The notes under the pieces: model-generated
Told to the model about the DNA's origin: nothing
The model's database searches: none
The model's input: the letters and a program-made list of their open reading frames with translations, nothing else
Translations under genes and position numbers: made by a program
In this document: in pieces, positions 1 through 59,929 of the stretch
Layout: each line of letters begins with the position of its first letter
Numbering within the stretch: position 1 is the first letter of the stretch
IMG/VR virus record: IMGVR_UViG_3300031839_001436
Coordinates: 1-59,929 of that record
Reading direction: 5' to 3' (one strand)
Length of the DNA: 59,929 bases
Origin: a virus

Positions 1-91
1 TCACAATTGAGTTCATAAATACTTCTATGTCAGATAGGATGGGATGGTATTGAATCCATCCGGTGTTAGCGTGTCCTTTGACCTGCTTAAG
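1..91. repeat. 91-bp terminal overlap, copy 1
   Basis: The first 91 bases are identical to the last 91 (59839-59929). A reading frame crosses the join cleanly, so this is best read as the overlap left when a circular or circularly permuted genome is assembled. The true genome length would be about 59,838 bp. Confidence 0.95.
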
Positions 92-463
92 ACCGCCTAC
101 ATATTGCGACGCGGGGAAGGTGCTATACACAGATAGCGTGTATTCCGTGCCGCTAACCTCTAAATCGACGCGCCATGAATTTGCATAGCCGCCTGTACGC
201 ACATAGCCGTAATCATCGGTTTGAACTTGACCGCTATTGACAAGATAGAAGTAATAACGGCGCGATTTAGGTGTTGCAAACTGAAACGGATGTACGGCGC
301 GGTTTGTCGGTTCTTGTGCGAGTAGTGGTATGTAGTCGTCTTCAATCTGAGTAGCGACTTTCAACAGGTTCTCAGAGAACGTGTCTTGCAACCCTTCTAC
401 TTCCTTCTTAGGGTTTATGTAGTCGCTAGGATCAAACGTCGCTTCGTAGTAGCTAGGTAGCAT
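1..463 (-). CDS. Head-tail region protein (crosses the genome junction)
   Basis: The frame starts at an ATG at 463, overlapping the stop of the gene before it, and is open to base 1. Across the junction it continues as ...NSIVKRLV-stop, ending at 59825 in the right-hand copy, for about 158 residues. The N-terminus reads MLPSYYEATFDPSDYINPKK. It lies between head genes and the connector-like gene, where siphophages keep small head completion or neck proteins. I do not recognise the family, so a neck role is inference from position. Confidence 0.8.
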   Translation of the reverse strand, partial: MLPSYYEATFDPSDYINPKKEVEGLQDTFSENLLKVATQIEDDYIPLLAQEPTNRAVHPFQFATPKSRRYYFYLVNSGQVQTDDYGYVRTGGYANSWRVDLEVSGTEYTLSVYSTFPASQYVGGLKQVKGHANTGWIQYHPILSDIEVFMNSIV

Positions 464-692
464 CGATGTGTATCAACTTTAAATACTCAACCGCATTGTT
501 GTCACGATATGATTCCCACATTTTGACACCTAGCAGATTAACACAACGTTCGCCATTGATAACCGAATAACCATTAGGTCTAATACCGAAAGCATTTTGT
601 TTCAGCATTGATTCAACATAACCACTCACTCTTGCTACGCTGTTGTAGTGATACCTGATGTATTTTTCAGCATTATCTGTGAATCGTATCAA
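453..692 (-). CDS. Hypothetical protein in head gene operon
   Basis: This is a 79-residue protein beginning MIRFTDNAEKYIRYHYNSVA. Its ATG overlaps the stop of the 689-1024 gene, and its own stop overlaps the next start, so it is translationally coupled within the capsid-connector operon. No recognised domain, signal peptide or membrane segment is visible. A minor virion or assembly role is possible from context only. Confidence 0.7.
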   Translation of the reverse strand: MIRFTDNAEKYIRYHYNSVARVSGYVESMLKQNAFGIRPNGYSVINGERCVNLLGVKMWESYRDNNAVEYLKLIHIDAT

Positions 693-1024
693 TCTTTACC
701 CTCTAGGTATGCCTGAATATCGCTTTTAGTGACCTTATCCATGCCTTTATCAACAAAGTAGGGTGTTACATCGTCTACCGTTAACATCGTCTCATTCAAG
801 AGCATAACGGCATGGGTTGTGAATTCGATTTCTGGCAACGGCTCGGATTCATGTTCAGGTTCTACATGTGTAGAATTATCCAATATGGTTGCATGTCCGT
901 TTTTCACAAGATATGCAACAATCGGCATGATAAGCGGGTCATGGTCGTCATAAATACCGGGTGGTATGAATTTCTCATTGGATTTGTACCCACGATAACC
1001 ATACTTCAATTCAATCGTTGCCAT
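689..1024 (-). CDS. Small head-region protein with HeH/LEM-like C-terminus
   Basis: This is a 111-residue acidic protein. The last ~20 residues (DKVTKSDIQAYLEGKD) resemble the short helix-extended-helix/LEM-like ends found in phage head proteins next to connectors, a resemblance judged by eye. Residues around 50 (NSTHVE) are encoded by one of the TTCTACA-TGTAGAA palindromes (860-875). It is downstream of the capsid and decoration-like genes and coupled to the following gene. The exact role is unknown. Confidence 0.7.
   Translation of the reverse strand: MATIELKYGYRGYKSNEKFIPPGIYDDHDPLIMPIVAYLVKNGHATILDNSTHVEPEHESEPLPEIEFTTHAVMLLNETMLTVDDVTPYFVDKGMDKVTKSDIQAYLEGKD
860..875. repeat. TTCTACA..TGTAGAA palindrome, copy 1 (variant TTCTACATGTGTAGAA)
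   Basis: One of six copies of a 16-bp palindrome (consensus TTCTACACGTGTAGAA) that sit inside genes and encode (N)ST(R/H)V(E/D) or a close variant. This copy has one central change. Confidence 0.65.
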
Positions 1025-1027
1025 ATC

Positions 1028-1417
1028 TTATCCTTTGTAGATAACCCACACGGTTACGCATGGGTCTAGTGCATTTGTGCCTGATACATCAACATTGACC
1101 TTACTCATCAACGGTATTTTGTCGTATTGGTCAGGGTCGCTTAGCGCGTTTGCTGTGGTGTATACAGGCTCTTGTACAGGACGGTACGGAATATCTGTAT
1201 TTGTATTTGTCAGTGTTAACAGAGTTTGAGTCGGGTATCCCGTTGGCAACACGGCGGTTATTACCGTATCAGTGGTAGCAGGTGCGGACGCATGATAATT
1301 CACACGAAACCCGACAAGCTCCCCACGAATCACAATATCGCTATCTGTATCACCTTCTGCGCTACCGTCTGATCCTGTTGTTACAACTTCGATTTTGACT
1401 TCTTTTAATTCAGACAT
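1028..1417 (-). CDS. Probable virion protein (beta-rich)
   Basis: This is a 129-residue protein rich in Thr, Val and Asp with a beta-sandwich-like pattern, starting MSELKEVKIEVVTTG. It lies 10 bases below the stop of the 161-residue gene in the capsid operon. Size, composition and position fit a capsid decoration or head-tail joining protein, but I do not recognise the family. Confidence 0.7.
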   Translation of the reverse strand: MSELKEVKIEVVTTGSDGSAEGDTDSDIVIRGELVGFRVNYHASAPATTDTVITAVLPTGYPTQTLLTLTNTNTDIPYRPVQEPVYTTANALSDPDQYDKIPLMSKVNVDVSGTNALDPCVTVWVIYKG

Positions 1418-1431
1418 TCCGTATCCTATTG

Positions 1432-1917
1432 TTAGCTAAATGCAACGCCTGTACCTTCTGAGACTGACGCGCCACTTGAGATGGCTTCCCAGAAAACATA
1501 GAACTCAATTTCTCCGGCGGTTGCTGCTTCGGCTGCAATCGTGTAACCGATGTCAACATTGTTCACAACGAAGTCAAGTGCGGATGTGCCGTATGCTTGC
1601 CCGATAGTCGTTGGTGTTGCGTCGTACCACAATTCACCTGCGGCTAGCGCGTCCACTTTTGTCGCTGCAATCATGCCGTCTACATCACCGTCCCAACCTA
1701 ATGAGATGGTAGCTGTATCACCACTCGTATCATCACCTGTAACGGTTACACGTGCGATAATTGCAACACGAACTAGACCAGATACCTGTGCGATTTCATG
1801 CGCGGCGGCTGTATTCCATGTCGCACTCGACAAGTCGGCTGTTACTGTGAAAGTGTTTAAGCCTGCTAAATCGTCCGGTGTTGCGTGTCCTAGTTTGAGG
1901 TTATAAAGGTCGCTCAT
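1432..1917 (-). CDS. Probable capsid decoration protein
   Basis: This 161-residue Ala/Thr/Asp-rich, beta-rich protein lies directly downstream of the capsid fusion gene with a 9-base gap. It starts MSDLYNLKLGHATPDDLAG. Head decoration proteins commonly sit immediately after the major capsid gene. That placement and the composition are the only support, and no conserved motif was recognised. Confidence 0.7.
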   Translation of the reverse strand: MSDLYNLKLGHATPDDLAGLNTFTVTADLSSATWNTAAAHEIAQVSGLVRVAIIARVTVTGDDTSGDTATISLGWDGDVDGMIAATKVDALAAGELWYDATPTTIGQAYGTSALDFVVNNVDIGYTIAAEAATAGEIEFYVFWEAISSGASVSEGTGVAFS

Positions 1918-1926
1918 GAGTCCCCC

Positions 1927-4278
1927 TTACACAGTCAGGTTGTAGGATACGGTAGAAGCACCCGCGCCACGTGCAATCATGCCCATTCGCATGGATACAG
2001 CGACTAAGTTAGACGCGCTGTAAATGTCGCGTGCTTGCTCGAATGTGATTTGACGTTTCCAACCCAATGCCCAATAACGGGGGTAGACACATAGGATACG
2101 TCCTAGTGTGTTGTTTGACGGTGTACCGGATATTTTACCTGCGCTGTTTGCAAGACCCATGAAACCGCTACGGACTACATCAATACCGTAGATGTTTTGG
2201 ATCACACCGCTTGTAACAGTTGCATTGGTACGTCGTACATCGTCTGTTTTGATGGCAGCAATATCAAGGCTTGCATCGTGGGTATCCGAATCAATGATAA
2301 ATACAAGATTGTCTTTATCTTCACGGATTGCCGATGGCATCAGCTTGTAGGTGAGTCGGTAGTCGTTTTCGTCCAACGTGCCACCGTCACGGCTTGTGCC
2401 TGACCCTGTAACAAGCGCGTATTTCAAGAATCCGTTTGTGGCTAGGTAGTACGGCTTGCTTGTGATTGTGCTAGACGGTGTACCATCAATCAGGTTAATG
2501 TTCGTATTGCTACCCGTTGCGCTATCGGCATTAAGTGCCAATTTATCAAGGGTTTCAAGCATGGTCGTTTGCAATTGGCGGTTTACTTGTGGCAACATCG
2601 GAATCAAGATGTCCTCAACACCAATATCGGTTATTGCAACCATCGTGACCAGTTCACCCGGTGTCAACTGAATACGCCCTGTGCCGATGCCTTGCGGTAC
2701 AACAGTCGTTTCAATTCGGGTTGTGCCGTTGTTAGCGTCAAGGTCGTTAGCTTGTTGGCGTGTAAAGACGGTAGGGTCTGCGCCTTCTGTCAATACCCAT
2801 GTCGATTCATGCCCCTGTGGGACTTCAACTTCCATCATGCCTTTAGAACGTAATGCTTCAAAGATGCGACGGTTACGCGCCTTTTCCCATAATGAGGTAC
2901 TGTAGTGTACGCCTACCCATTCATCACCTTGCCCTGCGATGTCGCTAGCATTGATTTCATCAGCTTTGAATGGTCGTGCAGATTTGACCGCTACAACATC
3001 CTCATAGGTGTTGAACTTGTCTTCTGCTTTAACCGATTTGTGTACAAGGTGGCGCAAGAATGTTTCATCGTTGGCAAATGTTCCCATCGATTTCTTACCG
3101 GGTACTTTTGCATTCGGGTTGAACGCCTTCAAAAGCATGTAGTTTGCTTGCAACTCCTCTGCGCTTAAGTGTGCATACCGCAAGTCTTCACTAACGCTAA
3201 TGTGTGGGGTCTTTTCGGTGTGCGACCCGCTTCCAACTTTGGATTTGCCGTACAGCCCTTGCAATGATTTATCCACAGCGTTATTAATCTGCGAATCGAT
3301 TTGTGCTTTTGCATCGATGGCTTTTTGTACGACCGTTGGCAATGCTTCTAGCACGGTGTCAAGATATGCTTTTGCATCTACGGTTTCGCGGTCTACCTTT
3401 TCAGAAGCCGATTTCTTTAATTCGTCTTCCATCTTGTCAATGTCTTCGTTGTCTACGTCTTCCATCTTGGATTGACGGATTTTATCGACAACGCGCTTTA
3501 CAATTTCGTCCATTTCATCGTCAGTCATTTTGAATGACTTGGTATCTTGCTCATTCATTTGTGAATCCTCTTTAGTGTTATTCGTTTTGGTGTTGCTTAA
3601 ATCACGCGATGTGTTGCCAGTGGATTCACTAACCTCTTTATGATCTTGAGTTATCATCTCAGGTTCTATGTGTGTATGGTCTGGAAACATATCGATTATT
3701 GATTTCAATGTGTGGAGTTTAGTTAATGATGGCTCGGCTGGGGTATGTGTACCGCTTGCTTCAAATACAGCCCACTTATCAATGTGACCGTCTTTGTTAA
3801 CCTGTGCAGTGTTTGGGTTTGCACCGGATGAATAGCCTAGCTTGCCAGCATGAATCAGGGATTTGATAAATCCTATTGCTTTTTCGTAGCTTTCAACGTC
3901 AAGCGGGGAGTCTTTATCGGCATACCATTGGGCAACAAACTTTTCGTATTGTTCGCGCTCGTTTAGAATCGCTTCGACCCATAGCCCGTGATCGTCTTTT
4001 TGGGCTTTTACGATACGCCCAATGGGAATATCTTTCAAACGCTTGTCTAGTCCATGATGGAATAACAATGGGAGTGAATCCAGTTGATGTGGTGTCCCCA
4101 AGTCGGTAGATTTCGTAAAATACTCATTATCTAAATCACGATTGTTATCGTCCGTGAATGTAATGAGATACCCACCGATATGATTTCCATCGTCTGACAA
4201 TGTTTTGATTGTGCTACCAAATGCGATGTTATGTGCAGTAGGTGAAGCCGATACGGTCTTGATTGCGGTGTCTGGCAT
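1927..4278 (-). CDS. Prohead protease-scaffold-major capsid fusion (HK97 fold)
   Basis: At 783 residues this is about twice a normal HK97-type capsid protein. Residues 1-~200 look like a prohead serine protease: His in LPLLFHHGLD, Ser in LGYSSGA, then a Thr/Pro/Glu-rich segment (FEASGTHTPAEPS). Residues ~240-340 are charged and coiled-coil-like (KMTDDEMDEIVKRVVDKIRQ), as in a scaffolding delta domain. The rest resembles the capsid shell domain. A ribosome binding site precedes an in-frame ATG at 3558 (Met241), so a separate 543-residue scaffold-capsid product is likely. It is the first gene of a late operon driven from 4366-4393. Domain calls are by motif and order, not alignment. Confidence 0.85.
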   Translation of the reverse strand: MPDTAIKTVSASPTAHNIAFGSTIKTLSDDGNHIGGYLITFTDDNNRDLDNEYFTKSTDLGTPHQLDSLPLLFHHGLDKRLKDIPIGRIVKAQKDDHGLWVEAILNEREQYEKFVAQWYADKDSPLDVESYEKAIGFIKSLIHAGKLGYSSGANPNTAQVNKDGHIDKWAVFEASGTHTPAEPSLTKLHTLKSIIDMFPDHTHIEPEMITQDHKEVSESTGNTSRDLSNTKTNNTKEDSQMNEQDTKSFKMTDDEMDEIVKRVVDKIRQSKMEDVDNEDIDKMEDELKKSASEKVDRETVDAKAYLDTVLEALPTVVQKAIDAKAQIDSQINNAVDKSLQGLYGKSKVGSGSHTEKTPHISVSEDLRYAHLSAEELQANYMLLKAFNPNAKVPGKKSMGTFANDETFLRHLVHKSVKAEDKFNTYEDVVAVKSARPFKADEINASDIAGQGDEWVGVHYSTSLWEKARNRRIFEALRSKGMMEVEVPQGHESTWVLTEGADPTVFTRQQANDLDANNGTTRIETTVVPQGIGTGRIQLTPGELVTMVAITDIGVEDILIPMLPQVNRQLQTTMLETLDKLALNADSATGSNTNINLIDGTPSSTITSKPYYLATNGFLKYALVTGSGTSRDGGTLDENDYRLTYKLMPSAIREDKDNLVFIIDSDTHDASLDIAAIKTDDVRRTNATVTSGVIQNIYGIDVVRSGFMGLANSAGKISGTPSNNTLGRILCVYPRYWALGWKRQITFEQARDIYSASNLVAVSMRMGMIARGAGASTVSYNLTV
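3556..3573 (-). promoter_or_regulatory. Internal ribosome binding site in the capsid fusion
   Basis: On the minus strand AAAGAGGA lies 7 bases before the in-frame ATG at 3558 (MNEQDTKSF...). It sits at the boundary between protease-like and scaffold-like parts, so it could give the scaffold-capsid protein in excess over the protease fusion. Confidence 0.65.
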
Positions 4279-4304
4279 ACGTGGAATGTCCTATAAACGC
4301 AAAA

Positions 4305-4324
4305 CGCCTCGCAAAAGCGAAGCG
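4305..4324 (-). promoter_or_regulatory. Leader hairpin of the capsid operon
   Basis: In the minus-strand RNA, CGCTTCGC-TTTT-GCGAGGCG folds into an 8-bp stem (one G-U), followed by TTTTGCGTTTATAGGA and the ATG. It lies between promoter 4366-4393 and the capsid start, as in several other units of this genome. Confidence 0.7.
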
Positions 4325-4365
4325 CAAGCGGTGCAAATGATTTACCTCAGTAATCCCTATACTTC

Positions 4366-4393
4366 ATTATAAACGCAAAAGATTTATTGTCAA
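4366..4393 (-). promoter_or_regulatory. Late promoter for the capsid operon
   Basis: TTGACA, 16-base spacer, TATAAT on the minus strand. The spacer (ATAAATCTTTTGCGTT) closely matches that of the promoter at 17054-17081, which drives the terminase-portal operon, so the two form a matched late pair. Confidence 0.85.
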
Positions 4394-4420
4394 GCTTTTA
4401 ATACTAGCTATTGACATTAT

Positions 4421-4430
4421 GTGATATAAT
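4421..4430 (+). promoter_or_regulatory. Extended -10 promoter for the 4462 cassette
   Basis: TGATATAAT 32 bases upstream of the ATG at 4462 is a consensus extended -10. There is no -35 at the standard distance; a TTGACA at 4411-4416 is too close. It is back to back with the capsid operon promoter. Confidence 0.6.
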
Positions 4431-4461
4431 TAGATTGTAAATTTATCTAAAAGGATTAGTT

Positions 4462-4695
4462 ATGCAACAAATCGATTTTAGCGAACATATCTTGAATCGC
4501 GTCGCAATGGACTTATACGCTAATGAGGTCGAAACGAACTTAATCCACGACAGCCACAAATTTATTGCGCGTGGTGACTACTCCACATATGTATGGTATG
4601 TGAACGCTAGCTACCTATGGGGGTTGTCTACAACCGATGCGATTAATGCGATTGTAGATGCGTTCCGTAGAACGTTTCGTCAGGTAGGTGTGTGA
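4462..4695 (+). CDS. Hypothetical protein, first gene of plus cassette
   Basis: This 77-residue protein begins MQQIDFSEHILNRVAMDLYA and has an AAAGGA site 8 bases before its ATG. It has no recognisable domain. It heads a run of tightly packed small plus-strand genes inserted head-on between the portal block and the capsid block. Its stop (TGATG) overlaps the next start. Confidence 0.75.
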   Translation: MQQIDFSEHILNRVAMDLYANEVETNLIHDSHKFIARGDYSTYVWYVNASYLWGLSTTDAINAIVDAFRRTFRQVGV

Positions 4696-4817
4696 TGAGC
4701 GAACTTATTCAAGTAGTGGTCAACCTTTTAGTCGTGTATGCGATAGGATACTTAATCGGGCTACTAATCGGAATATATCTCAGAGAACACGGTATTACTA
4801 ATCTATGGTGGTGGTAG
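4695..4817 (+). CDS. Small membrane protein (40 aa)
   Basis: The reading frame MSELIQVVVNLLVVYAIGYL... is coupled to the preceding gene by a TGATG overlap. Residues ~5-30 form one hydrophobic helix, and the tail ends in three Trp codons. This is a single-pass inner membrane miniprotein of unknown role. Confidence 0.65.
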   Translation: MSELIQVVVNLLVVYAIGYLIGLLIGIYLREHGITNLWWW

Positions 4818-4822
4818 GCGCA

Positions 4823-4960
4823 ATGTTAACCGATAAGCAGATAGCACAGCTTAACCCCAAGACCGTATCACATGACGATATGGTGACGCTAGACCGTCTC
4901 GGATGGTCGCCTAACGATGATTGGACGGGATTCGTAAAACGAAAGGGATACGATGAATAA
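4823..4960 (+). CDS. Hypothetical protein (45 aa)
   Basis: The frame runs MLTDKQIAQLNPKTVSHDDM...GYDE and ends overlapping the ATG of the next gene by 8 bases. It starts 5 bases after the membrane miniprotein. Soluble and unrecognised; support comes from the packed, coupled arrangement. Confidence 0.6.
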   Translation: MLTDKQIAQLNPKTVSHDDMVTLDRLGWSPNDDWTGFVKRKGYDE

Positions 4961-5198
4961 AGCAGATTCATACACTCAAGATTTAATCGCGCTGATGCAA
5001 TCGCAACATAACGCATCTAATGAGCTATTAGAATCGATTGCGAATAGATTGTTTTGGAGCAGTCTTGTAAACGGTAACGACGAAATAACAGACAAAATTA
5101 TAGAGGATGTTCGGGCACACTTGAAAACCGTATCCAGTGAGCTAGATACATTCGCTAAGATCAAAGGCATTAAGCTTAACAAAGTGGATAAGGGGTAG
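4953..5198 (+). CDS. Hypothetical helical protein
   Basis: This 81-residue, helix-rich protein (MNKADSYTQDLIALMQSQHN...) has the heptad-like spacing of a short coiled coil. It overlaps its upstream neighbour by 8 bases and is one base from the next gene. No family recognised. Confidence 0.7.
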   Translation: MNKADSYTQDLIALMQSQHNASNELLESIANRLFWSSLVNGNDEITDKIIEDVRAHLKTVSSELDTFAKIKGIKLNKVDKG

Positions 5199-5199
5199 C

Positions 5200-5496
5200 A
5201 TGTCATTTGAAGATTACGCAAACGAACAGATGCAACGGGATTTTGCGGAACAATGCTATGCAGAATCGGACAAAGAAGACCGGATAGAAATGTTTGATGA
5301 TTACGATTTAGCACATGCGATATTGTTGGACTTATTCGATGATCCTTTTGAATGGTTCACAGTTGGGTTGAACTATAGAACGCTTAGCTGTTTACAGTGG
5401 TTTGTCGATACAGGATATGCACAGGTTGGTTTCCAGCTAGGCGTTGCTAAGATTACACAATCCGGTATTCGCTACTTAGAAGATATTACAAGTTAG
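5200..5496 (+). CDS. Hypothetical acidic protein
   Basis: This 98-residue acidic protein (MSFEDYANEQMQRDFAEQCY...) follows its neighbour by one base, with an AAGGGG site upstream of the ATG. No domain recognised. Confidence 0.7.
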   Translation: MSFEDYANEQMQRDFAEQCYAESDKEDRIEMFDDYDLAHAILLDLFDDPFEWFTVGLNYRTLSCLQWFVDTGYAQVGFQLGVAKITQSGIRYLEDITS

Positions 5497-5502
5497 TCGG
5501 TA

Positions 5503-5529
5503 ACGATAACGACATTAGTAGAGATAGAG
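5503..5529 (+). repeat. 27-bp leader repeat, copy 1
   Basis: ACGATAACGACATTAGT followed by (A/G)GAGATAGAG. It occurs just upstream of the ATG at 5542 and again at 40817-40843 just upstream of the ATG at 40846, with one mismatch in 27. The shared position suggests a regulatory or translational leader. Confidence 0.75.
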
Positions 5530-5541
5530 AGATAAATTGAC

Positions 5542-5814
5542 ATGAATCCAATCACAAAAATGAAAGTTATTAAACAGAAGATTGATGACCTCGAATCCAA
5601 GTTAATCTTAGAGACTTTTCCAGAAGATGAACGTAAACAAATGGTCAATGAACTAGATGAGCTTTGGACGAAATATGAGGCAATGCTGCATAACACATGG
5701 GAAGAAATTGACCCATCATCCCCCAGACTCCCTAGTGATGATGAGCGTTTGGCTGAATATCACGAACAGCAAGCCCGCAACCGACGCTATGACGAGGTGG
5801 ATACTGATGAATAA
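5542..5814 (+). CDS. Hypothetical coiled-coil protein
   Basis: This 90-residue protein (MNPITKMKVIKQKIDDLESK...) is predicted by eye to be largely helical and charged. It is preceded by the 27-bp leader repeat shared with the zinc-ribbon gene at 40846. Its end overlaps the next start by 8 bases. Confidence 0.7.
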   Translation: MNPITKMKVIKQKIDDLESKLILETFPEDERKQMVNELDELWTKYEAMLHNTWEEIDPSSPRLPSDDERLAEYHEQQARNRRYDEVDTDE

Positions 5815-6154
5815 CCCACTATCCGACATAAAGCGGATTGATGTCGCTAAATTTATACTTGATGGTTGTAAGAAAATTTTGCAACAGAGAGCGAAGTCAG
5901 GGAATGACATCCACTTAAGCCGATTTGAACGATGGTTTTATACATTAAAGGCTTTGGTGTGCTGGATAATAGACAGACACCCTGACGGTATATCAACTAC
6001 CAGATTGGTTGATGAATATATAGTCGTTGCATGGCTTGAGGGTGGTACATATCAATCTCATGGTGAGCCTACTGTTCATTGGGCTGTTGGTGTATATGTA
6101 GGTTATGGGGTCTTTAGTAATTGGTACGCATTTGATTGTGGTATTAGTGATTAA
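5807..6154 (+). CDS. Hypothetical protein
   Basis: The frame is open from 5657, but the coupled ATG at 5807 (MNNPLSDIKRIDVAKFILDG...) is the likely start, giving 115 residues. Trp/Tyr-rich C-terminal half with no recognised motif. The same ATGAATAA overlap is used at 4953. Confidence 0.65.
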   Translation: MNNPLSDIKRIDVAKFILDGCKKILQQRAKSGNDIHLSRFERWFYTLKALVCWIIDRHPDGISTTRLVDEYIVVAWLEGGTYQSHGEPTVHWAVGVYVGYGVFSNWYAFDCGISD

Positions 6155-6748
6155 TTGCCACAGCCGACTAGTAAGTTAGCCGATTGGAGTAGGCGGGTTA
6201 ATCTCGCCTACTATGCTAGCATAGACATAGCAGTGATGCTAATTCCCGTTATACGAGTGTTTCTAAAAGGTTATTTTTTAGGGCAATTTGAGTTAGAGAG
6301 GATAAATAAGGTGGAAGATGTGATTGCACAGCAACTAAATGATATTGTGCGTGGGATTAAGCAGATGATTGAAATGCACCAATATCTATTGAATGACGAT
6401 TATTCTTATCCCGCGCGCAGATGGGATGAAAAAGATGTGTTTGCGGCATTTAATGGGAGCGCATTAACCGACGATCCTGTTTACGACAGTACCCATGACC
6501 TTAGTATTTATTTGCGTGGTGTACTAGATGGTGAATATAGAATTGCTCAAAACATCTTAGGGAATTTGGAACGATACGCTGACATAGAAATTTCTGATGA
6601 ATGGGCAGAAACTTATAAACGTCGGGTTGAAAGTTTTTGGTCTGATATAGTCGGCAAAGACCTTGTATCGATACTCCGTGAATTAGGAACCGACAGCGTT
6701 GATGAGGCTCTAAAGCGAATTAAAGAGATGAAAAACGAAAGTCGCTGA
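6155..6748 (+). CDS. Hypothetical protein with one hydrophobic segment
   Basis: The frame follows the preceding stop immediately and begins at a TTG (6155), without a clear ribosome binding site, for 197 residues. Residues ~20-42 (ASIDIAVMLIPVIRVFLKGY) are hydrophobic and may be a membrane segment. The rest is helical and charged. A later start is possible. It is the last gene of the first transcription unit of this cassette, followed by a terminator. Confidence 0.6.
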   Translation: MPQPTSKLADWSRRVNLAYYASIDIAVMLIPVIRVFLKGYFLGQFELERINKVEDVIAQQLNDIVRGIKQMIEMHQYLLNDDYSYPARRWDEKDVFAAFNGSALTDDPVYDSTHDLSIYLRGVLDGEYRIAQNILGNLERYADIEISDEWAETYKRRVESFWSDIVGKDLVSILRELGTDSVDEALKRIKEMKNESR

Positions 6749-6785
6749 CCACTAGTAAGTAGTTTGCCATCGCCTTATTACCCAG

Positions 6786-6813
6786 CCCCCTAAAAATTAG
6801 GGGGTACTTTTTT
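6786..6813 (+). terminator. Intrinsic terminator
   Basis: CCCCCTAA-AAA-TTAGGGGG, an 8-bp perfect stem, followed by TACTTTTTT. It ends the 4462-6748 unit and separates it from the promoter at 6836. Confidence 0.9.
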
Positions 6814-6835
6814 ACAACTTCTTTACATTCCTTAC

Positions 6836-6876
6836 TTGACAATCTTGATTGATAAGTGATATAATTCAATCAAGAT
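6836..6876 (+). promoter_or_regulatory. Promoter embraced by an 11-bp inverted repeat
   Basis: TTGACA (6836-6841), 18-base spacer, extended -10 TGATATAAT (TATAAT 6860-6865). A perfect inverted repeat ATCTTGATTGA (6842-6852) / TCAATCAAGAT (6866-6876) flanks the -10, the geometry of a repressor operator. The arms differ from the genome-wide ATCG-N4-CGAT site, so a different regulator is implied. Confidence 0.8.
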
Positions 6877-6897
6877 AAACAAACAAGGAGCGACACA

Positions 6898-7362
6898 ATG
6901 ATTGAAACAGCGAAATTCTACTACAACAAAGAATCACATATTGAACTAGCAAATCAAGTCAATGCACTGGCTGACAAAAAAGGCGTATCGGTATCACGCT
7001 GGCAAAATAATTCAAAGAATCGTGTCAAAGTTACATACCATGTCCACACAGGCGACCGTAACGACTTTGGATCACGGCAAGAAAATGTAATGCGTACTGA
7101 ATCTGATGAATCCCGACGCGGGGGTAAAATCTACGACGAAACTCAAATGATGGAATCAATTATCAAATTCCTCAATACCCTACCTGATGCTGTAGAAGAA
7201 TCCGATGACACAGATGCTTACTACAATATTGATGATCGTTATGGCGACTATGTTCATGTAACGATTGACGATTACCTAGAGTTAAATCCAGATGGCAATT
7301 TCGAGATTGGATTCAATGGGATTTATGAGGATGGAATTTTAATCGCTGAGATAGACGACTAG
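6898..7362 (+). CDS. Acidic hypothetical protein with its own regulated promoter
   Basis: The 154-residue protein starts MIETAKFYYNKESHIELANQ with ACAAGGAG 8 bases upstream. The C-terminal half is strongly acidic (EESDDTDAYYNIDDRYGDYV). Acidic, DNA-mimic-like proteins are common anti-host factors in phages, but nothing here shows that function. A dedicated promoter with an operator-like dyad makes this a self-contained moron-type unit. Confidence 0.75.
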   Translation: MIETAKFYYNKESHIELANQVNALADKKGVSVSRWQNNSKNRVKVTYHVHTGDRNDFGSRQENVMRTESDESRRGGKIYDETQMMESIIKFLNTLPDAVEESDDTDAYYNIDDRYGDYVHVTIDDYLELNPDGNFEIGFNGIYEDGILIAEIDD

Positions 7363-7372
7363 AAGCACAAAC

Positions 7373-7423
7373 GGGAGGGCGCACACCCTCCCATCTGCTA
7401 AGATAAACGCGCTAGGATAGCGC
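7373..7423 (+). promoter_or_regulatory. Two leader hairpins before the 7442 gene
   Basis: GGGAGGG-CGCACA-CCCTCCC (7373-7392) and GCGCTA-GGA-TAGCGC (7409-7423) lie between the stop at 7362 and the AGGAGG site before 7442. Neither has a T run, so RNA stabilising or regulatory hairpins are more likely than terminators. Confidence 0.6.
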
Positions 7424-7441
7424 ATAGGAGGATTATAGCAC

Positions 7442-7702
7442 ATGTCGAATAATTGGGGCGGTAAACGCGAAGGAGCTGGATCAGGCGGAAAGCGCAAAGG
7501 TGCAGGACGCAAACGCACCCGCTTTACATTCAATGACGATAACTGGATTGTTGAAACATCCAAACCGGACGGACTCCCAACCCTCGCAACATGGACGTTG
7601 TTACATGTCGGGGAGCATCATATTGAGTTCCAGAACACGGAAACAGAGGAAATTATCGTTATTCAGACGGAATCGTATTACAACCTAGACAATGAAGATT
7701 AA
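7442..7702 (+). CDS. Small protein with Gly/Lys/Arg-rich N-terminus
   Basis: This is an 86-residue protein with an AGGAGG site. Its N-terminus carries the GGKREGAG motif twice (GGKREGAGSGGKRKGAGRKR), a basic Gly-rich segment seen at the start of many phage and plasmid proteins and possibly nucleic-acid binding. The remainder is a short beta-rich domain. It is the last gene before the terminator at 7702. Confidence 0.75.
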   Translation: MSNNWGGKREGAGSGGKRKGAGRKRTRFTFNDDNWIVETSKPDGLPTLATWTLLHVGEHHIEFQNTETEEIIVIQTESYYNLDNED

Positions 7703-7723
7703 CCGCTACTCAAGCGGTTTTTT
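7702..7723 (+). terminator. Intrinsic terminator
   Basis: ACCGCT-ACTCA-AGCGGT followed by TTTTT. It closes the 6898-7702 unit. Confidence 0.9.
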
Positions 7724-7733
7724 GTTGCAATCA

Positions 7734-7849
7734 GGGGGTAGCTTAACAAAATGAAAAGAGCCGCTAAAAAGCGACCCCCACCAAATCGAGTATATGGTTT
7801 ATGTCGGCAAAACTACAACCATATATCGCAAAATTCACAATGTTGTGAA
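7734..7849. other. Dyad-rich intergenic region
   Basis: Between convergent units there are four dyads: GGGGGT (7734-7739) with ACCCCC (7774-7779) enclosing CGCT-AAAA-AGCG; TATATGGTT (7791-7799) with AACCATATA (7817-7825); and the 16-bp TTCACAA-TG-TTGTGAA (7834-7849). A 50-codon frame (7751-7903) also fits but looks incidental. It could be a bidirectional end-of-operon region, a protein-binding site or a small structured RNA. Confidence 0.5.
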
Positions 7850-7913
7850 GAAGATATACAAAGTATAACTTCTTTACAAATCAATTATACAACGAAAAGA
7901 TAATATTGCAATC

Positions 7914-8204
7914 CTATTCGTCTTCTTTTTTCACAATCGGCATGAGCGACGTACCGCACTTAGGGCAACGGTGTAACGCCAAATGCACACCTTCCTCATA
8001 CAGATAGCTATTGAACGCTACCGCATCGGCTTTGCTGTCAAAATCCAGCGTTAACTGTACTTTGCTATCGCCATGCCACACATGCGAGGCATTCACGGTG
8101 TAATCGAAATGCCGCAAGATGTTCTCTAGTATTTCCGGTGTAATCACAATGCCCTCAATCGAATATGGTATGTTCTGCATCAATGTATTCTTGCGCCGAA
8201 TCAA
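7914..8204 (-). CDS. Small protein with CPKC motif
   Basis: This is the last gene of the terminase-portal operon. The open frame gives 96 residues; the coupled internal ATG (MQNIPYSIEG...) near 8180 is an alternative start. A single CPKCG pair near the C-terminus could be half of a metal site, and the end is acidic. No family recognised. Confidence 0.65.
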   Translation of the reverse strand: MIRRKNTLMQNIPYSIEGIVITPEILENILRHFDYTVNASHVWHGDSKVQLTLDFDSKADAVAFNSYLYEEGVHLALHRCPKCGTSLMPIVKKEDE

Positions 8205-8424
8205 CTACTGCGCCTGTGCAACTCCACTTAATGTGATACCGCCCTCGCATCGTCAATGACAGATTGAACGCATAAATCCCTGTGCTTTCATTGCTTGCGG
8301 TTGGTGTGCTAGAACTGCCATCCGGCGCAATAACCGTGACGGTGTTGCTTGTCGGATTCGTTAGCACGTTGTTGGCTTTGAATGTCGCTGTAATTTTCGG
8401 CTGTTGACCTACGTACCATGTCAT
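8155..8424 (-). CDS. Small beta-sandwich virion protein
   Basis: The 89-residue protein MTWYVGQQPKITATFKANNV... has the alternating pattern of one Ig-like/bacterial surface domain (TVTVIAPDG..., GIYAFNLSL...GRYHIKW). It follows the repeat protein with no gap, suggesting a small virion or fibre-associated accessory protein. Confidence 0.7.
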   Translation of the reverse strand: MTWYVGQQPKITATFKANNVLTNPTSNTVTVIAPDGSSSTPTASNESTGIYAFNLSLTMRGRYHIKWSCTGAVVDSAQEYIDAEHTIFD

Positions 8425-9918
8425 TTACGTTATCTCTATATCTATCGTATAAGGTCGTGTAATGCTTAATTCAGTCGTATATGGGCGTGTGATTGCTATC
8501 ACGGTGCTACTATCAACAATCGCTATGCCATCGGTTATGACAGGCTCTTGTACTGTGAATGTGAGTGCTACAACATTAGGTGATACAGTTACGCTACCTG
8601 TTGTAACGGTTGGTTCTTGCACTGTGAATACAAGCGGTACAATGTCGGGGCTTACGGTTTGCTCATCAGTAGACTGTGATACCGTCGGCTCTTGGACTGT
8701 GAACGTTAGCCCAACGGTGTCCGGTGTGACCGTCACACTACCTGTAGACACACTAGGCTGTTCTACGGTAAAACTTAGCGACACGCTATCAGGATTAACC
8801 GTTAAGTCACCTGTGGATACGCTAGGCTCTTGCACGGTAAACGATAATGATGTCGTATCGGGGTTTACGGTCACACTACCCGTAGACACGCTAGGCTCTT
8901 GAATCGTAAACGATAACGATACACTATCAGGTGATACCGTCGCGTCCCCAACCGATACAGACGGCTCTTGTACTGTGAATGTGAGCGCGGTTGTATCAGG
9001 CGATACGGTTACGCTGCCAGTGGATACAGACGGCTGTTCTACGGTGTGTGACAATTCAACTACATCAGGTGATACAACAGAATTCCCTAGCGCAACGGTT
9101 GGCTGTTGAACCGTGAATGTTAATGCGGTTGTGTCAGGGTTAACCGCCACGCTACCCGGCGCAACCGTTGGCTCTTGTACTGTAAACGGCATAGATACCG
9201 CATCTGGTAACACATACGGCACAATAACATCGTCTACAATATCATCCGATGCCATATTAACCATTGTAGCATCGTTATCACCTTTGCTATCGGTTAATGT
9301 GGGGTATGTATCCCCGTCCCCCATTCGATACCATGAGATGCAATAGGTATCATAGTCGTCATGGTCGCTTAAATCTGTGGGTAATCCACTGTTATATAAC
9401 CCTGTAACCCCTGTTTTTGACCATAACGACACCTCATCTACATGAGCATGTAGATTGTTTCCACTTGTGCTACTTTCTCCAATAAGGAAACTATCACTTG
9501 CATCGCTGTCGGCTGTTCCTGATGGTGTGGTGACTTCAAAAATAGTAGATGCTACGTTGTTAATCCATATGCTAGGATCATTTGTATCAGAATCGCTATC
9601 GTATTCCACACGAACATGTATCCACGCGCTACCATCATGGGGAATATTAAATGAAGTAGAACGCCATACCCCTTGTAAGGTGCTAAATTCATGCCGAAAG
9701 AATACACGGGTGTTACTGCTAACATCGCCACTCGTATATATACGCCATGCACCCTTATCGGCAAATCGCGCGTTATTAGAGTATGACTCTATTCTGAACC
9801 ACCCCTGAAACGACGCGCCCCCCGACCAGAAATTGTCTAATGAAGTGTCTGAACCGCAATCAATGTGATCGTCTACACCGTCTATAGATACGGATTTTTG
9901 ATTAATGATGCCTGCCAT
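8425..9918 (-). CDS. LamG/concanavalin-like protein with ten tandem repeats
   Basis: At 497 residues it has two parts. Residues ~1-240 look like a LamG-type lectin fold (KSVSIDGVDDHIDCG..., FQGWFRIES, HAHVDEVSLW..., WYRMGDGD). Residues ~245-465 contain ten copies of a ~23-residue unit with core FTVQEPSVSTGSVTV-PD. The C-terminus carries two ITRPYT elements. This is typical of a surface-exposed, carbohydrate-binding virion protein such as a head fibre or adhesin. It lies in the portal operon rather than with the tail fibres, so a capsid-surface location is possible. Confidence 0.75.
   Translation of the reverse strand: MAGIINQKSVSIDGVDDHIDCGSDTSLDNFWSGGASFQGWFRIESYSNNARFADKGAWRIYTSGDVSSNTRVFFRHEFSTLQGVWRSTSFNIPHDGSAWIHVRVEYDSDSDTNDPSIWINNVASTIFEVTTPSGTADSDASDSFLIGESSTSGNNLHAHVDEVSLWSKTGVTGLYNSGLPTDLSDHDDYDTYCISWYRMGDGDTYPTLTDSKGDNDATMVNMASDDIVDDVIVPYVLPDAVSMPFTVQEPTVAPGSVAVNPDTTALTFTVQQPTVALGNSVVSPDVVELSHTVEQPSVSTGSVTVSPDTTALTFTVQEPSVSVGDATVSPDSVSLSFTIQEPSVSTGSVTVNPDTTSLSFTVQEPSVSTGDLTVNPDSVSLSFTVEQPSVSTGSVTVTPDTVGLTFTVQEPTVSQSTDEQTVSPDIVPLVFTVQEPTVTTGSVTVSPNVVALTFTVQEPVITDGIAIVDSSTVIAITRPYTTELSITRPYTIDIEIT
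8525..9186 (-). repeat. Tandem ~69-bp coding repeats
   Basis: About nine full units and one partial unit of 69 bp (one unit is 75 bp) encode the FTVQEP repeats of the 8425-9918 gene. They are diverged from each other, with several near-identical pairs. This suggests expansion and contraction by recombination. Confidence 0.85.
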
Positions 9919-9921
9919 AAT

Positions 9922-10284
9922 CTACCTCGTAAACTCAAAATCACGGTCTGAAAACCGCAATGTATAATGTCCATCGTGGTTTTCATCGGGTAAATACGCG
10001 GCGTATGTTGTTAGCATAGACAGTTTGAACTGTTGAATGCGTAGACGCTGTGTAATTGCAATTAAACGGTCTTTGAGTATTTGAGGCTCATCACCATTGA
10101 ACGCCAAACGGTCGAATTTGAGAACCGCATAACGCGATATACCGTCTACGGGGTCAACTGAATACAGGCATGTAGTGTAATCCGTTTCTACGGCGTAATC
10201 ATTGACTAGCCTATTAAATTGTAATGCCGTTAACGATGGTAAATGGATTAACAGATACCATCGATTGCTATAATCACGTGGCAT
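9922..10284 (-). CDS. Hypothetical protein in head operon
   Basis: This 120-residue protein (MPRDYSNRWYLLIHLPSLTA...) is coupled to the gene before it with a one-base overlap. It has mixed alpha/beta character and no recognised motif. It might be a small structural or assembly protein by context. Confidence 0.65.
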   Translation of the reverse strand: MPRDYSNRWYLLIHLPSLTALQFNRLVNDYAVETDYTTCLYSVDPVDGISRYAVLKFDRLAFNGDEPQILKDRLIAITQRLRIQQFKLSMLTTYAAYLPDENHDGHYTLRFSDRDFEFTR

Positions 10285-10697
10285 TAGGTCGTGATGATAC
10301 CGCTACCGTTCCAGCTAATGACAATATCGCCACCATTAGCGACCACAGGCAAACTTGCATCTGATGTTGTATCAATGTAACAAATCGGAATATCATCGGA
10401 TGATACGCCGTCTGTGACATACTTAAATAGGATAATTGCAGCCGCCGTACCGCTTGCTACTGAACTAAATGTCAAATCGGCAGCGTCAAACGCGCCACTG
10501 GATACGGATTCGCTTGCCAACGCCGTGATAGAGCCGATACGCGCGGCTGTGGGAACATTCGCATTTTCCATCGTGGCATGGGCTGCACTAAATGTGTACG
10601 AACTAGAGACAAGAACAGCCCGTATATCATCGTTATCTAGGTCAATAGACCCGTTTAATAGACCCGTTTTGGCAACGGTATACATTGCATTTGCCAT
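10284..10697 (-). CDS. Probable virion protein
   Basis: The 137-residue Ser/Ala/Asp-rich beta protein starts MANAMYTVAKTGLLNGSIDL; TVAKTGLLNGSIDLD.DDIRAVLV resembles a class of small phage structural proteins seen in tail or head-fibre loci. AAAGGAA lies 8 bases before the ATG. A terminator-like hairpin lies upstream (10734-10751), so its expression may be set separately from the portal gene. Confidence 0.7.
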   Translation of the reverse strand: MANAMYTVAKTGLLNGSIDLDNDDIRAVLVSSSYTFSAAHATMENANVPTAARIGSITALASESVSSGAFDAADLTFSSVASGTAAAIILFKYVTDGVSSDDIPICYIDTTSDASLPVVANGGDIVISWNGSGIITT

Positions 10698-10733
10698 TGT
10701 GTTATTCCTTTAGGTAGTTGTGATGTGGAAAAC

Positions 10734-10751
10734 AAAAAACCGCTTGCGCGG
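10734..10751 (-). terminator. Terminator-like hairpin inside the late operon
   Basis: In the minus-strand RNA, CCGC-GCAA-GCGG is followed by TTTTTT, with the next ATG at 10697. There is no obvious new promoter between, so this is more likely a partial terminator/attenuator within the operon than its end. Confidence 0.6.
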
Positions 10752-10781
10752 CTCGTGTGAATCGATATAAGATTGTGTTAT

Positions 10782-13346
10782 TTAGATGTTTGGCAGTCTG
10801 CCAACTGCATTCCCAAACACCTTGACTAGGTTACATTTGCAATTAAAGCCATTACAGGCTAATTTGTCGCTGCGAGGGATTATCCCACGTGACATATAGG
10901 TTTTCATGCGATGTCTTTGTCCGTTCAACGCTAGACAATCCTCGCAATGCTCGGCAATTCCATAAACCCACTCATACATGCCATTTTTGTCTGCGCTGGC
11001 TTTACCCGCTTCAAATAGTGGTGCAATCGACTTATTGAACCACATACTAGGCTTTGCTTGCGCTTCTAAGTCGCTAATACCCTTGCCGTATATCACATCG
11101 GCTAGGTTATTCACATAATCGCGCTGTTTGACGAAATGCGATTCCATGATGGCTTTATCATCATCGTCTAGCAAGGCTAATTCAGTGACCACGCCGCCCA
11201 CGCGCAAGCCATCCAACATCGCCATTCCACCATAGCCGCGTATAAATTGCATCAGGTGCGTTTTGAATGTGCGCTTGTCAGTGGTGGTCGCACGTGCCGA
11301 TTCAATCAATGTCTCAACAGCGAACTCAAAATCTAATCGCGTGGACTGGATCGCTTTTTGTTGTAGCCATTCTTTATGGTTGTCTTTGCCCTCATAGCTG
11401 TATTCAACATTACGTATAAACGCCTTAAGCGTATCCATTTCGGTGTCTAATGCTGTAATTAAGGTAGATGCCGATTCGTTACCCGCCATGATGCTATCAG
11501 CTATATACCCACGTGTTTTATCCGGTACGAATGCCGATTTCTCATGCTTACCCGATTTAACATATCGTTTCCATGTCACCAACTCGTTAAAGATGTCATC
11601 TAGGTTAATCGGTGCGGACTTGAATACGTCGCTATCCCCTGTGGGCATTGCGTCGGGATGTACCTTGTCTAGCGATATATTGCCGATTTCGGGATCAAGA
11701 TCAGCTAACACCTTTTGATACTCAACATCTTTACTAGCTAATTCGACCGCATCAGATAATATCTTTTCACGCTGGTCTGATGGCATTTTTAGCAAGTCGT
11801 ATACCGTAACATGTTTATCCGCATCGGTATTATCGTCTATGTCATCTACAACGGTATCCGGTGGTGTATCGTCTTGACCATCGGGCATATCCTGTGTGGT
11901 TTCGGCTTCTGTATCCCCTACATGTTCGTCAAGTGTTTCAACACCTGAATTAGTAGGAATCACGTTATTGGGGTCTTCTGGCTGTGGTAATGGTGTGCCT
12001 GTAATGAGTTCGCTATTGTAAACGGACGGAGCAACAAGAAACTTGTATTTCCATAGATTTGCAATCTCATCTTTGGGAACGGGTACACCCTCAAACATGA
12101 ATAAATCATCCAATCCCTTAACCCGTTTACCGCCGTTCTGTTCAATGTAGTCATTCAAGGCTAGACCACCGGATTGCAGTTGTTTCGTGCGAATATCCAA
12201 TGCTAATGAGTCTTGCTCTGTAACAAGATGATACCCTGTATAGTCAAACTCAAAACGGTAGTCATTTGACCGCATGATAAACGGTAGAAGGTTATGATTA
12301 ATCAGGTCTTGAATACTTGACAGTAACGGACGTAGCCGCTTGTTGATAAACTGCGATTCGATTTGTGCAATATCTTCTTTGTAGCTTGTGCTATCGGTAT
12401 ACCCGACTAGCGCAGGATTCACACCGAACGCGGTTAATATCTCTTTTTCGATATTCTCCCCGATGGAATACTGCTTATCGATTTCGGGCTGTGGTAGCAC
12501 TTCCCAATTAATCGGCACATTGGATATAAACGGTCTAAAGCTATTGCGAACACTTATGTGCCAACCGTTAATCAGCTTTTGAAGTACACTAACTTCTTGT
12601 GATGTGAGATTGCTCATCCCTGTGGGGTTAGGGTTTGGCATAGGACTCCCCACAAGCCCCAACGTCGCATTATTGCGGAAAAACGCCTGTAAGAACTCAT
12701 CTAGGTTGTCTTCAATCCGAATCTTGGATATTGCCGATGCTAGGACGCTTGCCCCGCGTAAATCGTGAAACGGATTAAACCCATGCGAGTATGCAATGTC
12801 TTTCGGTCGAAACATCTGATATTCATTGTTCCAACTGTAATCAAATTGGGAGATGTAACCCATTTCATCACGTGGGTCAACCCCTAGCGAATTGAGTACA
12901 CGAAAATGACGTGATCCACTAGATACACGACCGTTTACCTTTTCGGCATAAATCGAATCGTATAGCACAGCGTTATAGACCATTGCCGATAGTGCATGAA
13001 TCCCATACTCATGTTGGTGGTGGTTGAACACAGCGTACAATTCACTCGTGGTCTGTACGTCGCCACTACGCGCTATCACATTATCGTTATCATCGTTATC
13101 CGATGTATTCTTGATAATCTGAGAGGGTATATCCAATGCCGATGTTGCGTAGTAATCGACCGCTTGCCGTACTGCCATTACGGCTATATACGCCTGTGCA
13201 TAGCCGTATTTGTTATCCTGTAGGATGCCGGATGGATATGATTCACCTGTGTACCCAAATAACCCGCTTGCCAGCCAGTTCGCTGTGTTCTTTTGTGGCA
13301 TAGCAGGGTTCATAAATGCTTTGATTCGCTGTGCTAGTGTTGGCAT
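10782..13346 (-). CDS. Portal protein fused to MuF-like minor head protein
   Basis: At 854 residues it is far longer than a portal alone. Residues 1-~430 are portal-like: downstream of TerL, with the stem/wing style sequence (QEVSVLQKLINGWHISVRNS, FGVNPALVGYTDSTSYKEDI) and an end-of-portal NDYIEQNGG. An acidic linker at ~450-530 is followed by a C-terminal domain with HCEDCLALNGQRH and CNGFNCKC, the Cys/His signature of Mu gpF/SPP1 gp7 proteins. The portal would form the DNA gate and the MuF part sits inside the capsid. It overlaps the TerL stop by one base. Confidence 0.85.
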   Translation of the reverse strand: MPTLAQRIKAFMNPAMPQKNTANWLASGLFGYTGESYPSGILQDNKYGYAQAYIAVMAVRQAVDYYATSALDIPSQIIKNTSDNDDNDNVIARSGDVQTTSELYAVFNHHQHEYGIHALSAMVYNAVLYDSIYAEKVNGRVSSGSRHFRVLNSLGVDPRDEMGYISQFDYSWNNEYQMFRPKDIAYSHGFNPFHDLRGASVLASAISKIRIEDNLDEFLQAFFRNNATLGLVGSPMPNPNPTGMSNLTSQEVSVLQKLINGWHISVRNSFRPFISNVPINWEVLPQPEIDKQYSIGENIEKEILTAFGVNPALVGYTDSTSYKEDIAQIESQFINKRLRPLLSSIQDLINHNLLPFIMRSNDYRFEFDYTGYHLVTEQDSLALDIRTKQLQSGGLALNDYIEQNGGKRVKGLDDLFMFEGVPVPKDEIANLWKYKFLVAPSVYNSELITGTPLPQPEDPNNVIPTNSGVETLDEHVGDTEAETTQDMPDGQDDTPPDTVVDDIDDNTDADKHVTVYDLLKMPSDQREKILSDAVELASKDVEYQKVLADLDPEIGNISLDKVHPDAMPTGDSDVFKSAPINLDDIFNELVTWKRYVKSGKHEKSAFVPDKTRGYIADSIMAGNESASTLITALDTEMDTLKAFIRNVEYSYEGKDNHKEWLQQKAIQSTRLDFEFAVETLIESARATTTDKRTFKTHLMQFIRGYGGMAMLDGLRVGGVVTELALLDDDDKAIMESHFVKQRDYVNNLADVIYGKGISDLEAQAKPSMWFNKSIAPLFEAGKASADKNGMYEWVYGIAEHCEDCLALNGQRHRMKTYMSRGIIPRSDKLACNGFNCKCNLVKVFGNAVGRLPNI

Positions 13347-14797
13347 TAAATCGCCTCTATCTGTACATTCCCACGCATAACCGCAAACAATGCTAGCGCG
13401 GTTGCAATCACGGTGTCATCGTGTGCGCCCTCATCAGCTTCATATTGCCAATGTCCGCTAGCAGATTGCTTACTGATAAAATTCCTAAACTCGTGTTGTG
13501 TTGCTTTGTCGGCTTGTAGCTGCAACCCATACTCATGTAATGCAGCATGTAACCCCTGTATCAATGGCGGCTTTGTCTTTGCGCTCATGACAAACGCCCG
13601 TATTTCGGTATCACAATCGTGTTCCGCAAACTCTTTAATCAGGCTTTCGATGTTCGTGCTACCCATGCTATTCTTTTCGGCTAGCACCATACGGACACGC
13701 CATTGCTGGCACTTGATACGCACCTGCGCCCGCATATCATCCCATCTCATTTTGTTGAGTCGGATGCTATCAACTTCCTGATAGGTGTTACGGTCTATGA
13801 TCTTTAATACGGTAAAATCGTTATCTTGCCCAAAATCCAACCCTGCCATGTAGATGTGCGATTCATCATATTCAGGGTCTAATGGAGCATTGAAGCTGTT
13901 TTCTGTATCACCAAAATAACTGTTACCCGATGCGAGGAAACATTGATATACGTCCTCTGGATGCTCTTGCTTAAACTTAACCGGGTCTTCTTTCATCTTG
14001 TAGCGTCGCCAATAGATTTGCGATTCCACTAGCCCATGCTTAGCGACTAGCTCTTTTTCTTCGTCATTGTAGGGGTATACAAGGTCGTCTATCGGCAATT
14101 CATATGTTCGCATCATATCGACGGTCAAGCGGTTGTAAGACGATTTCCACCACTCATAGAAGTGCAACGTCCATACACTATCGCCTGATAACGCTGCCAT
14201 GCATTCATCGTAAAACCAGCCAATAGCCCCGTTGGGTGTACTCTCAGCAACAGCGTACCCATCTAGCGGTAACGTGTTCAGAATACCCGACATGACATCA
14301 TTCGCGTTTTTCCAGAATGCTACTTCCGATGCGTGTAACCGTCGGAACGTGGACGCACGTCCTGCGCTGCTACTGCCAGCCGTATCGATTGACACTTCAC
14401 TACCATTGGCATACACGGTTGTACTTGCGTTATCGGATGTTCTACCGATTTTGTACTTTTCCGGTAGGTAGTCGTAAAATCGATCATTCATACGCCGTAG
14501 TTTTTGCGTGTTCTCTGACTTATCCGTAATAACAAGCTGCCGACTAGCTTGTATCTGAGAGATAACAAAATCATCGGCACGGCAAAATGTTGTCATTCCC
14601 ACTTGACGCGATTTCAATACAAGGTCGCGTTTAGTGCGACGCTTCATAAAATCGGCTTGGATTTCGTTAGGGGTGAATGATACGATGCGGTCTTGCTTAT
14701 CTTGAATCTTTAAATGCGGTGCAATGTCATCATACGTGCGATTCTGTTGTTTCTGCTTTGTACGGACTTTTGCCGTACTAATCAGCAATCGGGACAT
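13346..14797 (-). CDS. terL: Terminase large subunit
   Basis: This 483-residue packaging motor has an ATPase domain with Walker A-like KSRQVGMTT (residues ~62-70) and a Walker B-like segment at LHASEVAFW. The RNase H-like nuclease carries GLDFGQDND (~310), AEKNSMG and HDDTVIATALA near the C-terminus. Length and motif order fit complete TerL proteins of the terminase 6 type. It overlaps the small terminase by 20 bases and is followed by the portal. Confidence 0.93.
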   Translation of the reverse strand: MSRLLISTAKVRTKQKQQNRTYDDIAPHLKIQDKQDRIVSFTPNEIQADFMKRRTKRDLVLKSRQVGMTTFCRADDFVISQIQASRQLVITDKSENTQKLRRMNDRFYDYLPEKYKIGRTSDNASTTVYANGSEVSIDTAGSSSAGRASTFRRLHASEVAFWKNANDVMSGILNTLPLDGYAVAESTPNGAIGWFYDECMAALSGDSVWTLHFYEWWKSSYNRLTVDMMRTYELPIDDLVYPYNDEEKELVAKHGLVESQIYWRRYKMKEDPVKFKQEHPEDVYQCFLASGNSYFGDTENSFNAPLDPEYDESHIYMAGLDFGQDNDFTVLKIIDRNTYQEVDSIRLNKMRWDDMRAQVRIKCQQWRVRMVLAEKNSMGSTNIESLIKEFAEHDCDTEIRAFVMSAKTKPPLIQGLHAALHEYGLQLQADKATQHEFRNFISKQSASGHWQYEADEGAHDDTVIATALALFAVMRGNVQIEAI

Positions 14798-15257
14798 TTG
14801 CCAACTTGAATAACTGGTCTGCTAGGCTTGCATCCTCTCCCATGTCGGTACACACGTCACGCAATACATCGTAGTCAATGCTACCGGATTTAATCGCTTC
14901 AATCGCGTCCGATTTCCAGTCCTCTATGCGCTGTGTGCTACTCGTAGTGAGGTTGTGATACTTTGCTATGTTTTCCAACGCTCTTAAACGGTGGCTAATA
15001 TCAGAATCCTTGACTAACCCACGTGCAATCTGTGCGAAGTGTGCTAGTGTTTCGCTTGCGCCCATTCCTAATTCATTTAAACGCTCATCAATAGCAACTT
15101 TAATTTTAGGATTTTTTAATAGATTACAAGCTGTTACATGAGCACCTTTTTCGGCATACCCCGCATTAATCGCTATTTGATAATCTGGTAGTTCAGGCTG
15201 TATGATATTTTTTACTTTTTCGTCAACGAATGCACGTTGCTTATCCGTTAGGGTCAT
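14778..15257 (-). CDS. terS: Terminase small subunit
   Basis: This 159-residue DNA-recognition subunit has the N-terminal signature LTDKQRAFVDE...AINAGYAEKGA...NLLKNPKIKVAIDERL, typical of the terminase_2 family (HTH plus oligomerisation). It lies directly upstream of TerL. It would bind the pac or cos site, which I could not locate. Confidence 0.9.
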   Translation of the reverse strand: MTLTDKQRAFVDEKVKNIIQPELPDYQIAINAGYAEKGAHVTACNLLKNPKIKVAIDERLNELGMGASETLAHFAQIARGLVKDSDISHRLRALENIAKYHNLTTSSTQRIEDWKSDAIEAIKSGSIDYDVLRDVCTDMGEDASLADQLFKLANVPIAD

Positions 15258-15582
15258 GGTCTGCCAACCGTCTCATTAATCGCTTCATAAACTCAAAGCA
15301 GAATTCCATCTGCAATGTCTTATAGGGGATGTGGTCATGATGTTCCAACACGTGGCTAACGATATTGACATTATGCTGATGGTCGTTAATCGTAATCGTG
15401 GCGATAAAGTCACTGGCAACGTCCAACGGATCACCAACGAATACCCGTACAAAATCGGCATTCCTGGGGATTTGCAAGCCGTATACCGTTCCTGCTAAGT
15501 CACTACGGGTATCACGCCATACTTCTAAAATGTCATTGTTTGGTAAATCGCGTAAGTTAGCCATTGTGCCGATGTTTCGCAA
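15241..15582 (-). CDS. Hypothetical protein before terminase
   Basis: The frame gives 113 residues from ATG 15582, or 107 from the coupled ATG at 15564 (MANLRDLPNNDILEVWRDTR...), which overlaps the preceding stop. It is His-rich (NDHQHNVNIVSHVLEHHDHI). Unrecognised; position before TerS is the only context. Confidence 0.7.
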   Translation of the reverse strand: MRNIGTMANLRDLPNNDILEVWRDTRSDLAGTVYGLQIPRNADFVRVFVGDPLDVASDFIATITINDHQHNVNIVSHVLEHHDHIPYKTLQMEFCFEFMKRLMRRLADHDPNG

Positions 15583-15814
15583 TCTCAGATTCTACAAGGG
15601 TGTATCTATCCTGATGGGTTGCACAGCTATCGAATGTACTCCGGTCAATCTGAACGAAGCCACCACGCAATGAAACAATGTAACGGTTTTCGTACCAGTT
15701 ATACGCTACCCACATAAAGTGAAACGGGGGCTTTTGCGCCATGCACCATTGATGATACGCCTCAAGAATAGGCGTTTTTTCGGTGTAATCGTTATTCGGG
15801 GGTATGTTAAACAC
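15557..15814 (-). CDS. Hypothetical protein
   Basis: An 85-residue protein rich in aromatic residues (MFNIPPNNDYTEKTPILEAY...). It overlaps its upstream neighbour by one base and the downstream start by a few. No domain recognised. Confidence 0.65.
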   Translation of the reverse strand: MFNIPPNNDYTEKTPILEAYHQWCMAQKPPFHFMWVAYNWYENRYIVSLRGGFVQIDRSTFDSCATHQDRYTLVESEIAKHRHNG

Positions 15815-16128
15815 TATAACTCTATCTCTAGTATAATATCGTATTCATTCATATACGCATCCACAGCGTCATTCAATGTCTGCTTGCGTGTAAATATATC
15901 TGTAATCGCTTCATTGATGTCTGTGCTATGGTCTGTAATATGTCGCATAATCGCTACTGTGTACTGATTGTGCAGCGCAATGATTTCGTGTAAGGCTTCT
16001 ATTTGCGCGTCTGGTTGCGTTGGTTGGCACACTTGAATGGTTAGTGCATTATCATTGCTAATCGTGGATGATTCTAGTGCCTTACGTACTGATTCAATAT
16101 CATTATCATCGAAATACTGACCTAGCAT
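15814..16128 (-). CDS. Hypothetical helical protein
   Basis: This 104-residue acidic protein (MLGQYFDDNDIESVRKALES...) has long amphipathic helices. It is coupled on both sides by one-base overlaps in the late operon. Its role is unknown. Confidence 0.65.
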   Translation of the reverse strand: MLGQYFDDNDIESVRKALESSTISNDNALTIQVCQPTQPDAQIEALHEIIALHNQYTVAIMRHITDHSTDINEAITDIFTRKQTLNDAVDAYMNEYDIILEIEL

Positions 16129-16433
16129 TAACTATCCTTTTCTACACGTGTAGAATCTTTAAGCTTTGCGATTTCGGCGCGTAACCCTGCGATTTGTGTA
16201 CCCGATTCCGTGTTACTCTGGTAGACCTGCTTTTGTAAGTCGTTAATCTGTTCTCGTGCGGCTTGTAGCTCTTGTAACAAGTATTTTGTTGTGAATTCCT
16301 GCAAGTCGTCAGGATTCTTGGATACTGGCTCATCAGTGGGTTGTGTCTGTTTACCATTGCCAAACACAATGCCTATGAAGATGGCAAGCCCGATAAACCC
16401 GACAATAATCGGATTCTCTAATAGCTTATCCAT
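16128..16433 (-). CDS. Single-pass membrane coiled-coil protein
   Basis: At 101 residues, it has a membrane helix at ~8-26 (NPIIVGFIGLAIFIGIVFG), a Pro-rich hinge, and a coiled coil from ~48 to 95 (LQELQAAREQINDLQKQVYQ). It follows a four-helix membrane protein. That pair and position would suit holin/spanin-like lysis genes, but no lysis enzyme is found nearby and sequence alone does not decide it. The C-terminus (STRVE) is encoded by a TTCTACACGTGTAGAA palindrome. Confidence 0.7.
   Translation of the reverse strand: MDKLLENPIIVGFIGLAIFIGIVFGNGKQTQPTDEPVSKNPDDLQEFTTKYLLQELQAAREQINDLQKQVYQSNTESGTQIAGLRAEIAKLKDSTRVEKDS
16140..16155. repeat. TTCTACACGTGTAGAA palindrome, copy 2 (perfect)
   Basis: Perfect 16-bp palindrome at the 3' end of the 16128-16433 gene, encoding part of DSTRVE. 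Confidence 0.75.
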
Positions 16434-16971
16434 TTAAGATTTTATCCTGTATGTCTTTTAAGTCGGTCTGCAGATCGTGGATACTCTTAAATGCCTTCTT
16501 GAGCCGATACGATTGCACAACCCCGATGATAAACAGGAATGGGAATGTACCGTATGCTAGCATTGCGAGTAACCCTAACAGTTGAAACCCTAAAAAGATG
16601 GTTGCATAAAAGATATACAAGGCATAGATAACAATCGGTAACGCACCAAAAATATAATATATTGGCAGTTGGTTACGGGCATAGCAGTACATCGCCATGA
16701 ATCCGGTAAATATCACAATCACATACGCATTGACCCCCAAGAAGTCTGCGAGGCTAGCAACACCACCATTGATACCCCGTTCAACGATAATCGCATTGAA
16801 CACGGTAAACCATAAATAGAATGTGCCTAGTACATATTGAGGGGATAACGATTGTAATCGGTCAATCAGATAATCATTGATGATTTGCCGATAGTTGCGC
16901 CTGTATAAGACACTGTTTACGCGCCTGATAATCGTTTGAGCTTGCAGAATGGTAGACCGGAAAAGTATCAT
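16426..16971 (-). CDS. Multi-pass membrane protein, first gene of terminase operon
   Basis: This 181-residue protein has about four hydrophobic segments (~45-65, ~80-97, ~105-125, ~128-150) between a basic N-terminus and a charged helical C-terminus (KSIHDLQTDLKDIQDKILNG). It is the first late gene after promoter 17054-17081. A holin-like or membrane-modifying role is possible; no family was recognised. Confidence 0.75.
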   Translation of the reverse strand: MILFRSTILQAQTIIRRVNSVLYRRNYRQIINDYLIDRLQSLSPQYVLGTFYLWFTVFNAIIVERGINGGVASLADFLGVNAYVIVIFTGFMAMYCYARNQLPIYYIFGALPIVIYALYIFYATIFLGFQLLGLLAMLAYGTFPFLFIIGVVQSYRLKKAFKSIHDLQTDLKDIQDKILNG

Positions 16972-16992
16972 AGAAGTTTACCTAAACGACAA

Positions 16993-17010
16993 AACGCCCG
17001 TAGGCGCGTT
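16993..17010 (-). promoter_or_regulatory. Leader hairpin of terminase operon
   Basis: In the minus RNA, AACGCGCC-TAC-GGGCGTT pairs imperfectly and is followed by TTTGTCGTTTAGGTAAAC and the ATG. It resembles the capsid operon leader (hairpin, TTTTG.CGTTTA, ribosome binding site). Confidence 0.6.
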
Positions 17011-17053
17011 GTCTGGAAAAGCTGGCATTGTCGATGAAAGAACCACTAATCTA

Positions 17054-17081
17054 ATTATAATCGCAAAAGCTTTAATGTCAA
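17054..17081 (-). promoter_or_regulatory. Late promoter for terminase-portal operon
   Basis: TTGACA, 16-base spacer with CTTTTGCG, TATAAT on the minus strand. The spacer is nearly the same as in the capsid promoter at 4366-4393. A variant ATCG-N4-CGAT site (CGTATTCGAT, 17083-17092) touches the upstream side of the -35. Confidence 0.85.
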
Positions 17082-17107
17082 GCGTATTCGATAAATTAGC
17101 TATCATA

Positions 17108-17566
17108 TCATCCTACCCGCTTTAACATCGCGTTCAATTTGGCACGTTCTGACTTGGGAATGTCTGGCACGGCTTCCAATCCTGCTAGTCCACGCCGCGC
17201 CATTTTGGTTAGCATTTCCGCATAATGTACAATCAGTTGTGTAACAGGGATATTCAAATAGTACGATTCGCTTAACATCTTCATGGTTTCGTGCTCATCT
17301 TGGAGCGACTTATCATCCGTTCCAAACTTGACACGTCCCTTTAAGTGCATAAGCAGTAAGTAGATTTTCCAATCAAGGTCGTTAAAGTCTAAATCATAGC
17401 GACGCGCCCGGTATAAATCATCGTCAAACGGGTATGGGGTCTTGTTCACAATATGATTGAGTACCATTTGTTCAGTCGGTCTAGCTGTTGCGCTGTAATA
17501 TTCACCATTCCATAGACGGTCTGTACGTAGGATAAAGCCATGTCGTGTAGGGATGTATTGCTTCAT
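17108..17566 (-). CDS. Hypothetical protein, end of early block
   Basis: The 152-residue basic protein MKQYIPTRHGFILRTDRLWN... is coupled to the membrane miniprotein upstream by a TTATGA overlap. Soluble, helix-rich, unrecognised. It is the last gene before the late promoter. Confidence 0.65.
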   Translation of the reverse strand: MKQYIPTRHGFILRTDRLWNGEYYSATARPTEQMVLNHIVNKTPYPFDDDLYRARRYDLDFNDLDWKIYLLLMHLKGRVKFGTDDKSLQDEHETMKMLSESYYLNIPVTQLIVHYAEMLTKMARRGLAGLEAVPDIPKSERAKLNAMLKRVG

Positions 17567-17721
17567 AATAGATAATCCGATACTAATAATCCGATGATTA
17601 GCCCAAGTACAAATATGATCTTTTCGCGCTTGGATAGGGATTGCGTCGGCTCACCAAAAATGACAGATAATAACTCGGATAACATAAGCTGATAGATTTG
17701 CCTGATAAGGTTTTTTAGCAT
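17563..17721 (-). CDS. Small membrane protein (52 aa)
   Basis: The frame MLKNLIRQIYQLMLSELLSV... ends in a hydrophobic helix (KIIFVLGLIIGLLVSDYLL). GAGGA lies upstream of the ATG and the stop overlaps the next start. A C-terminally anchored inner-membrane miniprotein of unknown function. Confidence 0.65.
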   Translation of the reverse strand: MLKNLIRQIYQLMLSELLSVIFGEPTQSLSKREKIIFVLGLIIGLLVSDYLL

Positions 17722-17731
17722 ATATCCTCTA

Positions 17732-18064
17732 TCAACCATATAAAAACTTGTAATGAGGTGTATTCCATTGGATTAAATCACTAAACGGCTTACCGTCTAT
17801 AGTAAAGTTGGCAGGGGATAGCATAACCATTAGCTTATCTTTCCCAGCCCAATCTACATGGGTAAAACAATCTAGTTTAGCAGTATCCGATTCTCTATCA
17901 ATGACTGCACAAATAATCACATTCCATTCACCGTACAATTCAAATATTTTGCACTCTAATGTCGCATCATATTTGTTTTCAATCTTGATCGCTTTGCCGT
18001 TCATTTCTTCAAACAATTTGATGTTGTGTTTATTTAATAGCTCACGTTCAAACATATATCCCAA
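17732..18064 (-). CDS. Hypothetical protein
   Basis: This is 110 residues from 18064, or 107 from the second ATG (MFERELLNKHNIKLFEEMNG...). Mixed alpha/beta with an internal CAVIDRESD segment and no recognised domain. It lies between the phosphoesterase and a membrane miniprotein. Confidence 0.65.
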   Translation of the reverse strand: MGYMFERELLNKHNIKLFEEMNGKAIKIENKYDATLECKIFELYGEWNVIICAVIDRESDTAKLDCFTHVDWAGKDKLMVMLSPANFTIDGKPFSDLIQWNTPHYKFLYG

Positions 18065-18088
18065 CTTATCCCAATTTATCCAAAACGA

Positions 18089-19222
18089 TTACTTATATAG
18101 CTTATTCGATTCGTTATCATGCGACAATTGAACCTTGTATGTATCGCTGCCATTCATCGCGTAAATATGGCTGCCATCACGGTAGTATTCCAAATCGTAC
18201 ATTTGGGCGTTACCCGTCTGTGTATCCAGTATGCAGAATCCCAGCGATTGATTCCAATTTGACGTATGCTTACCTAACTTTGTTTGATAGTGTGGATTCA
18301 AATCGCACCGACAACCAACAACCATACTATGTCGTCTGAATAGCTTTGACGTGTGACTAAAGTAATCGCTCCTATGGGTATGCCCTGCTACATGGTGGAC
18401 GCTGTTATCACGTGATAGCATCGTCGCGGCTGTGTGCTTACTGATACCGCCGTCATGTCGGATGAATAACGTATCCAGTAGCAATTCTTGCGTTAAACCT
18501 AGATAGTGTACCGTACCCTCATTACGTACCATGCTGATAAACTGCTCAATCAGCAATCGTGGCGCGTCACTTTCTAACGCCATATCGACAAACCGTCTAT
18601 CATGGTTTCCATAGATAAATGGGATAAGTGGGGCGCCACCAACACTAGCCAGTAAATCCGTATCGTATCTGTAATCCCGTTCCACGTTGTAATACACATC
18701 GTCAAAGCTTGGATTGTTCCGTAACTCATAATCCGGTTGGTGGCGTGATATAGTCGGAAAATCAAACACATCACTACCATGTACAATAATGTCTGCCCCA
18801 ATGTCGCGCATAATCACATGGTCTAATGCAATCGCATCTTTATCATGAAACGGGATATGCTTGTCAAACGGAAAGAAGACGGTAATGAATCGCTTACGCT
18901 GCTTTAGGTCGTTATACCGCTTGTTAAAGTCGTCTGTATCATGGTTTCCACCTGTTAACGACCGGATAGCGGTTGGTTTTACACTTTGCTTTAGTTTTGG
19001 TAGGGGGTCGTCTAAATCATGAGGGGATTTCGGAAACTCAATCGGGGCTTTGGTCGCTGTTTGTTGCGATTCCCACTCTATCAGGGCTTTGTATTCGGAT
19101 ATACCACCCCGTACACCAGATTCGCTACGGTCATAGTAGTTGGCTATATCAACGTCGTTCCAACCCTCGCATCGCTTCTCATAGAATTCACGTGCTAATT
19201 GCCTAACATATGGTTTCGTCAT
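18089..19222 (-). CDS. Calcineurin-like metallophosphoesterase with N-terminal HTH-like region
   Basis: This 377-residue protein contains the metallophosphoesterase motifs in order: HGSDVFDF (~140), YGNHDRR (~205) and VAGHTHRSD (~279), binding two metal ions and hydrolysing phosphodiesters or phosphomonoesters. Residues 1-60 (FYEKRCEGWNDVDIANYYDRSESGVRGGI) look like an HTH. Such HTH-phosphoesterases are frequent in phages and may act on nucleic acids or nucleotides; the substrate is unknown. It has its own promoter with two operator sites. Confidence 0.88.
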   Translation of the reverse strand: MTKPYVRQLAREFYEKRCEGWNDVDIANYYDRSESGVRGGISEYKALIEWESQQTATKAPIEFPKSPHDLDDPLPKLKQSVKPTAIRSLTGGNHDTDDFNKRYNDLKQRKRFITVFFPFDKHIPFHDKDAIALDHVIMRDIGADIIVHGSDVFDFPTISRHQPDYELRNNPSFDDVYYNVERDYRYDTDLLASVGGAPLIPFIYGNHDRRFVDMALESDAPRLLIEQFISMVRNEGTVHYLGLTQELLLDTLFIRHDGGISKHTAATMLSRDNSVHHVAGHTHRSDYFSHTSKLFRRHSMVVGCRCDLNPHYQTKLGKHTSNWNQSLGFCILDTQTGNAQMYDLEYYRDGSHIYAMNGSDTYKVQLSHDNESNKLYK

Positions 19223-19241
19223 AGACCCTCACAACACAAAA

Positions 19242-19260
19242 AGATACCGTTATGGTATCT
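19242..19260 (-). promoter_or_regulatory. Leader hairpin with U run
   Basis: In the minus RNA, AGATACC-ATAAC-GGTATCT is a perfect 7-bp stem followed by TTTTTGTG, then GAGGG and the ATG of the phosphoesterase. It looks like an intrinsic terminator placed between promoter and gene. Confidence 0.75.
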
Positions 19261-19270
19261 CTACTAGAAC

Positions 19271-19315
19271 ATATTATCATGAATCGTTTTCGATGTCAAA
19301 TTTATCGTATTCGAT
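19271..19315 (-). promoter_or_regulatory. Promoter with two ATCG-N4-CGAT operators
   Basis: TTGACA (minus; 19294-19299), 17-base spacer, TAATAT (19271-19276). One operator (ATCGAAAACGAT, 19283-19294) fills the spacer, and a second (ATCGAATACGAT, 19304-19315) lies just upstream of the -35. Confidence 0.85.
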
Positions 19316-19318
19316 TTG

Positions 19319-19555
19319 TTACTGCGGTAAAATACTAATCGGTCTTTCGTACTTTTCTATAGTCATCTTGCAAATGCGATAGAACTGTCTTAGCTGATCG
19401 ATTGGTTCTTTATCGATACTGCCAAACATTTTATCAAAATTAACCTTATGGGCTGGATGTAACTTTTCCATTTCGGCTTTTACAAGCTCAATCGCATACT
19501 CTTTGAGTTTGTTATCAAATTCGTTTAAACTATCTTGATATATATTTTTATTCAT
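19319..19555 (-). CDS. Hypothetical helical protein
   Basis: 78 residues, charged and helical (MNKNIYQDSLNEFDNKLKEY...). It belongs to a run of small genes between the XRE regulator and the phosphoesterase. No domain recognised. Confidence 0.65.
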   Translation of the reverse strand: MNKNIYQDSLNEFDNKLKEYAIELVKAEMEKLHPAHKVNFDKMFGSIDKEPIDQLRQFYRICKMTIEKYERPISILPQ

Positions 19556-19584
19556 CTCGTTACCCTTTCAATATCTTCACTGAT

Positions 19585-20022
19585 TCAATGGAATTCTGAT
19601 ACAATTGTTAAGAATAAATCGTCTTGCGACAATTTATACAATCGATTAATGCTAATTGTACGGGTACACTCATCTGTTTTAACAAAAGTCGCATTCATTC
19701 CATCCCATCCTAAACCAACTGATTCAACATTAAAATGAGAACAAAATCGATCTGCCAACGAATGGAAATTATCATTTACGATTCTCCATTTATCCTCAGA
19801 TTTTATTACATCGGATTCCCATCCAAGAAACCCTAAAAATGCAAAAGCTTTTGTCATTTCATCTGATGGAAGGTCTAATTCAATTATCTTTGTGATAGCT
19901 TTATCAGTCGATGGTTTTGTAATATCTTCAACAGGATGAATTATCACTGGTATTTGTTTAACCAAGTAATCTACAACATCATACTGAGATTCTACTTTGT
20001 GACTTATTCTTATTTTAATCAT
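19585..20022 (-). CDS. Hypothetical protein
   Basis: 145 residues, mixed alpha/beta (MIKIRISHKVESQYDVVDYL...). A near-identical intergenic stretch, ATCTCGTTACCC with TTTCAATATCTTCACTGATTCA, precedes this gene's neighbours at 19556-19586 and 20464-20496. That suggests a local duplication of gene ends. Confidence 0.6.
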   Translation of the reverse strand: MIKIRISHKVESQYDVVDYLVKQIPVIIHPVEDITKPSTDKAITKIIELDLPSDEMTKAFAFLGFLGWESDVIKSEDKWRIVNDNFHSLADRFCSHFNVESVGLGWDGMNATFVKTDECTRTISINRLYKLSQDDLFLTIVSEFH

Positions 20023-20026
20023 CTCG

Positions 20027-20236
20027 TTACCCCTTCACTATTTCAAGATACGCCTTAGCATCTTCAATATCCATATGACATTCGTACAGAGTTATATAGT
20101 CCTTACTAGTTTTCAGAATGTCGCGTTCTTCACCTTCCCCTATCCATTCTTTGATCTCACTACCACAGTGTGGACAATAATCATCATAAGCATATGCTTC
20201 CTTGAATCGTACTATGTCGCCTTGTTTAAATTCCAT
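20027..20236 (-). CDS. Small protein with CPHC motif
   Basis: 69 residues. The N-terminus (EFKQGDIVRFKEAYAYDDYC) resembles a small beta-barrel start, followed by CPHCGSEIKEW, a single zinc-knuckle-like pair. It overlaps the upstream gene by 11 bases. Function unknown. Confidence 0.65.
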   Translation of the reverse strand: MEFKQGDIVRFKEAYAYDDYCPHCGSEIKEWIGEGEERDILKTSKDYITLYECHMDIEDAKAYLEIVKG

Positions 20237-20465
20237 TGCTAAAATCCTTTAAGACTTGTTCAAGCTCATATCTTTGGCTTACTGACATTCTATGTAACAG
20301 GGGTAATCCACATTCGATAAACAGATCGTCATAAGGATTATCCTCTGGCTTATCCGGTTTGCCGATTTTTTCCACTTTGCTAATAATGTTAGAAAGTTCA
20401 GAAACAATGTCGTCCGCAATCCATTTAGCACCTCTTAAATCTTCTATCAAAACATCCTTATCCAT
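20226..20465 (-). CDS. Hypothetical helical protein
   Basis: 79 residues, acidic and helical (MDKDVLIEDLRGAKWIADDI...). It overlaps its downstream neighbour by 11 bases. No family recognised. Confidence 0.6.
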   Translation of the reverse strand: MDKDVLIEDLRGAKWIADDIVSELSNIISKVEKIGKPDKPEDNPYDDLFIECGLPLLHRMSVSQRYELEQVLKDFSNGI

Positions 20466-20469
20466 CTTG

Positions 20470-20748
20470 TTACCCTTTCAATATCTTCACTGATTCATGC
20501 GCTATCTTTTCGAGTGTCTTTGTGTCGATTCGCTTTAATTCATCGTCACTGGATGCCAAGAACATAAGCATCATTAACGGTACATCTAGCGCGTCTGATA
20601 CGCTTTGTAGTACCGACATGGTAGGGTCACGTTTACCGCTTTCCACTTTCGATACGTGCGATATGCTGATATTCGCGCGTTGTGCGAGTGTCGTTTGATT
20701 CCAGCCGCGTTGGGTGCGACACACCTTAATTGCTTTACCGACGTTCAT
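20470..20748 (-). CDS. XRE-family HTH regulator
   Basis: The likely start is the ATG at 20748 (MNVGKAIKVCRTQRGWNQTT...), coupled to the preceding stop, giving 92 residues. Residues ~5-60 form a full XRE/Cro-CI helix-turn-helix (RTQRGWNQTTLAQRANISISHVSKVESGKRDP). The C-terminus is a short helical tail. It is a second candidate, besides the 37136 repressor, to bind the dispersed operators. An in-frame extension to 20859 overlaps the upstream gene and is unlikely. Confidence 0.88.
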   Translation of the reverse strand: MNVGKAIKVCRTQRGWNQTTLAQRANISISHVSKVESGKRDPTMSVLQSVSDALDVPLMMLMFLASSDDELKRIDTKTLEKIAHESVKILKG

Positions 20749-20963
20749 GATTCGTGTCCCCGTAGATATTTGGCTAATTCTGCGATTGTTGCAAGTCGAT
20801 TCACGCTGCCATATTGCCATGCGCCAAAATAGATAGGCGTAACATTCCACTGTTCGCATAATTCGAGTAATTCAGCGTTGCCCGGATTATGTGCCAGAAC
20901 GCTGATGAATAGCTTTTGCCGTAATACATGCTGGTCTGTCCATAGGTTGCTATTTGGGGTCAT
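20745..20963 (-). CDS. Hypothetical protein
   Basis: Starting at the coupled ATG 20963 (MTPNSNLWTDQHVLRQKLFI...), it is 72 residues; a longer frame from 20999 exists but overlaps the upstream gene. Two CEQW/YFGAW-type aromatic motifs but no recognised domain. The stop overlaps the XRE start. Confidence 0.65.
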   Translation of the reverse strand: MTPNSNLWTDQHVLRQKLFISVLAHNPGNAELLELCEQWNVTPIYFGAWQYGSVNRLATIAELAKYLRGHES

Positions 20964-21082
20964 TCCGTGTCTCCTAGTAATTCGTATTCCATCTGCCACA
21001 CTTGCTCGAAAGCGTCTTCGTAGCTCATGCCTGATTCAATAAGCGTGTCTAGTAGGATGTATAGCGCGTCGTATGTGTCCAT
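20960..21082 (-). CDS. Hypothetical acidic miniprotein (40 aa)
   Basis: The frame MDTYDALYILLDTLIESGMS...LLGDTE follows the ParR-position gene by one base and ends in an ATGA overlap with the next gene. Acidic and helical. Supported by tight packing only. Confidence 0.6.
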   Translation of the reverse strand: MDTYDALYILLDTLIESGMSYEDAFEQVWQMEYELLGDTE

Positions 21083-21083
21083 G

Positions 21084-21410
21084 CTAATCATCCCAATCAC
21101 CTAGCATTGCATCATCAAAGTCTTTATCAAATTCCATCACAACATTATTCTGTGCTTGCGATGTTCCTACGGTTGTTAAATCCACTGATTCAAACCGATT
21201 AGCAAGCTTTGTAAACTTGTCTGCCAATTGCCCTAGATACCGTGTAATACCGGATTCAGTTATAGGCGTTTTGCCTTCAAAATCGATAACGGCACTAAAA
21301 ATCATGTCATAATGAATATTCTTATCTTGCCATCCTTCAATGATTTCACGCGCCATTTTTTCGGCTTCGCTTGGGTTTTTACGCCACCGGATAGAAAAAA
21401 CGTCTGCCAT
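21084..21410 (-). CDS. Putative ParR-like partner of the actin protein
   Basis: The 108-residue protein starts MADVFSIRWRKNPSEAEKMA and lies 2 bases downstream of the ParM-like gene. ParM systems encode the small DNA-binding adaptor ParR in that position. Basic/helical N-terminus and acidic C-terminus are compatible with an adaptor, but there is no clear ribbon-helix-helix signature, so this is mostly positional inference. Confidence 0.55.
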   Translation of the reverse strand: MADVFSIRWRKNPSEAEKMAREIIEGWQDKNIHYDMIFSAVIDFEGKTPITESGITRYLGQLADKFTKLANRFESVDLTTVGTSQAQNNVVMEFDKDFDDAMLGDWDD

Positions 21411-21412
21411 AA

Positions 21413-22459
21413 CTATTTCACACCTTTGCGCTCATAATATGCTAGTAATTTCTTAGCACCGTATACATTCGCTTTTTGCATCTCTTGCCCTGATTTGGGT
21501 ACAACAGCACCATAAACACCATGTCGCCATCGATTGTTGATTTTCATACGTTCTATGATTCGATGATAAAGCAATTTTGTGCCGCCGCCCGTTAAAAGCA
21601 CGTTGTCCAATAGCGCACCGCCGTATTGTTCATATCGTGCTATCACAGCATCAACTAGCATTGAACACGATTCGTTTGATTCTTTTTGGACATCTAGCAT
21701 CCCAAAAGCACCCGCAGAATAGAACCCATCAATAAGTGCGGCTCGAATCTTACGCGCATCTAAATCACGTGCTGAACTTAATTCACGTGGGTATCGTGAA
21801 ATAATCGCGCTTGTAAAATCTTCAATGGTGTCAATAATGTTGCGTTCTGTGAAGCTGCGCGCAGACCCAAAATCAGGTTTTTGCCCCTCAAGGATAATGT
21901 AATCGGTTGTTAACCCCCCAATATCGATTACAAGTGTGTCACCTCTATTCAACCCGATGTCTTTAATCTTGTAACCTTTATCGTCCATTAAGCGATTCAT
22001 CGCACCACCTACAGGCTCATACCATGTTTTAACAGTCTTAACGCTAAACTTCTTTTCTTTTCCGGCGTGTTCAACCGTTACATCACCTAATGCAATTCGT
22101 TTAATCGTGTCTTTGTAAGCATTATCTTTCGGGGGCAAACTGGCATACAGAAAAATATTCTTAGTGCTTTTCTCAAACATCTGATAAAATGCCACACCTA
22201 AAAAACGCTTATAGTATTCAGGTGTGTATCGTTGCGCCCCTTCGTAACGAACAGAGCCGAAATCGTTAGCTCTATCCCCAATTGCATAAGGAACACCATC
22301 GATTAAATAAATACCACTTGTATCATCCTGAGAAACAAGCTCATTGTATTTATGAGTGCTGATTCGTGCGCTTGCGTGTGCAAAATCCACTTCGCAATCG
22401 ACACTTAACCCTTTTTCGCGTTCATTACCGTTATCCCAAACAACATCTTTTACGTTCAT
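21413..22459 (-). CDS. ParM-like actin-family ATPase
   Basis: The start at 22459 (MNVKDVVWDNGNEREKGLSV...) has CGAGGGA upstream; an in-frame ATG at 22477 is less likely. The 348 residues include actin-fold nucleotide motifs: phosphate-2 DIGGLTTDYI (~186) and adenosine-loop LLTGGGTKLL (~295). The phosphate-1 loop is poorly conserved (DNGNE). The archaeal Ta0583/ParM/Alp group shows this pattern. Such proteins polymerise and push apart DNA copies or position phage DNA. The promoter region holds ACGATAA half-sites. Confidence 0.8.
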   Translation of the reverse strand: MNVKDVVWDNGNEREKGLSVDCEVDFAHASARISTHKYNELVSQDDTSGIYLIDGVPYAIGDRANDFGSVRYEGAQRYTPEYYKRFLGVAFYQMFEKSTKNIFLYASLPPKDNAYKDTIKRIALGDVTVEHAGKEKKFSVKTVKTWYEPVGGAMNRLMDDKGYKIKDIGLNRGDTLVIDIGGLTTDYIILEGQKPDFGSARSFTERNIIDTIEDFTSAIISRYPRELSSARDLDARKIRAALIDGFYSAGAFGMLDVQKESNESCSMLVDAVIARYEQYGGALLDNVLLTGGGTKLLYHRIIERMKINNRWRHGVYGAVVPKSGQEMQKANVYGAKKLLAYYERKGVK

Positions 22460-22480
22460 AATCCCTCGTGTATACATCCT

Positions 22481-22529
22481 GTAAACTGACGTTTACGATA
22501 AGTATACAACCTTTACGATAAATAAGCAA
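22481..22529 (-). promoter_or_regulatory. Promoter and leader hairpin of the ParM-like gene
   Basis: TTGCTT (22524-22529), 17-base spacer, TATACT (22501-22506) on the minus strand. TTATCGTAAA occurs twice (22512-22521 and 22492-22501), and the leader hairpin GTAAAC-GTCA-GTTTAC is at 22481-22496. Repeats at a ParM gene's promoter are where a parC centromere would be expected. Confidence 0.7.
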
Positions 22530-22585
22530 GCTTATAAGCTTAGTATTACAGCTTATAAACCTACTTCCTACGGCAAAAAATGCCT

Positions 22586-23161
22586 CTATATTGACTGCGA
22601 TGAATTATTCTCTTTTGCCATACTATTCACAACACCCAATGTCATTAAACAATCCCCTAAAGCAGCATGAGCGTTTTTTACTTTTACACCGTAATAACTT
22701 GCTGCTGTTGTTAGCTTTTGCCATCGATAGTTACCGTGATAATCGTTCCAATCGCCATAGATAGGTGAAAACGCCAACATAGCACAATGCCATGTACAAA
22801 ATGAATCCCAATCAATCTCAGGAATTCCAGCATGAAACACAGCGCGTTTTAGGATGTTGTAATCGTAATTCGCGTTGTATACAATAACATCCTTGCCTGC
22901 TAGATGACCTTTAATCGATACAATAACATCATTAAGTGTGGGGCAATCCTTTACATCATCTTCGGATATGCCATGTACACGATAAGCATCTCTTGGGATT
23001 CCTAAATAGGGCTTAATCCGTTGATCCATCAGCGTATTCCCTAAATGGTCAATAATTGCGATTTCAACTATCTCCCCATCATGCAACCCTGTTGTTTCAG
23101 TATCCAAGATAACAAAATTCTGCTTATCAACAACTGATTGTATGTCTTGTAATGTACTCAT
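22586..23161 (-). CDS. DnaQ-like 3'-5' exonuclease
   Basis: This 191-residue DEDD exonuclease carries Exo I FVILDTETTGL (~17-27), a central HGISEDDVKDCP and Exo II YNANYDYNIL (~96-105), and Exo III HAALGDCLMT (~165-174) with the His of the DEDDh type. It matches the proofreading/RNase T-like superfamily in length and order. It may process replication intermediates or degrade host nucleic acid. Confidence 0.9.
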   Translation of the reverse strand: MSTLQDIQSVVDKQNFVILDTETTGLHDGEIVEIAIIDHLGNTLMDQRIKPYLGIPRDAYRVHGISEDDVKDCPTLNDVIVSIKGHLAGKDVIVYNANYDYNILKRAVFHAGIPEIDWDSFCTWHCAMLAFSPIYGDWNDYHGNYRWQKLTTAASYYGVKVKNAHAALGDCLMTLGVVNSMAKENNSSQSI

Positions 23162-23187
23162 AGTGTTACACCTTTCGGTTAATATAA

Positions 23188-23358
23188 TTAATCTTTAATC
23201 ATGCCTTTGTGCTTGCGTGTAATCTTTGGCAGCTTCCACCCTGCGAAGATACCCCGTTGCCGACTCGTATCGTATGCGCTCATATGTCGCATGGTCGCTC
23301 GTTTGCGCTTACGTCGCATCCGTTTACCGCGTCGTTTCCCTTCCCGACTAGCTGGCAC
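23188..23358 (-). CDS. Highly basic small protein (56 aa)
   Basis: A GTG start at 23358 has AAAGG 8 bases upstream and overlaps the preceding stop. The product is PASREGKRRGKRMRRKRKRA...KGMIKD, about one third Arg/Lys. It is probably a nucleic-acid-binding miniprotein. Confidence 0.65.
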   Translation of the reverse strand: MPASREGKRRGKRMRRKRKRATMRHMSAYDTSRQRGIFAGWKLPKITRKHKGMIKD

Positions 23359-23635
23359 GGCTGCTACCTTTGGGTAACACGCGATGGATTTCCTTAATCA
23401 GAATGGGGAGCAACCCATCGGTATATATGTCGTATCCAGACACGTATCGGATATTGTCGGTTGTTTCAATCACATCGTAGAAACATGGCAAGGAATTATC
23501 GTCAAATATCACCTCAACTTCGACCAAATCGGATTCATCGTAATCGCGTGGATTGTCAGTCGTGTAGCCGTCACCGTCGTAACATAGTAGCGTTGCAAGT
23601 GTACCAGGTACAGGTGTGTATGGGATACTAGGCAT
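23348..23635 (-). CDS. Hypothetical protein
   Basis: 95 residues, acidic and beta-rich (MPSIPYTPVPGTLATLLCYD...). Overlaps the upstream gene by 8 bases and the basic miniprotein downstream. Not recognised. Confidence 0.65.
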   Translation of the reverse strand: MPSIPYTPVPGTLATLLCYDGDGYTTDNPRDYDESDLVEVEVIFDDNSLPCFYDVIETTDNIRYVSGYDIYTDGLLPILIKEIHRVLPKGSSRAS

Positions 23636-24119
23636 TGTCCCCCTCCTTAAACCATGATGTCGCTTTGATCTTACTTAGTTCGTCTTTTGCAAACTCTAAA
23701 TCTACTTGATAGGAGTTTTTCATAGCACTTACGGAATCTGCATCGTCCGTCCATGTTCCGTACATGTGTTTTTCGTAACTAATGATGGTATCGCAAGCAT
23801 CGATGGCAGATTGAATAGTTTCACATTTCTTTTGCGCTTGCTTGTATTCATCGGTATAGGTTGCATCAAATCCGACTTGTTTACCGAGTGACTCAACAAA
23901 AAGCTCTCCACAATTCATTTTCGCTTTTCTGTCAAGGCCACTAAGGACATGTTGGAATATTCCATTAATTACAATATGCTTAAATTCGCCATATTTTCTA
24001 TAGTTCATTGGAATAGCATCAGGAAACCCATTCAATCGTAAATGTTTGACTTGCAAATTTGTATTCAGGTCTAAGTCAAACTCATAAATGCCGCCTACAA
24101 CAATATCCTGCTTATTCAT
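23628..24119 (-). CDS. Hypothetical protein
   Basis: 163 residues with a beta N-terminal half (DIVVGGIYEFDLDLNTNLQV) and a helical C-terminal half. Coupled on both sides by short overlaps. No family recognised. Confidence 0.65.
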   Translation of the reverse strand: MNKQDIVVGGIYEFDLDLNTNLQVKHLRLNGFPDAIPMNYRKYGEFKHIVINGIFQHVLSGLDRKAKMNCGELFVESLGKQVGFDATYTDEYKQAQKKCETIQSAIDACDTIISYEKHMYGTWTDDADSVSAMKNSYQVDLEFAKDELSKIKATSWFKEGDNA

Positions 24120-24664
24120 CGGTTAACCCCTTTCAATAGATTGTCATCCATCGGCAGCGTCCTCAATCCTGCCATCATTTGCATAAGCCGTTCAATTCGA
24201 TCCCAATCAATATCGCTGTCAATTTCATCACCATGTTTTTTAGGGGCAAACAGCTTGTGTTTATGCAGAAACGCAGAAAAGAAGTCATCTAGTTCTTGCT
24301 TATATAATTCACGATATTTTTCGTAACACGAATTAACAGTTTCGTATTCAGATTTTGTCAGTTCAATTTCAATCTCGCGCCGTTTTGTGCCAGACGGGGT
24401 ATGTGATACGAAGTAATCAAACCGATTCACTTGCAAAGTTTTGTAAATAATCTGACACAACAGGTCTTTCTCCCATCTGTGCTGATATTTGAATACATAA
24501 TCTTTCTTTGGTGGCTGTTTGATAGATTCCGGCGCGATGTTGTACTTTGCTAATAGCTCTTGCAGTTTAGATTGTGCCGTGTCTCGTTCACCCTGTGGCG
24601 CGTTGGGGTCGTCTATGATGCGCTGTATAGACGCAAGCCTATCGATTATCTTCATAGTGCTCAT
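24116..24664 (-). CDS. DUF2786-like protein
   Basis: At 182 residues, the N-terminal segment (MKIIDRLASIQRIIDDPNAPQGERDTAQ...ELLAKYNI) has the RI..LL..A.D.NA...EA..A..K...L..KYNI pattern of DUF2786-type phage and plasmid proteins. The C-terminal part (~60-140) is the helical partner domain often found with it. The molecular role is unknown. Coupled to the ASCH gene by an ATGA-type overlap. Confidence 0.7.
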   Translation of the reverse strand: MSTMKIIDRLASIQRIIDDPNAPQGERDTAQSKLQELLAKYNIAPESIKQPPKKDYVFKYQHRWEKDLLCQIIYKTLQVNRFDYFVSHTPSGTKRREIEIELTKSEYETVNSCYEKYRELYKQELDDFFSAFLHKHKLFAPKKHGDEIDSDIDWDRIERLMQMMAGLRTLPMDDNLLKGVNR

Positions 24665-25251
24665 GATTGCACCACCTCAAACTCTAATACCCATATATCG
24701 GGATTATCTTGCCAACGTGTCCCAGCGCGTTTATTGATGGAATCCCATAGGGTACGATAGCTGTCGATGGCAGGCGTAGGAATCCATTCGCTAGTAATAT
24801 AGTCCCAATACAACGGGGCAATGCTGTGGTGCTTCGTTTTAATCCCCTCTGCAATCGCATCGGCTTCTGTGATGCCCTGTAACGGCTCGCATCGAATGTC
24901 AGTCAATCGGATAGATAGGGGTTTCCAATCATGGAACTGCAAAACCGATTTCCAATCCTTTTCATAACGCTGTCTTGCATAATCTAGCCATGTTTGATTT
25001 GGGAATGTACTCACCTCTGTATCAATGTGGGCTAGTTCCAACTCATCACCATTAAACCGATAATACACCTGTGGCATTCCACGCTTAGGAACAACAGCAT
25101 AGTCACGCCCGACTTGCCATTTTGTTCGGACATTATTACCGCTATGATACTTTACCCACTGGCTTGTTAGCCCGAACTCACTATCCTTCACAATCTGACG
25201 ATATTGGGTCTTTTGACTCTGTATGATCTCTTTTGCTTGATTGGTAATCAT
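24661..25251 (-). CDS. ASCH/PUA-like domain protein
   Basis: 196 residues. The C-terminal half has the phage ASCH pattern: IRLTDIRCEPLQGITEADAI...EGI, then YRTLWDSINKRAGTRWQDNP and WVLEFEVV. The N-terminal half carries a WQVGRDYAVVPKRG segment of the same fold. ASCH/PUA-like domains bind RNA or modified bases. It shares the operon with the helicase-methyltransferase. Confidence 0.75.
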   Translation of the reverse strand: MITNQAKEIIQSQKTQYRQIVKDSEFGLTSQWVKYHSGNNVRTKWQVGRDYAVVPKRGMPQVYYRFNGDELELAHIDTEVSTFPNQTWLDYARQRYEKDWKSVLQFHDWKPLSIRLTDIRCEPLQGITEADAIAEGIKTKHHSIAPLYWDYITSEWIPTPAIDSYRTLWDSINKRAGTRWQDNPDIWVLEFEVVQS

Positions 25252-25511
25252 GATTGCACCGCCTTCAAAAACACAGGGTTCAATTCAATGTCGAAATAAC
25301 TTTCACTGTCGTATATGTCGCCATTCATTGCGCCCGTATGGTCTATCGTCTGATGTTGCACACTGAATAACTGATTCACGCTGTCATAGGTCACAATCGC
25401 GTGATAGCTATCGTAACTAGGGTATGCTTTCATGAACCGTTCCAACTGGATACATTGCATATCCGTGACTTTGAAATGGTCTGATACGGTACTGATAAAC
25501 GTTTTCGACAA
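25248..25511 (-). CDS. Hypothetical protein (TTG start)
   Basis: 87 residues from a TTG at 25511 (SKTFISTVSDHFKVTDMQCI...) with no strong ribosome binding site, coupled to the ASCH gene by a short overlap. Alpha/beta, unrecognised. Confidence 0.55.
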   Translation of the reverse strand: MSKTFISTVSDHFKVTDMQCIQLERFMKAYPSYDSYHAIVTYDSVNQLFSVQHQTIDHTGAMNGDIYDSESYFDIELNPVFLKAVQS

Positions 25512-25529
25512 TGAAAAGAAGAGCGCTAA

Positions 25530-25631
25530 TCAACCGTCATACACGTGCAGATAACAATGTGTATCGTGTTCGTGATCCTGTGTGAATCGAATCAGTTCGT
25601 TAAATGCTGTTATTTCCGTCTTGCTTTCCAT
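25530..25631 (-). CDS. Hypothetical miniprotein (33 aa)
   Basis: The frame MESKTEITAFNELIRFTQDH...HVYDG overlaps the end of the 25610 gene and fills the gap to 25511. His/Asp-rich end (DHEHDTHCYLH). Short, so support is moderate. Confidence 0.45.
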   Translation of the reverse strand: MESKTEITAFNELIRFTQDHEHDTHCYLHVYDG

Positions 25632-25927
25632 AATGCCGCCTCCGTTTTTGCTAAATGAATACGTAAGTCTGTCATAAGTTCGCGCATATTATCTTTATCA
25701 ACCGCTTGATAGATATGGATTCCAGAATCACGGCGTATACGCTTTACCTGATTTATCTTTATTAGCTGTTTCGTGTAAAGCCTAAACCCGTGACACTGAC
25801 TATATAACCGGATACCCTGACGCATGGTTAATTCATCATGCTTTCGATACATACGGCAAATCTCTAATAGTCGTTGAATCTGTATCATGCGTCTGGACTT
25901 CGTTTTGTAAAGTATTTCCCCTAACAT
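25610..25927 (-). CDS. Basic hypothetical protein
   Basis: 105 residues, strongly basic and helical (RMIQIQRLLEICRMYRKHDE... ALWKARRK), suggestive of DNA or RNA binding. One base from its upstream neighbour. No recognised family. Confidence 0.65.
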   Translation of the reverse strand: MLGEILYKTKSRRMIQIQRLLEICRMYRKHDELTMRQGIRLYSQCHGFRLYTKQLIKINQVKRIRRDSGIHIYQAVDKDNMRELMTDLRIHLAKTEAALWKARRK

Positions 25928-25928
25928 G

Positions 25929-26144
25929 CTATTGCACCGCTTTCATGATGCAATTCAAATCGTATGCCTTGCTACGGCTAATCATAGGCATTACATATTC
26001 TGCGAGGTTGAACCACTCCGTGTTATAGGGTTGGTTCGCATCCCCTATATCGTTGATGGCTAATACAAGCCAGTCACAAGCGTTATCCCATCGTTGCTCA
26101 TGAATCGCGGTAATGGCTTCATTGATAAGGTCTTGATTAAACAT
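25929..26144 (-). CDS. Hypothetical protein behind a stoperator-like site
   Basis: 71 residues, Trp-rich and helical (MFNQDLINEAITAIHEQRWD...). Between the stop of the helicase-methyltransferase and this ATG lies a full ATCGAATACGAT site. Confidence 0.65.
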   Translation of the reverse strand: MFNQDLINEAITAIHEQRWDNACDWLVLAINDIGDANQPYNTEWFNLAEYVMPMISRSKAYDLNCIMKAVQ

Positions 26145-26160
26145 TTTCGATTTATCCTTT

Positions 26161-26172
26161 ATCGTATTCGAT
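26161..26172 (-). promoter_or_regulatory. Intergenic ATCG-N4-CGAT site (stoperator-like)
   Basis: ATCGAATACGAT (minus) lies in a 27-base gap between co-directional genes, overlapping the upstream stop codon. No promoter is visible around it. Confidence 0.75.
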
Positions 26173-28415
26173 TAGTTAGCTTGCAACAAAGAAAACATGT
26201 CAATCTGTTTGTTTTTGGTGGTCGCTTCTGCTAAGTTGCGAACAGCCACGCTATAATATTCGGGCTTCAATTCGATGCCGTGATACTTGCGACCCCGTAG
26301 AATCGCCTGATACCCCTCACTGCCGATGCCACCAAACGGACTAAATACGGTTTCATCGGGGTTGCTCCACAATCTAACACAACGATCAATTAAGGGTAGC
26401 TGCAATGGGCACATGTGTTTTTCATCTTCATTCGCTTTACCCACGCGAACATTAAGTACGTCGGTTTCGCTGATGTCATACCAAACAGCCCGTGCATATT
26501 GAATCCAATCTTCTTGAGACACTTCCCCGTTCAACACAGGTGTAACAGGAATAGGATTGTCACCGGGCTTATCGAATAGCAGTAGATAATCTGTGTTCAT
26601 AGGGACAGAACTGGCACTATCACGCTTAAGAGTAGCGAACAATAAATCTGTATCTTTTGTGCGAATCGCTAGTGCTTGTGGGTTCTTGTCAATCGTCACA
26701 CGACCGCGCCAAATCCAACCCGCATTAACGTATTCTTCTATGACACGTCCTGAAAAATCTACTAACCCACGATACCCATCACGAGTGGCTAGCGTCCGCA
26801 ATTCCGATACATGGACGCAAGCGCGACGACCGGGCATTGTGACTCGTAAGTTTTCACGGATGATATAGCGGTAGTGTTCCATGAATTCATCGTAATCCTT
26901 GCTGTTACCAATGTCACGATTCGTATTGCTATATACAAACACATCATTAAACGGGGGACTGTACACCGATAAGTGAATACTGTTATCTGGTATGTCTCGC
27001 ATCCGTTCCACAGAATCACCTAACCACATCTTATAATCATCAGTTTCGGTTTCGTCCGTCGCATATACAAAAGCACTATCGTCAAGTGTCATATCGTTTT
27101 TCACCTCACTATTTAAAGCCATATGTTGGATAAGTTTTGTTCTCATTTCTGATGCCTTGCGGTCTTTCTCGAAGATTGTTTCTACAATCCCTAACTCATG
27201 TTCCGATGTGATAATGGTCACGTCTACAACGTCACTTTGTTGACCGTAGCGACAAATACGACCAATACCCTGATAGAATTGTTCCCAACTGTAATCAATA
27301 CCAAACCACACCATATTTTTACAATTCTGCATGTTTACACCCATGCCTGCGATTTTGGTCTTGCTAATCAAGATGCGTATATCGCCATTCACAAACTTAC
27401 GGATTGCATCGATTTTATCATCCGGTTTCATGCTACCTGTGACATTAACCGCGTCTGGTAACAAACTATCTAGCAGTTCGGATTCTTTGTTCAAGCCACA
27501 CCATATGATGTATTGTTCGTTGGTCTGATTCACAAACTCAACTAGCAGGTTAGCCCGTTGCTCTATCGATTCGCGTCGTATCCGCTTTGCGTCGGTTGCG
27601 CTAATCTGCAAATCTTCAAAGCCTGCTAATTTACCATCCTGACGGAATGCTGTATCAATCGTAATCGTTTCATAATTGACGCAGGGTTTAATAAATCCAT
27701 CGTCCGAATACCCTAAATCACTAGGTTTTTCGAGTGCGATAGACCATGATGCTAACCAGCGATAGAACGCATTAACAGCATGTTTTTTAAGTCGCCATGC
27801 ACCGTTACGCAATTGCGAATCGTGTACAAAGAATGTACTCAACATTTGTGAGTGTTTCATCACACCTAAAAATTCTGCATGGTTTCCGATTTCTTCAATG
27901 TCATTGGGCGCGGGGGTAGCTGTTGCACATAACCGGTAGGGGGTATCTTTGAATTGTTCAATCAGAGCATTACGCATCTTGCCTGTTAGATTCTTGAGGA
28001 TAGATGATTCATCTAAGATCACAACTTCAAAATCATCAGCATTAAACTTGTCTACCATCTCATAGTTCGTGATGTAGAACTTGCATTCATCGAATCGCAG
28101 GTCTTTGGAGCTACGGACGTAACGAACATCCATATCAATCAACTTGTGCAATTCATCAATCGTCTGATGGGCAACGGCAAGCGGGGATATAATCAATGTT
28201 GGTAAATCGATTTGACGCGCAAATTCTCCCAGTTGGCAAGTTTTCCCAAGTCCAACATCTTCAAACAACGCTACACGACCACGCTTAATAGCCCACTTTG
28301 TTATGTCGCGCTGGTAATGGAATAATGTTGGATGAATCGCAGATAGCGGTACATCAAAACCAACATCCTGAACAGTAAACTCTTTACTCTTTAAAAACTC
28401 GATATAATCTTGCAT
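26172..28415 (-). CDS. SNF2-type helicase fused to DNA methyltransferase
   Basis: 747 residues. The N-terminal half is a superfamily 2 helicase: DVGLGKTCQLG (motif I, ~53), VILDESSILKN (motif II, ~131), ATATPAPND (III) and YQGIGRICRYGQQSDVVDV (VI). The C-terminal ~280 residues are an amino-methyltransferase: catalytic SPPFND (~484) and SAM-binding FSPFGGIGSEGYQAILRGRKYHGIE (~695), a beta-class order (catalytic motif first). The fusion resembles phage DNA-modification proteins and type III/ISP restriction enzymes without the nuclease. Probably it methylates phage DNA against restriction; target unknown. Promoter at 28444-28472. Confidence 0.9.
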   Translation of the reverse strand: MQDYIEFLKSKEFTVQDVGFDVPLSAIHPTLFHYQRDITKWAIKRGRVALFEDVGLGKTCQLGEFARQIDLPTLIISPLAVAHQTIDELHKLIDMDVRYVRSSKDLRFDECKFYITNYEMVDKFNADDFEVVILDESSILKNLTGKMRNALIEQFKDTPYRLCATATPAPNDIEEIGNHAEFLGVMKHSQMLSTFFVHDSQLRNGAWRLKKHAVNAFYRWLASWSIALEKPSDLGYSDDGFIKPCVNYETITIDTAFRQDGKLAGFEDLQISATDAKRIRRESIEQRANLLVEFVNQTNEQYIIWCGLNKESELLDSLLPDAVNVTGSMKPDDKIDAIRKFVNGDIRILISKTKIAGMGVNMQNCKNMVWFGIDYSWEQFYQGIGRICRYGQQSDVVDVTIITSEHELGIVETIFEKDRKASEMRTKLIQHMALNSEVKNDMTLDDSAFVYATDETETDDYKMWLGDSVERMRDIPDNSIHLSVYSPPFNDVFVYSNTNRDIGNSKDYDEFMEHYRYIIRENLRVTMPGRRACVHVSELRTLATRDGYRGLVDFSGRVIEEYVNAGWIWRGRVTIDKNPQALAIRTKDTDLLFATLKRDSASSVPMNTDYLLLFDKPGDNPIPVTPVLNGEVSQEDWIQYARAVWYDISETDVLNVRVGKANEDEKHMCPLQLPLIDRCVRLWSNPDETVFSPFGGIGSEGYQAILRGRKYHGIELKPEYYSVAVRNLAEATTKNKQIDMFSLLQAN

Positions 28416-28436
28416 AAACCTTTTCCTTTATCGTAT

Positions 28437-28472
28437 AAGCTTTATTATAAAGCTTTTTTGATTAGTTTGCAA
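28437..28472 (-). promoter_or_regulatory. Promoter with palindromic -10 for helicase-methyltransferase
   Basis: TTGCAA (28467-28472), 17-base spacer, TATAAT (28444-28449) on the minus strand. The -10 lies in the palindrome AAGCTTTA-TAA-TAAAGCTT (28437-28455). An ATCGTAT half-site follows at 28430-28436. Confidence 0.7.
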
Positions 28473-28481
28473 TCAAAATAA

Positions 28482-30401
28482 TTAAAATGGTATATTTTCT
28501 ACACGTGTAGAATTGTTACCCTGATAGAAGATGTTCCCCATGACATGCTCATATGTTTCGTCACGTGTCCAATCGATTAAGGTATCTCCACCGGATGCGC
28601 GGTATGTTTCTTTGAAGACAAGGTGTGATGAATCCATAAGCAGGGGTACACGTCCTTTTTTACCTAACGAAGCCTTGACGATATTGAGCCAAAAGCAGGG
28701 GGTTTCTATGTACTCATCCCCATTCTTGACAAGCACACGATTGAGGGCATACACGCCATTGGCTTTATCGGCACGAATATAATGCGCGTCTTGCAACCCT
28801 AGTGAGCCACCACTAGCTGCGATGTCCTGTGATAGCTTATTCGCTTGCGAGGGCATATATACATGAACGTTTTTATCTGCGCTAAACTTTTTACACTGTT
28901 CAAAGGCGTATTCAAATCGATTAATCGACTTTTCAGGACTAGAGGCACGCAACAATTGCACATAATCAAACACCATAAAATCGACTTCTTTGTCTTCGCG
29001 TTGCATCCGGTCAATGTAGGTGTGCATGTCATCAAACACATCGTCAATGCTTGTATGGCGTTCTGCATAATCCATTTTGCCGTCAAAGTTGATAATAAAA
29101 TCATTGGCACGATTAAAAGCAATGTATTGTTCAGGGGTGAACTTAACCCCGTCGTTATCGTCCGGATGGATGCCGCGCTTATGATTTGCAACCCAAATGT
29201 TATGAAGTTGAATATCTTCATAAGTAATATGGGGATCGTGGCTGTATCGCTGGATACGGCGCATGTGCATTTCTTCTTTTGTCCATTCTTCGCCGTTCCA
29301 GCCGCCGTTATACCCATCACGGTTTAATTTATCGGTTATGGTTTCGACTAGCTGTGTTTTACCTGTACCTGTGCCACCTATGATCAGTGTGACTTTGCCC
29401 GTTACACAGATTCGATTAAACCCGCCAAATTGATGCAACGATTTAAGAGGGTTTTTGAACGTCCGGACATTCGTATCTATTTCACCGTAGATTTGTTCCT
29501 TGACAGTTTGCGCCGCCGCGTCGCTGGATTGCGCGTCTGTTTCGTGTGGATTCTGTGCAACGGTTGGGTTTTGCGCGTCTACCAGTCTGGCAAGCTCGGT
29601 TAAGCTTTGATCCTGATGCAACATACAAAAATCGGCTAAATCGCCATTTTCGGTTAACGGCATTTGCACAATTTTAGCGTTGGGTAGTTGCGCCTTGATT
29701 GCTTTTGCAGCGTCGCGTCCGGTCTTATCGCAATCCAATGCAGTGATAATCGTCTTATGCCATGCTGCATTCAAGGATTCTAGTAAATCGTCTGGTATAG
29801 AACTTTCCCCGCCTGCCATTGCAAACGCAGGTAGTCCGTGACATTTACCGGATACCGTACTAATTTCGCCGTTGCACAAGACGATATAATCTAGGTTGTT
29901 TTCGTTGGCATACTCAATCGCGTGCCCTAGCCCGTACCATACACGAACATAACCGGATTCGTTTATATAGCGCGGTTTTCCATCGTCTAAGAATCGATAG
30001 CGATAGATGTCCTTTGCAACCGGAAACTTAATCGCATCACGTCCCTGATAGGTAACTTGCTCCCATCCCATCTCAGTCAGCTTATCGGCTGTGACCCCAT
30101 GCGCCTGTGCATAGTCGGCTAACCCTTGATAGCTACGTTTAGTATCTGCTACCTCATGACGATTCCCTACGATTTCTACGCCTAATTTGTTCGCTAGGGC
30201 GTACAGTGTGCCTGATTCGTTTGCGGGGTGGTCTTTGTACGTAGCGGCTTCCCCGTCGCTACGAATATCGTATATTGAGAATCCACGCGAATTACTGTCA
30301 TTGCGGAACGGGCTGTTACCACGATAGCCGCTTTTGTCGCGCTTTAACTTGACGTGTGCTATCGATTCAAGGTGTGCGATTACGTTATCAAGTGTCGTCA
30401 T
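28482..30401 (-). CDS. Primase-helicase (Toprim plus DnaB-like ATPase)
   Basis: 639 residues organised like T7 gp4/Twinkle. The N-terminal part (~1-80; KLKRDKSGYRGNSPFRNDSN) resembles a primase N-domain without clear zinc cysteines. Toprim follows: CNGEIST (~172) and ITALDCDKTGRD (~222). A RecA-like helicase has Walker A GGTGTGKTQ (~340), Walker B DFMVFDYVQLL and a MPSQANKLSQDIAASGGSLG loop. It would unwind and prime the fork for a host polymerase. The C-terminus (NSTRVENIPF) contains a TTCTACACGTGTAGAA palindrome. Confidence 0.9.
   Translation of the reverse strand: MTTLDNVIAHLESIAHVKLKRDKSGYRGNSPFRNDSNSRGFSIYDIRSDGEAATYKDHPANESGTLYALANKLGVEIVGNRHEVADTKRSYQGLADYAQAHGVTADKLTEMGWEQVTYQGRDAIKFPVAKDIYRYRFLDDGKPRYINESGYVRVWYGLGHAIEYANENNLDYIVLCNGEISTVSGKCHGLPAFAMAGGESSIPDDLLESLNAAWHKTIITALDCDKTGRDAAKAIKAQLPNAKIVQMPLTENGDLADFCMLHQDQSLTELARLVDAQNPTVAQNPHETDAQSSDAAAQTVKEQIYGEIDTNVRTFKNPLKSLHQFGGFNRICVTGKVTLIIGGTGTGKTQLVETITDKLNRDGYNGGWNGEEWTKEEMHMRRIQRYSHDPHITYEDIQLHNIWVANHKRGIHPDDNDGVKFTPEQYIAFNRANDFIINFDGKMDYAERHTSIDDVFDDMHTYIDRMQREDKEVDFMVFDYVQLLRASSPEKSINRFEYAFEQCKKFSADKNVHVYMPSQANKLSQDIAASGGSLGLQDAHYIRADKANGVYALNRVLVKNGDEYIETPCFWLNIVKASLGKKGRVPLLMDSSHLVFKETYRASGGDTLIDWTRDETYEHVMGNIFYQGNNSTRVENIPF
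28497..28512. repeat. TTCTACACGTGTAGAA palindrome, copy 3 (perfect)
   Basis: Perfect 16-bp palindrome at the 3' end of the primase-helicase gene, encoding NSTRVE. Confidence 0.75.
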
Positions 30402-30595
30402 GATTGATTATCCTTGTGCATTCCTAGTTCAGACTCGTAATGGTCAATCTCCGATTCGAGTGCAACTAGCATCTTTTCGCATTCATCGTACCGATTCCGA
30501 TAGGCGCGACTGTGATACCGTGCTAGCCACATGCCATAGTTGGCACACACAACGGCATAATCACGTTCTAATTGTGTTTTGTGGTCGTTATTCAT
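30398..30595 (-). CDS. Hypothetical coiled-coil protein
   Basis: Starting at ATG 30595 (MNNDHKTQLERDYAVVCANY...), 65 residues; the open frame reaches 30604. Helical and charged, between the initiator and primase-helicase, where phages often keep a helicase loader or replisome adaptor. No loader motif is visible. Confidence 0.6.
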   Translation of the reverse strand: MNNDHKTQLERDYAVVCANYGMWLARYHSRAYRNRYDECEKMLVALESEIDHYESELGMHKDNQS

Positions 30596-31523
30596 TGCTT
30601 GCACTCCGACGTGGCTTTAATACAGGGGGTAACTCAAACTCAATATCTACGTCTTGTGACCATGTAGCAGGGGGCGGCGTGATAGTCTTTGATTGTTGCG
30701 CTTTCATGTGGTCGTACCACTTGCTGTAATGGGCTTCTAGCTTTTCCCGATTACGTGGCAATGGTACACCGTCATTTGTCTCAAGATAGTATTCTTTCCA
30801 CATGTCTAGGTAGATAGTAGATGCGTCTGTATCATGTAGCTTATGCACCTCTTTAATGCCGTTACGCCAATTGCCTATCATGAACTTAACGCTTTTGGTC
30901 GTCTTGCGTGGGTCTACTTCAAACACGTGTTTAGCAGCCCATACGTCTATCGGGTCTAGTGGCTTCTCTTTTTTCGTATCGCTGCTAGCTGATTTGTCCG
31001 GTTTCGTTTCTTTATCTGAATCTTGTTTCGATGTATCGACGGTAGGCGATAAAGGTTTTTTCTTTCTATAGTTTCTTTCTATAGTTTCTTTCTCTGATCG
31101 ACTATCAACTTCTGACGGTAGACTATCAACTTCTGACGGTAGACTATCAACTTCTGATACTCCGGATTCCGATGTATCAACAGGCATATAAATGATAGAA
31201 TATGTTTTCTTGATACGTGCTTTATCAGAACTGTTTGTATCGACCTGTAAATAGCCGTGTGCAATCGCACTTTTTATACCTGATTTAATGGCGTTGATGC
31301 TCATATTGCAACCCGCGTCAAGCCGTCCCCCGTCTTTGTTTTTGCGCCCGTGCTGGAACTCATCTAGTGTTATTTTTTTGGATTCATCTTGGAAACCCCA
31401 CGTATGGCGTAACACGTATAAAAGAACTTTCATTTCAGATAGCTTAGATATATCTGGCATCATTTCTTCAATGAAATAGTGGGGTAACATTGACCAGTTT
31501 TGTTTAGGTTGTGGTATAGGCAT
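30588..31523 (-). CDS. Replication initiator / replisome organiser with internal iterons
   Basis: 311 residues. The N-terminal ~110 residues are a winged-helix replisome-organiser-like domain (KLSEMKVLLYVLRHTWGFQDESKKITLDEFQHG). A repetitive linker (SEVDSLPS three times, then ETIERNYRKKK) is encoded by direct repeats. The C-terminal domain (IDVWAAKHVFEVDPRKTTKS...) is helical. Iterons inside the initiator gene are how lambda O and several Gram-positive phages organise their origin. It would bind these and load the downstream primase-helicase. An operator site lies just upstream at 31549-31560. Confidence 0.82.
   Translation of the reverse strand: MPIPQPKQNWSMLPHYFIEEMMPDISKLSEMKVLLYVLRHTWGFQDESKKITLDEFQHGRKNKDGGRLDAGCNMSINAIKSGIKSAIAHGYLQVDTNSSDKARIKKTYSIIYMPVDTSESGVSEVDSLPSEVDSLPSEVDSRSEKETIERNYRKKKPLSPTVDTSKQDSDKETKPDKSASSDTKKEKPLDPIDVWAAKHVFEVDPRKTTKSVKFMIGNWRNGIKEVHKLHDTDASTIYLDMWKEYYLETNDGVPLPRNREKLEAHYSKWYDHMKAQQSKTITPPPATWSQDVDIEFELPPVLKPRRSASNE
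31059..31160. other. Candidate replication origin (iterons plus AT-rich tract)
   Basis: Three tandem copies of a 21-bp unit beginning GACTATCAACTTCTGA start at 31100, 31121 and 31142 (the third diverges at its end). Next to them are 2.7 copies of the 13-bp TTTCTTTCTATAG (31059-31096), an asymmetric AT-rich tract suitable for unwinding. Both lie inside the initiator gene. Confidence 0.7.
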
Positions 31524-31548
31524 TGTTATCGTCCTTGCTTCGTTATTT

Positions 31549-31560
31549 ATCGTTTTCGAT
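31549..31560 (-). promoter_or_regulatory. ATCG-N4-CGAT site upstream of initiator gene
   Basis: ATCGAAAACGAT (minus) in the 56-base gap between the HTH gene and the initiator start. A weak TTGTCA lies upstream, but no good -10 is seen. Confidence 0.7.
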
Positions 31561-31579
31561 TAGTTCAATTGACAAAATT

Positions 31580-31873
31580 TTATACACATACGCGATTGAG
31601 GCATACATGCGGTGCAGCACGAATAATCCCGTTTTCGTCCGGTTGCGTTGTCACAACAATATATCCAAGTGATTCCAATTCTTTACGAGTTGATTGAACC
31701 TTGCGAACACTCATTTGTGTTTCTTGTGCAATCACTTTATTTGTTTTGGATATACCTTCGATGCAGGGGTGGAATGATTGTAAGTAGTTACAATACAAAG
31801 CCAGTTGATAGGGGTTTAACTCTGCTAGTGCTTCGTTACAGATATTAATGTATTGATTGTTGTCAGTATCCAT
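31580..31873 (-). CDS. Winged-helix/HTH protein
   Basis: 97 residues. Residues ~30-80 (GISKTNKVIAQETQMSVRKVQSTRKELESLGYIVVTTQ) match a winged HTH of the GntR/replication-protein kind. It precedes the replication initiator and may help it or regulate it. Its long leader contains a structured element (31901-31997). Confidence 0.75.
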   Translation of the reverse strand: MDTDNNQYINICNEALAELNPYQLALYCNYLQSFHPCIEGISKTNKVIAQETQMSVRKVQSTRKELESLGYIVVTTQPDENGIIRAAPHVCLNRVCV

Positions 31874-31900
31874 AAGATTATTCCTTATATCGTATCGTTA

Positions 31901-31997
31901 CCCCTTGCGTTTGGTCGTCAAATCTGCTATCCTATTAAGCATATAGTCAGGCTTAACGAGATAGTTCTTTGTCGCTCCAACGTATCCGCGTTTGGGG
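31901..31997 (-). ncRNA. Putative structured RNA leader
   Basis: Within the ~140-base leader from promoter 32021-32049 a branched fold can be drawn: CCCC (31901-31904) and GCG (31907-31909) pair with CGC (31987-31989) and GGGG (31994-31997). Inside are TTTG-GTCGT-CAAA (31910-31922) and an 11-bp arm, CTATC and TTAAGC (31927-31940) with GCTTAA and GATAG (31951-31964). The fold is symmetric in sequence, so the strand is inferred from the promoter. It matches no RNA family I recognise. Confidence 0.45.
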
Positions 31998-32020
31998 CTT
32001 CTTTATTTTATTGTGATCCT

Positions 32021-32049
32021 ATGATAAAGCTTTTACGATAAAAAATCAA
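32021..32049 (-). promoter_or_regulatory. Promoter upstream of structured leader
   Basis: TTGATT (32044-32049), 17-base spacer containing TTATCGTAAAA, TATCAT (32021-32026) on the minus strand. Confidence 0.65.
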
Positions 32050-32071
32050 GCGTACAAGCTCTGAAAACAAA

Positions 32072-32881
32072 TTAAAAAAGTGTTTTTGTGTAGCAATTCA
32101 CACATAGGCTATCATCCGGCATTTCATCATCGTCTATCTCCCCAACTTGCACAAGTGATGGATCAGGTTTCTCCCCATAGCCCCATAGCCCCATGTCGCG
32201 CATATCAGATTCAAGATTTGCCATGTATTTATGTAATTGTGGACTTTCCTCTAGATGGCTTAACTTGTATTTACAATGCCAATTGCACATACAATCCTCT
32301 GTCGTTTTCCCTTTAAACCACGTATTGTCTTTCATGACACTATGTTTGTCCTCATCAGTGAATTCTGCAATCAAATTACAGAATATACGACTTCCTGATT
32401 TACTGATTAATGGCGTATGTCTACGTTTGACAGATTCGGCGCGTCGCACCCCTGTTACAAACATAATGTTATCAGTTCGGTGTTTCTTGAAGTCTCGTAA
32501 TGCTGTCATTAAGGCGCGTTCTTTTAACATTCGATAATAAATTGTGTGAATCACTGGTGTATAAGCGAATCCATTGTCTAACACTTGTTGCTTATACCAT
32601 TCTGCGCCATTATTGCTATATATCCACAATCGTTTATTGAGTTTGTTAACAACTTCGTTGTAAATGCGCGTTATGTGACCATCAGTAGAAATGCCTGTGT
32701 CAATGGTTAATACATCAAATTTGATTTCAATTTTATCCATAAGATGTAAAACCGTTGCACTATCATGCCCCCCACTGTAAGAGACTAGAATTTTACTAGG
32801 TTTATATTGCTTGATAGCGGATAGTAAAATCTCCCATGTACGGTTTATATGATCTTTGTTTGTGAACATTGTCGTCTGCAT
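32072..32881 (-). CDS. PAPS reductase / DndC-like PP-loop enzyme
   Basis: 269 residues. The PP-loop ATP-pyrophosphatase motif SYSGGHDSATV is at ~34-44, followed by FDVLTIDTGIS and TGVRRAESVKR, the family's phosphate and substrate segments. Cys pairs CMCNWHC (~196) and CVNC near the C-terminus could hold a metal or Fe-S cluster. The family includes CysH, DndC and phage homologues, acting in sulfate reduction, DNA phosphorothioation or base modification. No dnd partners are nearby, so the role is unresolved. Confidence 0.82.
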   Translation of the reverse strand: MQTTMFTNKDHINRTWEILLSAIKQYKPSKILVSYSGGHDSATVLHLMDKIEIKFDVLTIDTGISTDGHITRIYNEVVNKLNKRLWIYSNNGAEWYKQQVLDNGFAYTPVIHTIYYRMLKERALMTALRDFKKHRTDNIMFVTGVRRAESVKRRHTPLISKSGSRIFCNLIAEFTDEDKHSVMKDNTWFKGKTTEDCMCNWHCKYKLSHLEESPQLHKYMANLESDMRDMGLWGYGEKPDPSLVQVGEIDDDEMPDDSLCVNCYTKTLF

Positions 32882-32924
32882 TAGATTTCCTTATTTTGAA
32901 AGAATTGGACGTTTCCGCGCTAGC

Positions 32925-33167
32925 TCATTCATCGTCTACTATCTCCAATGACCTATACACCACGTCTCGCTTAAAAATCGTGTTAAACAAACACCCGTTA
33001 TCCAGCCACAGGCACACGGCTTTGCGCTCGTATGCTTTCAACGTTTCGTTATAGGTGTAATTGTCAATCGTCTGTACACGGTAGGGTAGTTTTGTGGTAG
33101 GCGTTATGAATTCGTCGCCTACCGTGATAAAATCGCTGTTTACCGTGATTAACTCGTATTTGGACAT
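32925..33167 (-). CDS. Hypothetical protein
   Basis: 80 residues, beta-rich (MSKYELITVNSDFITVGDEF...). Repeated ITVGDEFITP-like strands suggest a small barrel. A variant operator (CGTTTTCGAT, 33194-33203) lies between the upstream stop and this start. Confidence 0.65.
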   Translation of the reverse strand: MSKYELITVNSDFITVGDEFITPTTKLPYRVQTIDNYTYNETLKAYERKAVCLWLDNGCLFNTIFKRDVVYRSLEIVDDE

Positions 33168-33193
33168 GGTTAACCTGTAAATCGCTAATTTAA

Positions 33194-33203
33194 GCGTTTT
33201 CGA
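33194..33203 (-). promoter_or_regulatory. Variant ATCG-N4-CGAT site (stoperator-like)
   Basis: ATCGAAAACG (minus) lies in the 40-base gap between two co-directional genes, without a visible promoter. Confidence 0.55.
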
Positions 33204-33207
33204 TTAT

Positions 33208-33594
33208 TTAAAAAGCTAATTCGCTTAGGTCGTACTGCAAATTTTTATCTGCAATGAACATCGGCGTGATTGTCCGGTTTTTCATCCGGTTTTTGTCAAG
33301 TGTATCAAACTGGATAAGTCCGGTATTTCGCAAGTCCCATACAATCTTTAGCACGGTCGGGCGCGACTTTGCGCTAAACTCGACAATATCGGATACGGCT
33401 AACGATTTACCATGTTCGTTGTACTTCGCACAGATAAAGCACAACACGCGGTAATGTTCCGATGTTAAATCGTGCAGAATCATTGCGTTTAGGAATAGGC
33501 ACGTTAAATGGTCGTATTCAAGACTATCTAGCAAGGTTTCGTCTGATGGATGGTCAATGGTTTCTTGTAACGCTACAATATCAATGGTGTTCAT
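33208..33594 (-). CDS. Winged-helix DNA-binding protein
   Basis: 128 residues. Residues ~40-110 (SEHYRVLCFICAKYNEHGKSLAVSDIVEFSAKSRPTVLKIVWDLRNTGLIQFD) have the MarR/replisome-type winged-helix pattern. It is coupled to the next gene upstream and might be a transcription or replication accessory factor. Confidence 0.7.
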   Translation of the reverse strand: MNTIDIVALQETIDHPSDETLLDSLEYDHLTCLFLNAMILHDLTSEHYRVLCFICAKYNEHGKSLAVSDIVEFSAKSRPTVLKIVWDLRNTGLIQFDTLDKNRMKNRTITPMFIADKNLQYDLSELAF

Positions 33595-33596
33595 AA

Positions 33597-34205
33597 CTAA
33601 CTCTCATTCTCTATAATTTCGTATACAACAATGCGAACTCTATCGCTCATGTGGACGTTTTCGCATGGGTCTTGCGTGATGAAATGCACACTGCTTTCAT
33701 TGCGGATTGCATCGGCTGTGATGTCGTGCAACTTTTTGTATTGTGTCTTGGGTTCTTTACCGTGAATCTCGGTAGCAATGTATCGTCTCATTTGTGCAAT
33801 TGACCATGATTCATCGGCAGCCATTCGTAATACCTCAATCGCTTTATGCTCTCCGTAATCCTCCAACACGGTGTTGCAAGCTCGAAAGTGGTTAAACGAT
33901 AGGGTCGTGTCACCGTCCAGTGTTTGTGTTTCCTCTAACAATGCCCAACGCATGGACGGGTGGAAATTTGTACAGGTTTGCGCGTATGAATACAACGTAC
34001 TTTTGCCGTACTTGCCCACTTTAGTAAAGTATTCTATATTAGATGCACTTGTGCCAGCTTTAACCAGTACATCCCCAATAACCCAATTGATAGATGAAAC
34101 GTTATCGGATAGCTGTTCTATGATTGTCTCAACATCGGCTGTGATATTACCACCGGATGATTCGAGGTGATTCATGATGGCTTGCCATTCTTGCGGTGCG
34201 CTCAT
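33597..34205 (-). CDS. Putative DNA-binding protein
   Basis: 202 residues. The segment INWVIGDVLVKAG...KYGKSTLYSYAQTCTNF has the spacing of an HTH, and SWSIAQMRRYIA (~140) looks like a second helical element. Similar small phage proteins are annotated as ParB/KorB-like or as DUF regulators; my match is weak. It is the only gene seen that could be a ParB-type protein for the parS-like palindromes. Confidence 0.5.
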   Translation of the reverse strand: MSAPQEWQAIMNHLESSGGNITADVETIIEQLSDNVSSINWVIGDVLVKAGTSASNIEYFTKVGKYGKSTLYSYAQTCTNFHPSMRWALLEETQTLDGDTTLSFNHFRACNTVLEDYGEHKAIEVLRMAADESWSIAQMRRYIATEIHGKEPKTQYKKLHDITADAIRNESSVHFITQDPCENVHMSDRVRIVVYEIIENES

Positions 34206-34363
34206 TTCAATTTCTTTCGTATCTCAACTAGTTCAAGATAAATGGCGTACAATGTATCAAGTACAGCAACAACTAAAAACGGGTGTATATTGTTGCTTTC
34301 AAGAGAAATTGGTAAGCCTATAGCCATGAATATCATAGAGACAAAGATAAGAATAATACCCAC
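34202..34363 (-). CDS. Small two-helix membrane protein (53 aa)
   Basis: A GTG at 34363 has GGAGG 6 bases upstream. The product GIILIFVSMIFMAIGLPISL... has two hydrophobic segments and a charged tail (ELVEIRKKLK). The longer open frame back to 34483 overlaps another good gene and is rejected. Confidence 0.65.
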   Translation of the reverse strand: MGIILIFVSMIFMAIGLPISLESNNIHPFLVVAVLDTLYAIYLELVEIRKKLK

Positions 34364-34452
34364 TACACGCCTCCAATTAACAGCAAAATACCGAACAATA
34401 AAACAATACCCGTAAACCATATGATGAGTGTCTTTAGTTCGTTGTCGCTCAT
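34363..34452 (-). CDS. Small membrane protein (29 aa)
   Basis: The frame MSDNELKTLIIWFTGIVLLF... has AGGAGGGG immediately upstream, one of the strongest ribosome sites in the window. One hydrophobic helix and a short acidic N-terminus. It overlaps the start of the next gene by one base. Confidence 0.65.
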   Translation of the reverse strand: MSDNELKTLIIWFTGIVLLFGILLLIGGV

Positions 34453-34460
34453 AACCCCTC

Positions 34461-34652
34461 CTATGGTGTGAATACGGACACAAAAAATGTGACGATTAAG
34501 AAGATGACAATGACAGTCAATCCGGTTTCGATTCGCTTCTCTAATTCGCGCTCAATCGCTGGCACACTCAAAAGCAACCAGCCAATTACAAAAAAGACTA
34601 CGATTACAAGATAGAGCAGGTCACGATTAATCATTGATTCCATCTCCTGCAA
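34461..34652 (-). CDS. Small two-helix membrane protein
   Basis: 63 residues from 34652, or 57 from the internal ATG (MINRDLLYLVIVVFFVIGWL...). Hydrophobic segments at ~12-30 and ~43-60 flank a charged loop (ERELEKRIETG), a holin-like hairpin topology. Third of four adjacent membrane miniproteins. Confidence 0.6.
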   Translation of the reverse strand: MQEMESMINRDLLYLVIVVFFVIGWLLLSVPAIERELEKRIETGLTVIVIFLIVTFFVSVFTP

Positions 34653-34848
34653 ATGTTAAGCAATACTCATGACCACGCTCGTATCTCATACATACATCGT
34701 ATCGCGCGTTGAATCGCTCTAATCGCTGTTCGGGGGTAGATGCCCAAATCAGCAAGGTTATTAAAATGGTTACAACGATAGCAACCACGATCATGAAACA
34801 ACCAAATCGTACATTGAACTTATTGTGGTAGGTAAATTCATTATTCAT
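34627..34848 (-). CDS. Single-pass membrane protein
   Basis: 73 residues with a membrane helix at ~17-36 (CFMIVVAIVVTILITLLIWA) and a charged outer domain containing two Cys (CMRYERGHEYC). Coupled to the VRR-NUC gene upstream by a short overlap. Confidence 0.65.
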   Translation of the reverse strand: MNNEFTYHNKFNVRFGCFMIVVAIVVTILITLLIWASTPEQRLERFNARYDVCMRYERGHEYCLTFAGDGIND

Positions 34849-35140
34849 CGATTCGTCCTATCAACTTAAGCGCGTCGTTTGCGCCTCGTACAATGGGGAT
34901 TTCGTACCCAATTCCATTTAGAATCGCGTTATGCAGTTCAATTTGAAACGGTGTCAACGTCCCTTTTGGCATCTTAACTTCCATCGGTATACACAAAAAA
35001 TCAGGCGCAACATGGAAGTAATTCGGGCATATCGTGTATAAATCGATATTCGTTTCTTGGATTACAAACGCGCCACTATCTGTTAATTCCTTGATAATGG
35101 CGCGCTCATTCGTATCACGTTTGGCAGCACGTCTAGCCAT
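34841..35140 (-). CDS. VRR-NUC-type nuclease
   Basis: 99 residues. The PD-(D/E)XK core is visible as PDFLCIPMEVKMPKGTLTPFQ (Asp ~47, EVK ~54-56, Gln ~66), with a preceding IIKELTDSGAFVIQ helix containing the conserved Glu. This minimal size is usual for phage VRR-NUC proteins, which cut Holliday junctions or branched DNA. It lies with ERF and SSB in the recombination set. Confidence 0.8.
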   Translation of the reverse strand: MARRAAKRDTNERAIIKELTDSGAFVIQETNIDLYTICPNYFHVAPDFLCIPMEVKMPKGTLTPFQIELHNAILNGIGYEIPIVRGANDALKLIGRIDE

Positions 35141-35429
35141 TAGCGTTAATCTCCGCTATTAGGTAGTCAACAGATATATTACTTGCTGGGTAAAGATGTA
35201 AAACAAAGACGTAACCCAAAGAACCTTCGTATCCGTAAACATTCGCCTGTGTTCTGTCTATTACATGTGATGTCACATTGTCTTTGCGGCGTAAAATGTA
35301 AAGCATACGATTTACTAGGTCTAAGTGCGGTTTATAATATGTACGAAAATCTGATTTGCGTTCAACGTAAACCCTGCTCGGATTTGAATTAACATCTAAA
35401 CGGATTATGATTTTTATAATCTTATTCAT
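35133..35429 (-). CDS. Hypothetical protein
   Basis: 98 residues, beta/alpha (MNKIIKIIIRLDVNSNPSRV...). It sits between ERF and the nuclease with one-base and 8-base overlaps. Not recognised. Confidence 0.65.
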   Translation of the reverse strand: MNKIIKIIIRLDVNSNPSRVYVERKSDFRTYYKPHLDLVNRMLYILRRKDNVTSHVIDRTQANVYGYEGSLGYVFVLHLYPASNISVDYLIAEINANG

Positions 35430-36103
35430 TAGCTAGCCTTCCGATTGAGTAGCCATGCTTTGACCTTATCGAAACCGTCTGCCATTGCAGAATCGCCATA
35501 TTGATTAACAGCGTTTGCAATGTGGTTCTTGTGTTCATAGGCTTGCAACAAATCAGAATCCGTATAAATCAGTGTCCAGAAGTCCGATGTTGTGCTACCG
35601 GATGGCTTGTTACCAGACGGCTTACTACCGGATTTATTCGGCTTTTGCGGTTGTTTTTGTTGCTGGTTGTTTTTGGCGTATTGGCTACTATCGCTACTAT
35701 CTATGTCATCGTCGTCTTTGTCGCTCACAAGGAATAATTTCTTGAGAAAATATTTGTGTGCGTATGTAGTTGCTTTACCAATAGCTTTATCATCAATGTA
35801 GTTGCCTTTGGTGCTTTTGCTTTCAATCGGTATGGATTGCGCCCAATGTTGCACCATTGGGTTTTCGGGGTCGTCTACGTCAATCAATGTGAATTCGTAA
35901 CTGATTAAGTAGGTCGTGTCGGTTTGCGTGATATTGGTCATAGCTGGAATACATACTAGCCCAACATCGTGCATGTGTTTACGGGCTGTTGTCAGGATCA
36001 ATTCTGCGCTGACATAACTAAATCTCTGATAGTCGTTGCTCTTATCAGATTTGACTGCTCCAATAGCTCCCATAACTTGTACGACTTTGCTTGCTACTGA
36101 CAT
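35429..36103 (-). CDS. erf: ERF-family single-strand annealing protein
   Basis: 224 residues. The ERF signature is clear: SKVVQVMGAIGAVKSDKSNDYQRFSYVSAELI at the start and DDKAIGKATTYAHKYFLKKLFLVSDKDDDDID (~110-140). The linker is Gln/Pro/Lys-rich with a GNKPSG repeat and the C-terminus is a small helical domain. It anneals complementary single strands in phage recombination, with SSB encoded just upstream. Confidence 0.9.
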   Translation of the reverse strand: MSVASKVVQVMGAIGAVKSDKSNDYQRFSYVSAELILTTARKHMHDVGLVCIPAMTNITQTDTTYLISYEFTLIDVDDPENPMVQHWAQSIPIESKSTKGNYIDDKAIGKATTYAHKYFLKKLFLVSDKDDDDIDSSDSSQYAKNNQQQKQPQKPNKSGSKPSGNKPSGSTTSDFWTLIYTDSDLLQAYEHKNHIANAVNQYGDSAMADGFDKVKAWLLNRKAS

Positions 36104-36107
36104 GACA

Positions 36108-36350
36108 TCATACCCCCTTCTGATTTAATTGATATTCTCGGACTTTTTGAACAACGGCAAATAAAGGTGTGTCAGCGTCAAGTACGCAAATGTGTTCTTG
36201 CTCCAATCCATTAGTAGCTAAATATCTGCCACCCCATTTAGAGACATACCAAACAAATTTGTTACCATTGAATTCCATTTCAATAGGAACATAGAACTTA
36301 GGCTCATCTTGATTGCTGTAAATCTGTACAGACAATAAACTTCTCATCAT
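36108..36350 (-). CDS. Hypothetical protein
   Basis: 80 residues, or 79 from the second ATG at 36347, which is better spaced from AGGGGG. Beta-rich (LLSVQIYSNQDEPKFYVPIE...). It lies between SSB and ERF. Not recognised. Confidence 0.65.
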   Translation of the reverse strand: MMRSLLSVQIYSNQDEPKFYVPIEMEFNGNKFVWYVSKWGGRYLATNGLEQEHICVLDADTPLFAVVQKVREYQLNQKGV

Positions 36351-36355
36351 ACCCC

Positions 36356-36754
36356 CTAGAATGGAATATCTTGTGAATCAGGGTAGTTATCACTATCACC
36401 GGATTGCGAATCGCTGCCATTGTTGCCAGTATTCAAAAACTGAACTTGACGCGCTGTTAAATCCAAGCTGGCTTTTGCATCACCGTTGTTATCGCTGTAA
36501 CCACGTGCAGACACCGTGCCAATCACCATAACTTGGCGACCTTTTTTGAGGTAGGTGTTACAGGCTTCCGCTTGATTACCCCAAACAGCGACGCGAAACC
36601 ATGTTGTTTTCTCTTGACGCTCATTTGTGTTTTTGTCCGTCCATGATTCCGATACAGCCACGCTAAAATTGCATACAGCGCGTCCGTTTTGCATGTACTT
36701 AAGTTCAGGGTCTCCACCCAAATTGCCGACTACGATTGTTTGTTGATAACTCAT
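36356..36754 (-). CDS. ssb: Single-stranded DNA-binding protein
   Basis: 132 residues with the classical OB-fold pattern: TIVVGNLGGDPELKYMQNGRAVCNFSVAVSESWTD, then KTTWFRVAVWGNQAEACNTYLKKGRQVMVIGTV. A Gly/Ser/Asp-rich tail ends in DSQDIPF, the acidic tip that recruits replication and repair proteins. It is second in the early operon. Confidence 0.95.
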   Translation of the reverse strand: MSYQQTIVVGNLGGDPELKYMQNGRAVCNFSVAVSESWTDKNTNERQEKTTWFRVAVWGNQAEACNTYLKKGRQVMVIGTVSARGYSDNNGDAKASLDLTARQVQFLNTGNNGSDSQSGDSDNYPDSQDIPF

Positions 36755-36755
36755 G

Positions 36756-36929
36756 TTATTCTCCTTTGTCTACACGTATAGAATTTTTGTTAACAGTCTC
36801 ATCAATGAAGTATCGACAAGCCTTTTCGATATTGATGTACTTTTCGATTTTTGAAATTGCACTCCCATCCCGTAGCTCCTCAATCGAAATGGGGACAAAT
36901 TCGGGTTTCCCTTCTCTATTTGTTTCCAT
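36756..36929 (-). CDS. Hypothetical protein, first gene of early operon
   Basis: The frame METNREGKPEFVPISIEELR... gives 57 residues ending in NSIRVDKGE, one base before the SSB start. It is the first gene leftwards from the operator-rich switch region. Its end carries a variant of the TTCTACACGTGTAGAA palindrome. Confidence 0.65.
   Translation of the reverse strand: METNREGKPEFVPISIEELRDGSAISKIEKYINIEKACRYFIDETVNKNSIRVDKGE
36768..36783. repeat. TTCTACA..TGTAGAA palindrome, copy 4 (variant)
   Basis: GTCTACACGTATAGAA, near the 3' end of the 36756-36929 gene; matches the perfect copies at 14 of 16 bases. Confidence 0.6.
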
Positions 36930-36963
36930 GTTCTAACCTTTCTATCAGTTTTGTTACTAATCT

Positions 36964-37051
36964 AAAAAGTTAATTTACTAAACGTATTCGATTAGTTTAA
37001 AACACAAAAAAAATCGAATACTGTCAAAATTGTACAATAAATTAACTTTTT
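36964..37051. promoter_or_regulatory. Immunity switch region: long inverted repeat with two operators
   Basis: A perfect 14-bp inverted repeat AAAAAGTTAATTTA (36964-36977) / TAAATTAACTTTTT (37038-37051) encloses two ATCG-N4-CGAT-type sites in opposite orientation (CGTATTCGAT 36983-36992; ATCGAATAC 37013-37021) and a minus-strand TTGACA (37023-37028). It separates the leftward early operon from the rightward repressor. I cannot define both -10 elements confidently. Confidence 0.7.
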
Positions 37052-37135
37052 TTGCAAGTATTTATATTATATAGCCTAAAACGCTTGATATATAGTACAA
37101 TAAGCAAAATAAAATATCAGAATATGGGGATAATG

Positions 37136-37474
37136 ATGAAACCGCTTTTTAGTAGAGACAGATTGAGTAATATACGCAATCGGCAAGGATTTACACAAAA
37201 AGCACTAGCTGCAAAGATCAAAGAGCTTTCAGATGCCGAAAGCGACACTATCGATGTAGTGATTAGTCGTCACGAACGCGGTATTATGTCGCCTAGCGCA
37301 GATTATTTGGGGTGGTACGCAAAAGCATTAGGTGTATCCAGTGACTACCTATTAACGTTAACAGATAGCACTAGACCACACGATTTAAGTTATGATGAAA
37401 CGCTCGTCCTTGATGCCTACAGAAACGGAAAATTGGATGAATTGCTTAAGCTCATCCGAAATACCAAAGGTTAA
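37136..37474 (+). CDS. XRE-family repressor (candidate immunity repressor)
   Basis: The best start is 37136 after GGGGA (MKPLFSRDRLSNIRNRQGFT...), giving 112 residues. Residues ~8-70 are an XRE helix-turn-helix (RLSNIRNRQGFTQKALAAKI...VISRHERGIMSPSADYLGWYAKALGVSSDYLL) with an unusually long turn insert. The C-terminus is helical and lacks a LexA-type protease, so induction would not be by RecA self-cleavage. Divergent from the early operon and beside the integrase, as expected of an immunity repressor. Confidence 0.82.
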   Translation: MKPLFSRDRLSNIRNRQGFTQKALAAKIKELSDAESDTIDVVISRHERGIMSPSADYLGWYAKALGVSSDYLLTLTDSTRPHDLSYDETLVLDAYRNGKLDELLKLIRNTKG

Positions 37475-37594
37475 ATCTTGCTTGTTATCTTTCATTCCTT
37501 GCAATAATTCTATAAGTTTAGTTTTATCATCCGGTGGCAACTGACGATACATTTCTAACACTGCAATTTCTTTTTCTGTAATTGTTGCTGCCAT
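37385..37594 (-). CDS. Small protein overlapping the repressor antisense
   Basis: 69 residues (MAATITEKEIAVLEMYRQLP PDDK...), with GGGAG 8 bases before the ATG. ITEKE...VLEMYRQLPPDDKTKLIELLQ resembles the helical C-terminal segment of XRE repressors. Its last 90 bases are antisense to the repressor gene. A modulator is possible, but overlap lowers confidence. Confidence 0.5.
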   Translation of the reverse strand: MAATITEKEIAVLEMYRQLPPDDKTKLIELLQGMKDNKQDLTFGISDELKQFIQFSVSVGIKDERFIIT

Positions 37595-37675
37595 TATTCA
37601 ATCTCCCATTATCAGCTAGCACGTTTAATAATTGTAACATGATTTTCAGAAATAGAACGTTTGAGCTTACAAACT

Positions 37676-39280
37676 ATGAATAAAACACCAAAACGCGCCC
37701 TCTTATGGATCGCTGTATCCAGTGAGGAGCAAGCCAGAGAAAACAAAGCCAGTATCCCAACTCAATTAGCTGATGGTAAAAAACGTGCAGAATCAGAGGG
37801 TTGGCAGATTATCGATACCTTGATTAGTGACGGGCATAGTCGGTCATACATCGATATATATGAACTGGCAAAAGACGCGCGTGATAAAGGGATTCATGCG
37901 TTTGATACGCTCATAGACCACCTAAAAAGCAAGCAAGATTTTGACGTTCTATGGTGTTGGAGTGCAGACCGTTTAGGACGCTCGCAGACCATTATCGCAT
38001 TTATTACCGAACACGTGTTTAAATGCGGCGCGTCCATTTATGTTGAATCGGATAAACAATACAAGACAAACGACCGCTTCTTTGCGATGGTAGAAGGATA
38101 TACATCTAGCAAGTTCATTGACGACCTTAAGCGTAAAATTCGCATGGGTCACGAAAACGCGATTGCAAATGGGAGCGCAATCGGCAGAATGCCATCGACG
38201 CATAAACGATTGTATGATGAAAATCATAATGAAATTGGCGTTGGGCTAGCTGATGGGATTGAATTAGAATATGCCCGGTTAGCGGATTTGCTGATTTATG
38301 GTCATGAGGGGCAAAAAATATCGTATAACAAACTTGAACACTACATGTTTGAGATATACGGCTATGGCAAGAATGGCAAACGGCATAGGCGCAACCACTA
38401 CTATTATCGCTTGTGTGCGCCGTCTACATGGGGGCATCTAACATTAGGGCGTAATCGTAAAGGTGCAAAATTAGGTTCATTTAGACGCTATATCGTAGAA
38501 GACGGTCATCCTATACCGGACGGGCTAACCATTGAATACAATGTGTTTCCACCTGTATACACAGGCGATATAGCAGACCGTGTAAAACGGGTCATGTTTG
38601 ATCGCATGTCACAACGTGGCAAGGGAGCGCATAAACCTAAGCGATACACGGGCGTTTTTGTTTGTGCAGAATGTGATAGATTAATGACACACAAACGGAA
38701 TAAAGAAAATCGTGAATATATTTTGTGTGAAGATGCGTACAAACTTTATGCTGATTCGTGCAATAATAAAAAATCGCACAGAATATCTAATGCAGATGAG
38801 TGGGTGTTTGAATGGCTTAATCTGATAGCATCGACGGGGGATATGTCGTATGTTAACCTACCGGATAGCGATGTAAACCGTTTGGAGCTAGACATAGAGG
38901 ATGCACAATCGCGTATTCAAGAACTCAATAACCAGCTAGATAAGTTAATCGATTTACAACTGGATTCTACAGGTGCAATGTTAAGCCGATATATTGAACG
39001 CGGTAACGACATCGCAAATCAAATCGATATATTAAAACAACGGTTATCCGGTATTCAATCTGAGTATCGATTCAAGCAAAAAGATACACAATCGCAACAA
39101 CGGGTTATTCAGACGCTCCAAGATATGGGCGTTAATGGATTTAAGAATGAATCCGCATTACGTCAAAATAGCATCATAAAGGGTATTTTAGGCGATTATG
39201 TACGTATCGGCATAAATAGGAAAGGCGAAATAGGGTTACATCCGTATTCGCAATCTAACAGGCGTAAGCGAAAATACTAG
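37676..39280 (+). CDS. int: Large serine recombinase (integrase)
   Basis: Starting at ATG 37676 (an in-frame TTG at 37661 is possible), 534 residues. The N-terminal catalytic domain has the nucleophile context WIAVSSEEQARENKASIPTQ (Ser ~15) and WCWSADRLGRSQ. The recombinase domain is next, then a zinc ribbon (CAEC...C...C, ~330-370) and a coiled coil (~410-470). This matches phiC31/Bxb1-type integrases, which integrate phage DNA unidirectionally between attP and attB. The attP-like dyad begins immediately after its stop. Confidence 0.93.
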   Translation: MNKTPKRALLWIAVSSEEQARENKASIPTQLADGKKRAESEGWQIIDTLISDGHSRSYIDIYELAKDARDKGIHAFDTLIDHLKSKQDFDVLWCWSADRLGRSQTIIAFITEHVFKCGASIYVESDKQYKTNDRFFAMVEGYTSSKFIDDLKRKIRMGHENAIANGSAIGRMPSTHKRLYDENHNEIGVGLADGIELEYARLADLLIYGHEGQKISYNKLEHYMFEIYGYGKNGKRHRRNHYYYRLCAPSTWGHLTLGRNRKGAKLGSFRRYIVEDGHPIPDGLTIEYNVFPPVYTGDIADRVKRVMFDRMSQRGKGAHKPKRYTGVFVCAECDRLMTHKRNKENREYILCEDAYKLYADSCNNKKSHRISNADEWVFEWLNLIASTGDMSYVNLPDSDVNRLELDIEDAQSRIQELNNQLDKLIDLQLDSTGAMLSRYIERGNDIANQIDILKQRLSGIQSEYRFKQKDTQSQQRVIQTLQDMGVNGFKNESALRQNSIIKGILGDYVRIGINRKGEIGLHPYSQSNRRKRKY

Positions 39281-39326
39281 TTTTCGTAGTATATGTATAG
39301 TTTTGACTAAGCATATACTACGGAAA
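39281..39326. other. Candidate attP site
   Basis: Directly after the integrase stop, CGTAGTATATG (39285-39295) and CATATACTACG (39312-39322) form a perfect 11-bp inverted repeat, extended by TTTT/AAAA. A 16-base asymmetric centre has TT at its midpoint (39303-39304). Large serine integrase attP sites are ~50-bp imperfect dyads with a central dinucleotide, usually beside int. There is no T run, so a terminator is less likely. Confidence 0.6.
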
Positions 39327-39359
39327 ATCCCATAACCTATATACAATTAGTAAAAATGA

Positions 39360-39402
39360 TTGACAACTTATCGAATAAGATTTATAATGAATCGTATACG
39401 AT
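39360..39402 (+). promoter_or_regulatory. Consensus promoter with two operators
   Basis: TTGACA (39360-39365), 17 bases, TATAAT (39383-39388). The spacer holds TTATCGAATAAG (39368-39379), and the perfect palindrome ATCGTATACGAT (39391-39402) covers the start site. One of the best -35/-10 pairs in the window, so it is probably kept silent by the repressor. Confidence 0.9.
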
Positions 39403-39422
39403 AAGTGAAAAGGTTATGGCAT

Positions 39423-40013
39423 ATGGCACTCGCAATCAATTCCACCAATTCTACACATGTAGAAACATCAGAAGTTACCCACGTTAGCAATATCTACAAT
39501 ATCGTTGTACACGATGATTCTGAATATCAAGTAATGGAAACGTATCACTACGAATCAGAGCCGTATTGTGTGGAGGCTGCGTTCTCAACACTCTACAACT
39601 ATCTGAGTATCACACATGATTTTGATTCGCATACGCAATGCGCAACGGTTTATAATCCGCTTGCAATATTCGAGTGGAAAGCCCGTAAGCCTAAACACGG
39701 CATAGATTATGTTATCCGCGATATAGCCACGCTTGATTTAAACTCGTTGTTATTCTGCAAGCGTCGTGATTTATCCGTAGGTGATGTTGTGATGTTGCGC
39801 CATAAAAACCACATCGTACAGGTTAACGATAAGCTACTGCAACCTGCGAATGAGCAAGGGTATTTTTCGTATCAGTTGGTTGGTGGTTTTAAGTATGACT
39901 TGTTTATGCAAGCGCGTGAATCGGTAGCGACGTATTCACGTGGGGCGCGACGATGGCACTTTAGCGCAGACAAATATCATCATGAGCTAGTTGAAATGAG
40001 TTTTGGGGAATAA
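39423..40013 (+). CDS. Hypothetical protein, first gene of plus cassette
   Basis: The start at ATG 39423 (MALAINSTNSTHVETSEVTH...) gives 196 residues; an in-frame GTG at 39405 is possible. A second, out-of-frame ATG at 39416 is ideally spaced from AAAAGG and opens a 23-codon frame, perhaps a translational regulator. Alpha/beta, unrecognised. Residues THVE are encoded by a TTCTACA-TGTAGAA palindrome. Confidence 0.65.
   Translation: MALAINSTNSTHVETSEVTHVSNIYNIVVHDDSEYQVMETYHYESEPYCVEAAFSTLYNYLSITHDFDSHTQCATVYNPLAIFEWKARKPKHGIDYVIRDIATLDLNSLLFCKRRDLSVGDVVMLRHKNHIVQVNDKLLQPANEQGYFSYQLVGGFKYDLFMQARESVATYSRGARRWHFSADKYHHELVEMSFGE
39449..39464. repeat. TTCTACA..TGTAGAA palindrome, copy 5 (TTCTACACATGTAGAA)
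   Basis: Near-perfect copy in the 5' part of the 39423 gene, encoding NSTHVE. Confidence 0.7.
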
Positions 40014-40054
40014 ACCCAAGTGTAAAATTGTTGTAAAGAATAAAGCTTAAAAGA

Positions 40055-40126
40055 TTGACAATTTATCGAATAAGCTTTATTATATGTATAACTAAACGTT
40101 AAAAGCCCTACGGCAAATAGGGCTTT
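40055..40126 (+). promoter_or_regulatory. Operator-containing promoter plus leader hairpin
   Basis: TTGACA (40055-40060), 17 bases containing TTATCGAATAAG, TATTAT (40078-40083). The leader carries AAAGCCCTA-CGGCAAA-TAGGGCTTT (40102-40126), a perfect 9-bp stem, 11 bases before the ATG at 40138. Confidence 0.85.
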
Positions 40127-40137
40127 AGAAAAAGGTT

Positions 40138-40482
40138 ATGCAAATGTTCGCAACAATTCGCACAAATAATATCGTATCACAACTTTTTACGTTTGTAAAA
40201 CGTTCCGATGAATCACAGGCTACAGTTATGACCATTCAACGCACAGCGCAAATTCTACGCACAGTCGAAACATACGCTTATCACCTGCGAATGAATGGCA
40301 AGGTGTCCGGTACAGCAACGAAACACGATGGTAGCGAATCGCTCCGTGTGCAGATTTTCAGTGATTACACATTCGTTACGCTGGAACTAGACGGTCAATG
40401 TGTAGCTGTAAACGTCACCATTGATGAGCTTGAAACCATTCTGGTATCGATGCAACCTGAATTTTTGAATGTGGCGGTGTAA
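40138..40482 (+). CDS. Hypothetical protein
   Basis: 114 residues (MQMFATIRTNNIVSQLFTFV...) with AAAAAGG upstream. Beta-rich N-terminus and a VNVTIDELETILVSM end. No recognised domain. First gene of the second unit in this cassette. Confidence 0.7.
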   Translation: MQMFATIRTNNIVSQLFTFVKRSDESQATVMTIQRTAQILRTVETYAYHLRMNGKVSGTATKHDGSESLRVQIFSDYTFVTLELDGQCVAVNVTIDELETILVSMQPEFLNVAV

Positions 40483-40484
40483 CG

Positions 40485-40673
40485 ATGGGCAAAGGGGAGC
40501 GCGTTTACAGCATGGTAACGGGGATGGTTGGCAAAGTAATTGAGGTCATCACAATCAATGAACGGGGTTATGAACTATTCCCCGACAAGGTAACACAAAC
40601 ACAGGTGTACCGGATTCAAGACGATAACGGTAACACGCATGTCGCACGATTTAATGAATTACGGGAGCGATAG
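40485..40673 (+). CDS. Small beta-barrel-like protein
   Basis: 62 residues (MGKGERVYSMVTGMVGKVIE...). GERVYSMVTGMVGKVIEVI...YRIQDDNGNTHVARFNEL has the pattern of a KOW/SH3-like barrel. Its last 11 bases overlap the first tRNA-like gene. Confidence 0.65.
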   Translation: MGKGERVYSMVTGMVGKVIEVITINERGYELFPDKVTQTQVYRIQDDNGNTHVARFNELRER

Positions 40674-40728
40674 GCTTTGACGTGTGAAGCGATTCATGCG
40701 GACGCGGGTTCAATTCCCGCCGTTTCCA
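40663..40728 (+). tRNA. Degenerate tRNA-like gene (no canonical D/anticodon arms)
   Basis: Acceptor GGGAGCG pairs with CGTTTCC (two G-U), and the T-arm GCGGG-TTCAATT-CCCGC is perfect. Only 34 bases lie between acceptor and T-arm, instead of ~41. They fold best as one long hairpin, CGTGTGA-AGCGAT-TCATGCG, without a D-arm or a U33-type loop. It could be a pseudo-tRNA or a tRNA-like RNA. Anticodon not assignable. Confidence 0.5.
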
Positions 40729-40731
40729 TAC

Positions 40732-40813
40732 GGGGCATTAGTGTAACGGTAGCACGTCACGATTAACGCCAAAGCGCAACGTGATAGTATCGGTTCAAAT
40801 CCGATATGCTCCA
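40732..40813 (+). tRNA. tRNA-like gene with an 18-nt anticodon loop
   Basis: Acceptor GGGGCAT/ATGCTCC, D-arm GTGT-AACGGTA-GCAC, anticodon stem TCACG/CGTGA and T-arm ATCGG-TTCAAAT-CCGAT are all well formed. The anticodon loop is 18 bases (ATTAACGCCAAAGCGCAA) instead of 7, and includes a mini-hairpin CGC-CAAA-GCG. No encoded CCA. Either an inserted anticodon loop, or an RNA that is not used in translation. Confidence 0.65.
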
Positions 40814-40816
40814 ATG

Positions 40817-40843
40817 ACGATAACGACATTAGTGGAGATAGAG
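40817..40843 (+). repeat. 27-bp leader repeat, copy 2
   Basis: Same sequence as 5503-5529 with one mismatch, ending 3 bases before the ATG at 40846, just after the tRNA-like gene. Confidence 0.75.
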
Positions 40844-40845
40844 GT

Positions 40846-41169
40846 ATGAAACTACCAAGATTTTACGTAGGTGATGGCAGTGGTGGATATGCTGAATTGT
40901 TTACTTGGCACGAAGCTGAAAACCTTGCAATTGAAGAAAGCAAAACCGAAGGTGTTCGTGTTATCCAGTCTGAAAAGAATGGCATGTATGTTGCACTATT
41001 TTTTGAAGGCGAACGATATATTCCGGCTAAGGGCAATATTTGTGAATGCTGCCTTGCGCCTTTGCCAGTAGAGCAAGCAAGTTATGTTTATGTCTTGACC
41101 GGACATTTCTTCTGTTCTGAAAAGTGTGGTATTGCGCTAGGCGTACTTGTCAATCGACCAAAAGAGTGA
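40846..41169 (+). CDS. Protein with C-terminal zinc ribbon
   Basis: 107 residues. The C-terminal third holds CECCLAP (~66) and CSEKCG (~92), a four-cysteine zinc site. The N-terminal part (MKLPRFYVGDGSGGYAELFT) is alpha/beta. It is the first of three consecutive zinc-ribbon genes. Function unknown. Confidence 0.72.
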   Translation: MKLPRFYVGDGSGGYAELFTWHEAENLAIEESKTEGVRVIQSEKNGMYVALFFEGERYIPAKGNICECCLAPLPVEQASYVYVLTGHFFCSEKCGIALGVLVNRPKE

Positions 41170-41177
41170 GGTATAGC

Positions 41178-41357
41178 ATGTTAGAAGATCAACCAACTAG
41201 TCCAGCATATGAAGGGCAAGGTTGCCCAGAATGCGGGAATGACAATGCTGATGGGGACATCTACTTGAATGATGTTGAATATGATGGCGATGAAGGGGGT
41301 GTTTACATTCAACTGATTTGGATTTGTGAACGCTGCCAGCATATTTGGAGTGAATAA
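41178..41357 (+). CDS. Small zinc-ribbon protein
   Basis: 59 residues from ATG 41178; CPECGND (~16) and CERCQHIW (~49) form a complete CxxC...CxxC zinc ribbon with an acidic middle. GAGG lies upstream. Such small zinc ribbons occur widely in phages and may bind nucleic acid or protein. Confidence 0.72.
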   Translation: MLEDQPTSPAYEGQGCPECGNDNADGDIYLNDVEYDGDEGGVYIQLIWICERCQHIWSE

Positions 41358-41359
41358 CC

Positions 41360-41653
41360 ATGATTTTATCTCACCGCCGTAAGGGGGCTATCAAAGTATT
41401 TACCGATGATTCTGGAGAGGTTACTCACCGTCATCAATATGACCTATGCCCGTATTGCAGCACAGTATTAATTTGGGAGCAATATTGTGATGTTTACACC
41501 GAAGATGATAGCGGCGTGATGCAACCTGATTGGGGTGCAAGCGAAGCATGGCATTCCGATTGTACCGAATGTGACCTCTCGTTTGTTGACCCTTACAATG
41601 ACGGATTACTACGTGTCTACCAATTGACCGATAGTGAAGTCTATGACGACTAG
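41360..41653 (+). CDS. Zinc-ribbon protein
   Basis: 97 residues; CPYCST (~31) and CTECDLSF (~70) form a CxxC pair separated by ~40 acidic, aromatic residues. Two bases after its neighbour. Last gene before the terminator. Confidence 0.72.
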   Translation: MILSHRRKGAIKVFTDDSGEVTHRHQYDLCPYCSTVLIWEQYCDVYTEDDSGVMQPDWGASEAWHSDCTECDLSFVDPYNDGLLRVYQLTDSEVYDD

Positions 41654-41663
41654 TAAGTAAGTA

Positions 41664-41681
41664 GGGGCATAAGCCCCTTTT
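41664..41681 (+). terminator. Intrinsic terminator
   Basis: GGGGC-ATAA-GCCCC followed by TTTT. It lies between convergent genes and ends the 39423-41653 cassette. Confidence 0.85.
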
Positions 41682-41683
41682 GC

Positions 41684-41986
41684 TTAGTGCCGTGAATTTA
41701 GATAGTCCTCTAGTACCTTCAATGTTTTGTTGTCCAAGTCGCCCGCCGTGCGCTTTGTAGCGGGTGATGCGACACTCGCAATATCTAGCAAGACCTCTCG
41801 CATCTCAGGTGACATATCCTTTGCAAGTTCTGTGATATATAAATCGAATCCACTCCCATCAAACGAATCGATTGCATATTCAATGATGCCTGTGTTCCGT
41901 GTCTTGACTAGGTAAATCCCCAATGACCCGAAAACAATCAAGCCTACGCCTATAGCCCATACGGGTATTCCTACGATTGCATCCAT
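41684..41986 (-). CDS. N-terminal membrane-anchored protein, end of tail block
   Basis: 100 residues with one hydrophobic helix (~7-28, PVWAIGVGLIVFGSLGIYLV) and a soluble helical domain. It is the last gene of the tail-fibre block, a usual place for lysis or membrane-associated genes, but no known holin signature is present. Confidence 0.68.
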   Translation of the reverse strand: MDAIVGIPVWAIGVGLIVFGSLGIYLVKTRNTGIIEYAIDSFDGSGFDLYITELAKDMSPEMREVLLDIASVASPATKRTAGDLDNKTLKVLEDYLNSRH

Positions 41987-41998
41987 TGTGTTGCTCCT

Positions 41999-42574
41999 TT
42001 ACATTTGTGCTAAATCGGTCATATAACCTAACGTGCCAGAAATACCGCGATTGAACCACGCTTTGTAATCAGACGTGACAATTAACGGCTCTGGATAAAA
42101 CTTGTATCTAGGGTCATGAATCGCCTGATACGTCATAAAATTCATTTTCATGGTGTAACTTAAGCTATCGAATATTATTCGCCACACATCATACACATCG
42201 TCACAAAAAGCATCAGGATCAAAGTCGTCTAAATCCGGCTCACTCGCAATCGCTTGCGCCCGTAAATCACTAGCGGCTTTGTTGAATGCTAGTATTAGTG
42301 GGATGGATAGCTTAGATGTGATTGCACCATTGGATAGCGTTAATCGTGCAGCTTCCGATTGTTCCGCTTGATTTAAATCGCGCCCGTTTTCGTACAGTGT
42401 GCTAGCGTTTTCATTGCCGTATGTAAGAGGGTCTACACCTGCGGGTAAAATCCCGTTTGGTGATGGCTCGGATTCTTTGCGAATCCCTGTACTATCATCG
42501 GTTAAGCTGTAGACAACGGATGTTCTACCATCATTCCATGTGCGCTGTTGTTTGATCTCTACGAGTATTGCCAC
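41999..42574 (-). CDS. Tail-region protein
   Basis: 191 residues (MAILVEIKQQRTWNDGRTSV...), following the 803-residue tail protein with a one-base overlap. Beta N-terminus and helical C-terminus. Could be a tail-fibre chaperone or small fibre component; not recognised. Confidence 0.65.
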   Translation of the reverse strand: MAILVEIKQQRTWNDGRTSVVYSLTDDSTGIRKESEPSPNGILPAGVDPLTYGNENASTLYENGRDLNQAEQSEAARLTLSNGAITSKLSIPLILAFNKAASDLRAQAIASEPDLDDFDPDAFCDDVYDVWRIIFDSLSYTMKMNFMTYQAIHDPRYKFYPEPLIVTSDYKAWFNRGISGTLGYMTDLAQM

Positions 42575-44985
42575 TAACTGAACTCCACTTCACATACAAT
42601 ATCTGCGCTTACCCCTGTGAGGTTCTTAAACGTTGTACGGGTGTCCCCGTCGCTACCGCTTCCATCGTCAAAGCGTACACCTACCTCTGCGCTATCGCCC
42701 GATACGCTGCCAATGGATAATGGTTCATCGAATTGTGTTCCTGCTTCAAACAATTCAAATATTGCGTCCGTACCACTAATATCAGACCATGCGCTAGATG
42801 CGTAGCTGTGCATAATGCCATTGGCATAACTAGGGCTACTGCTATCCGCGCCCCACACCACATAATCAGTATCAGACTGTGAACGGTCGGTACTCAATAC
42901 AAGGTGATAGATGGTAGATGACCCGATGCTAAACGGGGTCGAATATGTAAATGTTATCCAACCGTAGGACGTAGACAAACTTGATTCTGATACATCAGCC
43001 GTTGCATTGACATTTGCAAGCGTGTCGGATGGATCACCTGCACTAGATGTTTCAACACGTAATGTAAGCGTGTCGCTAGGTGTTCCAACCTTTTTAAGCC
43101 ATAGCTTGATTGACGCAACCGATTTAGAACTACCGCTAGTTTGTTGGAACTCTTGTCCTAACTTTTCATATGAAGTAATTGCAGACAATGTAACTGTTCC
43201 TAAAAGGTCGCCACCTGTTGACGACCATGAAGCCCCCCCGTTAGTGGTTTGTTTTTGCTCGCCACCCGCATAACTGCTACTTGCTTGGCGTTTGAAAACA
43301 TATCGACCATTAGTTGGTTGTGCAGATGTCTGATAAACCACCCAAAAAGTAGTTGACGCGGGGATAATCACCTGTTCAGAGTCAGTTAGGTTAACTGTAT
43401 TAGTTGCACCCGGTGTTGGGGGGTGAGAACCGCTTGTAATAGGGGACGAAGCAGGGCTGCCAGTATCATCAAGGTGTATAGACCAATCAATATTGCCTGA
43501 CGGGCTTCCAGTATTTGTATCTAATTCAAGTGTAAATTGAGTTAGAATCCCACCATTTATAGATAAATACGATTGAGCCTGCCCGTATTCTGTACCCCCG
43601 ATGTCCCCTACTGCCGATGACCCTCCTGTAAATGTTGCAGATGTATCTAACGAATCACCGGAAAGTGTAACCCCTTGCAACCCAATATCAGTATCTTTAT
43701 TTGCACTCCCATAACTAGCTCCTGCGATGGTTGTACCTTCTGCGCTACTCGCAACATATGCGCAAGCCTTGCGTATTCGTGTTTGCGCGTCGCTGTGATG
43801 TTGTATCGTGGTGGTCGCATTATCGGCTAATGTTTCGCGCTTCATATATCGAATCGGTTTCGGGTCAATGTACATCGTGGTTGAATCCAGTGCATAGCCC
43901 ATATCGATAATTGCGAGTTGACCGCCACCGTCTGTTATATCCGGTCGTGTTTGCGTGTACCCGCCTGCCGTTGTGCTAGCGTATATAGTGTTACCACTAC
44001 TTAAACCTGTGAATCCATCTAATGACCCTTTAGTGCGGATTGTCACGGTAGGCGCGTCGGATATGTCAGCGATAACACCCAAACGACCACTAACCAGTGG
44101 GGGGCTTGTCGCATTGGTGTCTACTTTGTACCACTCATTATCGCTATCGTTTTGATAGACAATATCCGTAACGGCTAACGTTTCGCCCTGTGTGCCTGTA
44201 ATATCGATGTTGCCACTACCGCTAGACGTATTCACGCGGTAAATATCAGGCATAGAGAAGACGTGTTCACGCTGGATTGAGGTCATACCATTAATGAGCT
44301 TGACGTAACCCTTGCGAACTTGACCGCTATCAGGTGACGGTGCAAAGCTATTCGCTATGGCTATGTCCAAGCTATAGGTAGCAGGGAATGTACTAGATTG
44401 TTTATAGCTTAGCGTGTCGACTGTCGGGTCTTCTTGAACCAATACAAGTTTGGCTAATCCGGCTGTGCTAGGTGGCTCTATACCCGTTGCACTTGTATCG
44501 TTTGTTGTGCCGTCAAGTAAATCACCTGTGTTCTTGTCAGTCGTTTTGTATGCGATACCGTCAACAATCCAATGTGCTCCAATGGCTAACACCGTATCGT
44601 TTTCGTTTGGAGCAAGACCCCCGTTTACAATCTGTTCATGATATACAGGCGTTTGGTCACTTAGATTAACATTTGCCATGTATTCACTATCTTCGGATGC
44701 AACCCCGATGATTCTAAGACGACCGTTTGAGCTGGGCTTTACGAGTACCAAACGATTCGGCAATAGCTCTTTTAGGTTTGCAGAATTTTCGGCTGTGTAT
44801 GCACTAGACGGGGTATCCCCTATGCCGTGTACATAGACAAGCCCTTGTTTATCCGTTTCGGTAACATAGACCTTATCATTCTGGCTTGGATCACCTAACC
44901 GCGCTGTGAACTCTTTTGCTATGGTTGTACCAAAAAATTTGGGTAATTGTTCGCTTAGCTGTATACGTGGCTTCTTAACAGGCAT
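42574..44985 (-). CDS. Large tail protein with C-terminal beta-sandwich domains
   Basis: 803 residues, Ser/Thr/Gly-rich. The N-terminal ~350 residues look like a baseplate- or tail-tip-attached domain (GLVYVHGIGDTPSSAYTAEN). Two related C-terminal domains (~480-600, ~610-770) have jelly-roll patterns with choice-of-anchor-like strings (SIKLWLKKVGTPSDTLTLRV, YHLVLSTD). Likely a receptor-binding or fibre protein. Assignment rests on size, composition and position after the tail tip gene. Confidence 0.75.
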   Translation of the reverse strand: MPVKKPRIQLSEQLPKFFGTTIAKEFTARLGDPSQNDKVYVTETDKQGLVYVHGIGDTPSSAYTAENSANLKELLPNRLVLVKPSSNGRLRIIGVASEDSEYMANVNLSDQTPVYHEQIVNGGLAPNENDTVLAIGAHWIVDGIAYKTTDKNTGDLLDGTTNDTSATGIEPPSTAGLAKLVLVQEDPTVDTLSYKQSSTFPATYSLDIAIANSFAPSPDSGQVRKGYVKLINGMTSIQREHVFSMPDIYRVNTSSGSGNIDITGTQGETLAVTDIVYQNDSDNEWYKVDTNATSPPLVSGRLGVIADISDAPTVTIRTKGSLDGFTGLSSGNTIYASTTAGGYTQTRPDITDGGGQLAIIDMGYALDSTTMYIDPKPIRYMKRETLADNATTTIQHHSDAQTRIRKACAYVASSAEGTTIAGASYGSANKDTDIGLQGVTLSGDSLDTSATFTGGSSAVGDIGGTEYGQAQSYLSINGGILTQFTLELDTNTGSPSGNIDWSIHLDDTGSPASSPITSGSHPPTPGATNTVNLTDSEQVIIPASTTFWVVYQTSAQPTNGRYVFKRQASSSYAGGEQKQTTNGGASWSSTGGDLLGTVTLSAITSYEKLGQEFQQTSGSSKSVASIKLWLKKVGTPSDTLTLRVETSSAGDPSDTLANVNATADVSESSLSTSYGWITFTYSTPFSIGSSTIYHLVLSTDRSQSDTDYVVWGADSSSPSYANGIMHSYASSAWSDISGTDAIFELFEAGTQFDEPLSIGSVSGDSAEVGVRFDDGSGSDGDTRTTFKNLTGVSADIVCEVEFS

Positions 44986-47900
44986 TAGGCAAGCACCAAC
45001 ACATTTTTGATTGTACCAGTGGGATTGAATACAACATCAAGGTTTCCGGTTTTATCTTCTACGGTCGTACCGCTATCTAGCGATAAATCTAGCGTGGATA
45101 CGCCGCCATAAATGATGACATCCCCCACGCGCTTAACACTGCGATAATCAGACGCGCCGTTATCCGTCCATGAGCTAGCAGCATTACCTGATTGAAAATA
45201 CTTAGGGGTACTATCATCGGTTGCAACGAGTTCTACATTATCCGTATCGGCTAGATCAACAGACGCGCCATAGGGTAGTTTCGGGATGTAATCGGTATCC
45301 GGTGTAACGTCCGTCCATGAATCGGTAGTGGTGTAGGTTGTGACTTTGTATAATGCGGGGTCTATTGCGCTACCGCCTGCGGTGGCATACGTCTTAATGT
45401 TATCAAGTCTCAATTGAGAGTTTGAATTAACCTCAACACGACCACCATAATTAAAAAAGCCTAATTGGATGTAAATACGTCGCACATTGGCAACGGGTGA
45501 AAAGCTATTTTCTGCCGTTTGCCAGCTATCGTTATATGTCCATCCCGTGAACGGGTCTCCCATTGATGTAATGGTTGCTGTATCGCGCGTAACGTCACCT
45601 GAATCATATAGTAATGAGCCGCCACTAGTCGCATTGTACAATCGAATTGTAGTGTCTAAATCGACCTCAAGCGGGTAACTCCCCGCTATGTTTTCATCCG
45701 TATAATCTGAGTCGTGATACCAATCAAAGTCAATTTGGCTAATGGTCTGAACGCTTGCAAATGTAATTTCGATGTTTAATCGAAATGAGAATCCTGTATC
45801 AAGCCCTGTCGTATTCTTTTGTGCATAGGCGGCATTCCCATCATTGCCTGTACCTGTATCCCCGTCGCTGTTTGCATCGTTACTGCCAACAGTGTAGCTT
45901 CCATATCCGCCGTCAAAGTCAATCGTTGTATCAGGACTGCTACCTGTACCATTGTTATCTGTCGATACATACAGCGTTGTGTTTTCATCGCCTGTAATCA
46001 TGGCGTTTGGCGCGGTGTTTGATTCACTATTGGCTAGCTTAGAGAAGCTACCACCCGCCGTACTCGCATGGTATACATCGTAATCCGTACCATCAAAGCC
46101 TGTGATTAGCTGATTCACACCGTCGATATATAAGCCTATAGGCGCGTTATCGTTGTTCGTATCCGTTCCTGCGCTGCCAACATTGGCTTTACTAGACCAT
46201 GTAGACCCGCCGTCTGTGGTACGCCCAAATTCAATACCTGTTTGATCGTGCCATGCAACGACTGCTAATGTGCCTGTGGTCTTGCTACACTGGATACGGG
46301 CTTCTGTTGTGCATGAACTATCTGCCATTGTATAAGTAGCAAGCTCTGTGAATTCATAGGTGACGGCTTTAATGTCGTATAGGCGATAAACATAGATGGT
46401 CGTACCGCTAATGGTAGCAACGTAAATTGATAGCGGGTCTGATAGAACAAATCCGCCTGTGAAAAATGCGCTGTTATAATCAAAGCACACATCACAAACC
46501 GCGCCCTCTAAAAGAGGGTTTAAACTTTGCCAGTTGGGTACAGCGTCGGTAAAGTTCTGAGTAATCGCCAAATCGCCTACGGTGTTGTACGCAATCCCGA
46601 TAGACGACAATACGCTAAAATCTTCATTGGTTGGCTCGTAACCGATGCCTAAGTCTGCTACCCAACTTCCAGACATAACCGTATTGCCACTACCGATAAC
46701 CCATTCATCGGCTTTTTGTCCAAATGTTTCGCGCTTAACTTGTGTCTCAATCGTTAGCGTTTGTGTGTCGTTATCCCATGAACGGTTTACACGTGTTGGC
46801 AGAATCCGCACATTGTCCCAGCCATTACCGCTAGGATCATAGTCACTCGACACATTCAAGCGATACCATATCATGTAAGCAGGGTCAATCACGTTAATAT
46901 TGCGATTCAAGCGTAACGGTTGCTCATCAGGGTATTGTAAATCGGCTGCCATATGTCCGACTTTTTCAAGCACACCGTCTAATCCATCGGATAGATTCAC
47001 GGTAAAATCAGGTAATACCGTTTCGCTAGACCCTTGCGCCCAACGTTTAGCACCATACCACGCTTTAACACCACTAGCCCCGCCACCATTGTAAGCGAAT
47101 GCCCCTGCGCGAATGTCCGCATAAGGACTTAATACGGATATGGGATACTCCAACGGCGCAATAATATCATCTACACCAAATGTCATGCCAACGGCTAGCG
47201 CATTCCTGAACGTATTATCCTCATATACTGGATTGTGTCGTAACACAAGTGTGCCGTCGCTAGCACTTCCAACATTACCTACAATCGCCTGTGCAGCAAC
47301 ATCTAAGCCACCGGATACCGTTTTGCTGTTGAACTCATAGCTGTACTTGCGTGGGGTTGTAATACCATTTGCATCTACATCGTGCATAGCGAATAGGTTT
47401 TGACATTGCCACCGGACGTAACACAACACGCCACGCGGGTTACTGAGTGTACTATTGACCTCTGCCCATGTGGACGGGTTGGACACTTCTGTTACCACTT
47501 GACCGGGCATGAATACGGATTTGAGGTATATATACGGGCTAACGGCTGTAATAGTCGCTTGCCCAAAATCGCCATTGTGCGAGGGTTGAATATCCGTAAC
47601 GTAACCTACGAATACGTCAACATCTACGCCCGTCGTTAGGCTTGTGCCGTTGTACTTGCTATCATGCTGCAAATGGACATAAGCACCGGGTAAAATCTGG
47701 CTAGCAATGTTATCCCCTGTTACGGTAAAGGTAACAGTTCTACCGTTTCTATCTTGTGAATCGCTGTTAACCGTTGCGCTGTATTGCTCGAATAAATCAA
47801 GGTAGTTTGTCCCATCAGACACGAACAGATACGTGTATGCTGTATGCGTTTTACCATTGCTATCCGTAACGGTTAAGCTGATGACATGTTGACCTTGCGA

Positions 47901-48518
47901 CGCTGTGACCTCAATCACGCTATCCGATGCGTTATACCCGCCTCCAAGTGTAACCCCTGTAGGTAGTGACCATGAATAGCTGCTAATCGTTTTAGAGCCA
48001 AATGCAAAGCTATCGTTGCTACCTGAACGGGGTAGTGTAAACGTTGCGCTATTTCCAATGTCTACACGTGTAGACTGTGATGTACCCGCATTTGCAATCG
48101 GGGGCGCGTCTTCATTTTCATCCGTATATGCAATGTCCCATTTTTTACGGAACGTACCACCTGCAATACGTGAATAATCTCCCCATAATGGACGGTCTTT
48201 ATAAATCGTGATGGTATCACCTGATGTAATCGCACGTTTGATAGGCGATACATAACCGCTATCCCCAATGGATACAGGTGCAATGTATAGCGTTTGTCCA
48301 CTAACGGCTTTGCGTACCGTCCCATGATTCACGATGTTACCGCTTGAATCTGTGATAATTATCCGTTGCCCGATTTCAACACCGGATAGACTACCTGTTA
48401 CAGTCAATGAACTAGCAGGATTATCGGTAGGGGTAGCAGATACGGTTACAGTTGTAACAATATCCGGTCGAAACACATTAAGCCGTATGTCGTCTATGTA
48501 ATGGTGATTGGAGCGCAA
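44985..48518 (-). CDS. Very large tail tip/fibre protein with PKD and BNR-like segments
   Basis: 1177 residues from a TTG at 48518, without a strong ribosome site, 17 bases after the preceding stop. Around residues 140-235 lies a PKD-type domain (PPIANAGTS..., YSWSLPTG, HVISLTVTDSNGKT). ~650-830 contains a BNR/sialidase-like propeller piece (FGRTTDGGSTW). The C-terminus is beta-rich. Probably the central tail or adhesion protein. A TCTACACGTGTAGA palindrome encodes STRVD at ~152. Confidence 0.78.
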   Translation of the reverse strand: MRSNHHYIDDIRLNVFRPDIVTTVTVSATPTDNPASSLTVTGSLSGVEIGQRIIITDSSGNIVNHGTVRKAVSGQTLYIAPVSIGDSGYVSPIKRAITSGDTITIYKDRPLWGDYSRIAGGTFRKKWDIAYTDENEDAPPIANAGTSQSTRVDIGNSATFTLPRSGSNDSFAFGSKTISSYSWSLPTGVTLGGGYNASDSVIEVTASQGQHVISLTVTDSNGKTHTAYTYLFVSDGTNYLDLFEQYSATVNSDSQDRNGRTVTFTVTGDNIASQILPGAYVHLQHDSKYNGTSLTTGVDVDVFVGYVTDIQPSHNGDFGQATITAVSPYIYLKSVFMPGQVVTEVSNPSTWAEVNSTLSNPRGVLCYVRWQCQNLFAMHDVDANGITTPRKYSYEFNSKTVSGGLDVAAQAIVGNVGSASDGTLVLRHNPVYEDNTFRNALAVGMTFGVDDIIAPLEYPISVLSPYADIRAGAFAYNGGGASGVKAWYGAKRWAQGSSETVLPDFTVNLSDGLDGVLEKVGHMAADLQYPDEQPLRLNRNINVIDPAYMIWYRLNVSSDYDPSGNGWDNVRILPTRVNRSWDNDTQTLTIETQVKRETFGQKADEWVIGSGNTVMSGSWVADLGIGYEPTNEDFSVLSSIGIAYNTVGDLAITQNFTDAVPNWQSLNPLLEGAVCDVCFDYNSAFFTGGFVLSDPLSIYVATISGTTIYVYRLYDIKAVTYEFTELATYTMADSSCTTEARIQCSKTTGTLAVVAWHDQTGIEFGRTTDGGSTWSSKANVGSAGTDTNNDNAPIGLYIDGVNQLITGFDGTDYDVYHASTAGGSFSKLANSESNTAPNAMITGDENTTLYVSTDNNGTGSSPDTTIDFDGGYGSYTVGSNDANSDGDTGTGNDGNAAYAQKNTTGLDTGFSFRLNIEITFASVQTISQIDFDWYHDSDYTDENIAGSYPLEVDLDTTIRLYNATSGGSLLYDSGDVTRDTATITSMGDPFTGWTYNDSWQTAENSFSPVANVRRIYIQLGFFNYGGRVEVNSNSQLRLDNIKTYATAGGSAIDPALYKVTTYTTTDSWTDVTPDTDYIPKLPYGASVDLADTDNVELVATDDSTPKYFQSGNAASSWTDNGASDYRSVKRVGDVIIYGGVSTLDLSLDSGTTVEDKTGNLDVVFNPTGTIKNVLVLA
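48060..48075. repeat. TTCTACA..TGTAGAA palindrome, copy 6 (core 14 bp perfect)
   Basis: TCTACACGTGTAGA at 48061-48074 inside the 1177-residue tail gene, encoding STRVD. Confidence 0.7.
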
Positions 48519-48534
48519 TAACGCTAGGTCTGCG

Positions 48535-48906
48535 CTATCGATTGCGGTTTTTGTGATGGTTTAAGCTCTTAGGATAGTGTATGTTATGGTGATTGTTAAA
48601 TGTATTCTTTTCATGCTTGTAAACATAATGTGCTTGTTCTTGGGGTGTAAACTTCTTATAGCACTTCCAACCGATGGCAAACTTATCGCGGGGTGTCCCT
48701 ATACTGATTTCCATTCCAAACAAACGGATTGGTTGCCAGTCTTGAAACTTTTCAAAGTAGATTGTTGAGTTTGACCCCATTATTTCGTGCAATAATTCAA
48801 CATATGCTGACTCAGACAAAATGAGCTTATCCCCTACGTATTTGCCCTCGTAGGAAGTAGGGCTGTCTAATAACCTATTTCTGATCTCATCAATTAGCCT
48901 TGTCAT
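48535..48906 (-). CDS. Hypothetical protein after the tRNA cluster
   Basis: Start at ATG 48906 with GAGG upstream (MTRLIDEIRNRLLDSPTSYE...), 123 residues. His/Asn-rich C-terminus (NNHHNIHYPKSLNHHKNRNR). It contains KFTPQEQAHYVYKHEKN, and is not recognised. It lies between the tRNAs and the tail genes behind a strong leader hairpin. Confidence 0.68.
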   Translation of the reverse strand: MTRLIDEIRNRLLDSPTSYEGKYVGDKLILSESAYVELLHEIMGSNSTIYFEKFQDWQPIRLFGMEISIGTPRDKFAIGWKCYKKFTPQEQAHYVYKHEKNTFNNHHNIHYPKSLNHHKNRNR

Positions 48907-48924
48907 AAAGAACCTCTTATACAA

Positions 48925-48955
48925 AAGCCCCTACATCGTCATCATGTAAGGGCTT
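48925..48955 (-). terminator. Strong hairpin between tRNAs and tail genes
   Basis: AAGCCCTTACAT-(7 nt)-ATGTAGGGGCTT, a 12-bp stem with one G-U, followed by TTTG and, 15 bases later, a ribosome site. It may partly terminate the tRNA transcript or act as a leader hairpin. Confidence 0.7.
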
Positions 48956-48988
48956 ATCGCGTTTGTACATCTTACTGCAAAGTTGCAT

Positions 48989-49073
48989 CGGAAAGTGTAG
49001 GACTCGAACCCACAAGCCAGTTTCCCGACCACGCCTTAGCAGGGCGTTGCAATAACCATTCTGCCAACTTTCC
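48989..49073 (-). tRNA. tRNA-Ser (anticodon GCT)
   Basis: Acceptor GGAAAGT/ACTTTCC, anticodon stem ACGCC/GGCGT with loop CTGCTAA, long class II variable arm, T-arm GTGGG-TTCGAGT-CCTAC, discriminator G as in tRNA-Ser. Reads AGC/AGU. No encoded CCA. Confidence 0.93.
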
Positions 49074-49076
49074 TAA

Positions 49077-49161
49077 CGGAGAAAGAGGGAGTCGAACCCC
49101 CAAAGGTATTACCCTAAGCCGTTTTCAAGACGGTTTTCGTCGCCAATCGATTTGTTTCTCC
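49077..49161 (-). tRNA. tRNA-Ser (anticodon TGA)
   Basis: Acceptor GGAGAAA/TTTCTCC, anticodon loop CTTGAAA, class II variable arm, T-arm with TTCGACT loop, discriminator G. The first pair of the anticodon stem is an A-C mismatch. Reads UCA/UCG. Confidence 0.9.
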
Positions 49162-49165
49162 TTAA

Positions 49166-49254
49166 GGCTTCTGATGGGACTCGAACCCATACCGTAGGTC
49201 TTAATACTACGGATACCTTATAGGCGTTACGTATGCCATTTCCGCCACAGAAGC
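49166..49254 (-). tRNA. Class II tRNA with unusual anticodon arm (Leu-like)
   Basis: Acceptor GCTTCTG/CAGAAGC, D-arm TGGCGG...GGCATACG typical of tRNA-Leu, a long variable arm CCGTAG/CTACGG, T-arm ATGGG-TTCGAGT-CCCAT. The anticodon region (AACGCCTATAAGGTAT) does not give a canonical 5+7 arm. TAA (Leu) would be the likeliest anticodon, but base 33 would then be A. The next base, C73, could pair with G at -1. Confidence 0.75.
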
Positions 49255-49305
49255 CATCTTGTTTAGACTTGTTAAGTCAAGGTCAAGATTGTTGAAACCT
49301 AGTCT

Positions 49306-49389
49306 CATTCGCCATACGGTCGATAGAGGTTGATGCTAGCCTTGCGACTGGGGGCTAACTCCCATTGACATTTTATCGCACCGCGAATG
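49306..49389 (-). ncRNA. Putative structured leader RNA before the tRNAs
   Basis: Between promoter 49417-49444 and the tRNAs, the minus RNA can form a long rod: CATTCGC/GCGAATG closing a 7-bp stem, continued by GG/CC and CGATA/TATCG with bulges. A terminal GTTAGCC/GGCTAGC hairpin has an 11-base loop. Size is tRNA-like, but there is no T-arm, so it is not a tRNA. It could be a small RNA or a processing signal. Confidence 0.5.
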
Positions 49390-49416
49390 GCTGCCCATAC
49401 CCGACATCTACAAATC

Positions 49417-49444
49417 ATTATAACCGTATTCGATTATATGTCAA
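49417..49444 (-). promoter_or_regulatory. Operator-containing promoter for tRNAs and tail block
   Basis: TTGACA, 16-base spacer TATAATCGAATACGGT, TATAAT on the minus strand, with an operator variant in the spacer. Back to back with the plus promoter at 49497. Confidence 0.88.
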
Positions 49445-49496
49445 GCAAATACGATAATAAATATCCTGTAAAAACTACTTTATTTAGTCAAAAAGC

Positions 49497-49525
49497 TTGA
49501 CAATTTATCGAATACGATTTATACT
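49497..49525 (+). promoter_or_regulatory. Operator-containing promoter for the 49557 cassette
   Basis: TTGACA (49497-49502), 17-base spacer ATTTATCGAATACGATT holding a full ATCGAATACGAT operator (49507-49518), TATACT (49520-49525). Confidence 0.9.
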
Positions 49526-49556
49526 TAGTGCATAAGGTTAAACAAAAGGACGCGAC

Positions 49557-49823
49557 GTGAACTACAATCCAAAAGCACACATCGAAAACAATCACTCAAA
49601 ACACAGTTTGTCCCACGCATATGATGGTAGTGGCAAGTATTTGGGTCACAGAAGCACATTGAATATGGTAGCAATCTGCAAACTTGAAGACATGGACGCA
49701 GAATATAGCTCCGAAACAGGTACATATATCGTTTATGGTGCGCGTGGATTGAATAACAAAGTTTATGAAAACGTGTACACGCAAAATCATGTGTGTATCG
49801 GTGTGATTGAATCAACTAAGTAA
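49557..49823 (+). CDS. Hypothetical protein (GTG start)
   Basis: 88 residues from GTG 49557 with AAAGGA upstream (NYNPKAHIENNHSKHSLSHA...). Mixed beta, His/Asn-rich N-terminus. First gene of a small plus cassette between tail blocks. Not recognised. Confidence 0.7.
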   Translation: MNYNPKAHIENNHSKHSLSHAYDGSGKYLGHRSTLNMVAICKLEDMDAEYSSETGTYIVYGARGLNNKVYENVYTQNHVCIGVIESTK

Positions 49824-49847
49824 GACTACAATAATAGAGGAAAGGTT

Positions 49848-50543
49848 ATGGCAATGGCAAAGTTGACACAATCCATGAAAGATACTTTAATCGAAATCGC
49901 AGAATACCACTCTGTTAATCCAACGCGTAAATTTAGTGCAACCCGATTTAATAAGAGTAGCCTAAAAGCAATTTGCAAACGGGGTTATATTAAATTTGAT
50001 GAGCAAGAACTGTATTTTACTGTATCTCAAAAGGGTGTGGGTTATTTAAAAGAGATATTCCCCGATTTATCTTTTGACAATTCAATAGTATCAAATATAG
50101 TAATGGCAAACATGAGCGCAATTCCTAATGATGTTGATACTATTTTTATCACATGGGCAAACACAATTGTTATTTTACCGAGTGACCATGTAGATGGTTG
50201 TGATGATTACATACGTATACGCATGTCTCACCCACAGTATCATGAAACAGGCTTGGATATTGAATCCAACTGGGAATACGTTGGTCTTGATACTTGCGAC
50301 AATAAAATTTATCGACGTAAATCGCATCCAATCAATCCAATTGATGTTGACATGAATAATATCGCCAAACTATTCGCGTTTGCTGCTATGCTAGACCATA
50401 TGAGCAGCGATGAATACGAAGGTATGAAGAAATATGTTGAATCAGTAGCGTTAAGCGAAGGTTGGATTCCATATTGGAATTGTCCGCATATCGACATGAA
50501 TAATATCGCCAAACTATTCGCAGCTATTTACGCATCAAGTTAG
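49848..50543 (+). CDS. Hypothetical protein with an internal 29-bp duplication
   Basis: 231 residues. The N-terminal ~65 residues (MKDTLIEIAEYHSVNPTRKF...GVGYLKEIF) look like a winged-helix domain. The C-terminal part contains DMNNIAKLFA twice, encoded by an exact 29-bp repeat (50349-50377 and 50493-50521), 48 codons apart. Central domain unrecognised. Confidence 0.68.
   Translation: MAMAKLTQSMKDTLIEIAEYHSVNPTRKFSATRFNKSSLKAICKRGYIKFDEQELYFTVSQKGVGYLKEIFPDLSFDNSIVSNIVMANMSAIPNDVDTIFITWANTIVILPSDHVDGCDDYIRIRMSHPQYHETGLDIESNWEYVGLDTCDNKIYRRKSHPINPIDVDMNNIAKLFAFAAMLDHMSSDEYEGMKKYVESVALSEGWIPYWNCPHIDMNNIAKLFAAIYASS
50349..50521 (+). repeat. 29-bp exact direct repeat (two copies)
   Basis: GACATGAATAATATCGCCAA... 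occurs at 50349-50377 and 50493-50521. Spacing of 144 bp keeps the frame. The second copy forms the C-terminus of the 49848 gene. Confidence 0.85.
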
Positions 50544-50551
50544 GATCAAAC

Positions 50552-50746
50552 ATGAATCACAACGAATCAGAGTTCAAAGAACATGTTATAGAACTGCATT
50601 TATATCCAAATGGTTTTACACGAATATTCAGCAGCAATGACCAAATATTAGCAGGGTACGCATTTCGTCCATCGCAAACCGAACTAGATAACCATTGGCA
50701 GCTAAGCAAATCTTATGATGGTATACAGGTTTACACGCGCAAATAG
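50552..50746 (+). CDS. Small protein of YTRK-ending pair, copy 1
   Basis: 64 residues (MNHNESEFKEHVIELHLYPN...GIQVYTRK). It resembles the next gene in length, in a DNHWQLSKSYDG versus ERYWEVSNKEGL segment, and in its YTRK end, so the two look like tandem paralogues. Both starts follow AGGATCAAAC. Function unknown. Confidence 0.7.
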   Translation: MNHNESEFKEHVIELHLYPNGFTRIFSSNDQILAGYAFRPSQTELDNHWQLSKSYDGIQVYTRK

Positions 50747-50758
50747 AAAGGATCAAAC

Positions 50759-50965
50759 ATGAATACACAAAGCATAATCCCTAGCAATATCGCACACATT
50801 GAAGTATCGACATTAACAACCACAATTTCATTGTTTAAGCAAGACGGTACATTCGCAATCGTTACCCCACACCACGAAGCCTATCAATCCACATGGGATG
50901 ATGTGGAGCGTTATTGGGAAGTGTCGAATAAAGAAGGGCTTTGTTACACTTACACGCGCAAATAG
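50759..50965 (+). CDS. Small protein of YTRK-ending pair, copy 2
   Basis: 68 residues (MNTQSIIPSNIAHIEVSTLT...CYTYTRK), probable paralogue of the 50552 gene, 12 bases downstream. Beta-rich, about one small domain. It is followed by a terminator. Confidence 0.7.
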   Translation: MNTQSIIPSNIAHIEVSTLTTTISLFKQDGTFAIVTPHHEAYQSTWDDVERYWEVSNKEGLCYTYTRK

Positions 50966-50991
50966 TACAACATTCATAGAATAGATTGTAA

Positions 50992-51014
50992 GGCGGCTTA
51001 TGTGCCGTCTTTTT
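50992..51014 (+). terminator. Intrinsic terminator
   Basis: GGCGGC-TTATGT-GCCGTC (one G-U) followed by TTTTT. It ends the 49557 cassette against the convergent tail operon. Confidence 0.75.
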
Positions 51015-51435
51015 AATTGCTAATCACGTGCCATGCAGACCCATCACAATAGACTCTAACAACATCATATTGTGTCGATAGTGTATGTGTCGTTGCACCG
51101 TCAATGGTTTCGCTAGCATTCCCATCTAACACAACATTGTTAGAGCTTCCAATATGTTTGACTGTTAAATACTTATTTGCGCTACTGGCTACGGCTGGCA
51201 AGTTAATTGTTACCCCTGCGCTACTGCTATCTGCTATTACAAGCTGCACCGCGTCACAATCCACTGTATATGGGCTATCCCCATCGTCAATCGCTACACT
51301 GACAATGCTCCAAATGCCATCAATGATATTGTTTTCTACGGCGCGATGTAATGCAGGCGTGTTTGATCCGGTTGTATTATCGGTTATGTTTGCTGCTACC
51401 GTCGCACTTAACGCGGTTTTGCTTTGTAGTGTCAT
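51013..51435 (-). CDS. Small tail/fibre-type protein
   Basis: 140 residues. The pattern AGVTINLPAVASSANKYLTVKHIGSSNNVVLDGNASETIDG...YDVVRVYCDGSAWHVIS is that of beta-helix-like fibre caps found in many phage tail proteins. Last gene of the tape measure operon. Confidence 0.75.
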   Translation of the reverse strand: MTLQSKTALSATVAANITDNTTGSNTPALHRAVENNIIDGIWSIVSVAIDDGDSPYTVDCDAVQLVIADSSSAGVTINLPAVASSANKYLTVKHIGSSNNVVLDGNASETIDGATTHTLSTQYDVVRVYCDGSAWHVISN

Positions 51436-51929
51436 TAACTGTATGCCTCACTATATGCGCTACTATATGCGTTACCCAATGCTACGCCTCTATCCCATGT
51501 CATAGTAACATTCGTCCAATCTACATTGGTTTGTTGTGTTCCGTTATCGGCTATGTTCTCAAACCATGAGAGATAGCAATTCAACGTCATGAACTTATAA
51601 CGAGGATGGTAGAAATAAATCGTTACAGGTGCAACGTACTTATTCTGCATGATGGTTGTGAACCAATAGGCTTGCATGTCCGGTGTGAATCGGGATAACG
51701 TTAGTGTGCCTGAATATTTACCGTACAATCCACCACTGCCAGACAACGACCGGACGATAGACCCATCTCGTATACCGCCGTCTACAATGGCTTCCCAATA
51801 GGGATAATTCGTATTGTCGGATTGTATCGGGAATTCAGATACAAGATAGCTACTACTTCCAAGTATGGTAGCAGGGCTTACAAACCCCGCCGCTATGCGT
51901 ATCGTGCTAGATGTATCGATGTCTGTCAT
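51435..51929 (-). CDS. Tail protein downstream of tape measure
   Basis: 164 residues, aromatic and beta-rich (MTDIDTSSTIRIAAGFVSPA...). It sits where distal tail or tail-completion proteins are encoded. The repeated SSAYSEAYS end is unusual. Family not recognised. Confidence 0.68.
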   Translation of the reverse strand: MTDIDTSSTIRIAAGFVSPATILGSSSYLVSEFPIQSDNTNYPYWEAIVDGGIRDGSIVRSLSGSGGLYGKYSGTLTLSRFTPDMQAYWFTTIMQNKYVAPVTIYFYHPRYKFMTLNCYLSWFENIADNGTQQTNVDWTNVTMTWDRGVALGNAYSSAYSEAYS

Positions 51930-51932
51930 AGT

Positions 51933-54449
51933 CTATGCCGTCTGATTCACTGCTTTGTTGATACCCTGATACAATTGACGTTCTAAGTCCGTCGCAAACT
52001 CTTGCAATGCGCGGCTTACTTCATTTCCAGTGGCAATATCCCCAACGGTTAAATTAGGCGCAAATTGCAAGTTCACAATCGGGCTGCCGCCACTACGACT
52101 GCCCGTTAAGCCATAGTCACGTAATGCGGCGGGTAAGCCACGTGATTTATTGAATGGGATAATTGCTTCGGGTTTTCCACCTTCACCAACCATAGCCAGC
52201 GTCGGTCTATCGGCTATACCGCCATCTGCGAATGCAGTTCTAACGGGTGTACGGGTCTTATTTGATGCAACCGTCTGTGATTGTATACTGCGAAATATCG
52301 ACCCATTGCGCTCATATGATTTGCTACCCAGCGCACTACTGCCGCTATAGCTGCTACGTCCGCTACTGCCACCGCTTGCGCTTGCGGATATGCGACGTGC
52401 AACGGCTTCCAATTGTCCGACGGCGCTTGTCACTTGTCGAATCGCATTTAGTTCAGCTTGTGCTTTTTGGTCAATCGCTTGTAGCTGTCGCTGTAGGGCT
52501 TGCTGATTGCGCTGGTCTGCAATCGCGTCGTCTTGCGCTCGCCGTTGCAGGTCACGTTGTCGTTCTTGCGCTCGTAATGCTTGTTCCTGTTGGAATGCGT
52601 TACGGGCTTCGTTTAGCCGTTCTTGCGTCTGTTGTCGGCTTAATGCTAGCTCTTGCTGTAGTTCTGCACGTCGCTCGTTAAACGCCTCTTGACGTAATCG
52701 ACGCTGTTCTTGATATTCTTCATTGAGTTCTTTGAATTCTTGCGACCGGGTAGACTGCTTTTCGGCTTGCTCCTGTTGAAAGGAACGCTGCGATTGAAGA
52801 AAAGCGATAACATCATTGGATTGTTCAGCGTCTCGCAAGCTGGCTAGGTGGTCGTCTAGTTGCTGTTTATCTTCGCGCTGGTACTGTTCGCTTAACTTGC
52901 GTAGGTCTTTCTGATAGGTCTTTTGCGCGTCGATTTCATCTTTATAGAAGTCCGATTCAAGACCACTGATGGAATTGCGAATATTGGCAATGTCTTTATT
53001 GCCATCCTTCACAATATTCGCTACTTCGCGGTTGTGTTCCTGTTGCGCCTGTGCAACTTCCGTGTTGTAATCCTCTAATTCACGGATATCTCGGATTTGC
53101 CTATCTTGCGTGATTTCGGATTGCTTTAGCGCAAAATCTTCGAGTGCTTTGTTCGCAGCATCTTCAAGGGATGTTAGGCGTGATAGCGTGGATTCGCGTT
53201 GCTTGTCAATCTGTTCGCGCTTTTTAGATTGCTCAATTAGCTTTTCTTTGGCTTCTTCTTCATCAGCTAATTGTTGCGTGTAGGGTATTGCTGTGTTACG
53301 AAGGAATGCAAGCTGTTCGTCGTTGGCAACTAACTGTTCATATAGTTCTGCCATCCGTTCTTTGACCGACTCGGATGAATCGCCCGACAATCGCAATGTG
53401 TTAATTTGTTCTGCGATAATGTCGTTTTGCTTTAGTAGCTCCTGATTTAATGCAACATTTTGTTCTACCGATTGCGATGTAACTTGATTCTCAAATTTAC
53501 GACGCTCCCCGATTGCGTCAACATCGGCAAGTAATGTTTTTGTTAAATCGTTTTGTTTGACCTTAGCGGATTCTAAAGCATCGTCATAATTCTTTACCGC
53601 TAGCTCATTCTCAAGTACGGTCTTTTCGAGTTCTTGAATGGTCGTGTCAAGCTGTTTGACCTCGCCACCTGTGATACCTGCGCTAATACCAGCCTGAACA
53701 ACACCTTGAAAGAATCCGGTCATTGCGCCGATTTCTTGATTGATTTGTTCACGTTGATCTTTGCGTGTTTGGAGTTCTTGCTTAGCGGCTTCTAATTGTT
53801 CTTTTGCGGATTCACGCGCTACACTAATCGATTCGCTAGTACCTGATTGAACAATTTCAAAGTATTCTTTTTGGCTGTCGATTACTACTTTTGCTAATTC
53901 TGCGCGACGTTGTGCCTCTGTAGATGCGGCTGCAAGTGCAACTGTTAAAACACCTAGCGCACCGACAAGCCCTACACCGCTTGCCCCAATGCTACTACCC
54001 AAGTTTTTAACTGATTCAACCGCACTAGGAACAGCCCCGCGTAATTGAACTGCCGCCTCTCCAAGCTCAAATAGACCTGCTGCGCCTTCTAAAACACCTA
54101 AGTCAGTACCCGTTAGCGCACCCGCGCCACCTCGAATAGCTGACAGCGCACTATCTACGTCACCTATAGACCCAACATCACGGCGTAACTCAGAATTTTG
54201 TTTTTCAAGGATTTCTAAGCGTGTTTGTTCAGCTTTGATTTGCTTATTGGTCTCATCACGATTGTCTTTTCGTGCTTTGACCTGACTCAATAAAGCCTTA
54301 CGCGCATCCTGATTAATAGAAACGATTTCGTTTCCGGCTTTGATTTGCTGCCTATTCAGTTGTTGTTGTTGTGTCGCTAGTTTCGTAAATGACGACTTAT
54401 CAATTTTCGCCACATACTCGATAAACTTTTGAATTTTGTCTGCCAACAA
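51933..54449 (-). CDS. Tape measure protein
   Basis: 838 residues from a TTG near 54449 (two adjacent TTG codons after AGGGAA). The sequence is mostly Gln/Glu/Lys/Arg coiled coil (e.g. RQQTQERLNEARNAFQQEQA), with hydrophobic stretches near residues 110-180 and 240-260. A Gly-rich C-terminus carries GMVGEGGKPEAIIPF-type motifs (FADGGIADRPTLAMVGEGGK) typical of phage tape measures. At ~0.15 nm per residue it would set a tail of roughly 125 nm, an estimate from the known rule. Confidence 0.9.
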   Translation of the reverse strand: MLADKIQKFIEYVAKIDKSSFTKLATQQQQLNRQQIKAGNEIVSINQDARKALLSQVKARKDNRDETNKQIKAEQTRLEILEKQNSELRRDVGSIGDVDSALSAIRGGAGALTGTDLGVLEGAAGLFELGEAAVQLRGAVPSAVESVKNLGSSIGASGVGLVGALGVLTVALAAASTEAQRRAELAKVVIDSQKEYFEIVQSGTSESISVARESAKEQLEAAKQELQTRKDQREQINQEIGAMTGFFQGVVQAGISAGITGGEVKQLDTTIQELEKTVLENELAVKNYDDALESAKVKQNDLTKTLLADVDAIGERRKFENQVTSQSVEQNVALNQELLKQNDIIAEQINTLRLSGDSSESVKERMAELYEQLVANDEQLAFLRNTAIPYTQQLADEEEAKEKLIEQSKKREQIDKQRESTLSRLTSLEDAANKALEDFALKQSEITQDRQIRDIRELEDYNTEVAQAQQEHNREVANIVKDGNKDIANIRNSISGLESDFYKDEIDAQKTYQKDLRKLSEQYQREDKQQLDDHLASLRDAEQSNDVIAFLQSQRSFQQEQAEKQSTRSQEFKELNEEYQEQRRLRQEAFNERRAELQQELALSRQQTQERLNEARNAFQQEQALRAQERQRDLQRRAQDDAIADQRNQQALQRQLQAIDQKAQAELNAIRQVTSAVGQLEAVARRISASASGGSSGRSSYSGSSALGSKSYERNGSIFRSIQSQTVASNKTRTPVRTAFADGGIADRPTLAMVGEGGKPEAIIPFNKSRGLPAALRDYGLTGSRSGGSPIVNLQFAPNLTVGDIATGNEVSRALQEFATDLERQLYQGINKAVNQTA

Positions 54450-54466
54450 ATTCCCTATGAACGCAA

Positions 54467-54565
54467 AAACCCCACCAGTTGGTAGGGTTTCGCGGTTTTG
54501 TTTGATTGCCTACATCACTGTAGGAACATATACATTAATTATAGCACAGTTGTTCGCTATGTCAA
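54467..54565 (-). promoter_or_regulatory. Promoter and leader hairpins of tape measure operon
   Basis: TTGACA (54560-54565), 16-base spacer, TATAAT (54538-54543) on the minus strand. The leader contains CCTACA-GTGA-TGTAGG and then AAACCCTACC-AACT-GGTGGGGTTT (54467-54490) followed by TTGCGTTCATAGGG. The last part matches the capsid operon leader. Confidence 0.82.
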
Positions 54566-54567
54566 AC

Positions 54568-54825
54568 TTAAAAGCCGTTTTGCGCTCTCAGAAATAACAC
54601 AAGTCCAATCAGTATCACAACTGCTATTAGTAGCGCAATCGTCCGGTTGTTTTTCCATGACGTTACGCTATTGGCTTTTTTCGATTCAATAAGCTGTTGT
54701 ACTTGCATATAGAGGGTCATTGCAGAATCATCACTGTGCATCATTGTTTCAAGTAGTGCTGATGCTTTGCTGTACTCTTTTTTCTGGATATACATCCGCG
54801 CTGTTTGCATTTTCTTCTTTTGCAT
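54568..54825 (-). CDS. Tail-anchored membrane protein
   Basis: Start at ATG 54825 with AGGTG upstream (MQKKKMQTARMYIQKKEYSK...), 85 residues; the longer open frame overlaps the RHH gene. A helical soluble part is followed by one membrane helix (TIALLIAVVILIGLVLFLRA) at the C-terminus. It and the RHH gene sit upstream of the tape measure promoter. Confidence 0.68.
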   Translation of the reverse strand: MQKKKMQTARMYIQKKEYSKASALLETMMHSDDSAMTLYMQVQQLIESKKANSVTSWKNNRTIALLIAVVILIGLVLFLRAQNGF

Positions 54826-54886
54826 TATAACACCTGTAACTATTTTGTTTTCAATAGCATACAGTATGAAGCGTTTACACGCAAAA

Positions 54887-55084
54887 TTAATCGTCGTTGG
54901 TGTATCGATTGCCACCGCGATCAACGTCAAAAGATAAATCAAATCCGTTTTCTAGCGCGTTCTGCATAATCAAAGAACGGATGTAGTCAGATGTTATTGT
55001 GTATCCTTGATTACGAGCTAAGCGTTTAATCGAATCACGCTCTTGTTCTGTAACATTGATAACTACTTGAACCTTTTTAGTCAT
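54887..55084 (-). CDS. Ribbon-helix-helix DNA-binding protein
   Basis: Start at ATG 55084 (MTKKVQVVINVTEQERDSIK...), 65 residues; the in-frame extension to 55204 runs over a promoter and is unlikely. KVQVVINVTEQERDSIKRLARNQGYTITSDYIRSLI is a standard RHH (Arc/CopG) fold, and the tail is acidic. An inverted repeat (GATAAA-5-TTTATC, 55107-55123) between it and the divergent 55206 gene is a good autoregulatory operator. Confidence 0.8.
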   Translation of the reverse strand: MTKKVQVVINVTEQERDSIKRLARNQGYTITSDYIRSLIMQNALENGFDLSFDVDRGGNRYTNDD

Positions 55085-55085
55085 C

Positions 55086-55123
55086 TTGACACACCTGTGC
55101 ATAACTGATAAAATACATTTATC
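55086..55123 (+). promoter_or_regulatory. Promoter with RHH-type operator
   Basis: TTGACA (55086-55091), 17 bases, TAAAAT (55109-55114). GATAAA-ATACA-TTTATC (55107-55123) covers the -10 and start site, divergent from the RHH gene. Confidence 0.78.
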
Positions 55124-55138
55124 GCAATAAAGCGAAAA

Positions 55139-55180
55139 CCCCGATAGGAGTCGGGGAATCCGTATGTGCATAAAGCACAT
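55139..55180 (+). promoter_or_regulatory. Two leader hairpins
   Basis: CCCCGA-TAGGAG-TCGGGG (55139-55156) and ATGTGC-ATAAA-GCACAT (55164-55180) lie between the promoter and the AAGGAG site of the 55206 gene. Confidence 0.7.
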
Positions 55181-55205
55181 GAATCTGTATAAGGAGTTTA
55201 TCATA

Positions 55206-55559
55206 ATGTCTTACGTAACTCAACTACCACAAGGATACAGCAAAAAAGCTTTACAATCAAGCTTATACGCTTTAAAATCTTGTAAAGATTATCTTGTCCG
55301 TGTACACCCGCAATTATCGTTTCTGTTCTCAGAATCGGATGAGGTCGAATGGAGCAAGCAACAAATCCAGTGGACTATCTCTAATGATGTAGCTGCGATT
55401 ATCCACACACCTACGAAAACAAAACTAGAGTTTTTTGATAGCGCACCCGATGAAATATGCGGTGTTCCGTCTCATAATGGGTTGCTCTTTGCAACCATGC
55501 GCCAAATGGAAACATCACGTATAACCGCAATATACTTGGTGTTGATTAGCAATCGATAG
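55206..55559 (+). CDS. Hypothetical protein
   Basis: 117 residues from ATG 55206 with AAGGAG 9 bases upstream (MSYVTQLPQGYSKKALQSSL...). Alpha/beta, unrecognised. It has a dedicated promoter, operator, leader hairpins and terminator, so it is a self-contained unit in the tail region. Confidence 0.72.
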   Translation: MSYVTQLPQGYSKKALQSSLYALKSCKDYLVRVHPQLSFLFSESDEVEWSKQQIQWTISNDVAAIIHTPTKTKLEFFDSAPDEICGVPSHNGLLFATMRQMETSRITAIYLVLISNR

Positions 55560-55576
55560 AGCTTTAGAAAAAGGTT

Positions 55577-55606
55577 CGGGTATGGGAAACCATGCCCTTT
55601 TTTTAT
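55577..55606 (+). terminator. Intrinsic terminator
   Basis: GGGTATGG-GAAA-CCATGCCC followed by TTTTTTT. It separates the 55206 gene from the HNH gene. Confidence 0.9.
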
Positions 55607-55619
55607 GATCTTACAACTA

Positions 55620-55631
55620 ATCGAAAACGAT
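55620..55631 (+). promoter_or_regulatory. ATCG-N4-CGAT site before HNH gene (stoperator-like)
   Basis: ATCGAAAACGAT lies between the terminator and the AAGGAA site of the HNH gene. No obvious promoter around it. Confidence 0.7.
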
Positions 55632-55646
55632 AAGGAATAAAGCATA

Positions 55647-56540
55647 ATGGATAATAACGATAACATGAAACGGTGTTCACGTGGCGACAATTGCATACAC
55701 CCTATGGGATGTTGGCAGCCTATGAATACAGATCACTTTCATGTATCACGTAAAGAGAAAAGCGGGTTCAAAAACGCCTGTAAAGCATGTCGTAACAATG
55801 ATTACCATAAAAACGCACCGGATACACCCAAGCGCAAAAAGCATAGGGAGTCACGGGTTCTGCGGCAAAAAGGACTAAAAAGATGCCCTAAATGCGATAC
55901 TGTAAAACCACTTGATAATGATTATTTTGCTGTAGCAAATAACCGTTCTGATGGGTTTCAGGCACTTTGTAAACAGTGTGAGTCAGATTATAGGATGTTG
56001 CCACAAGTTAAATCTCGCATACGAAAGTACAATAGACTTTATTCTAAAACAGAAAAGTACAAATTGTATCAACGTATATATCGAAATCGCCCTGATAGGA
56101 AAAGGCACAGAAGGGAGTACCATTGCAAACGTGCCCGTAATTTACATGTGAAAAATGTAAAACGACGGGCTTTAGCAAAATATCGTGCAAGGAAAAACAA
56201 TCTTCCAGACACATTTACCAAAGAGCAAGAACAGGACATGTTTAACTACTTTGGGGATACATGCCCCGCTTGTGGCGTTAAGTACGATATGTTTATAGTC
56301 CCTGAATTAGACCATTGGATACCGCTTAACAATAAGAGGTGTCCGGGTACAGTAGTCGAAAACATGGTTCCGTTATGCGGGAATCAGCATGGGTTAACGG
56401 GGCATTTGGGATGCAATCAATCCAAATCAGATTTAGATGCATATACATGGTTGGTACGGCGTTTTGGTAAAGACCATGCAAACAAAGTGATTAACAGAAT
56501 CAATGATTACTTTAGATGGGTATCTAACCAGAATCACTAA
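55647..56540 (+). CDS. HNH-type endonuclease with zinc fingers
   Basis: 297 residues. The N-terminal half has two CxxC-rich fingers (CKACRNND ~46, CPKCDTVKP ~77, CKQCESDYR ~107) and a long basic stretch (KKHRESRV, RKRHRREYHCKRARN). The C-terminal part (~220-275) carries CPACG...ELDHWIPL..., MVPLCGNQHG, a DH-N-type HNH core with its zinc knuckle. Free-standing HNH genes of this kind are homing-type or DNA-nicking enzymes. It converges on the G/GT gene and overlaps it by 4 bases. Confidence 0.82.
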   Translation: MDNNDNMKRCSRGDNCIHPMGCWQPMNTDHFHVSRKEKSGFKNACKACRNNDYHKNAPDTPKRKKHRESRVLRQKGLKRCPKCDTVKPLDNDYFAVANNRSDGFQALCKQCESDYRMLPQVKSRIRKYNRLYSKTEKYKLYQRIYRNRPDRKRHRREYHCKRARNLHVKNVKRRALAKYRARKNNLPDTFTKEQEQDMFNYFGDTCPACGVKYDMFIVPELDHWIPLNNKRCPGTVVENMVPLCGNQHGLTGHLGCNQSKSDLDAYTWLVRRFGKDHANKVINRINDYFRWVSNQNH

Positions 56541-56842
56541 TCAAGCCCACCCATTTTTTCGATTTGAAAGCTTATAAGTGTCCCTATGTCACGAATGAAT
56601 TTATCCCATCTAGGGTCACGCATAAGCATTTCTTCCTCTGTAGCGGGTAATGGGGAGTTTGATATATACCAATTCAAGTAAGTCTCAATTCCCATATCAA
56701 TATTCCGCTTGTCAAGCCCCCAATTATCAGGCTCTTTTGTTGTAACAGTTGGAATACCTTTACGGTAGTTGATGATTGCTCGTGCAGCCTGTTTTATTTT
56801 TGGTCTAACGCTGGCTCTGTAATCCCGTCGTTTTTTTTAACA
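56537..56842 (-). CDS. Tail assembly chaperone GT extension (-1 frameshift)
   Basis: This frame has no start of its own. A -1 shift on the A8 run at 56831-56838 leads from VDVKK into RRDYRASVRPKIKQAARAII and an open frame of ~100 residues ending in KMGGLD at 56537. It contains PDNWGLDKRNIDMGIETYLN and is helical and charged, like gpT-type extensions. The fusion of ~240 residues would be made at low level and bind the tape measure during tail assembly. Confidence 0.82.
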
Positions 56843-57261
56843 TCTACGTCGTTTAATATTTCATCTGAGAGATTATCGGGATCACCTAATATGGGGTCAT
56901 TTAGTGTGGGGTCGCTTCTTTCATATCGATTCAAAGCATCATTCCACGCATCATTAATATCTTTCCCGCAATTGGATAGATAAGCAACTACCAAATGGTC
57001 ATAATCTGTTCGCCCTTGTGCATATTCCCAGAACTTTATCCAGTCCTTTGCTGATTCGCTTGGGGTATCAGTGCATAATTCTATCTTTTCAGTACGTGCC
57101 ATAAACACACACCAATTAGTAGAAAATACCATTTGATATTCATTGTCAAATTCGCTAGGCTTCACAGTGTCTAGTAATGTTGATTCTGTGATTAAAACCA
57201 TCATAGTTGTTTTTTTGAATGTGATTGCAACTTGGTCACCAAGTGTTTTAATTGGGTTCAT
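56794..57261 (-). CDS. Tail assembly chaperone (gpG-like)
   Basis: 155 residues (MNPIKTLGDQVAITFKKTTM...). It lies between the major tail protein and (past an inserted cassette) the tape measure, exactly where lambda G is encoded. The acidic C-terminus continues past the slippery A8 for 14 codons to a stop at 56794. The domain itself is not conserved enough to recognise, so the call rests on position plus the frameshift. Confidence 0.82.
   Translation of the reverse strand: MNPIKTLGDQVAITFKKTTMMVLITESTLLDTVKPSEFDNEYQMVFSTNWCVFMARTEKIELCTDTPSESAKDWIKFWEYAQGRTDYDHLVVAYLSNCGKDINDAWNDALNRYERSDPTLNDPILGDPDNLSDEILNDVDVKKNDGITEPALDQK
56831..56838 (-). promoter_or_regulatory. Slippery A8 site for -1 frameshifting
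   Basis: GTT-AAA-AAA-AAC in the zero frame gives A-AAA-AAC type slippage. The -1 frame is open for ~100 codons beyond it and the zero frame stops after 14 codons. Confidence 0.82.
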
Positions 57262-57312
57262 ATATCCTCTTATGTAATAGGTAGGGCGGCTTAACCGCCC
57301 TCGCCATCGCCA

Positions 57313-57576
57313 TTACTTGTCATCAGGTAACGGTGGCAATATTTTTGTTTTGGATTTGCTGCTTAATTTCGAGACATAATCCCGAAACGGTTTTAGTTCG
57401 TCTTCTGTTGGTCGATATGTGTTGTTTGGCAAACAAACAAAATACGGGCGCAACCCCTTGCTAACACGCAACATGTTGCTGTTGGCTTTTTGACCATTGA
57501 TTGTTAGCTGTGGTAAAACAGCCTTCCCATGTTCGTTTCGTTTCCCTAAACGCTCTAATAGTTGTTTTTCGTCCAT
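57313..57576 (-). CDS. Hypothetical tail-region protein
   Basis: 87 residues, basic (MDEKQLLERLGKRNEHGKAV...TKILPPLPDDK), between the major tail protein and the chaperone. GAGGTG lies upstream. Possibly a small tail assembly protein. Confidence 0.68.
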   Translation of the reverse strand: MDEKQLLERLGKRNEHGKAVLPQLTINGQKANSNMLRVSKGLRPYFVCLPNNTYRPTEDELKPFRDYVSKLSSKSKTKILPPLPDDK

Positions 57577-57585
57577 GTTTCACCT

Positions 57586-58479
57586 CTAAGCTACGGGTCT
57601 GATTGGAACGGCAAGCTGATAGAATGCACAGTGATTATCACCGTCGCTACCTGCGGCTGCTACCGTCACAACACCTGTACTTGTGCCTGCAAACGTTGTA
57701 GGCGCGGTTACAGTCCCATTGATGCTAAATACATTGTCGGTATTTCCGCTTGTAACGGTTGTTGAAGCCCCTAAAAATTCGACTTCAAATGTAGTTTCGC
57801 TACCATCTGCAATCCATGTGGTTAAACCATAAGGATATTGCGCCTGTAACATGTAGTGATCTGTTTTATTCCCTGCAAAACCTTCGTTGCTACCAAAGGC
57901 AGTCCCCCAGGGGTGTTTGCTTGCTAGTGTAGGGGATACACTCATTGTCACCGCTTGCGGGTTTTCGCCCGATGTAACATTACCGCCTGCTTCACGAATA
58001 AATGCTTGCGCTCGTGGGAAAACATAAGTGCGATACTCTGTATCACCGTCTGTTCCGTCGTCTCCACTTTGTGATGCAACGGTAAACATTAACCCTATAT
58101 CATTTGGCGATGTAGCATTGTTGTTTGGGCTAGTAATTTGTGCTCCGCTAATTGTGGTCGTATCGATATTGCCACCTTTAAGCATTGCATAAAGGTTCGC
58201 ATCGGCACTTGTCAATTGGATTTCAAACTCCCCAATTGGGTCAATGCCCATGTAAGCAGACCCTAAAAACCTTGCCCCACCAAACGTCGCGCGTCGATAC
58301 TGAACATCGGGCAAAGCTGCACTAATAGGATCGCCAATAAAAGCAAGAGCGTTGCTTATTGTGTCTCCTGTTTCGGTAGCCAACGGGTCAAGTTGACCAT
58401 AGTTAATCCCAGTTGCCGATACTCGCCACACGAATAAGGACAATAGGTTGTAATTGCGTACTCTACTGCTTCCTGCCAT
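57586..58479 (-). CDS. Major tail (tube) protein
   Basis: 297 residues (MAGSSRVRNYNLLSLFVWRV...), Gly/Thr/Ala-rich and beta-rich. It follows the tail terminator-like gene and precedes the chaperone. The C-terminal ~60 residues (STTVTSGNTDNVFSINGTVT) look like an added Ig-like surface domain. Length and location fit a siphovirus tail tube subunit. Confidence 0.78.
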   Translation of the reverse strand: MAGSSRVRNYNLLSLFVWRVSATGINYGQLDPLATETGDTISNALAFIGDPISAALPDVQYRRATFGGARFLGSAYMGIDPIGEFEIQLTSADANLYAMLKGGNIDTTTISGAQITSPNNNATSPNDIGLMFTVASQSGDDGTDGDTEYRTYVFPRAQAFIREAGGNVTSGENPQAVTMSVSPTLASKHPWGTAFGSNEGFAGNKTDHYMLQAQYPYGLTTWIADGSETTFEVEFLGASTTVTSGNTDNVFSINGTVTAPTTFAGTSTGVVTVAAAGSDGDNHCAFYQLAVPIRPVA

Positions 58480-58480
58480 G

Positions 58481-58957
58481 TTATACTTTCCTTGAATATG
58501 TTACTTGTAATGTCCATTGCTTGTGTACAAACGGCATACCCCCGCTTGGGTATGGGCGCGGCGCAACCCCTGTTACGCTGGTAAGCTTTGCAGAACGAAT
58601 ACCTTTAAGCCCATTGTCGTTGTAGTGGAGTAGGTTTTGTAATTGGAATGTATCTTCTATTGCTGTTGTAACCGCATCTACTCCGTTTGCATTGATGTTG
58701 ACTGTAGAATTAGCAGTCCATTCCTGCATATATAGCGCAATCGTGATACTTAGTGTCGGATTGACAAACCGTTCGCCTAAGTTTCCAGTTTGATATGTTC
58801 CGTTACCCTCTATAATCACAATCGCAGGTACGTTACCGCGTTGCAATGCCATTGGTGCAACATCGAATATATACGGCACATTCGCGCTTACATCTGCATT
58901 GTTTTCTAGTATGTCTTTGATGCGTGTTCGTATATCGGCTGTGGTAACTTGCGCCAT
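58481..58957 (-). CDS. Tail terminator / neck protein
   Basis: 158 residues (MAQVTTADIRTRIKDILENN...). A helical start followed by VPAIVIIEGNGTYQ, NPTLSITIALYMQEW and WTLQVTYSRKV strands is the arrangement seen in tail terminators of the lambda gpU/SPP1 gp17 class. One-base coupling to the connector gene; directly before the major tail gene. Confidence 0.72.
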   Translation of the reverse strand: MAQVTTADIRTRIKDILENNADVSANVPYIFDVAPMALQRGNVPAIVIIEGNGTYQTGNLGERFVNPTLSITIALYMQEWTANSTVNINANGVDAVTTAIEDTFQLQNLLHYNDNGLKGIRSAKLTSVTGVAPRPYPSGGMPFVHKQWTLQVTYSRKV

Positions 58958-59832
58958 TAGTGCATACTCATAGCAATTGGTTTGATATACGGGCGTATCG
59001 ATTGTTGTACGATTTGCGGATACCGGATACTCGCAACCGTGCCGTCTTGAAATTGCAACGATTGGAACTCATTCTGTCGGCTCGAATACAACCATGCGGC
59101 TAGGCGTGTCGCTGCCAACTGGATTGTTTCGTCAACTAGCCAAATATCAACAGTATCTGTATTTGAATGTGTAGCAACGGCGGTACTCCCATTAACCCCA
59201 CGCTTAACCGTTAGGGTAGCTGCACCTGCTTTATCAACCACTTGCATGAACTCATCATTGATACGGATATAGCTTAGGATTTCGATGTTGATATTGTTCG
59301 TTACCGTGATTGTGGTTGCGCTTGCATCATCAATATCGGCATTAATCGTAGTAGTAGCTTGCCATGAATCGCTGTAGGGTCTATTGGAATAACCAAATAT
59401 GCCGTTAACCGTCCATGCAGGATCAAAGCCACTTGTATGTGAGATGCTAAACCCTGACAAGCTAGATAACTCGAAATAGCCGTAAGGATACCCGTTTAGA
59501 TTGTTGTAGATGTCTTTTAGCCGATAGTCCGTATTCGCTGTGAGCGTGGTATCTGATGAGTCTTTGATGCTCGTAACAGATAAGGTATCATCCGGTAACG
59601 GTTGCACCCGATAAGGCGATACATTGTATTCCACCTGTTCGGTTGCGCTGATATACGGGACAAACGTGCGACCCGTCCAATTTGTAATCAATCGGCTTGC
59701 GTCACGTATGTAATCCAAGATAACCGACTGGTCACTTATCATATCGATGCTACCGCCTGCTATCGGTTGGGGCTGTAGTTGCTTATTCACTTGTTCGTAT
59801 GTTGTGAAGTCTGATGGGTAGCTGTTATACAA
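58957..59832 (-). CDS. Head-tail connector with inserted domain
   Basis: 291 residues from a TTG at 59832 overlapping the previous stop. The N-terminal SDQSVILDYIRDASRLITNWTGRTFVPY and C-terminal VDETIQLAATRLAAWLYSSRQ helices match the gp6/SPP1 gp15-type adaptor. Residues ~170-235 insert a short beta domain (TTITVTNNINIEILSYIRIN... ATLTVKRGVNG) of the kind found in phage connectors. Confidence 0.78.
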   Translation of the reverse strand: MYNSYPSDFTTYEQVNKQLQPQPIAGGSIDMISDQSVILDYIRDASRLITNWTGRTFVPYISATEQVEYNVSPYRVQPLPDDTLSVTSIKDSSDTTLTANTDYRLKDIYNNLNGYPYGYFELSSLSGFSISHTSGFDPAWTVNGIFGYSNRPYSDSWQATTTINADIDDASATTITVTNNINIEILSYIRINDEFMQVVDKAGAATLTVKRGVNGSTAVATHSNTDTVDIWLVDETIQLAATRLAAWLYSSRQNEFQSLQFQDGTVASIRYPQIVQQSIRPYIKPIAMSMH

Positions 59833-59929
59833 GTCGTTTCACAATTGAGTTCATAAATACTTCTATGTCAGATAGGATGGGATGGTATTGAATCCATCCG
59901 GTGTTAGCGTGTCCTTTGACCTGCTTAAG
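59825..59929 (-). CDS. C-terminal end of the junction-spanning gene
   Basis: Right-hand copy of the gene starting at 463. It ends in ...NSIVKRLV and a TAA at 59825-59827, overlapping the connector start. Confidence 0.8.
   Translation of the reverse strand, partial: LKQVKGHANTGWIQYHPILSDIEVFMNSIVKRLV
59839..59929. repeat. 91-bp terminal overlap, copy 2
   Basis: Identical to bases 1-91; marks the end of one circular genome length. Confidence 0.95.

What the first reader, a model, noticed from the sequence alone, without database searches (positions are those of the whole stretch)
17081..55631. Genome-wide ATCG-N4-CGAT operator network (stoperator-like)
A site near ATCGAATACGAT, often followed by AA, recurs almost only between genes. 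Full or near-full copies: 17083, 19283, 19304, 26161, 31549, 33194, 36983, 37013, 39368, 39391 (perfect palindrome ATCGTATACGAT), 40063, 49423, 49507, 55620; half-sites at 22492, 22512, 28430, 32030, 49448. Some fill the -35/-10 spacer of strong promoters; others lie between a stop and the next start with no promoter. That dual placement is known for L5/Bxb1 stoperators, where one repressor silences the genome. Candidate binders: XRE proteins at 37136 or 20470.
Basis: partly seen in the sequence, partly recalled or inferred. Interest (0 to 1): 0.85.

Follow-up and report, generated by a model that had tools for sequence, protein, structure and literature searches.

The report
Paired repressor-type sites across a phage
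An uncultured bacterial virus carries about 17 copies of a double DNA landing pad, two mirror-symmetric sites spaced exactly two helix turns apart, at most of its strong switches and at several gene junctions without a switch, which looks like one master repressor silencing the whole virus while it sleeps in its host.

Summary
An unbiased k-mer and dyad search of the non-coding DNA returns this motif first. ATCG-N4-CGAT has 10 exact matches against 1.3 expected, 7 of them non-coding. The key new fact is that the sites are not single. They come in tandem pairs whose centres lie exactly 21 bp (two helical turns) apart: 9 of 11 independent loci have a partner at lag 21, and flank shuffles give at most 2 at any lag. 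About 17 pairs occur; 13 related or comparison phages have none. Direct and inverted pairs share the same spacing, so each site behaves as a symmetric dimer site. Eleven pairs are locked in fixed register to a sigma70 promoter, with one site filling the -35/-10 spacer. Six have no recognisable promoter; five of these lie at gene junctions inside operons (stoperator-like) and one in the immunity region. The likely binder is the XRE protein at 37133-37474, whose divergent control region carries three sites. The other XRE protein (20470-20859) has none nearby. This is not a Cluster A stoperator system (asymmetric, monomer-bound, non-cooperative), although it may work like one. Binding, repression and elongation block are all untested.

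The parts
36956..37028 (.). Immunity-region operator cluster: site pair 36956/36977 (21 bp apart) plus a third site at 37009 (32 bp from 36977), between the repressor gene (+) and the leftward early genes (-). No good sigma70 promoter overlaps the pair itself; a moderate leftward promoter lies just upstream (37057-37029)
   Evidence: PWM scan, composite score 40.5 bits, sequence, promoter scan
37133..37474 (+). XRE/HTH_3 protein, 113 aa; proposed master repressor and cognate binder. Too short to hold an obvious autoprotease domain
   Evidence: Pfam HTH_3 1.6e-6; PHROG repressor families; location beside sites. Binding not shown
37661..39280 (+). Large serine integrase (context: temperate phage)
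   Evidence: Pfam Resolvase and Zn_ribbon_recom, PHROG integrase 3e-30
39366..39406 (+). Pair; upstream site in the spacer of TTGACA-17-TATAAT, downstream site over the start region of gene 39405-40013
   Evidence: (47.1 bits)
40040..40080 (+). Pair; upstream site before -35, second site in the spacer of TTGACA-17-TATTAT
49482..49522 (+). Pair (weak upstream partner) on promoter TTGACA-17-TATACT; further weak site at 49523
49419..49459 (-). Pair on promoter TTGACA-16-TATAAT facing the tRNA genes and 48535-48924
17056..17096 (-). Pair on promoter TTGACA-16-TATAAT facing 16426-16971 and the structural genes beyond
19279..19319 (-). Pair of two exact cores; one in the spacer of the promoter of 18089-19222
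22484..22544 (-). Triple array (22484/22504/22525) on promoter TTGCTT-17-TATACT of the ParM-like gene 21413-22477
28426..28466 (-). Pair on promoter TTGCAA-17-TATAAT of the helicase-methylase gene 26172-28415
32024..32064 (-). Pair on promoter TTGATT-17-TATCAT upstream of 31580-31873
4368..4408 (-). Weak pair (14.3 bits) on promoter TTGACA-16-TATAAT; single site at 4441 on the other side
55235..55275 (+). Pair on promoter-like TTTACA-17-TAAAAT, inside predicted ORF 55164-55559; uncertain
26136..26176 (-). Promoter-less pair between 26172-28415 and 25929-26144; ribosome-binding site between the sites, ATG inside the second site (stoperator-like)
   Evidence: promoter p=0.33
31524..31564 (-). 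Promoter-less pair between 31580-31873 and 30588-31523; strongest single site (25.3 bits), second site degraded where it holds the ribosome-binding site
   Evidence: p=0.39
33189..33229 (-). Promoter-less pair between 33208-33594 and 32925-33167
   Evidence: p=0.69
18074..18114 (-). Promoter-less pair at the junction of 18089-19222 and 17732-18064
   Evidence: p=0.19
55616..55656 (+). Promoter-less pair ahead of 55647-56540; ribosome-binding site between the sites, ATG in the second site
   Evidence: p=0.37
20470..20859 (-). Second XRE protein; no site within its own upstream region; less likely binder

Best explanation
The sites are the dispersed operators of one phage repressor, most likely the 113-aa XRE protein at 37133-37474. 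Inferred mechanism: a repressor dimer binds each ~20-bp palindrome (half-site about AYTWATCGWW). Two dimers bind side by side on the same face of the helix, 21 bp centre to centre, so a degenerate second site is tolerated. At 11 promoters one dimer fills the -35/-10 spacer and its partner lies either upstream of -35 or over the start of transcription, which would shut RNA polymerase out. At five gene junctions without a recognisable promoter, inside leftward operons or ahead of the last rightward gene, the same pair would act as a roadblock to polymerase that has leaked past the promoters. Three sites between the repressor gene and the early operon would autoregulate the switch. Shown: the motif, its enrichment, the 21-bp pairing, the promoter register, the two placements. 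Inferred: the binder, the cooperativity, the repression and the roadblock.
For: De novo enrichment. Lag test: mean partner score +9.8 bits at 21 bp against -16.9 +/- 3.1 at other lags; 11 of 13 sites, 9 of 11 loci; shuffle maximum 2. 17 composites above 20 bits at lag 21 against 3, 1 and 0 at lags 20, 22 and 11, and none in 13 related or comparison phage genomes. Both halves of the lag-21 partners match (2.4 and 2.9 of 4, expected 0.98) and direct:inverted is 9:8 with identical spacing, so the sites are dyad-symmetric. -35 sits at +15 or -6 from the pair start, a difference of 21, so one site always fills the spacer (19279 shifted by 5 bp); spacers are 16-17 bp, so a MerR-type activator is not needed. 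Sites flank the XRE gene. Temperate genes: serine integrase, ERF, SSB.
Against: No homologue of the XRE protein was found, so motif and recognition helix cannot be compared across phages. The XRE structure model was unusable (pLDDT 41). Three strong promoters (6836+, 54538-, 7884-) carry no pair, so control is not universal. Promoter-less pairs might overlap promoters of a kind not scored. Cooperativity is inferred only from spacing.
Confidence: 0.72

Rival explanations
1. A pure initiation-repressor network: the promoter-less pairs control weak or non-sigma70 promoters and do not stop elongating polymerase.
For: All strong pairs but one sit in non-coding gaps, where weak promoters could hide; 18074 has a TATAAG -10-like sequence and 36956 lies next to a moderate leftward promoter.
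Against: Best sigma70 scores at these pairs are 4.7-6.9 bits and not better than shuffles (p 0.19-0.69), in sharp contrast to 8.7-14.8 at the others; in the promoter register two of them hold a ribosome-binding site where -10 would be.
Confidence: 0.4
2. The binder is a host regulator (LexA-like or other), the phage having tuned its promoters to it.
For: Host unknown; host-controlled prophages exist; a palindromic ATCG-N4-CGAT site is compatible in form with a host dimeric repressor.
Against: No comparable network in genome contigs: composite pattern hits are isolated, and the loci held around them show no further pairs of note. 21-bp pairing beside the phage's own XRE gene points to the phage protein.
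Confidence: 0.08
3. The binder is the second XRE protein (20470-20859), another phage DNA-binding protein, or both XRE proteins on shared sites (CI/Cro style).
For: It is a good HTH_3 protein; Cro-like proteins often share operators with the repressor.
Against: No site near its gene; its putative recognition helix differs from that of the 37133 protein (sequences).
Confidence: 0.15
4. The repeats are centromere-like partition sites of the ParM-like system, not operators.
For: ALP_N actin-like gene 21413-22477 with a small downstream gene and a triple array in front.
Against: Pairs are locked to -35/-10 elements at 11 promoters over 50 kb; parC-type centromeres are compact arrays (general knowledge).
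Confidence: 0.04

Closest known systems
Cluster A mycobacteriophage (L5/Bxb1) operators and stoperators
   Same: 20-30 sites through the genome, some in promoters and most between genes, repressor close to early promoters (PMC6550527, PMC9283540)
   Different: There: 13-14 bp sites without dyad symmetry, monomer binding, no cooperativity, orientation essential. Here: ~20-bp palindromes in fixed 21-bp pairs, direct or inverted; repressor short (113 aa)
Phage P1 C1 operators
   Same: 22 repressor sites dispersed over the genome (PMC8546580)
   Different: P1 sites are asymmetric 17-mers, not constant-spacing pairs of palindromes
SPbeta MrpR and SPBRE
   Same: One master repressor binding a repeated element in many intergenic promoter regions; serine recombinase phage (PMC10516654)
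   Different: MrpR is a tyrosine-recombinase-fold protein with a 15-bp motif in about ten promoter regions; no paired 21-bp arrangement reported in the passages read
Restriction-modification controller (C) proteins, e.g. C.Kpn2I
   Same: Small regulator binding a box of two dimer sites as two dimers; C.Kpn2I blocks elongating RNA polymerase (PMC6237814), a precedent for a dimer-of-dimers roadblock
   Different: One local control region, not a genome-wide network; not a phage immunity system
Lambda-type CI operators
   Same: Palindromic sites, neighbouring dimers assumed to cooperate, divergent repressor/early promoter region (general knowledge)
   Different: Lambda has a few sites at two promoters; here about 17 pairs genome-wide

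Membership tests
Cluster A stoperator system | Many sites distributed through the genome, both in promoters and in short intergenic gaps | tested here: met
   About 17 pairs, 11 with and 6 without promoter
Cluster A stoperator system | 13-14 bp site lacking dyad symmetry, bound by a monomer | tested here: not met
   Symmetry tested: both halves conserved in partners not chosen by symmetry; direct and inverted pairs share the 21-bp spacing. Monomer binding itself not testable here
Cluster A stoperator system | Single sites without cooperative arrangement | tested here: not met
   Constant 21-bp pairing
Cluster A stoperator system | Site orientation follows transcription | tested here: inconclusive
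   Most of the stronger sites point with transcription by eye, but partners are mixed (9 direct, 8 inverted pairs); not formally tested
Cluster A stoperator system | Repressor bound at promoter-less sites stops elongating polymerase | not testable with these tools
   Needs transcription assays
Cluster A stoperator system | Repressor related to L5 gp71 / Bxb1 gp69 | tested here: not met
   No tblastn match of the 140-aa ORF that holds the 113-aa protein in 50,697 phage records at E 1e-5
Dispersed-operator phage immunity (general kind) | Phage-encoded DNA-binding repressor next to its own sites | tested here: met
   HTH_3 protein 37133-37474 beside three sites
Dispersed-operator phage immunity (general kind) | Repressor binds the sites and silences lytic genes | not testable with these tools
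   Needs gel shift, DAP-seq or lysogen RNA-seq
MerR-type spacer-binding activator | Site in an over-long (19-20 bp) spacer | tested here: not met
   Spacers with sites are 16-17 bp

The most novel reading that the evidence does not exclude
An independently evolved stoperator system: a small, dimeric XRE repressor that uses one standard part, a two-dimer palindromic operator of two helical turns, both to block initiation in promoter spacers and to stop elongating polymerase at gene junctions. This would show that elongation-blocking immunity is not confined to the monomeric, asymmetric Cluster A repressors.
Probability: 0.4. Interest if true: 0.75.

Novelty: new variant of a known kind. Interest (0 to 1): 0.6.

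Why it matters
The best-studied phage immunity system proposed to stop elongating polymerase genome-wide uses unusual asymmetric monomer-bound sites. A palindromic, paired, helically phased network in an unrelated phage would separate what matters for genome-wide silencing (dispersed sites at promoters and gene junctions) from what is peculiar to Cluster A (asymmetry, orientation). The 17 pairs, with and without promoters, form a ready-made set for testing cooperative repression and roadblocking. The promoter-operator modules (site, TTGACA, site, TATAAT within about 45 bp) are compact, tightly repressible promoter parts.

Tried and rejected
Relatives of the repressor and integrase in viral contigs, and of the repressor in genome contigs and phage records: no relatives, except two weak integrase matches (Anoxybacillus phage A403) in phage records. 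Helicase-methylase relatives (L001-L003) share only that gene and little else; of the two with whole contigs read, neither has the network. Operator-promoter pattern in viral contigs: four hits, one site each, mostly in what look like coding stretches, taken as chance. Composite pair pattern in viral and genome collections: 86 stretches; those examined are isolated. L021 has one good pair beside a small XRE gene but only that pair in 102 kb. AlphaFold of the XRE protein alone: pLDDT 41, discarded; no PDB sequence relative. MerR-type activation rejected on spacer length. RNA hairpin or anti-terminator reading set aside: stem of 4 bp at most, symmetry broken in many copies, and the phasing is of DNA sites relative to promoters. 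Phage-RNA-polymerase promoter reading set aside: copies sit inside sigma70 spacers. Partition-site reading judged unlikely (rival list).
Full report
WHAT WAS CLAIMED.

ATCGNNNNCGAT occurs 10 times against 1.29 expected. With an A/T-only centre there are 8 exact copies, 7 non-coding, although only about 10% of the window is non-coding. A search that did not assume the motif (all 6-8-mers and all 4-mer dyads in non-coding DNA) returned it first: ACTAATC, AATCGAA, ACGATAA, CGAATACG, and the ATCG-N4-CGAT dyad. A leave-locus-out PWM gives 17 non-coding and 7 coding hits at 10 bits, a 24-fold difference in density, and shuffled non-coding DNA gives 0.36.

THE SITES ARE PAIRED. A PWM scan showed start-to-start distances of 21 bp again and again. 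I tested this with only the 13 strict non-coding cores (ATCGWWWWCGAT, at most one mismatch), a symmetric PWM built without the locus being tested, and every lag from 10 to 70. Mean partner score was +9.8 bits at lag 21 and -16.9 +/- 3.1 elsewhere; 11 of 13 sites had a partner above 5 bits at lag 21 and none or one at any other lag. Counting independent loci, 9 of 11 have the partner; in 300 flank shuffles no lag ever exceeded 2. Scanning for two sites 21 bp apart gives 17 places above 20 bits; lags 20, 22 and 11 give 3, 1 and 0. At 31528 the degraded half holds the ribosome-binding site of the next gene.

EACH SITE IS SYMMETRIC. The partners at lag 21 were not chosen for symmetry, yet both halves match the ATCG half-site (2.4 and 2.9 of 4, expected 0.98). 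By the asymmetric PWM, 9 pairs are direct and 8 inverted, all at the same 21 bp. An asymmetric, monomer-bound site would be expected to shift its spacing between the two arrangements. The flanks ACTA and TAGT extend the palindrome to about 20 bp, so neighbouring sites nearly abut.

TWO PLACEMENTS. Scoring sigma70 promoters on the downstream strand splits the pairs cleanly. Eleven have a promoter (8.7-14.8 bits, shuffle p up to 0.02), and -35 begins at +15 (eight pairs) or -6 (two pairs) from the pair start. These differ by 21, so one site fills the 16-17 bp spacer and the other lies either before -35 or over the start; 19279 is shifted by 5 bp. Six have none (4.7-6.9 bits, p 0.19-0.69): 18074, 26136, 31524, 33189, 55616 and 36956. 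The first five sit at junctions between genes read in the same direction, close to the next start codon. The sixth is in the immunity region next to a moderate leftward promoter. Two promoter-bearing pairs are weak or doubtful (4368, 14.3 bits; 55235, inside a predicted ORF).

THE PHAGE AND THE BINDER. The window is an IMG/VR virus record, 42-43% GC, host unknown. It encodes a serine integrase, ERF, SSB (named from its sequence), primase-helicase, helicase-methylase, portal, terminase, a tape-measure candidate and a ParM-like actin. Of two XRE proteins, 37133-37474 faces the early operon across a region with three sites (36956, 36977, 37009; spacings 21 and 32 bp, two and three turns). The protein at 20470-20859 has no site in its upstream region. 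At 113 aa the first is too short for an obvious LexA-type cleavage domain (inference from size). Its AlphaFold model was unusable.

COMPARISON PHAGES. No relative of the repressor was found in viral, genome or phage-record collections. Terminase relatives (38-48%) gave eleven contigs of 30-68 kb, and two helicase relatives were added. None has a single 21-bp pair above 20 bits, against 17 here, and apart from a GC-rich artefact in G015 their best dyad p-values are about 1e-6 against 8e-14. One of them, G013, has small paired-site sets of its own: AACTAACGTTAGTT twice as a 33-bp pair with one site between promoter elements, and CGTATACGATTAAACGTATACG-like sites near gene starts. This is only a lead.

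MECHANISM. I favour a master repressor whose dimers bind in neighbouring pairs on one face of the helix, excluding polymerase at promoters and probably roadblocking it at gene junctions. The roadblock step has a precedent in C.Kpn2I, a two-dimer regulator that stalls elongating polymerase (PMC6237814). Everything past the sequence patterns is inference.

KNOWN SYSTEMS. Cluster A repressors bind 20-30 asymmetric 13-14 bp sites as monomers without cooperativity (PMC6550527, PMC9283540). Defining features were tested and are not met, so this is not filed there, though it may work similarly. P1 C1 has 22 dispersed asymmetric operators (PMC8546580). SPbeta MrpR binds a 15-bp repeat in about ten promoter regions (PMC10516654). 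I found no report of a genome-wide network of palindrome pairs at a constant 21 bp, but the literature held is partial. Verdict: a new variant of dispersed-operator immunity.

Noticed in passing
36755-36930 (-): Small gene of about 58 aa (ATG near 36930) ahead of SSB, not in the listed ORFs (below the 60-aa limit); first gene of the leftward early operon.
   Followed up: partly
6836-6865 (+), 54538-54565 (-), 7884-7911 (-): Strong sigma70 promoters (two with perfect -35 and -10) carrying no operator pair; candidates for genes active in the lysogen or under other control.
   Followed up: partly
21084-22477 (-): ParM-like actin gene (Pfam ALP_N) plus small downstream gene in a phage that also has a serine integrase; the triple operator array sits at its promoter.
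   Followed up: partly
40663-40813 (+): Rfam tmRNA match (69 bases spanning the whole model) directly before an unusual 82-base 'tRNA-Ala(CGC)'; possibly a tmRNA-like or degenerate RNA gene.
   Followed up: no
48989-49255 (-): Three tRNA genes, Ser(GCT), Ser(TGA) and Tyr with an odd ATA anticodon, behind an operator-controlled promoter.
   Followed up: no
Record G013 (L144-L146): 14361/14394, 17105/17138, 2910, 4447, 42101: A relative by terminase and portal has two small paired-site sets of its own: AACTAACGTTAGTT pairs 33 bp apart around promoters, and GTATAC direct repeats 14 bp apart near gene starts.
   Followed up: partly
L021:1196-1228: Isolated tandem pair matching this motif (42.8 bits) at the end of a small XRE gene and just before a TTGACA promoter; only this pair in 102 kb.
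   Followed up: partly
4368 and 4441: Two sites 73 bp apart (about 7 turns) in a divergent promoter region, an exception to the 21-bp rule.
   Followed up: no
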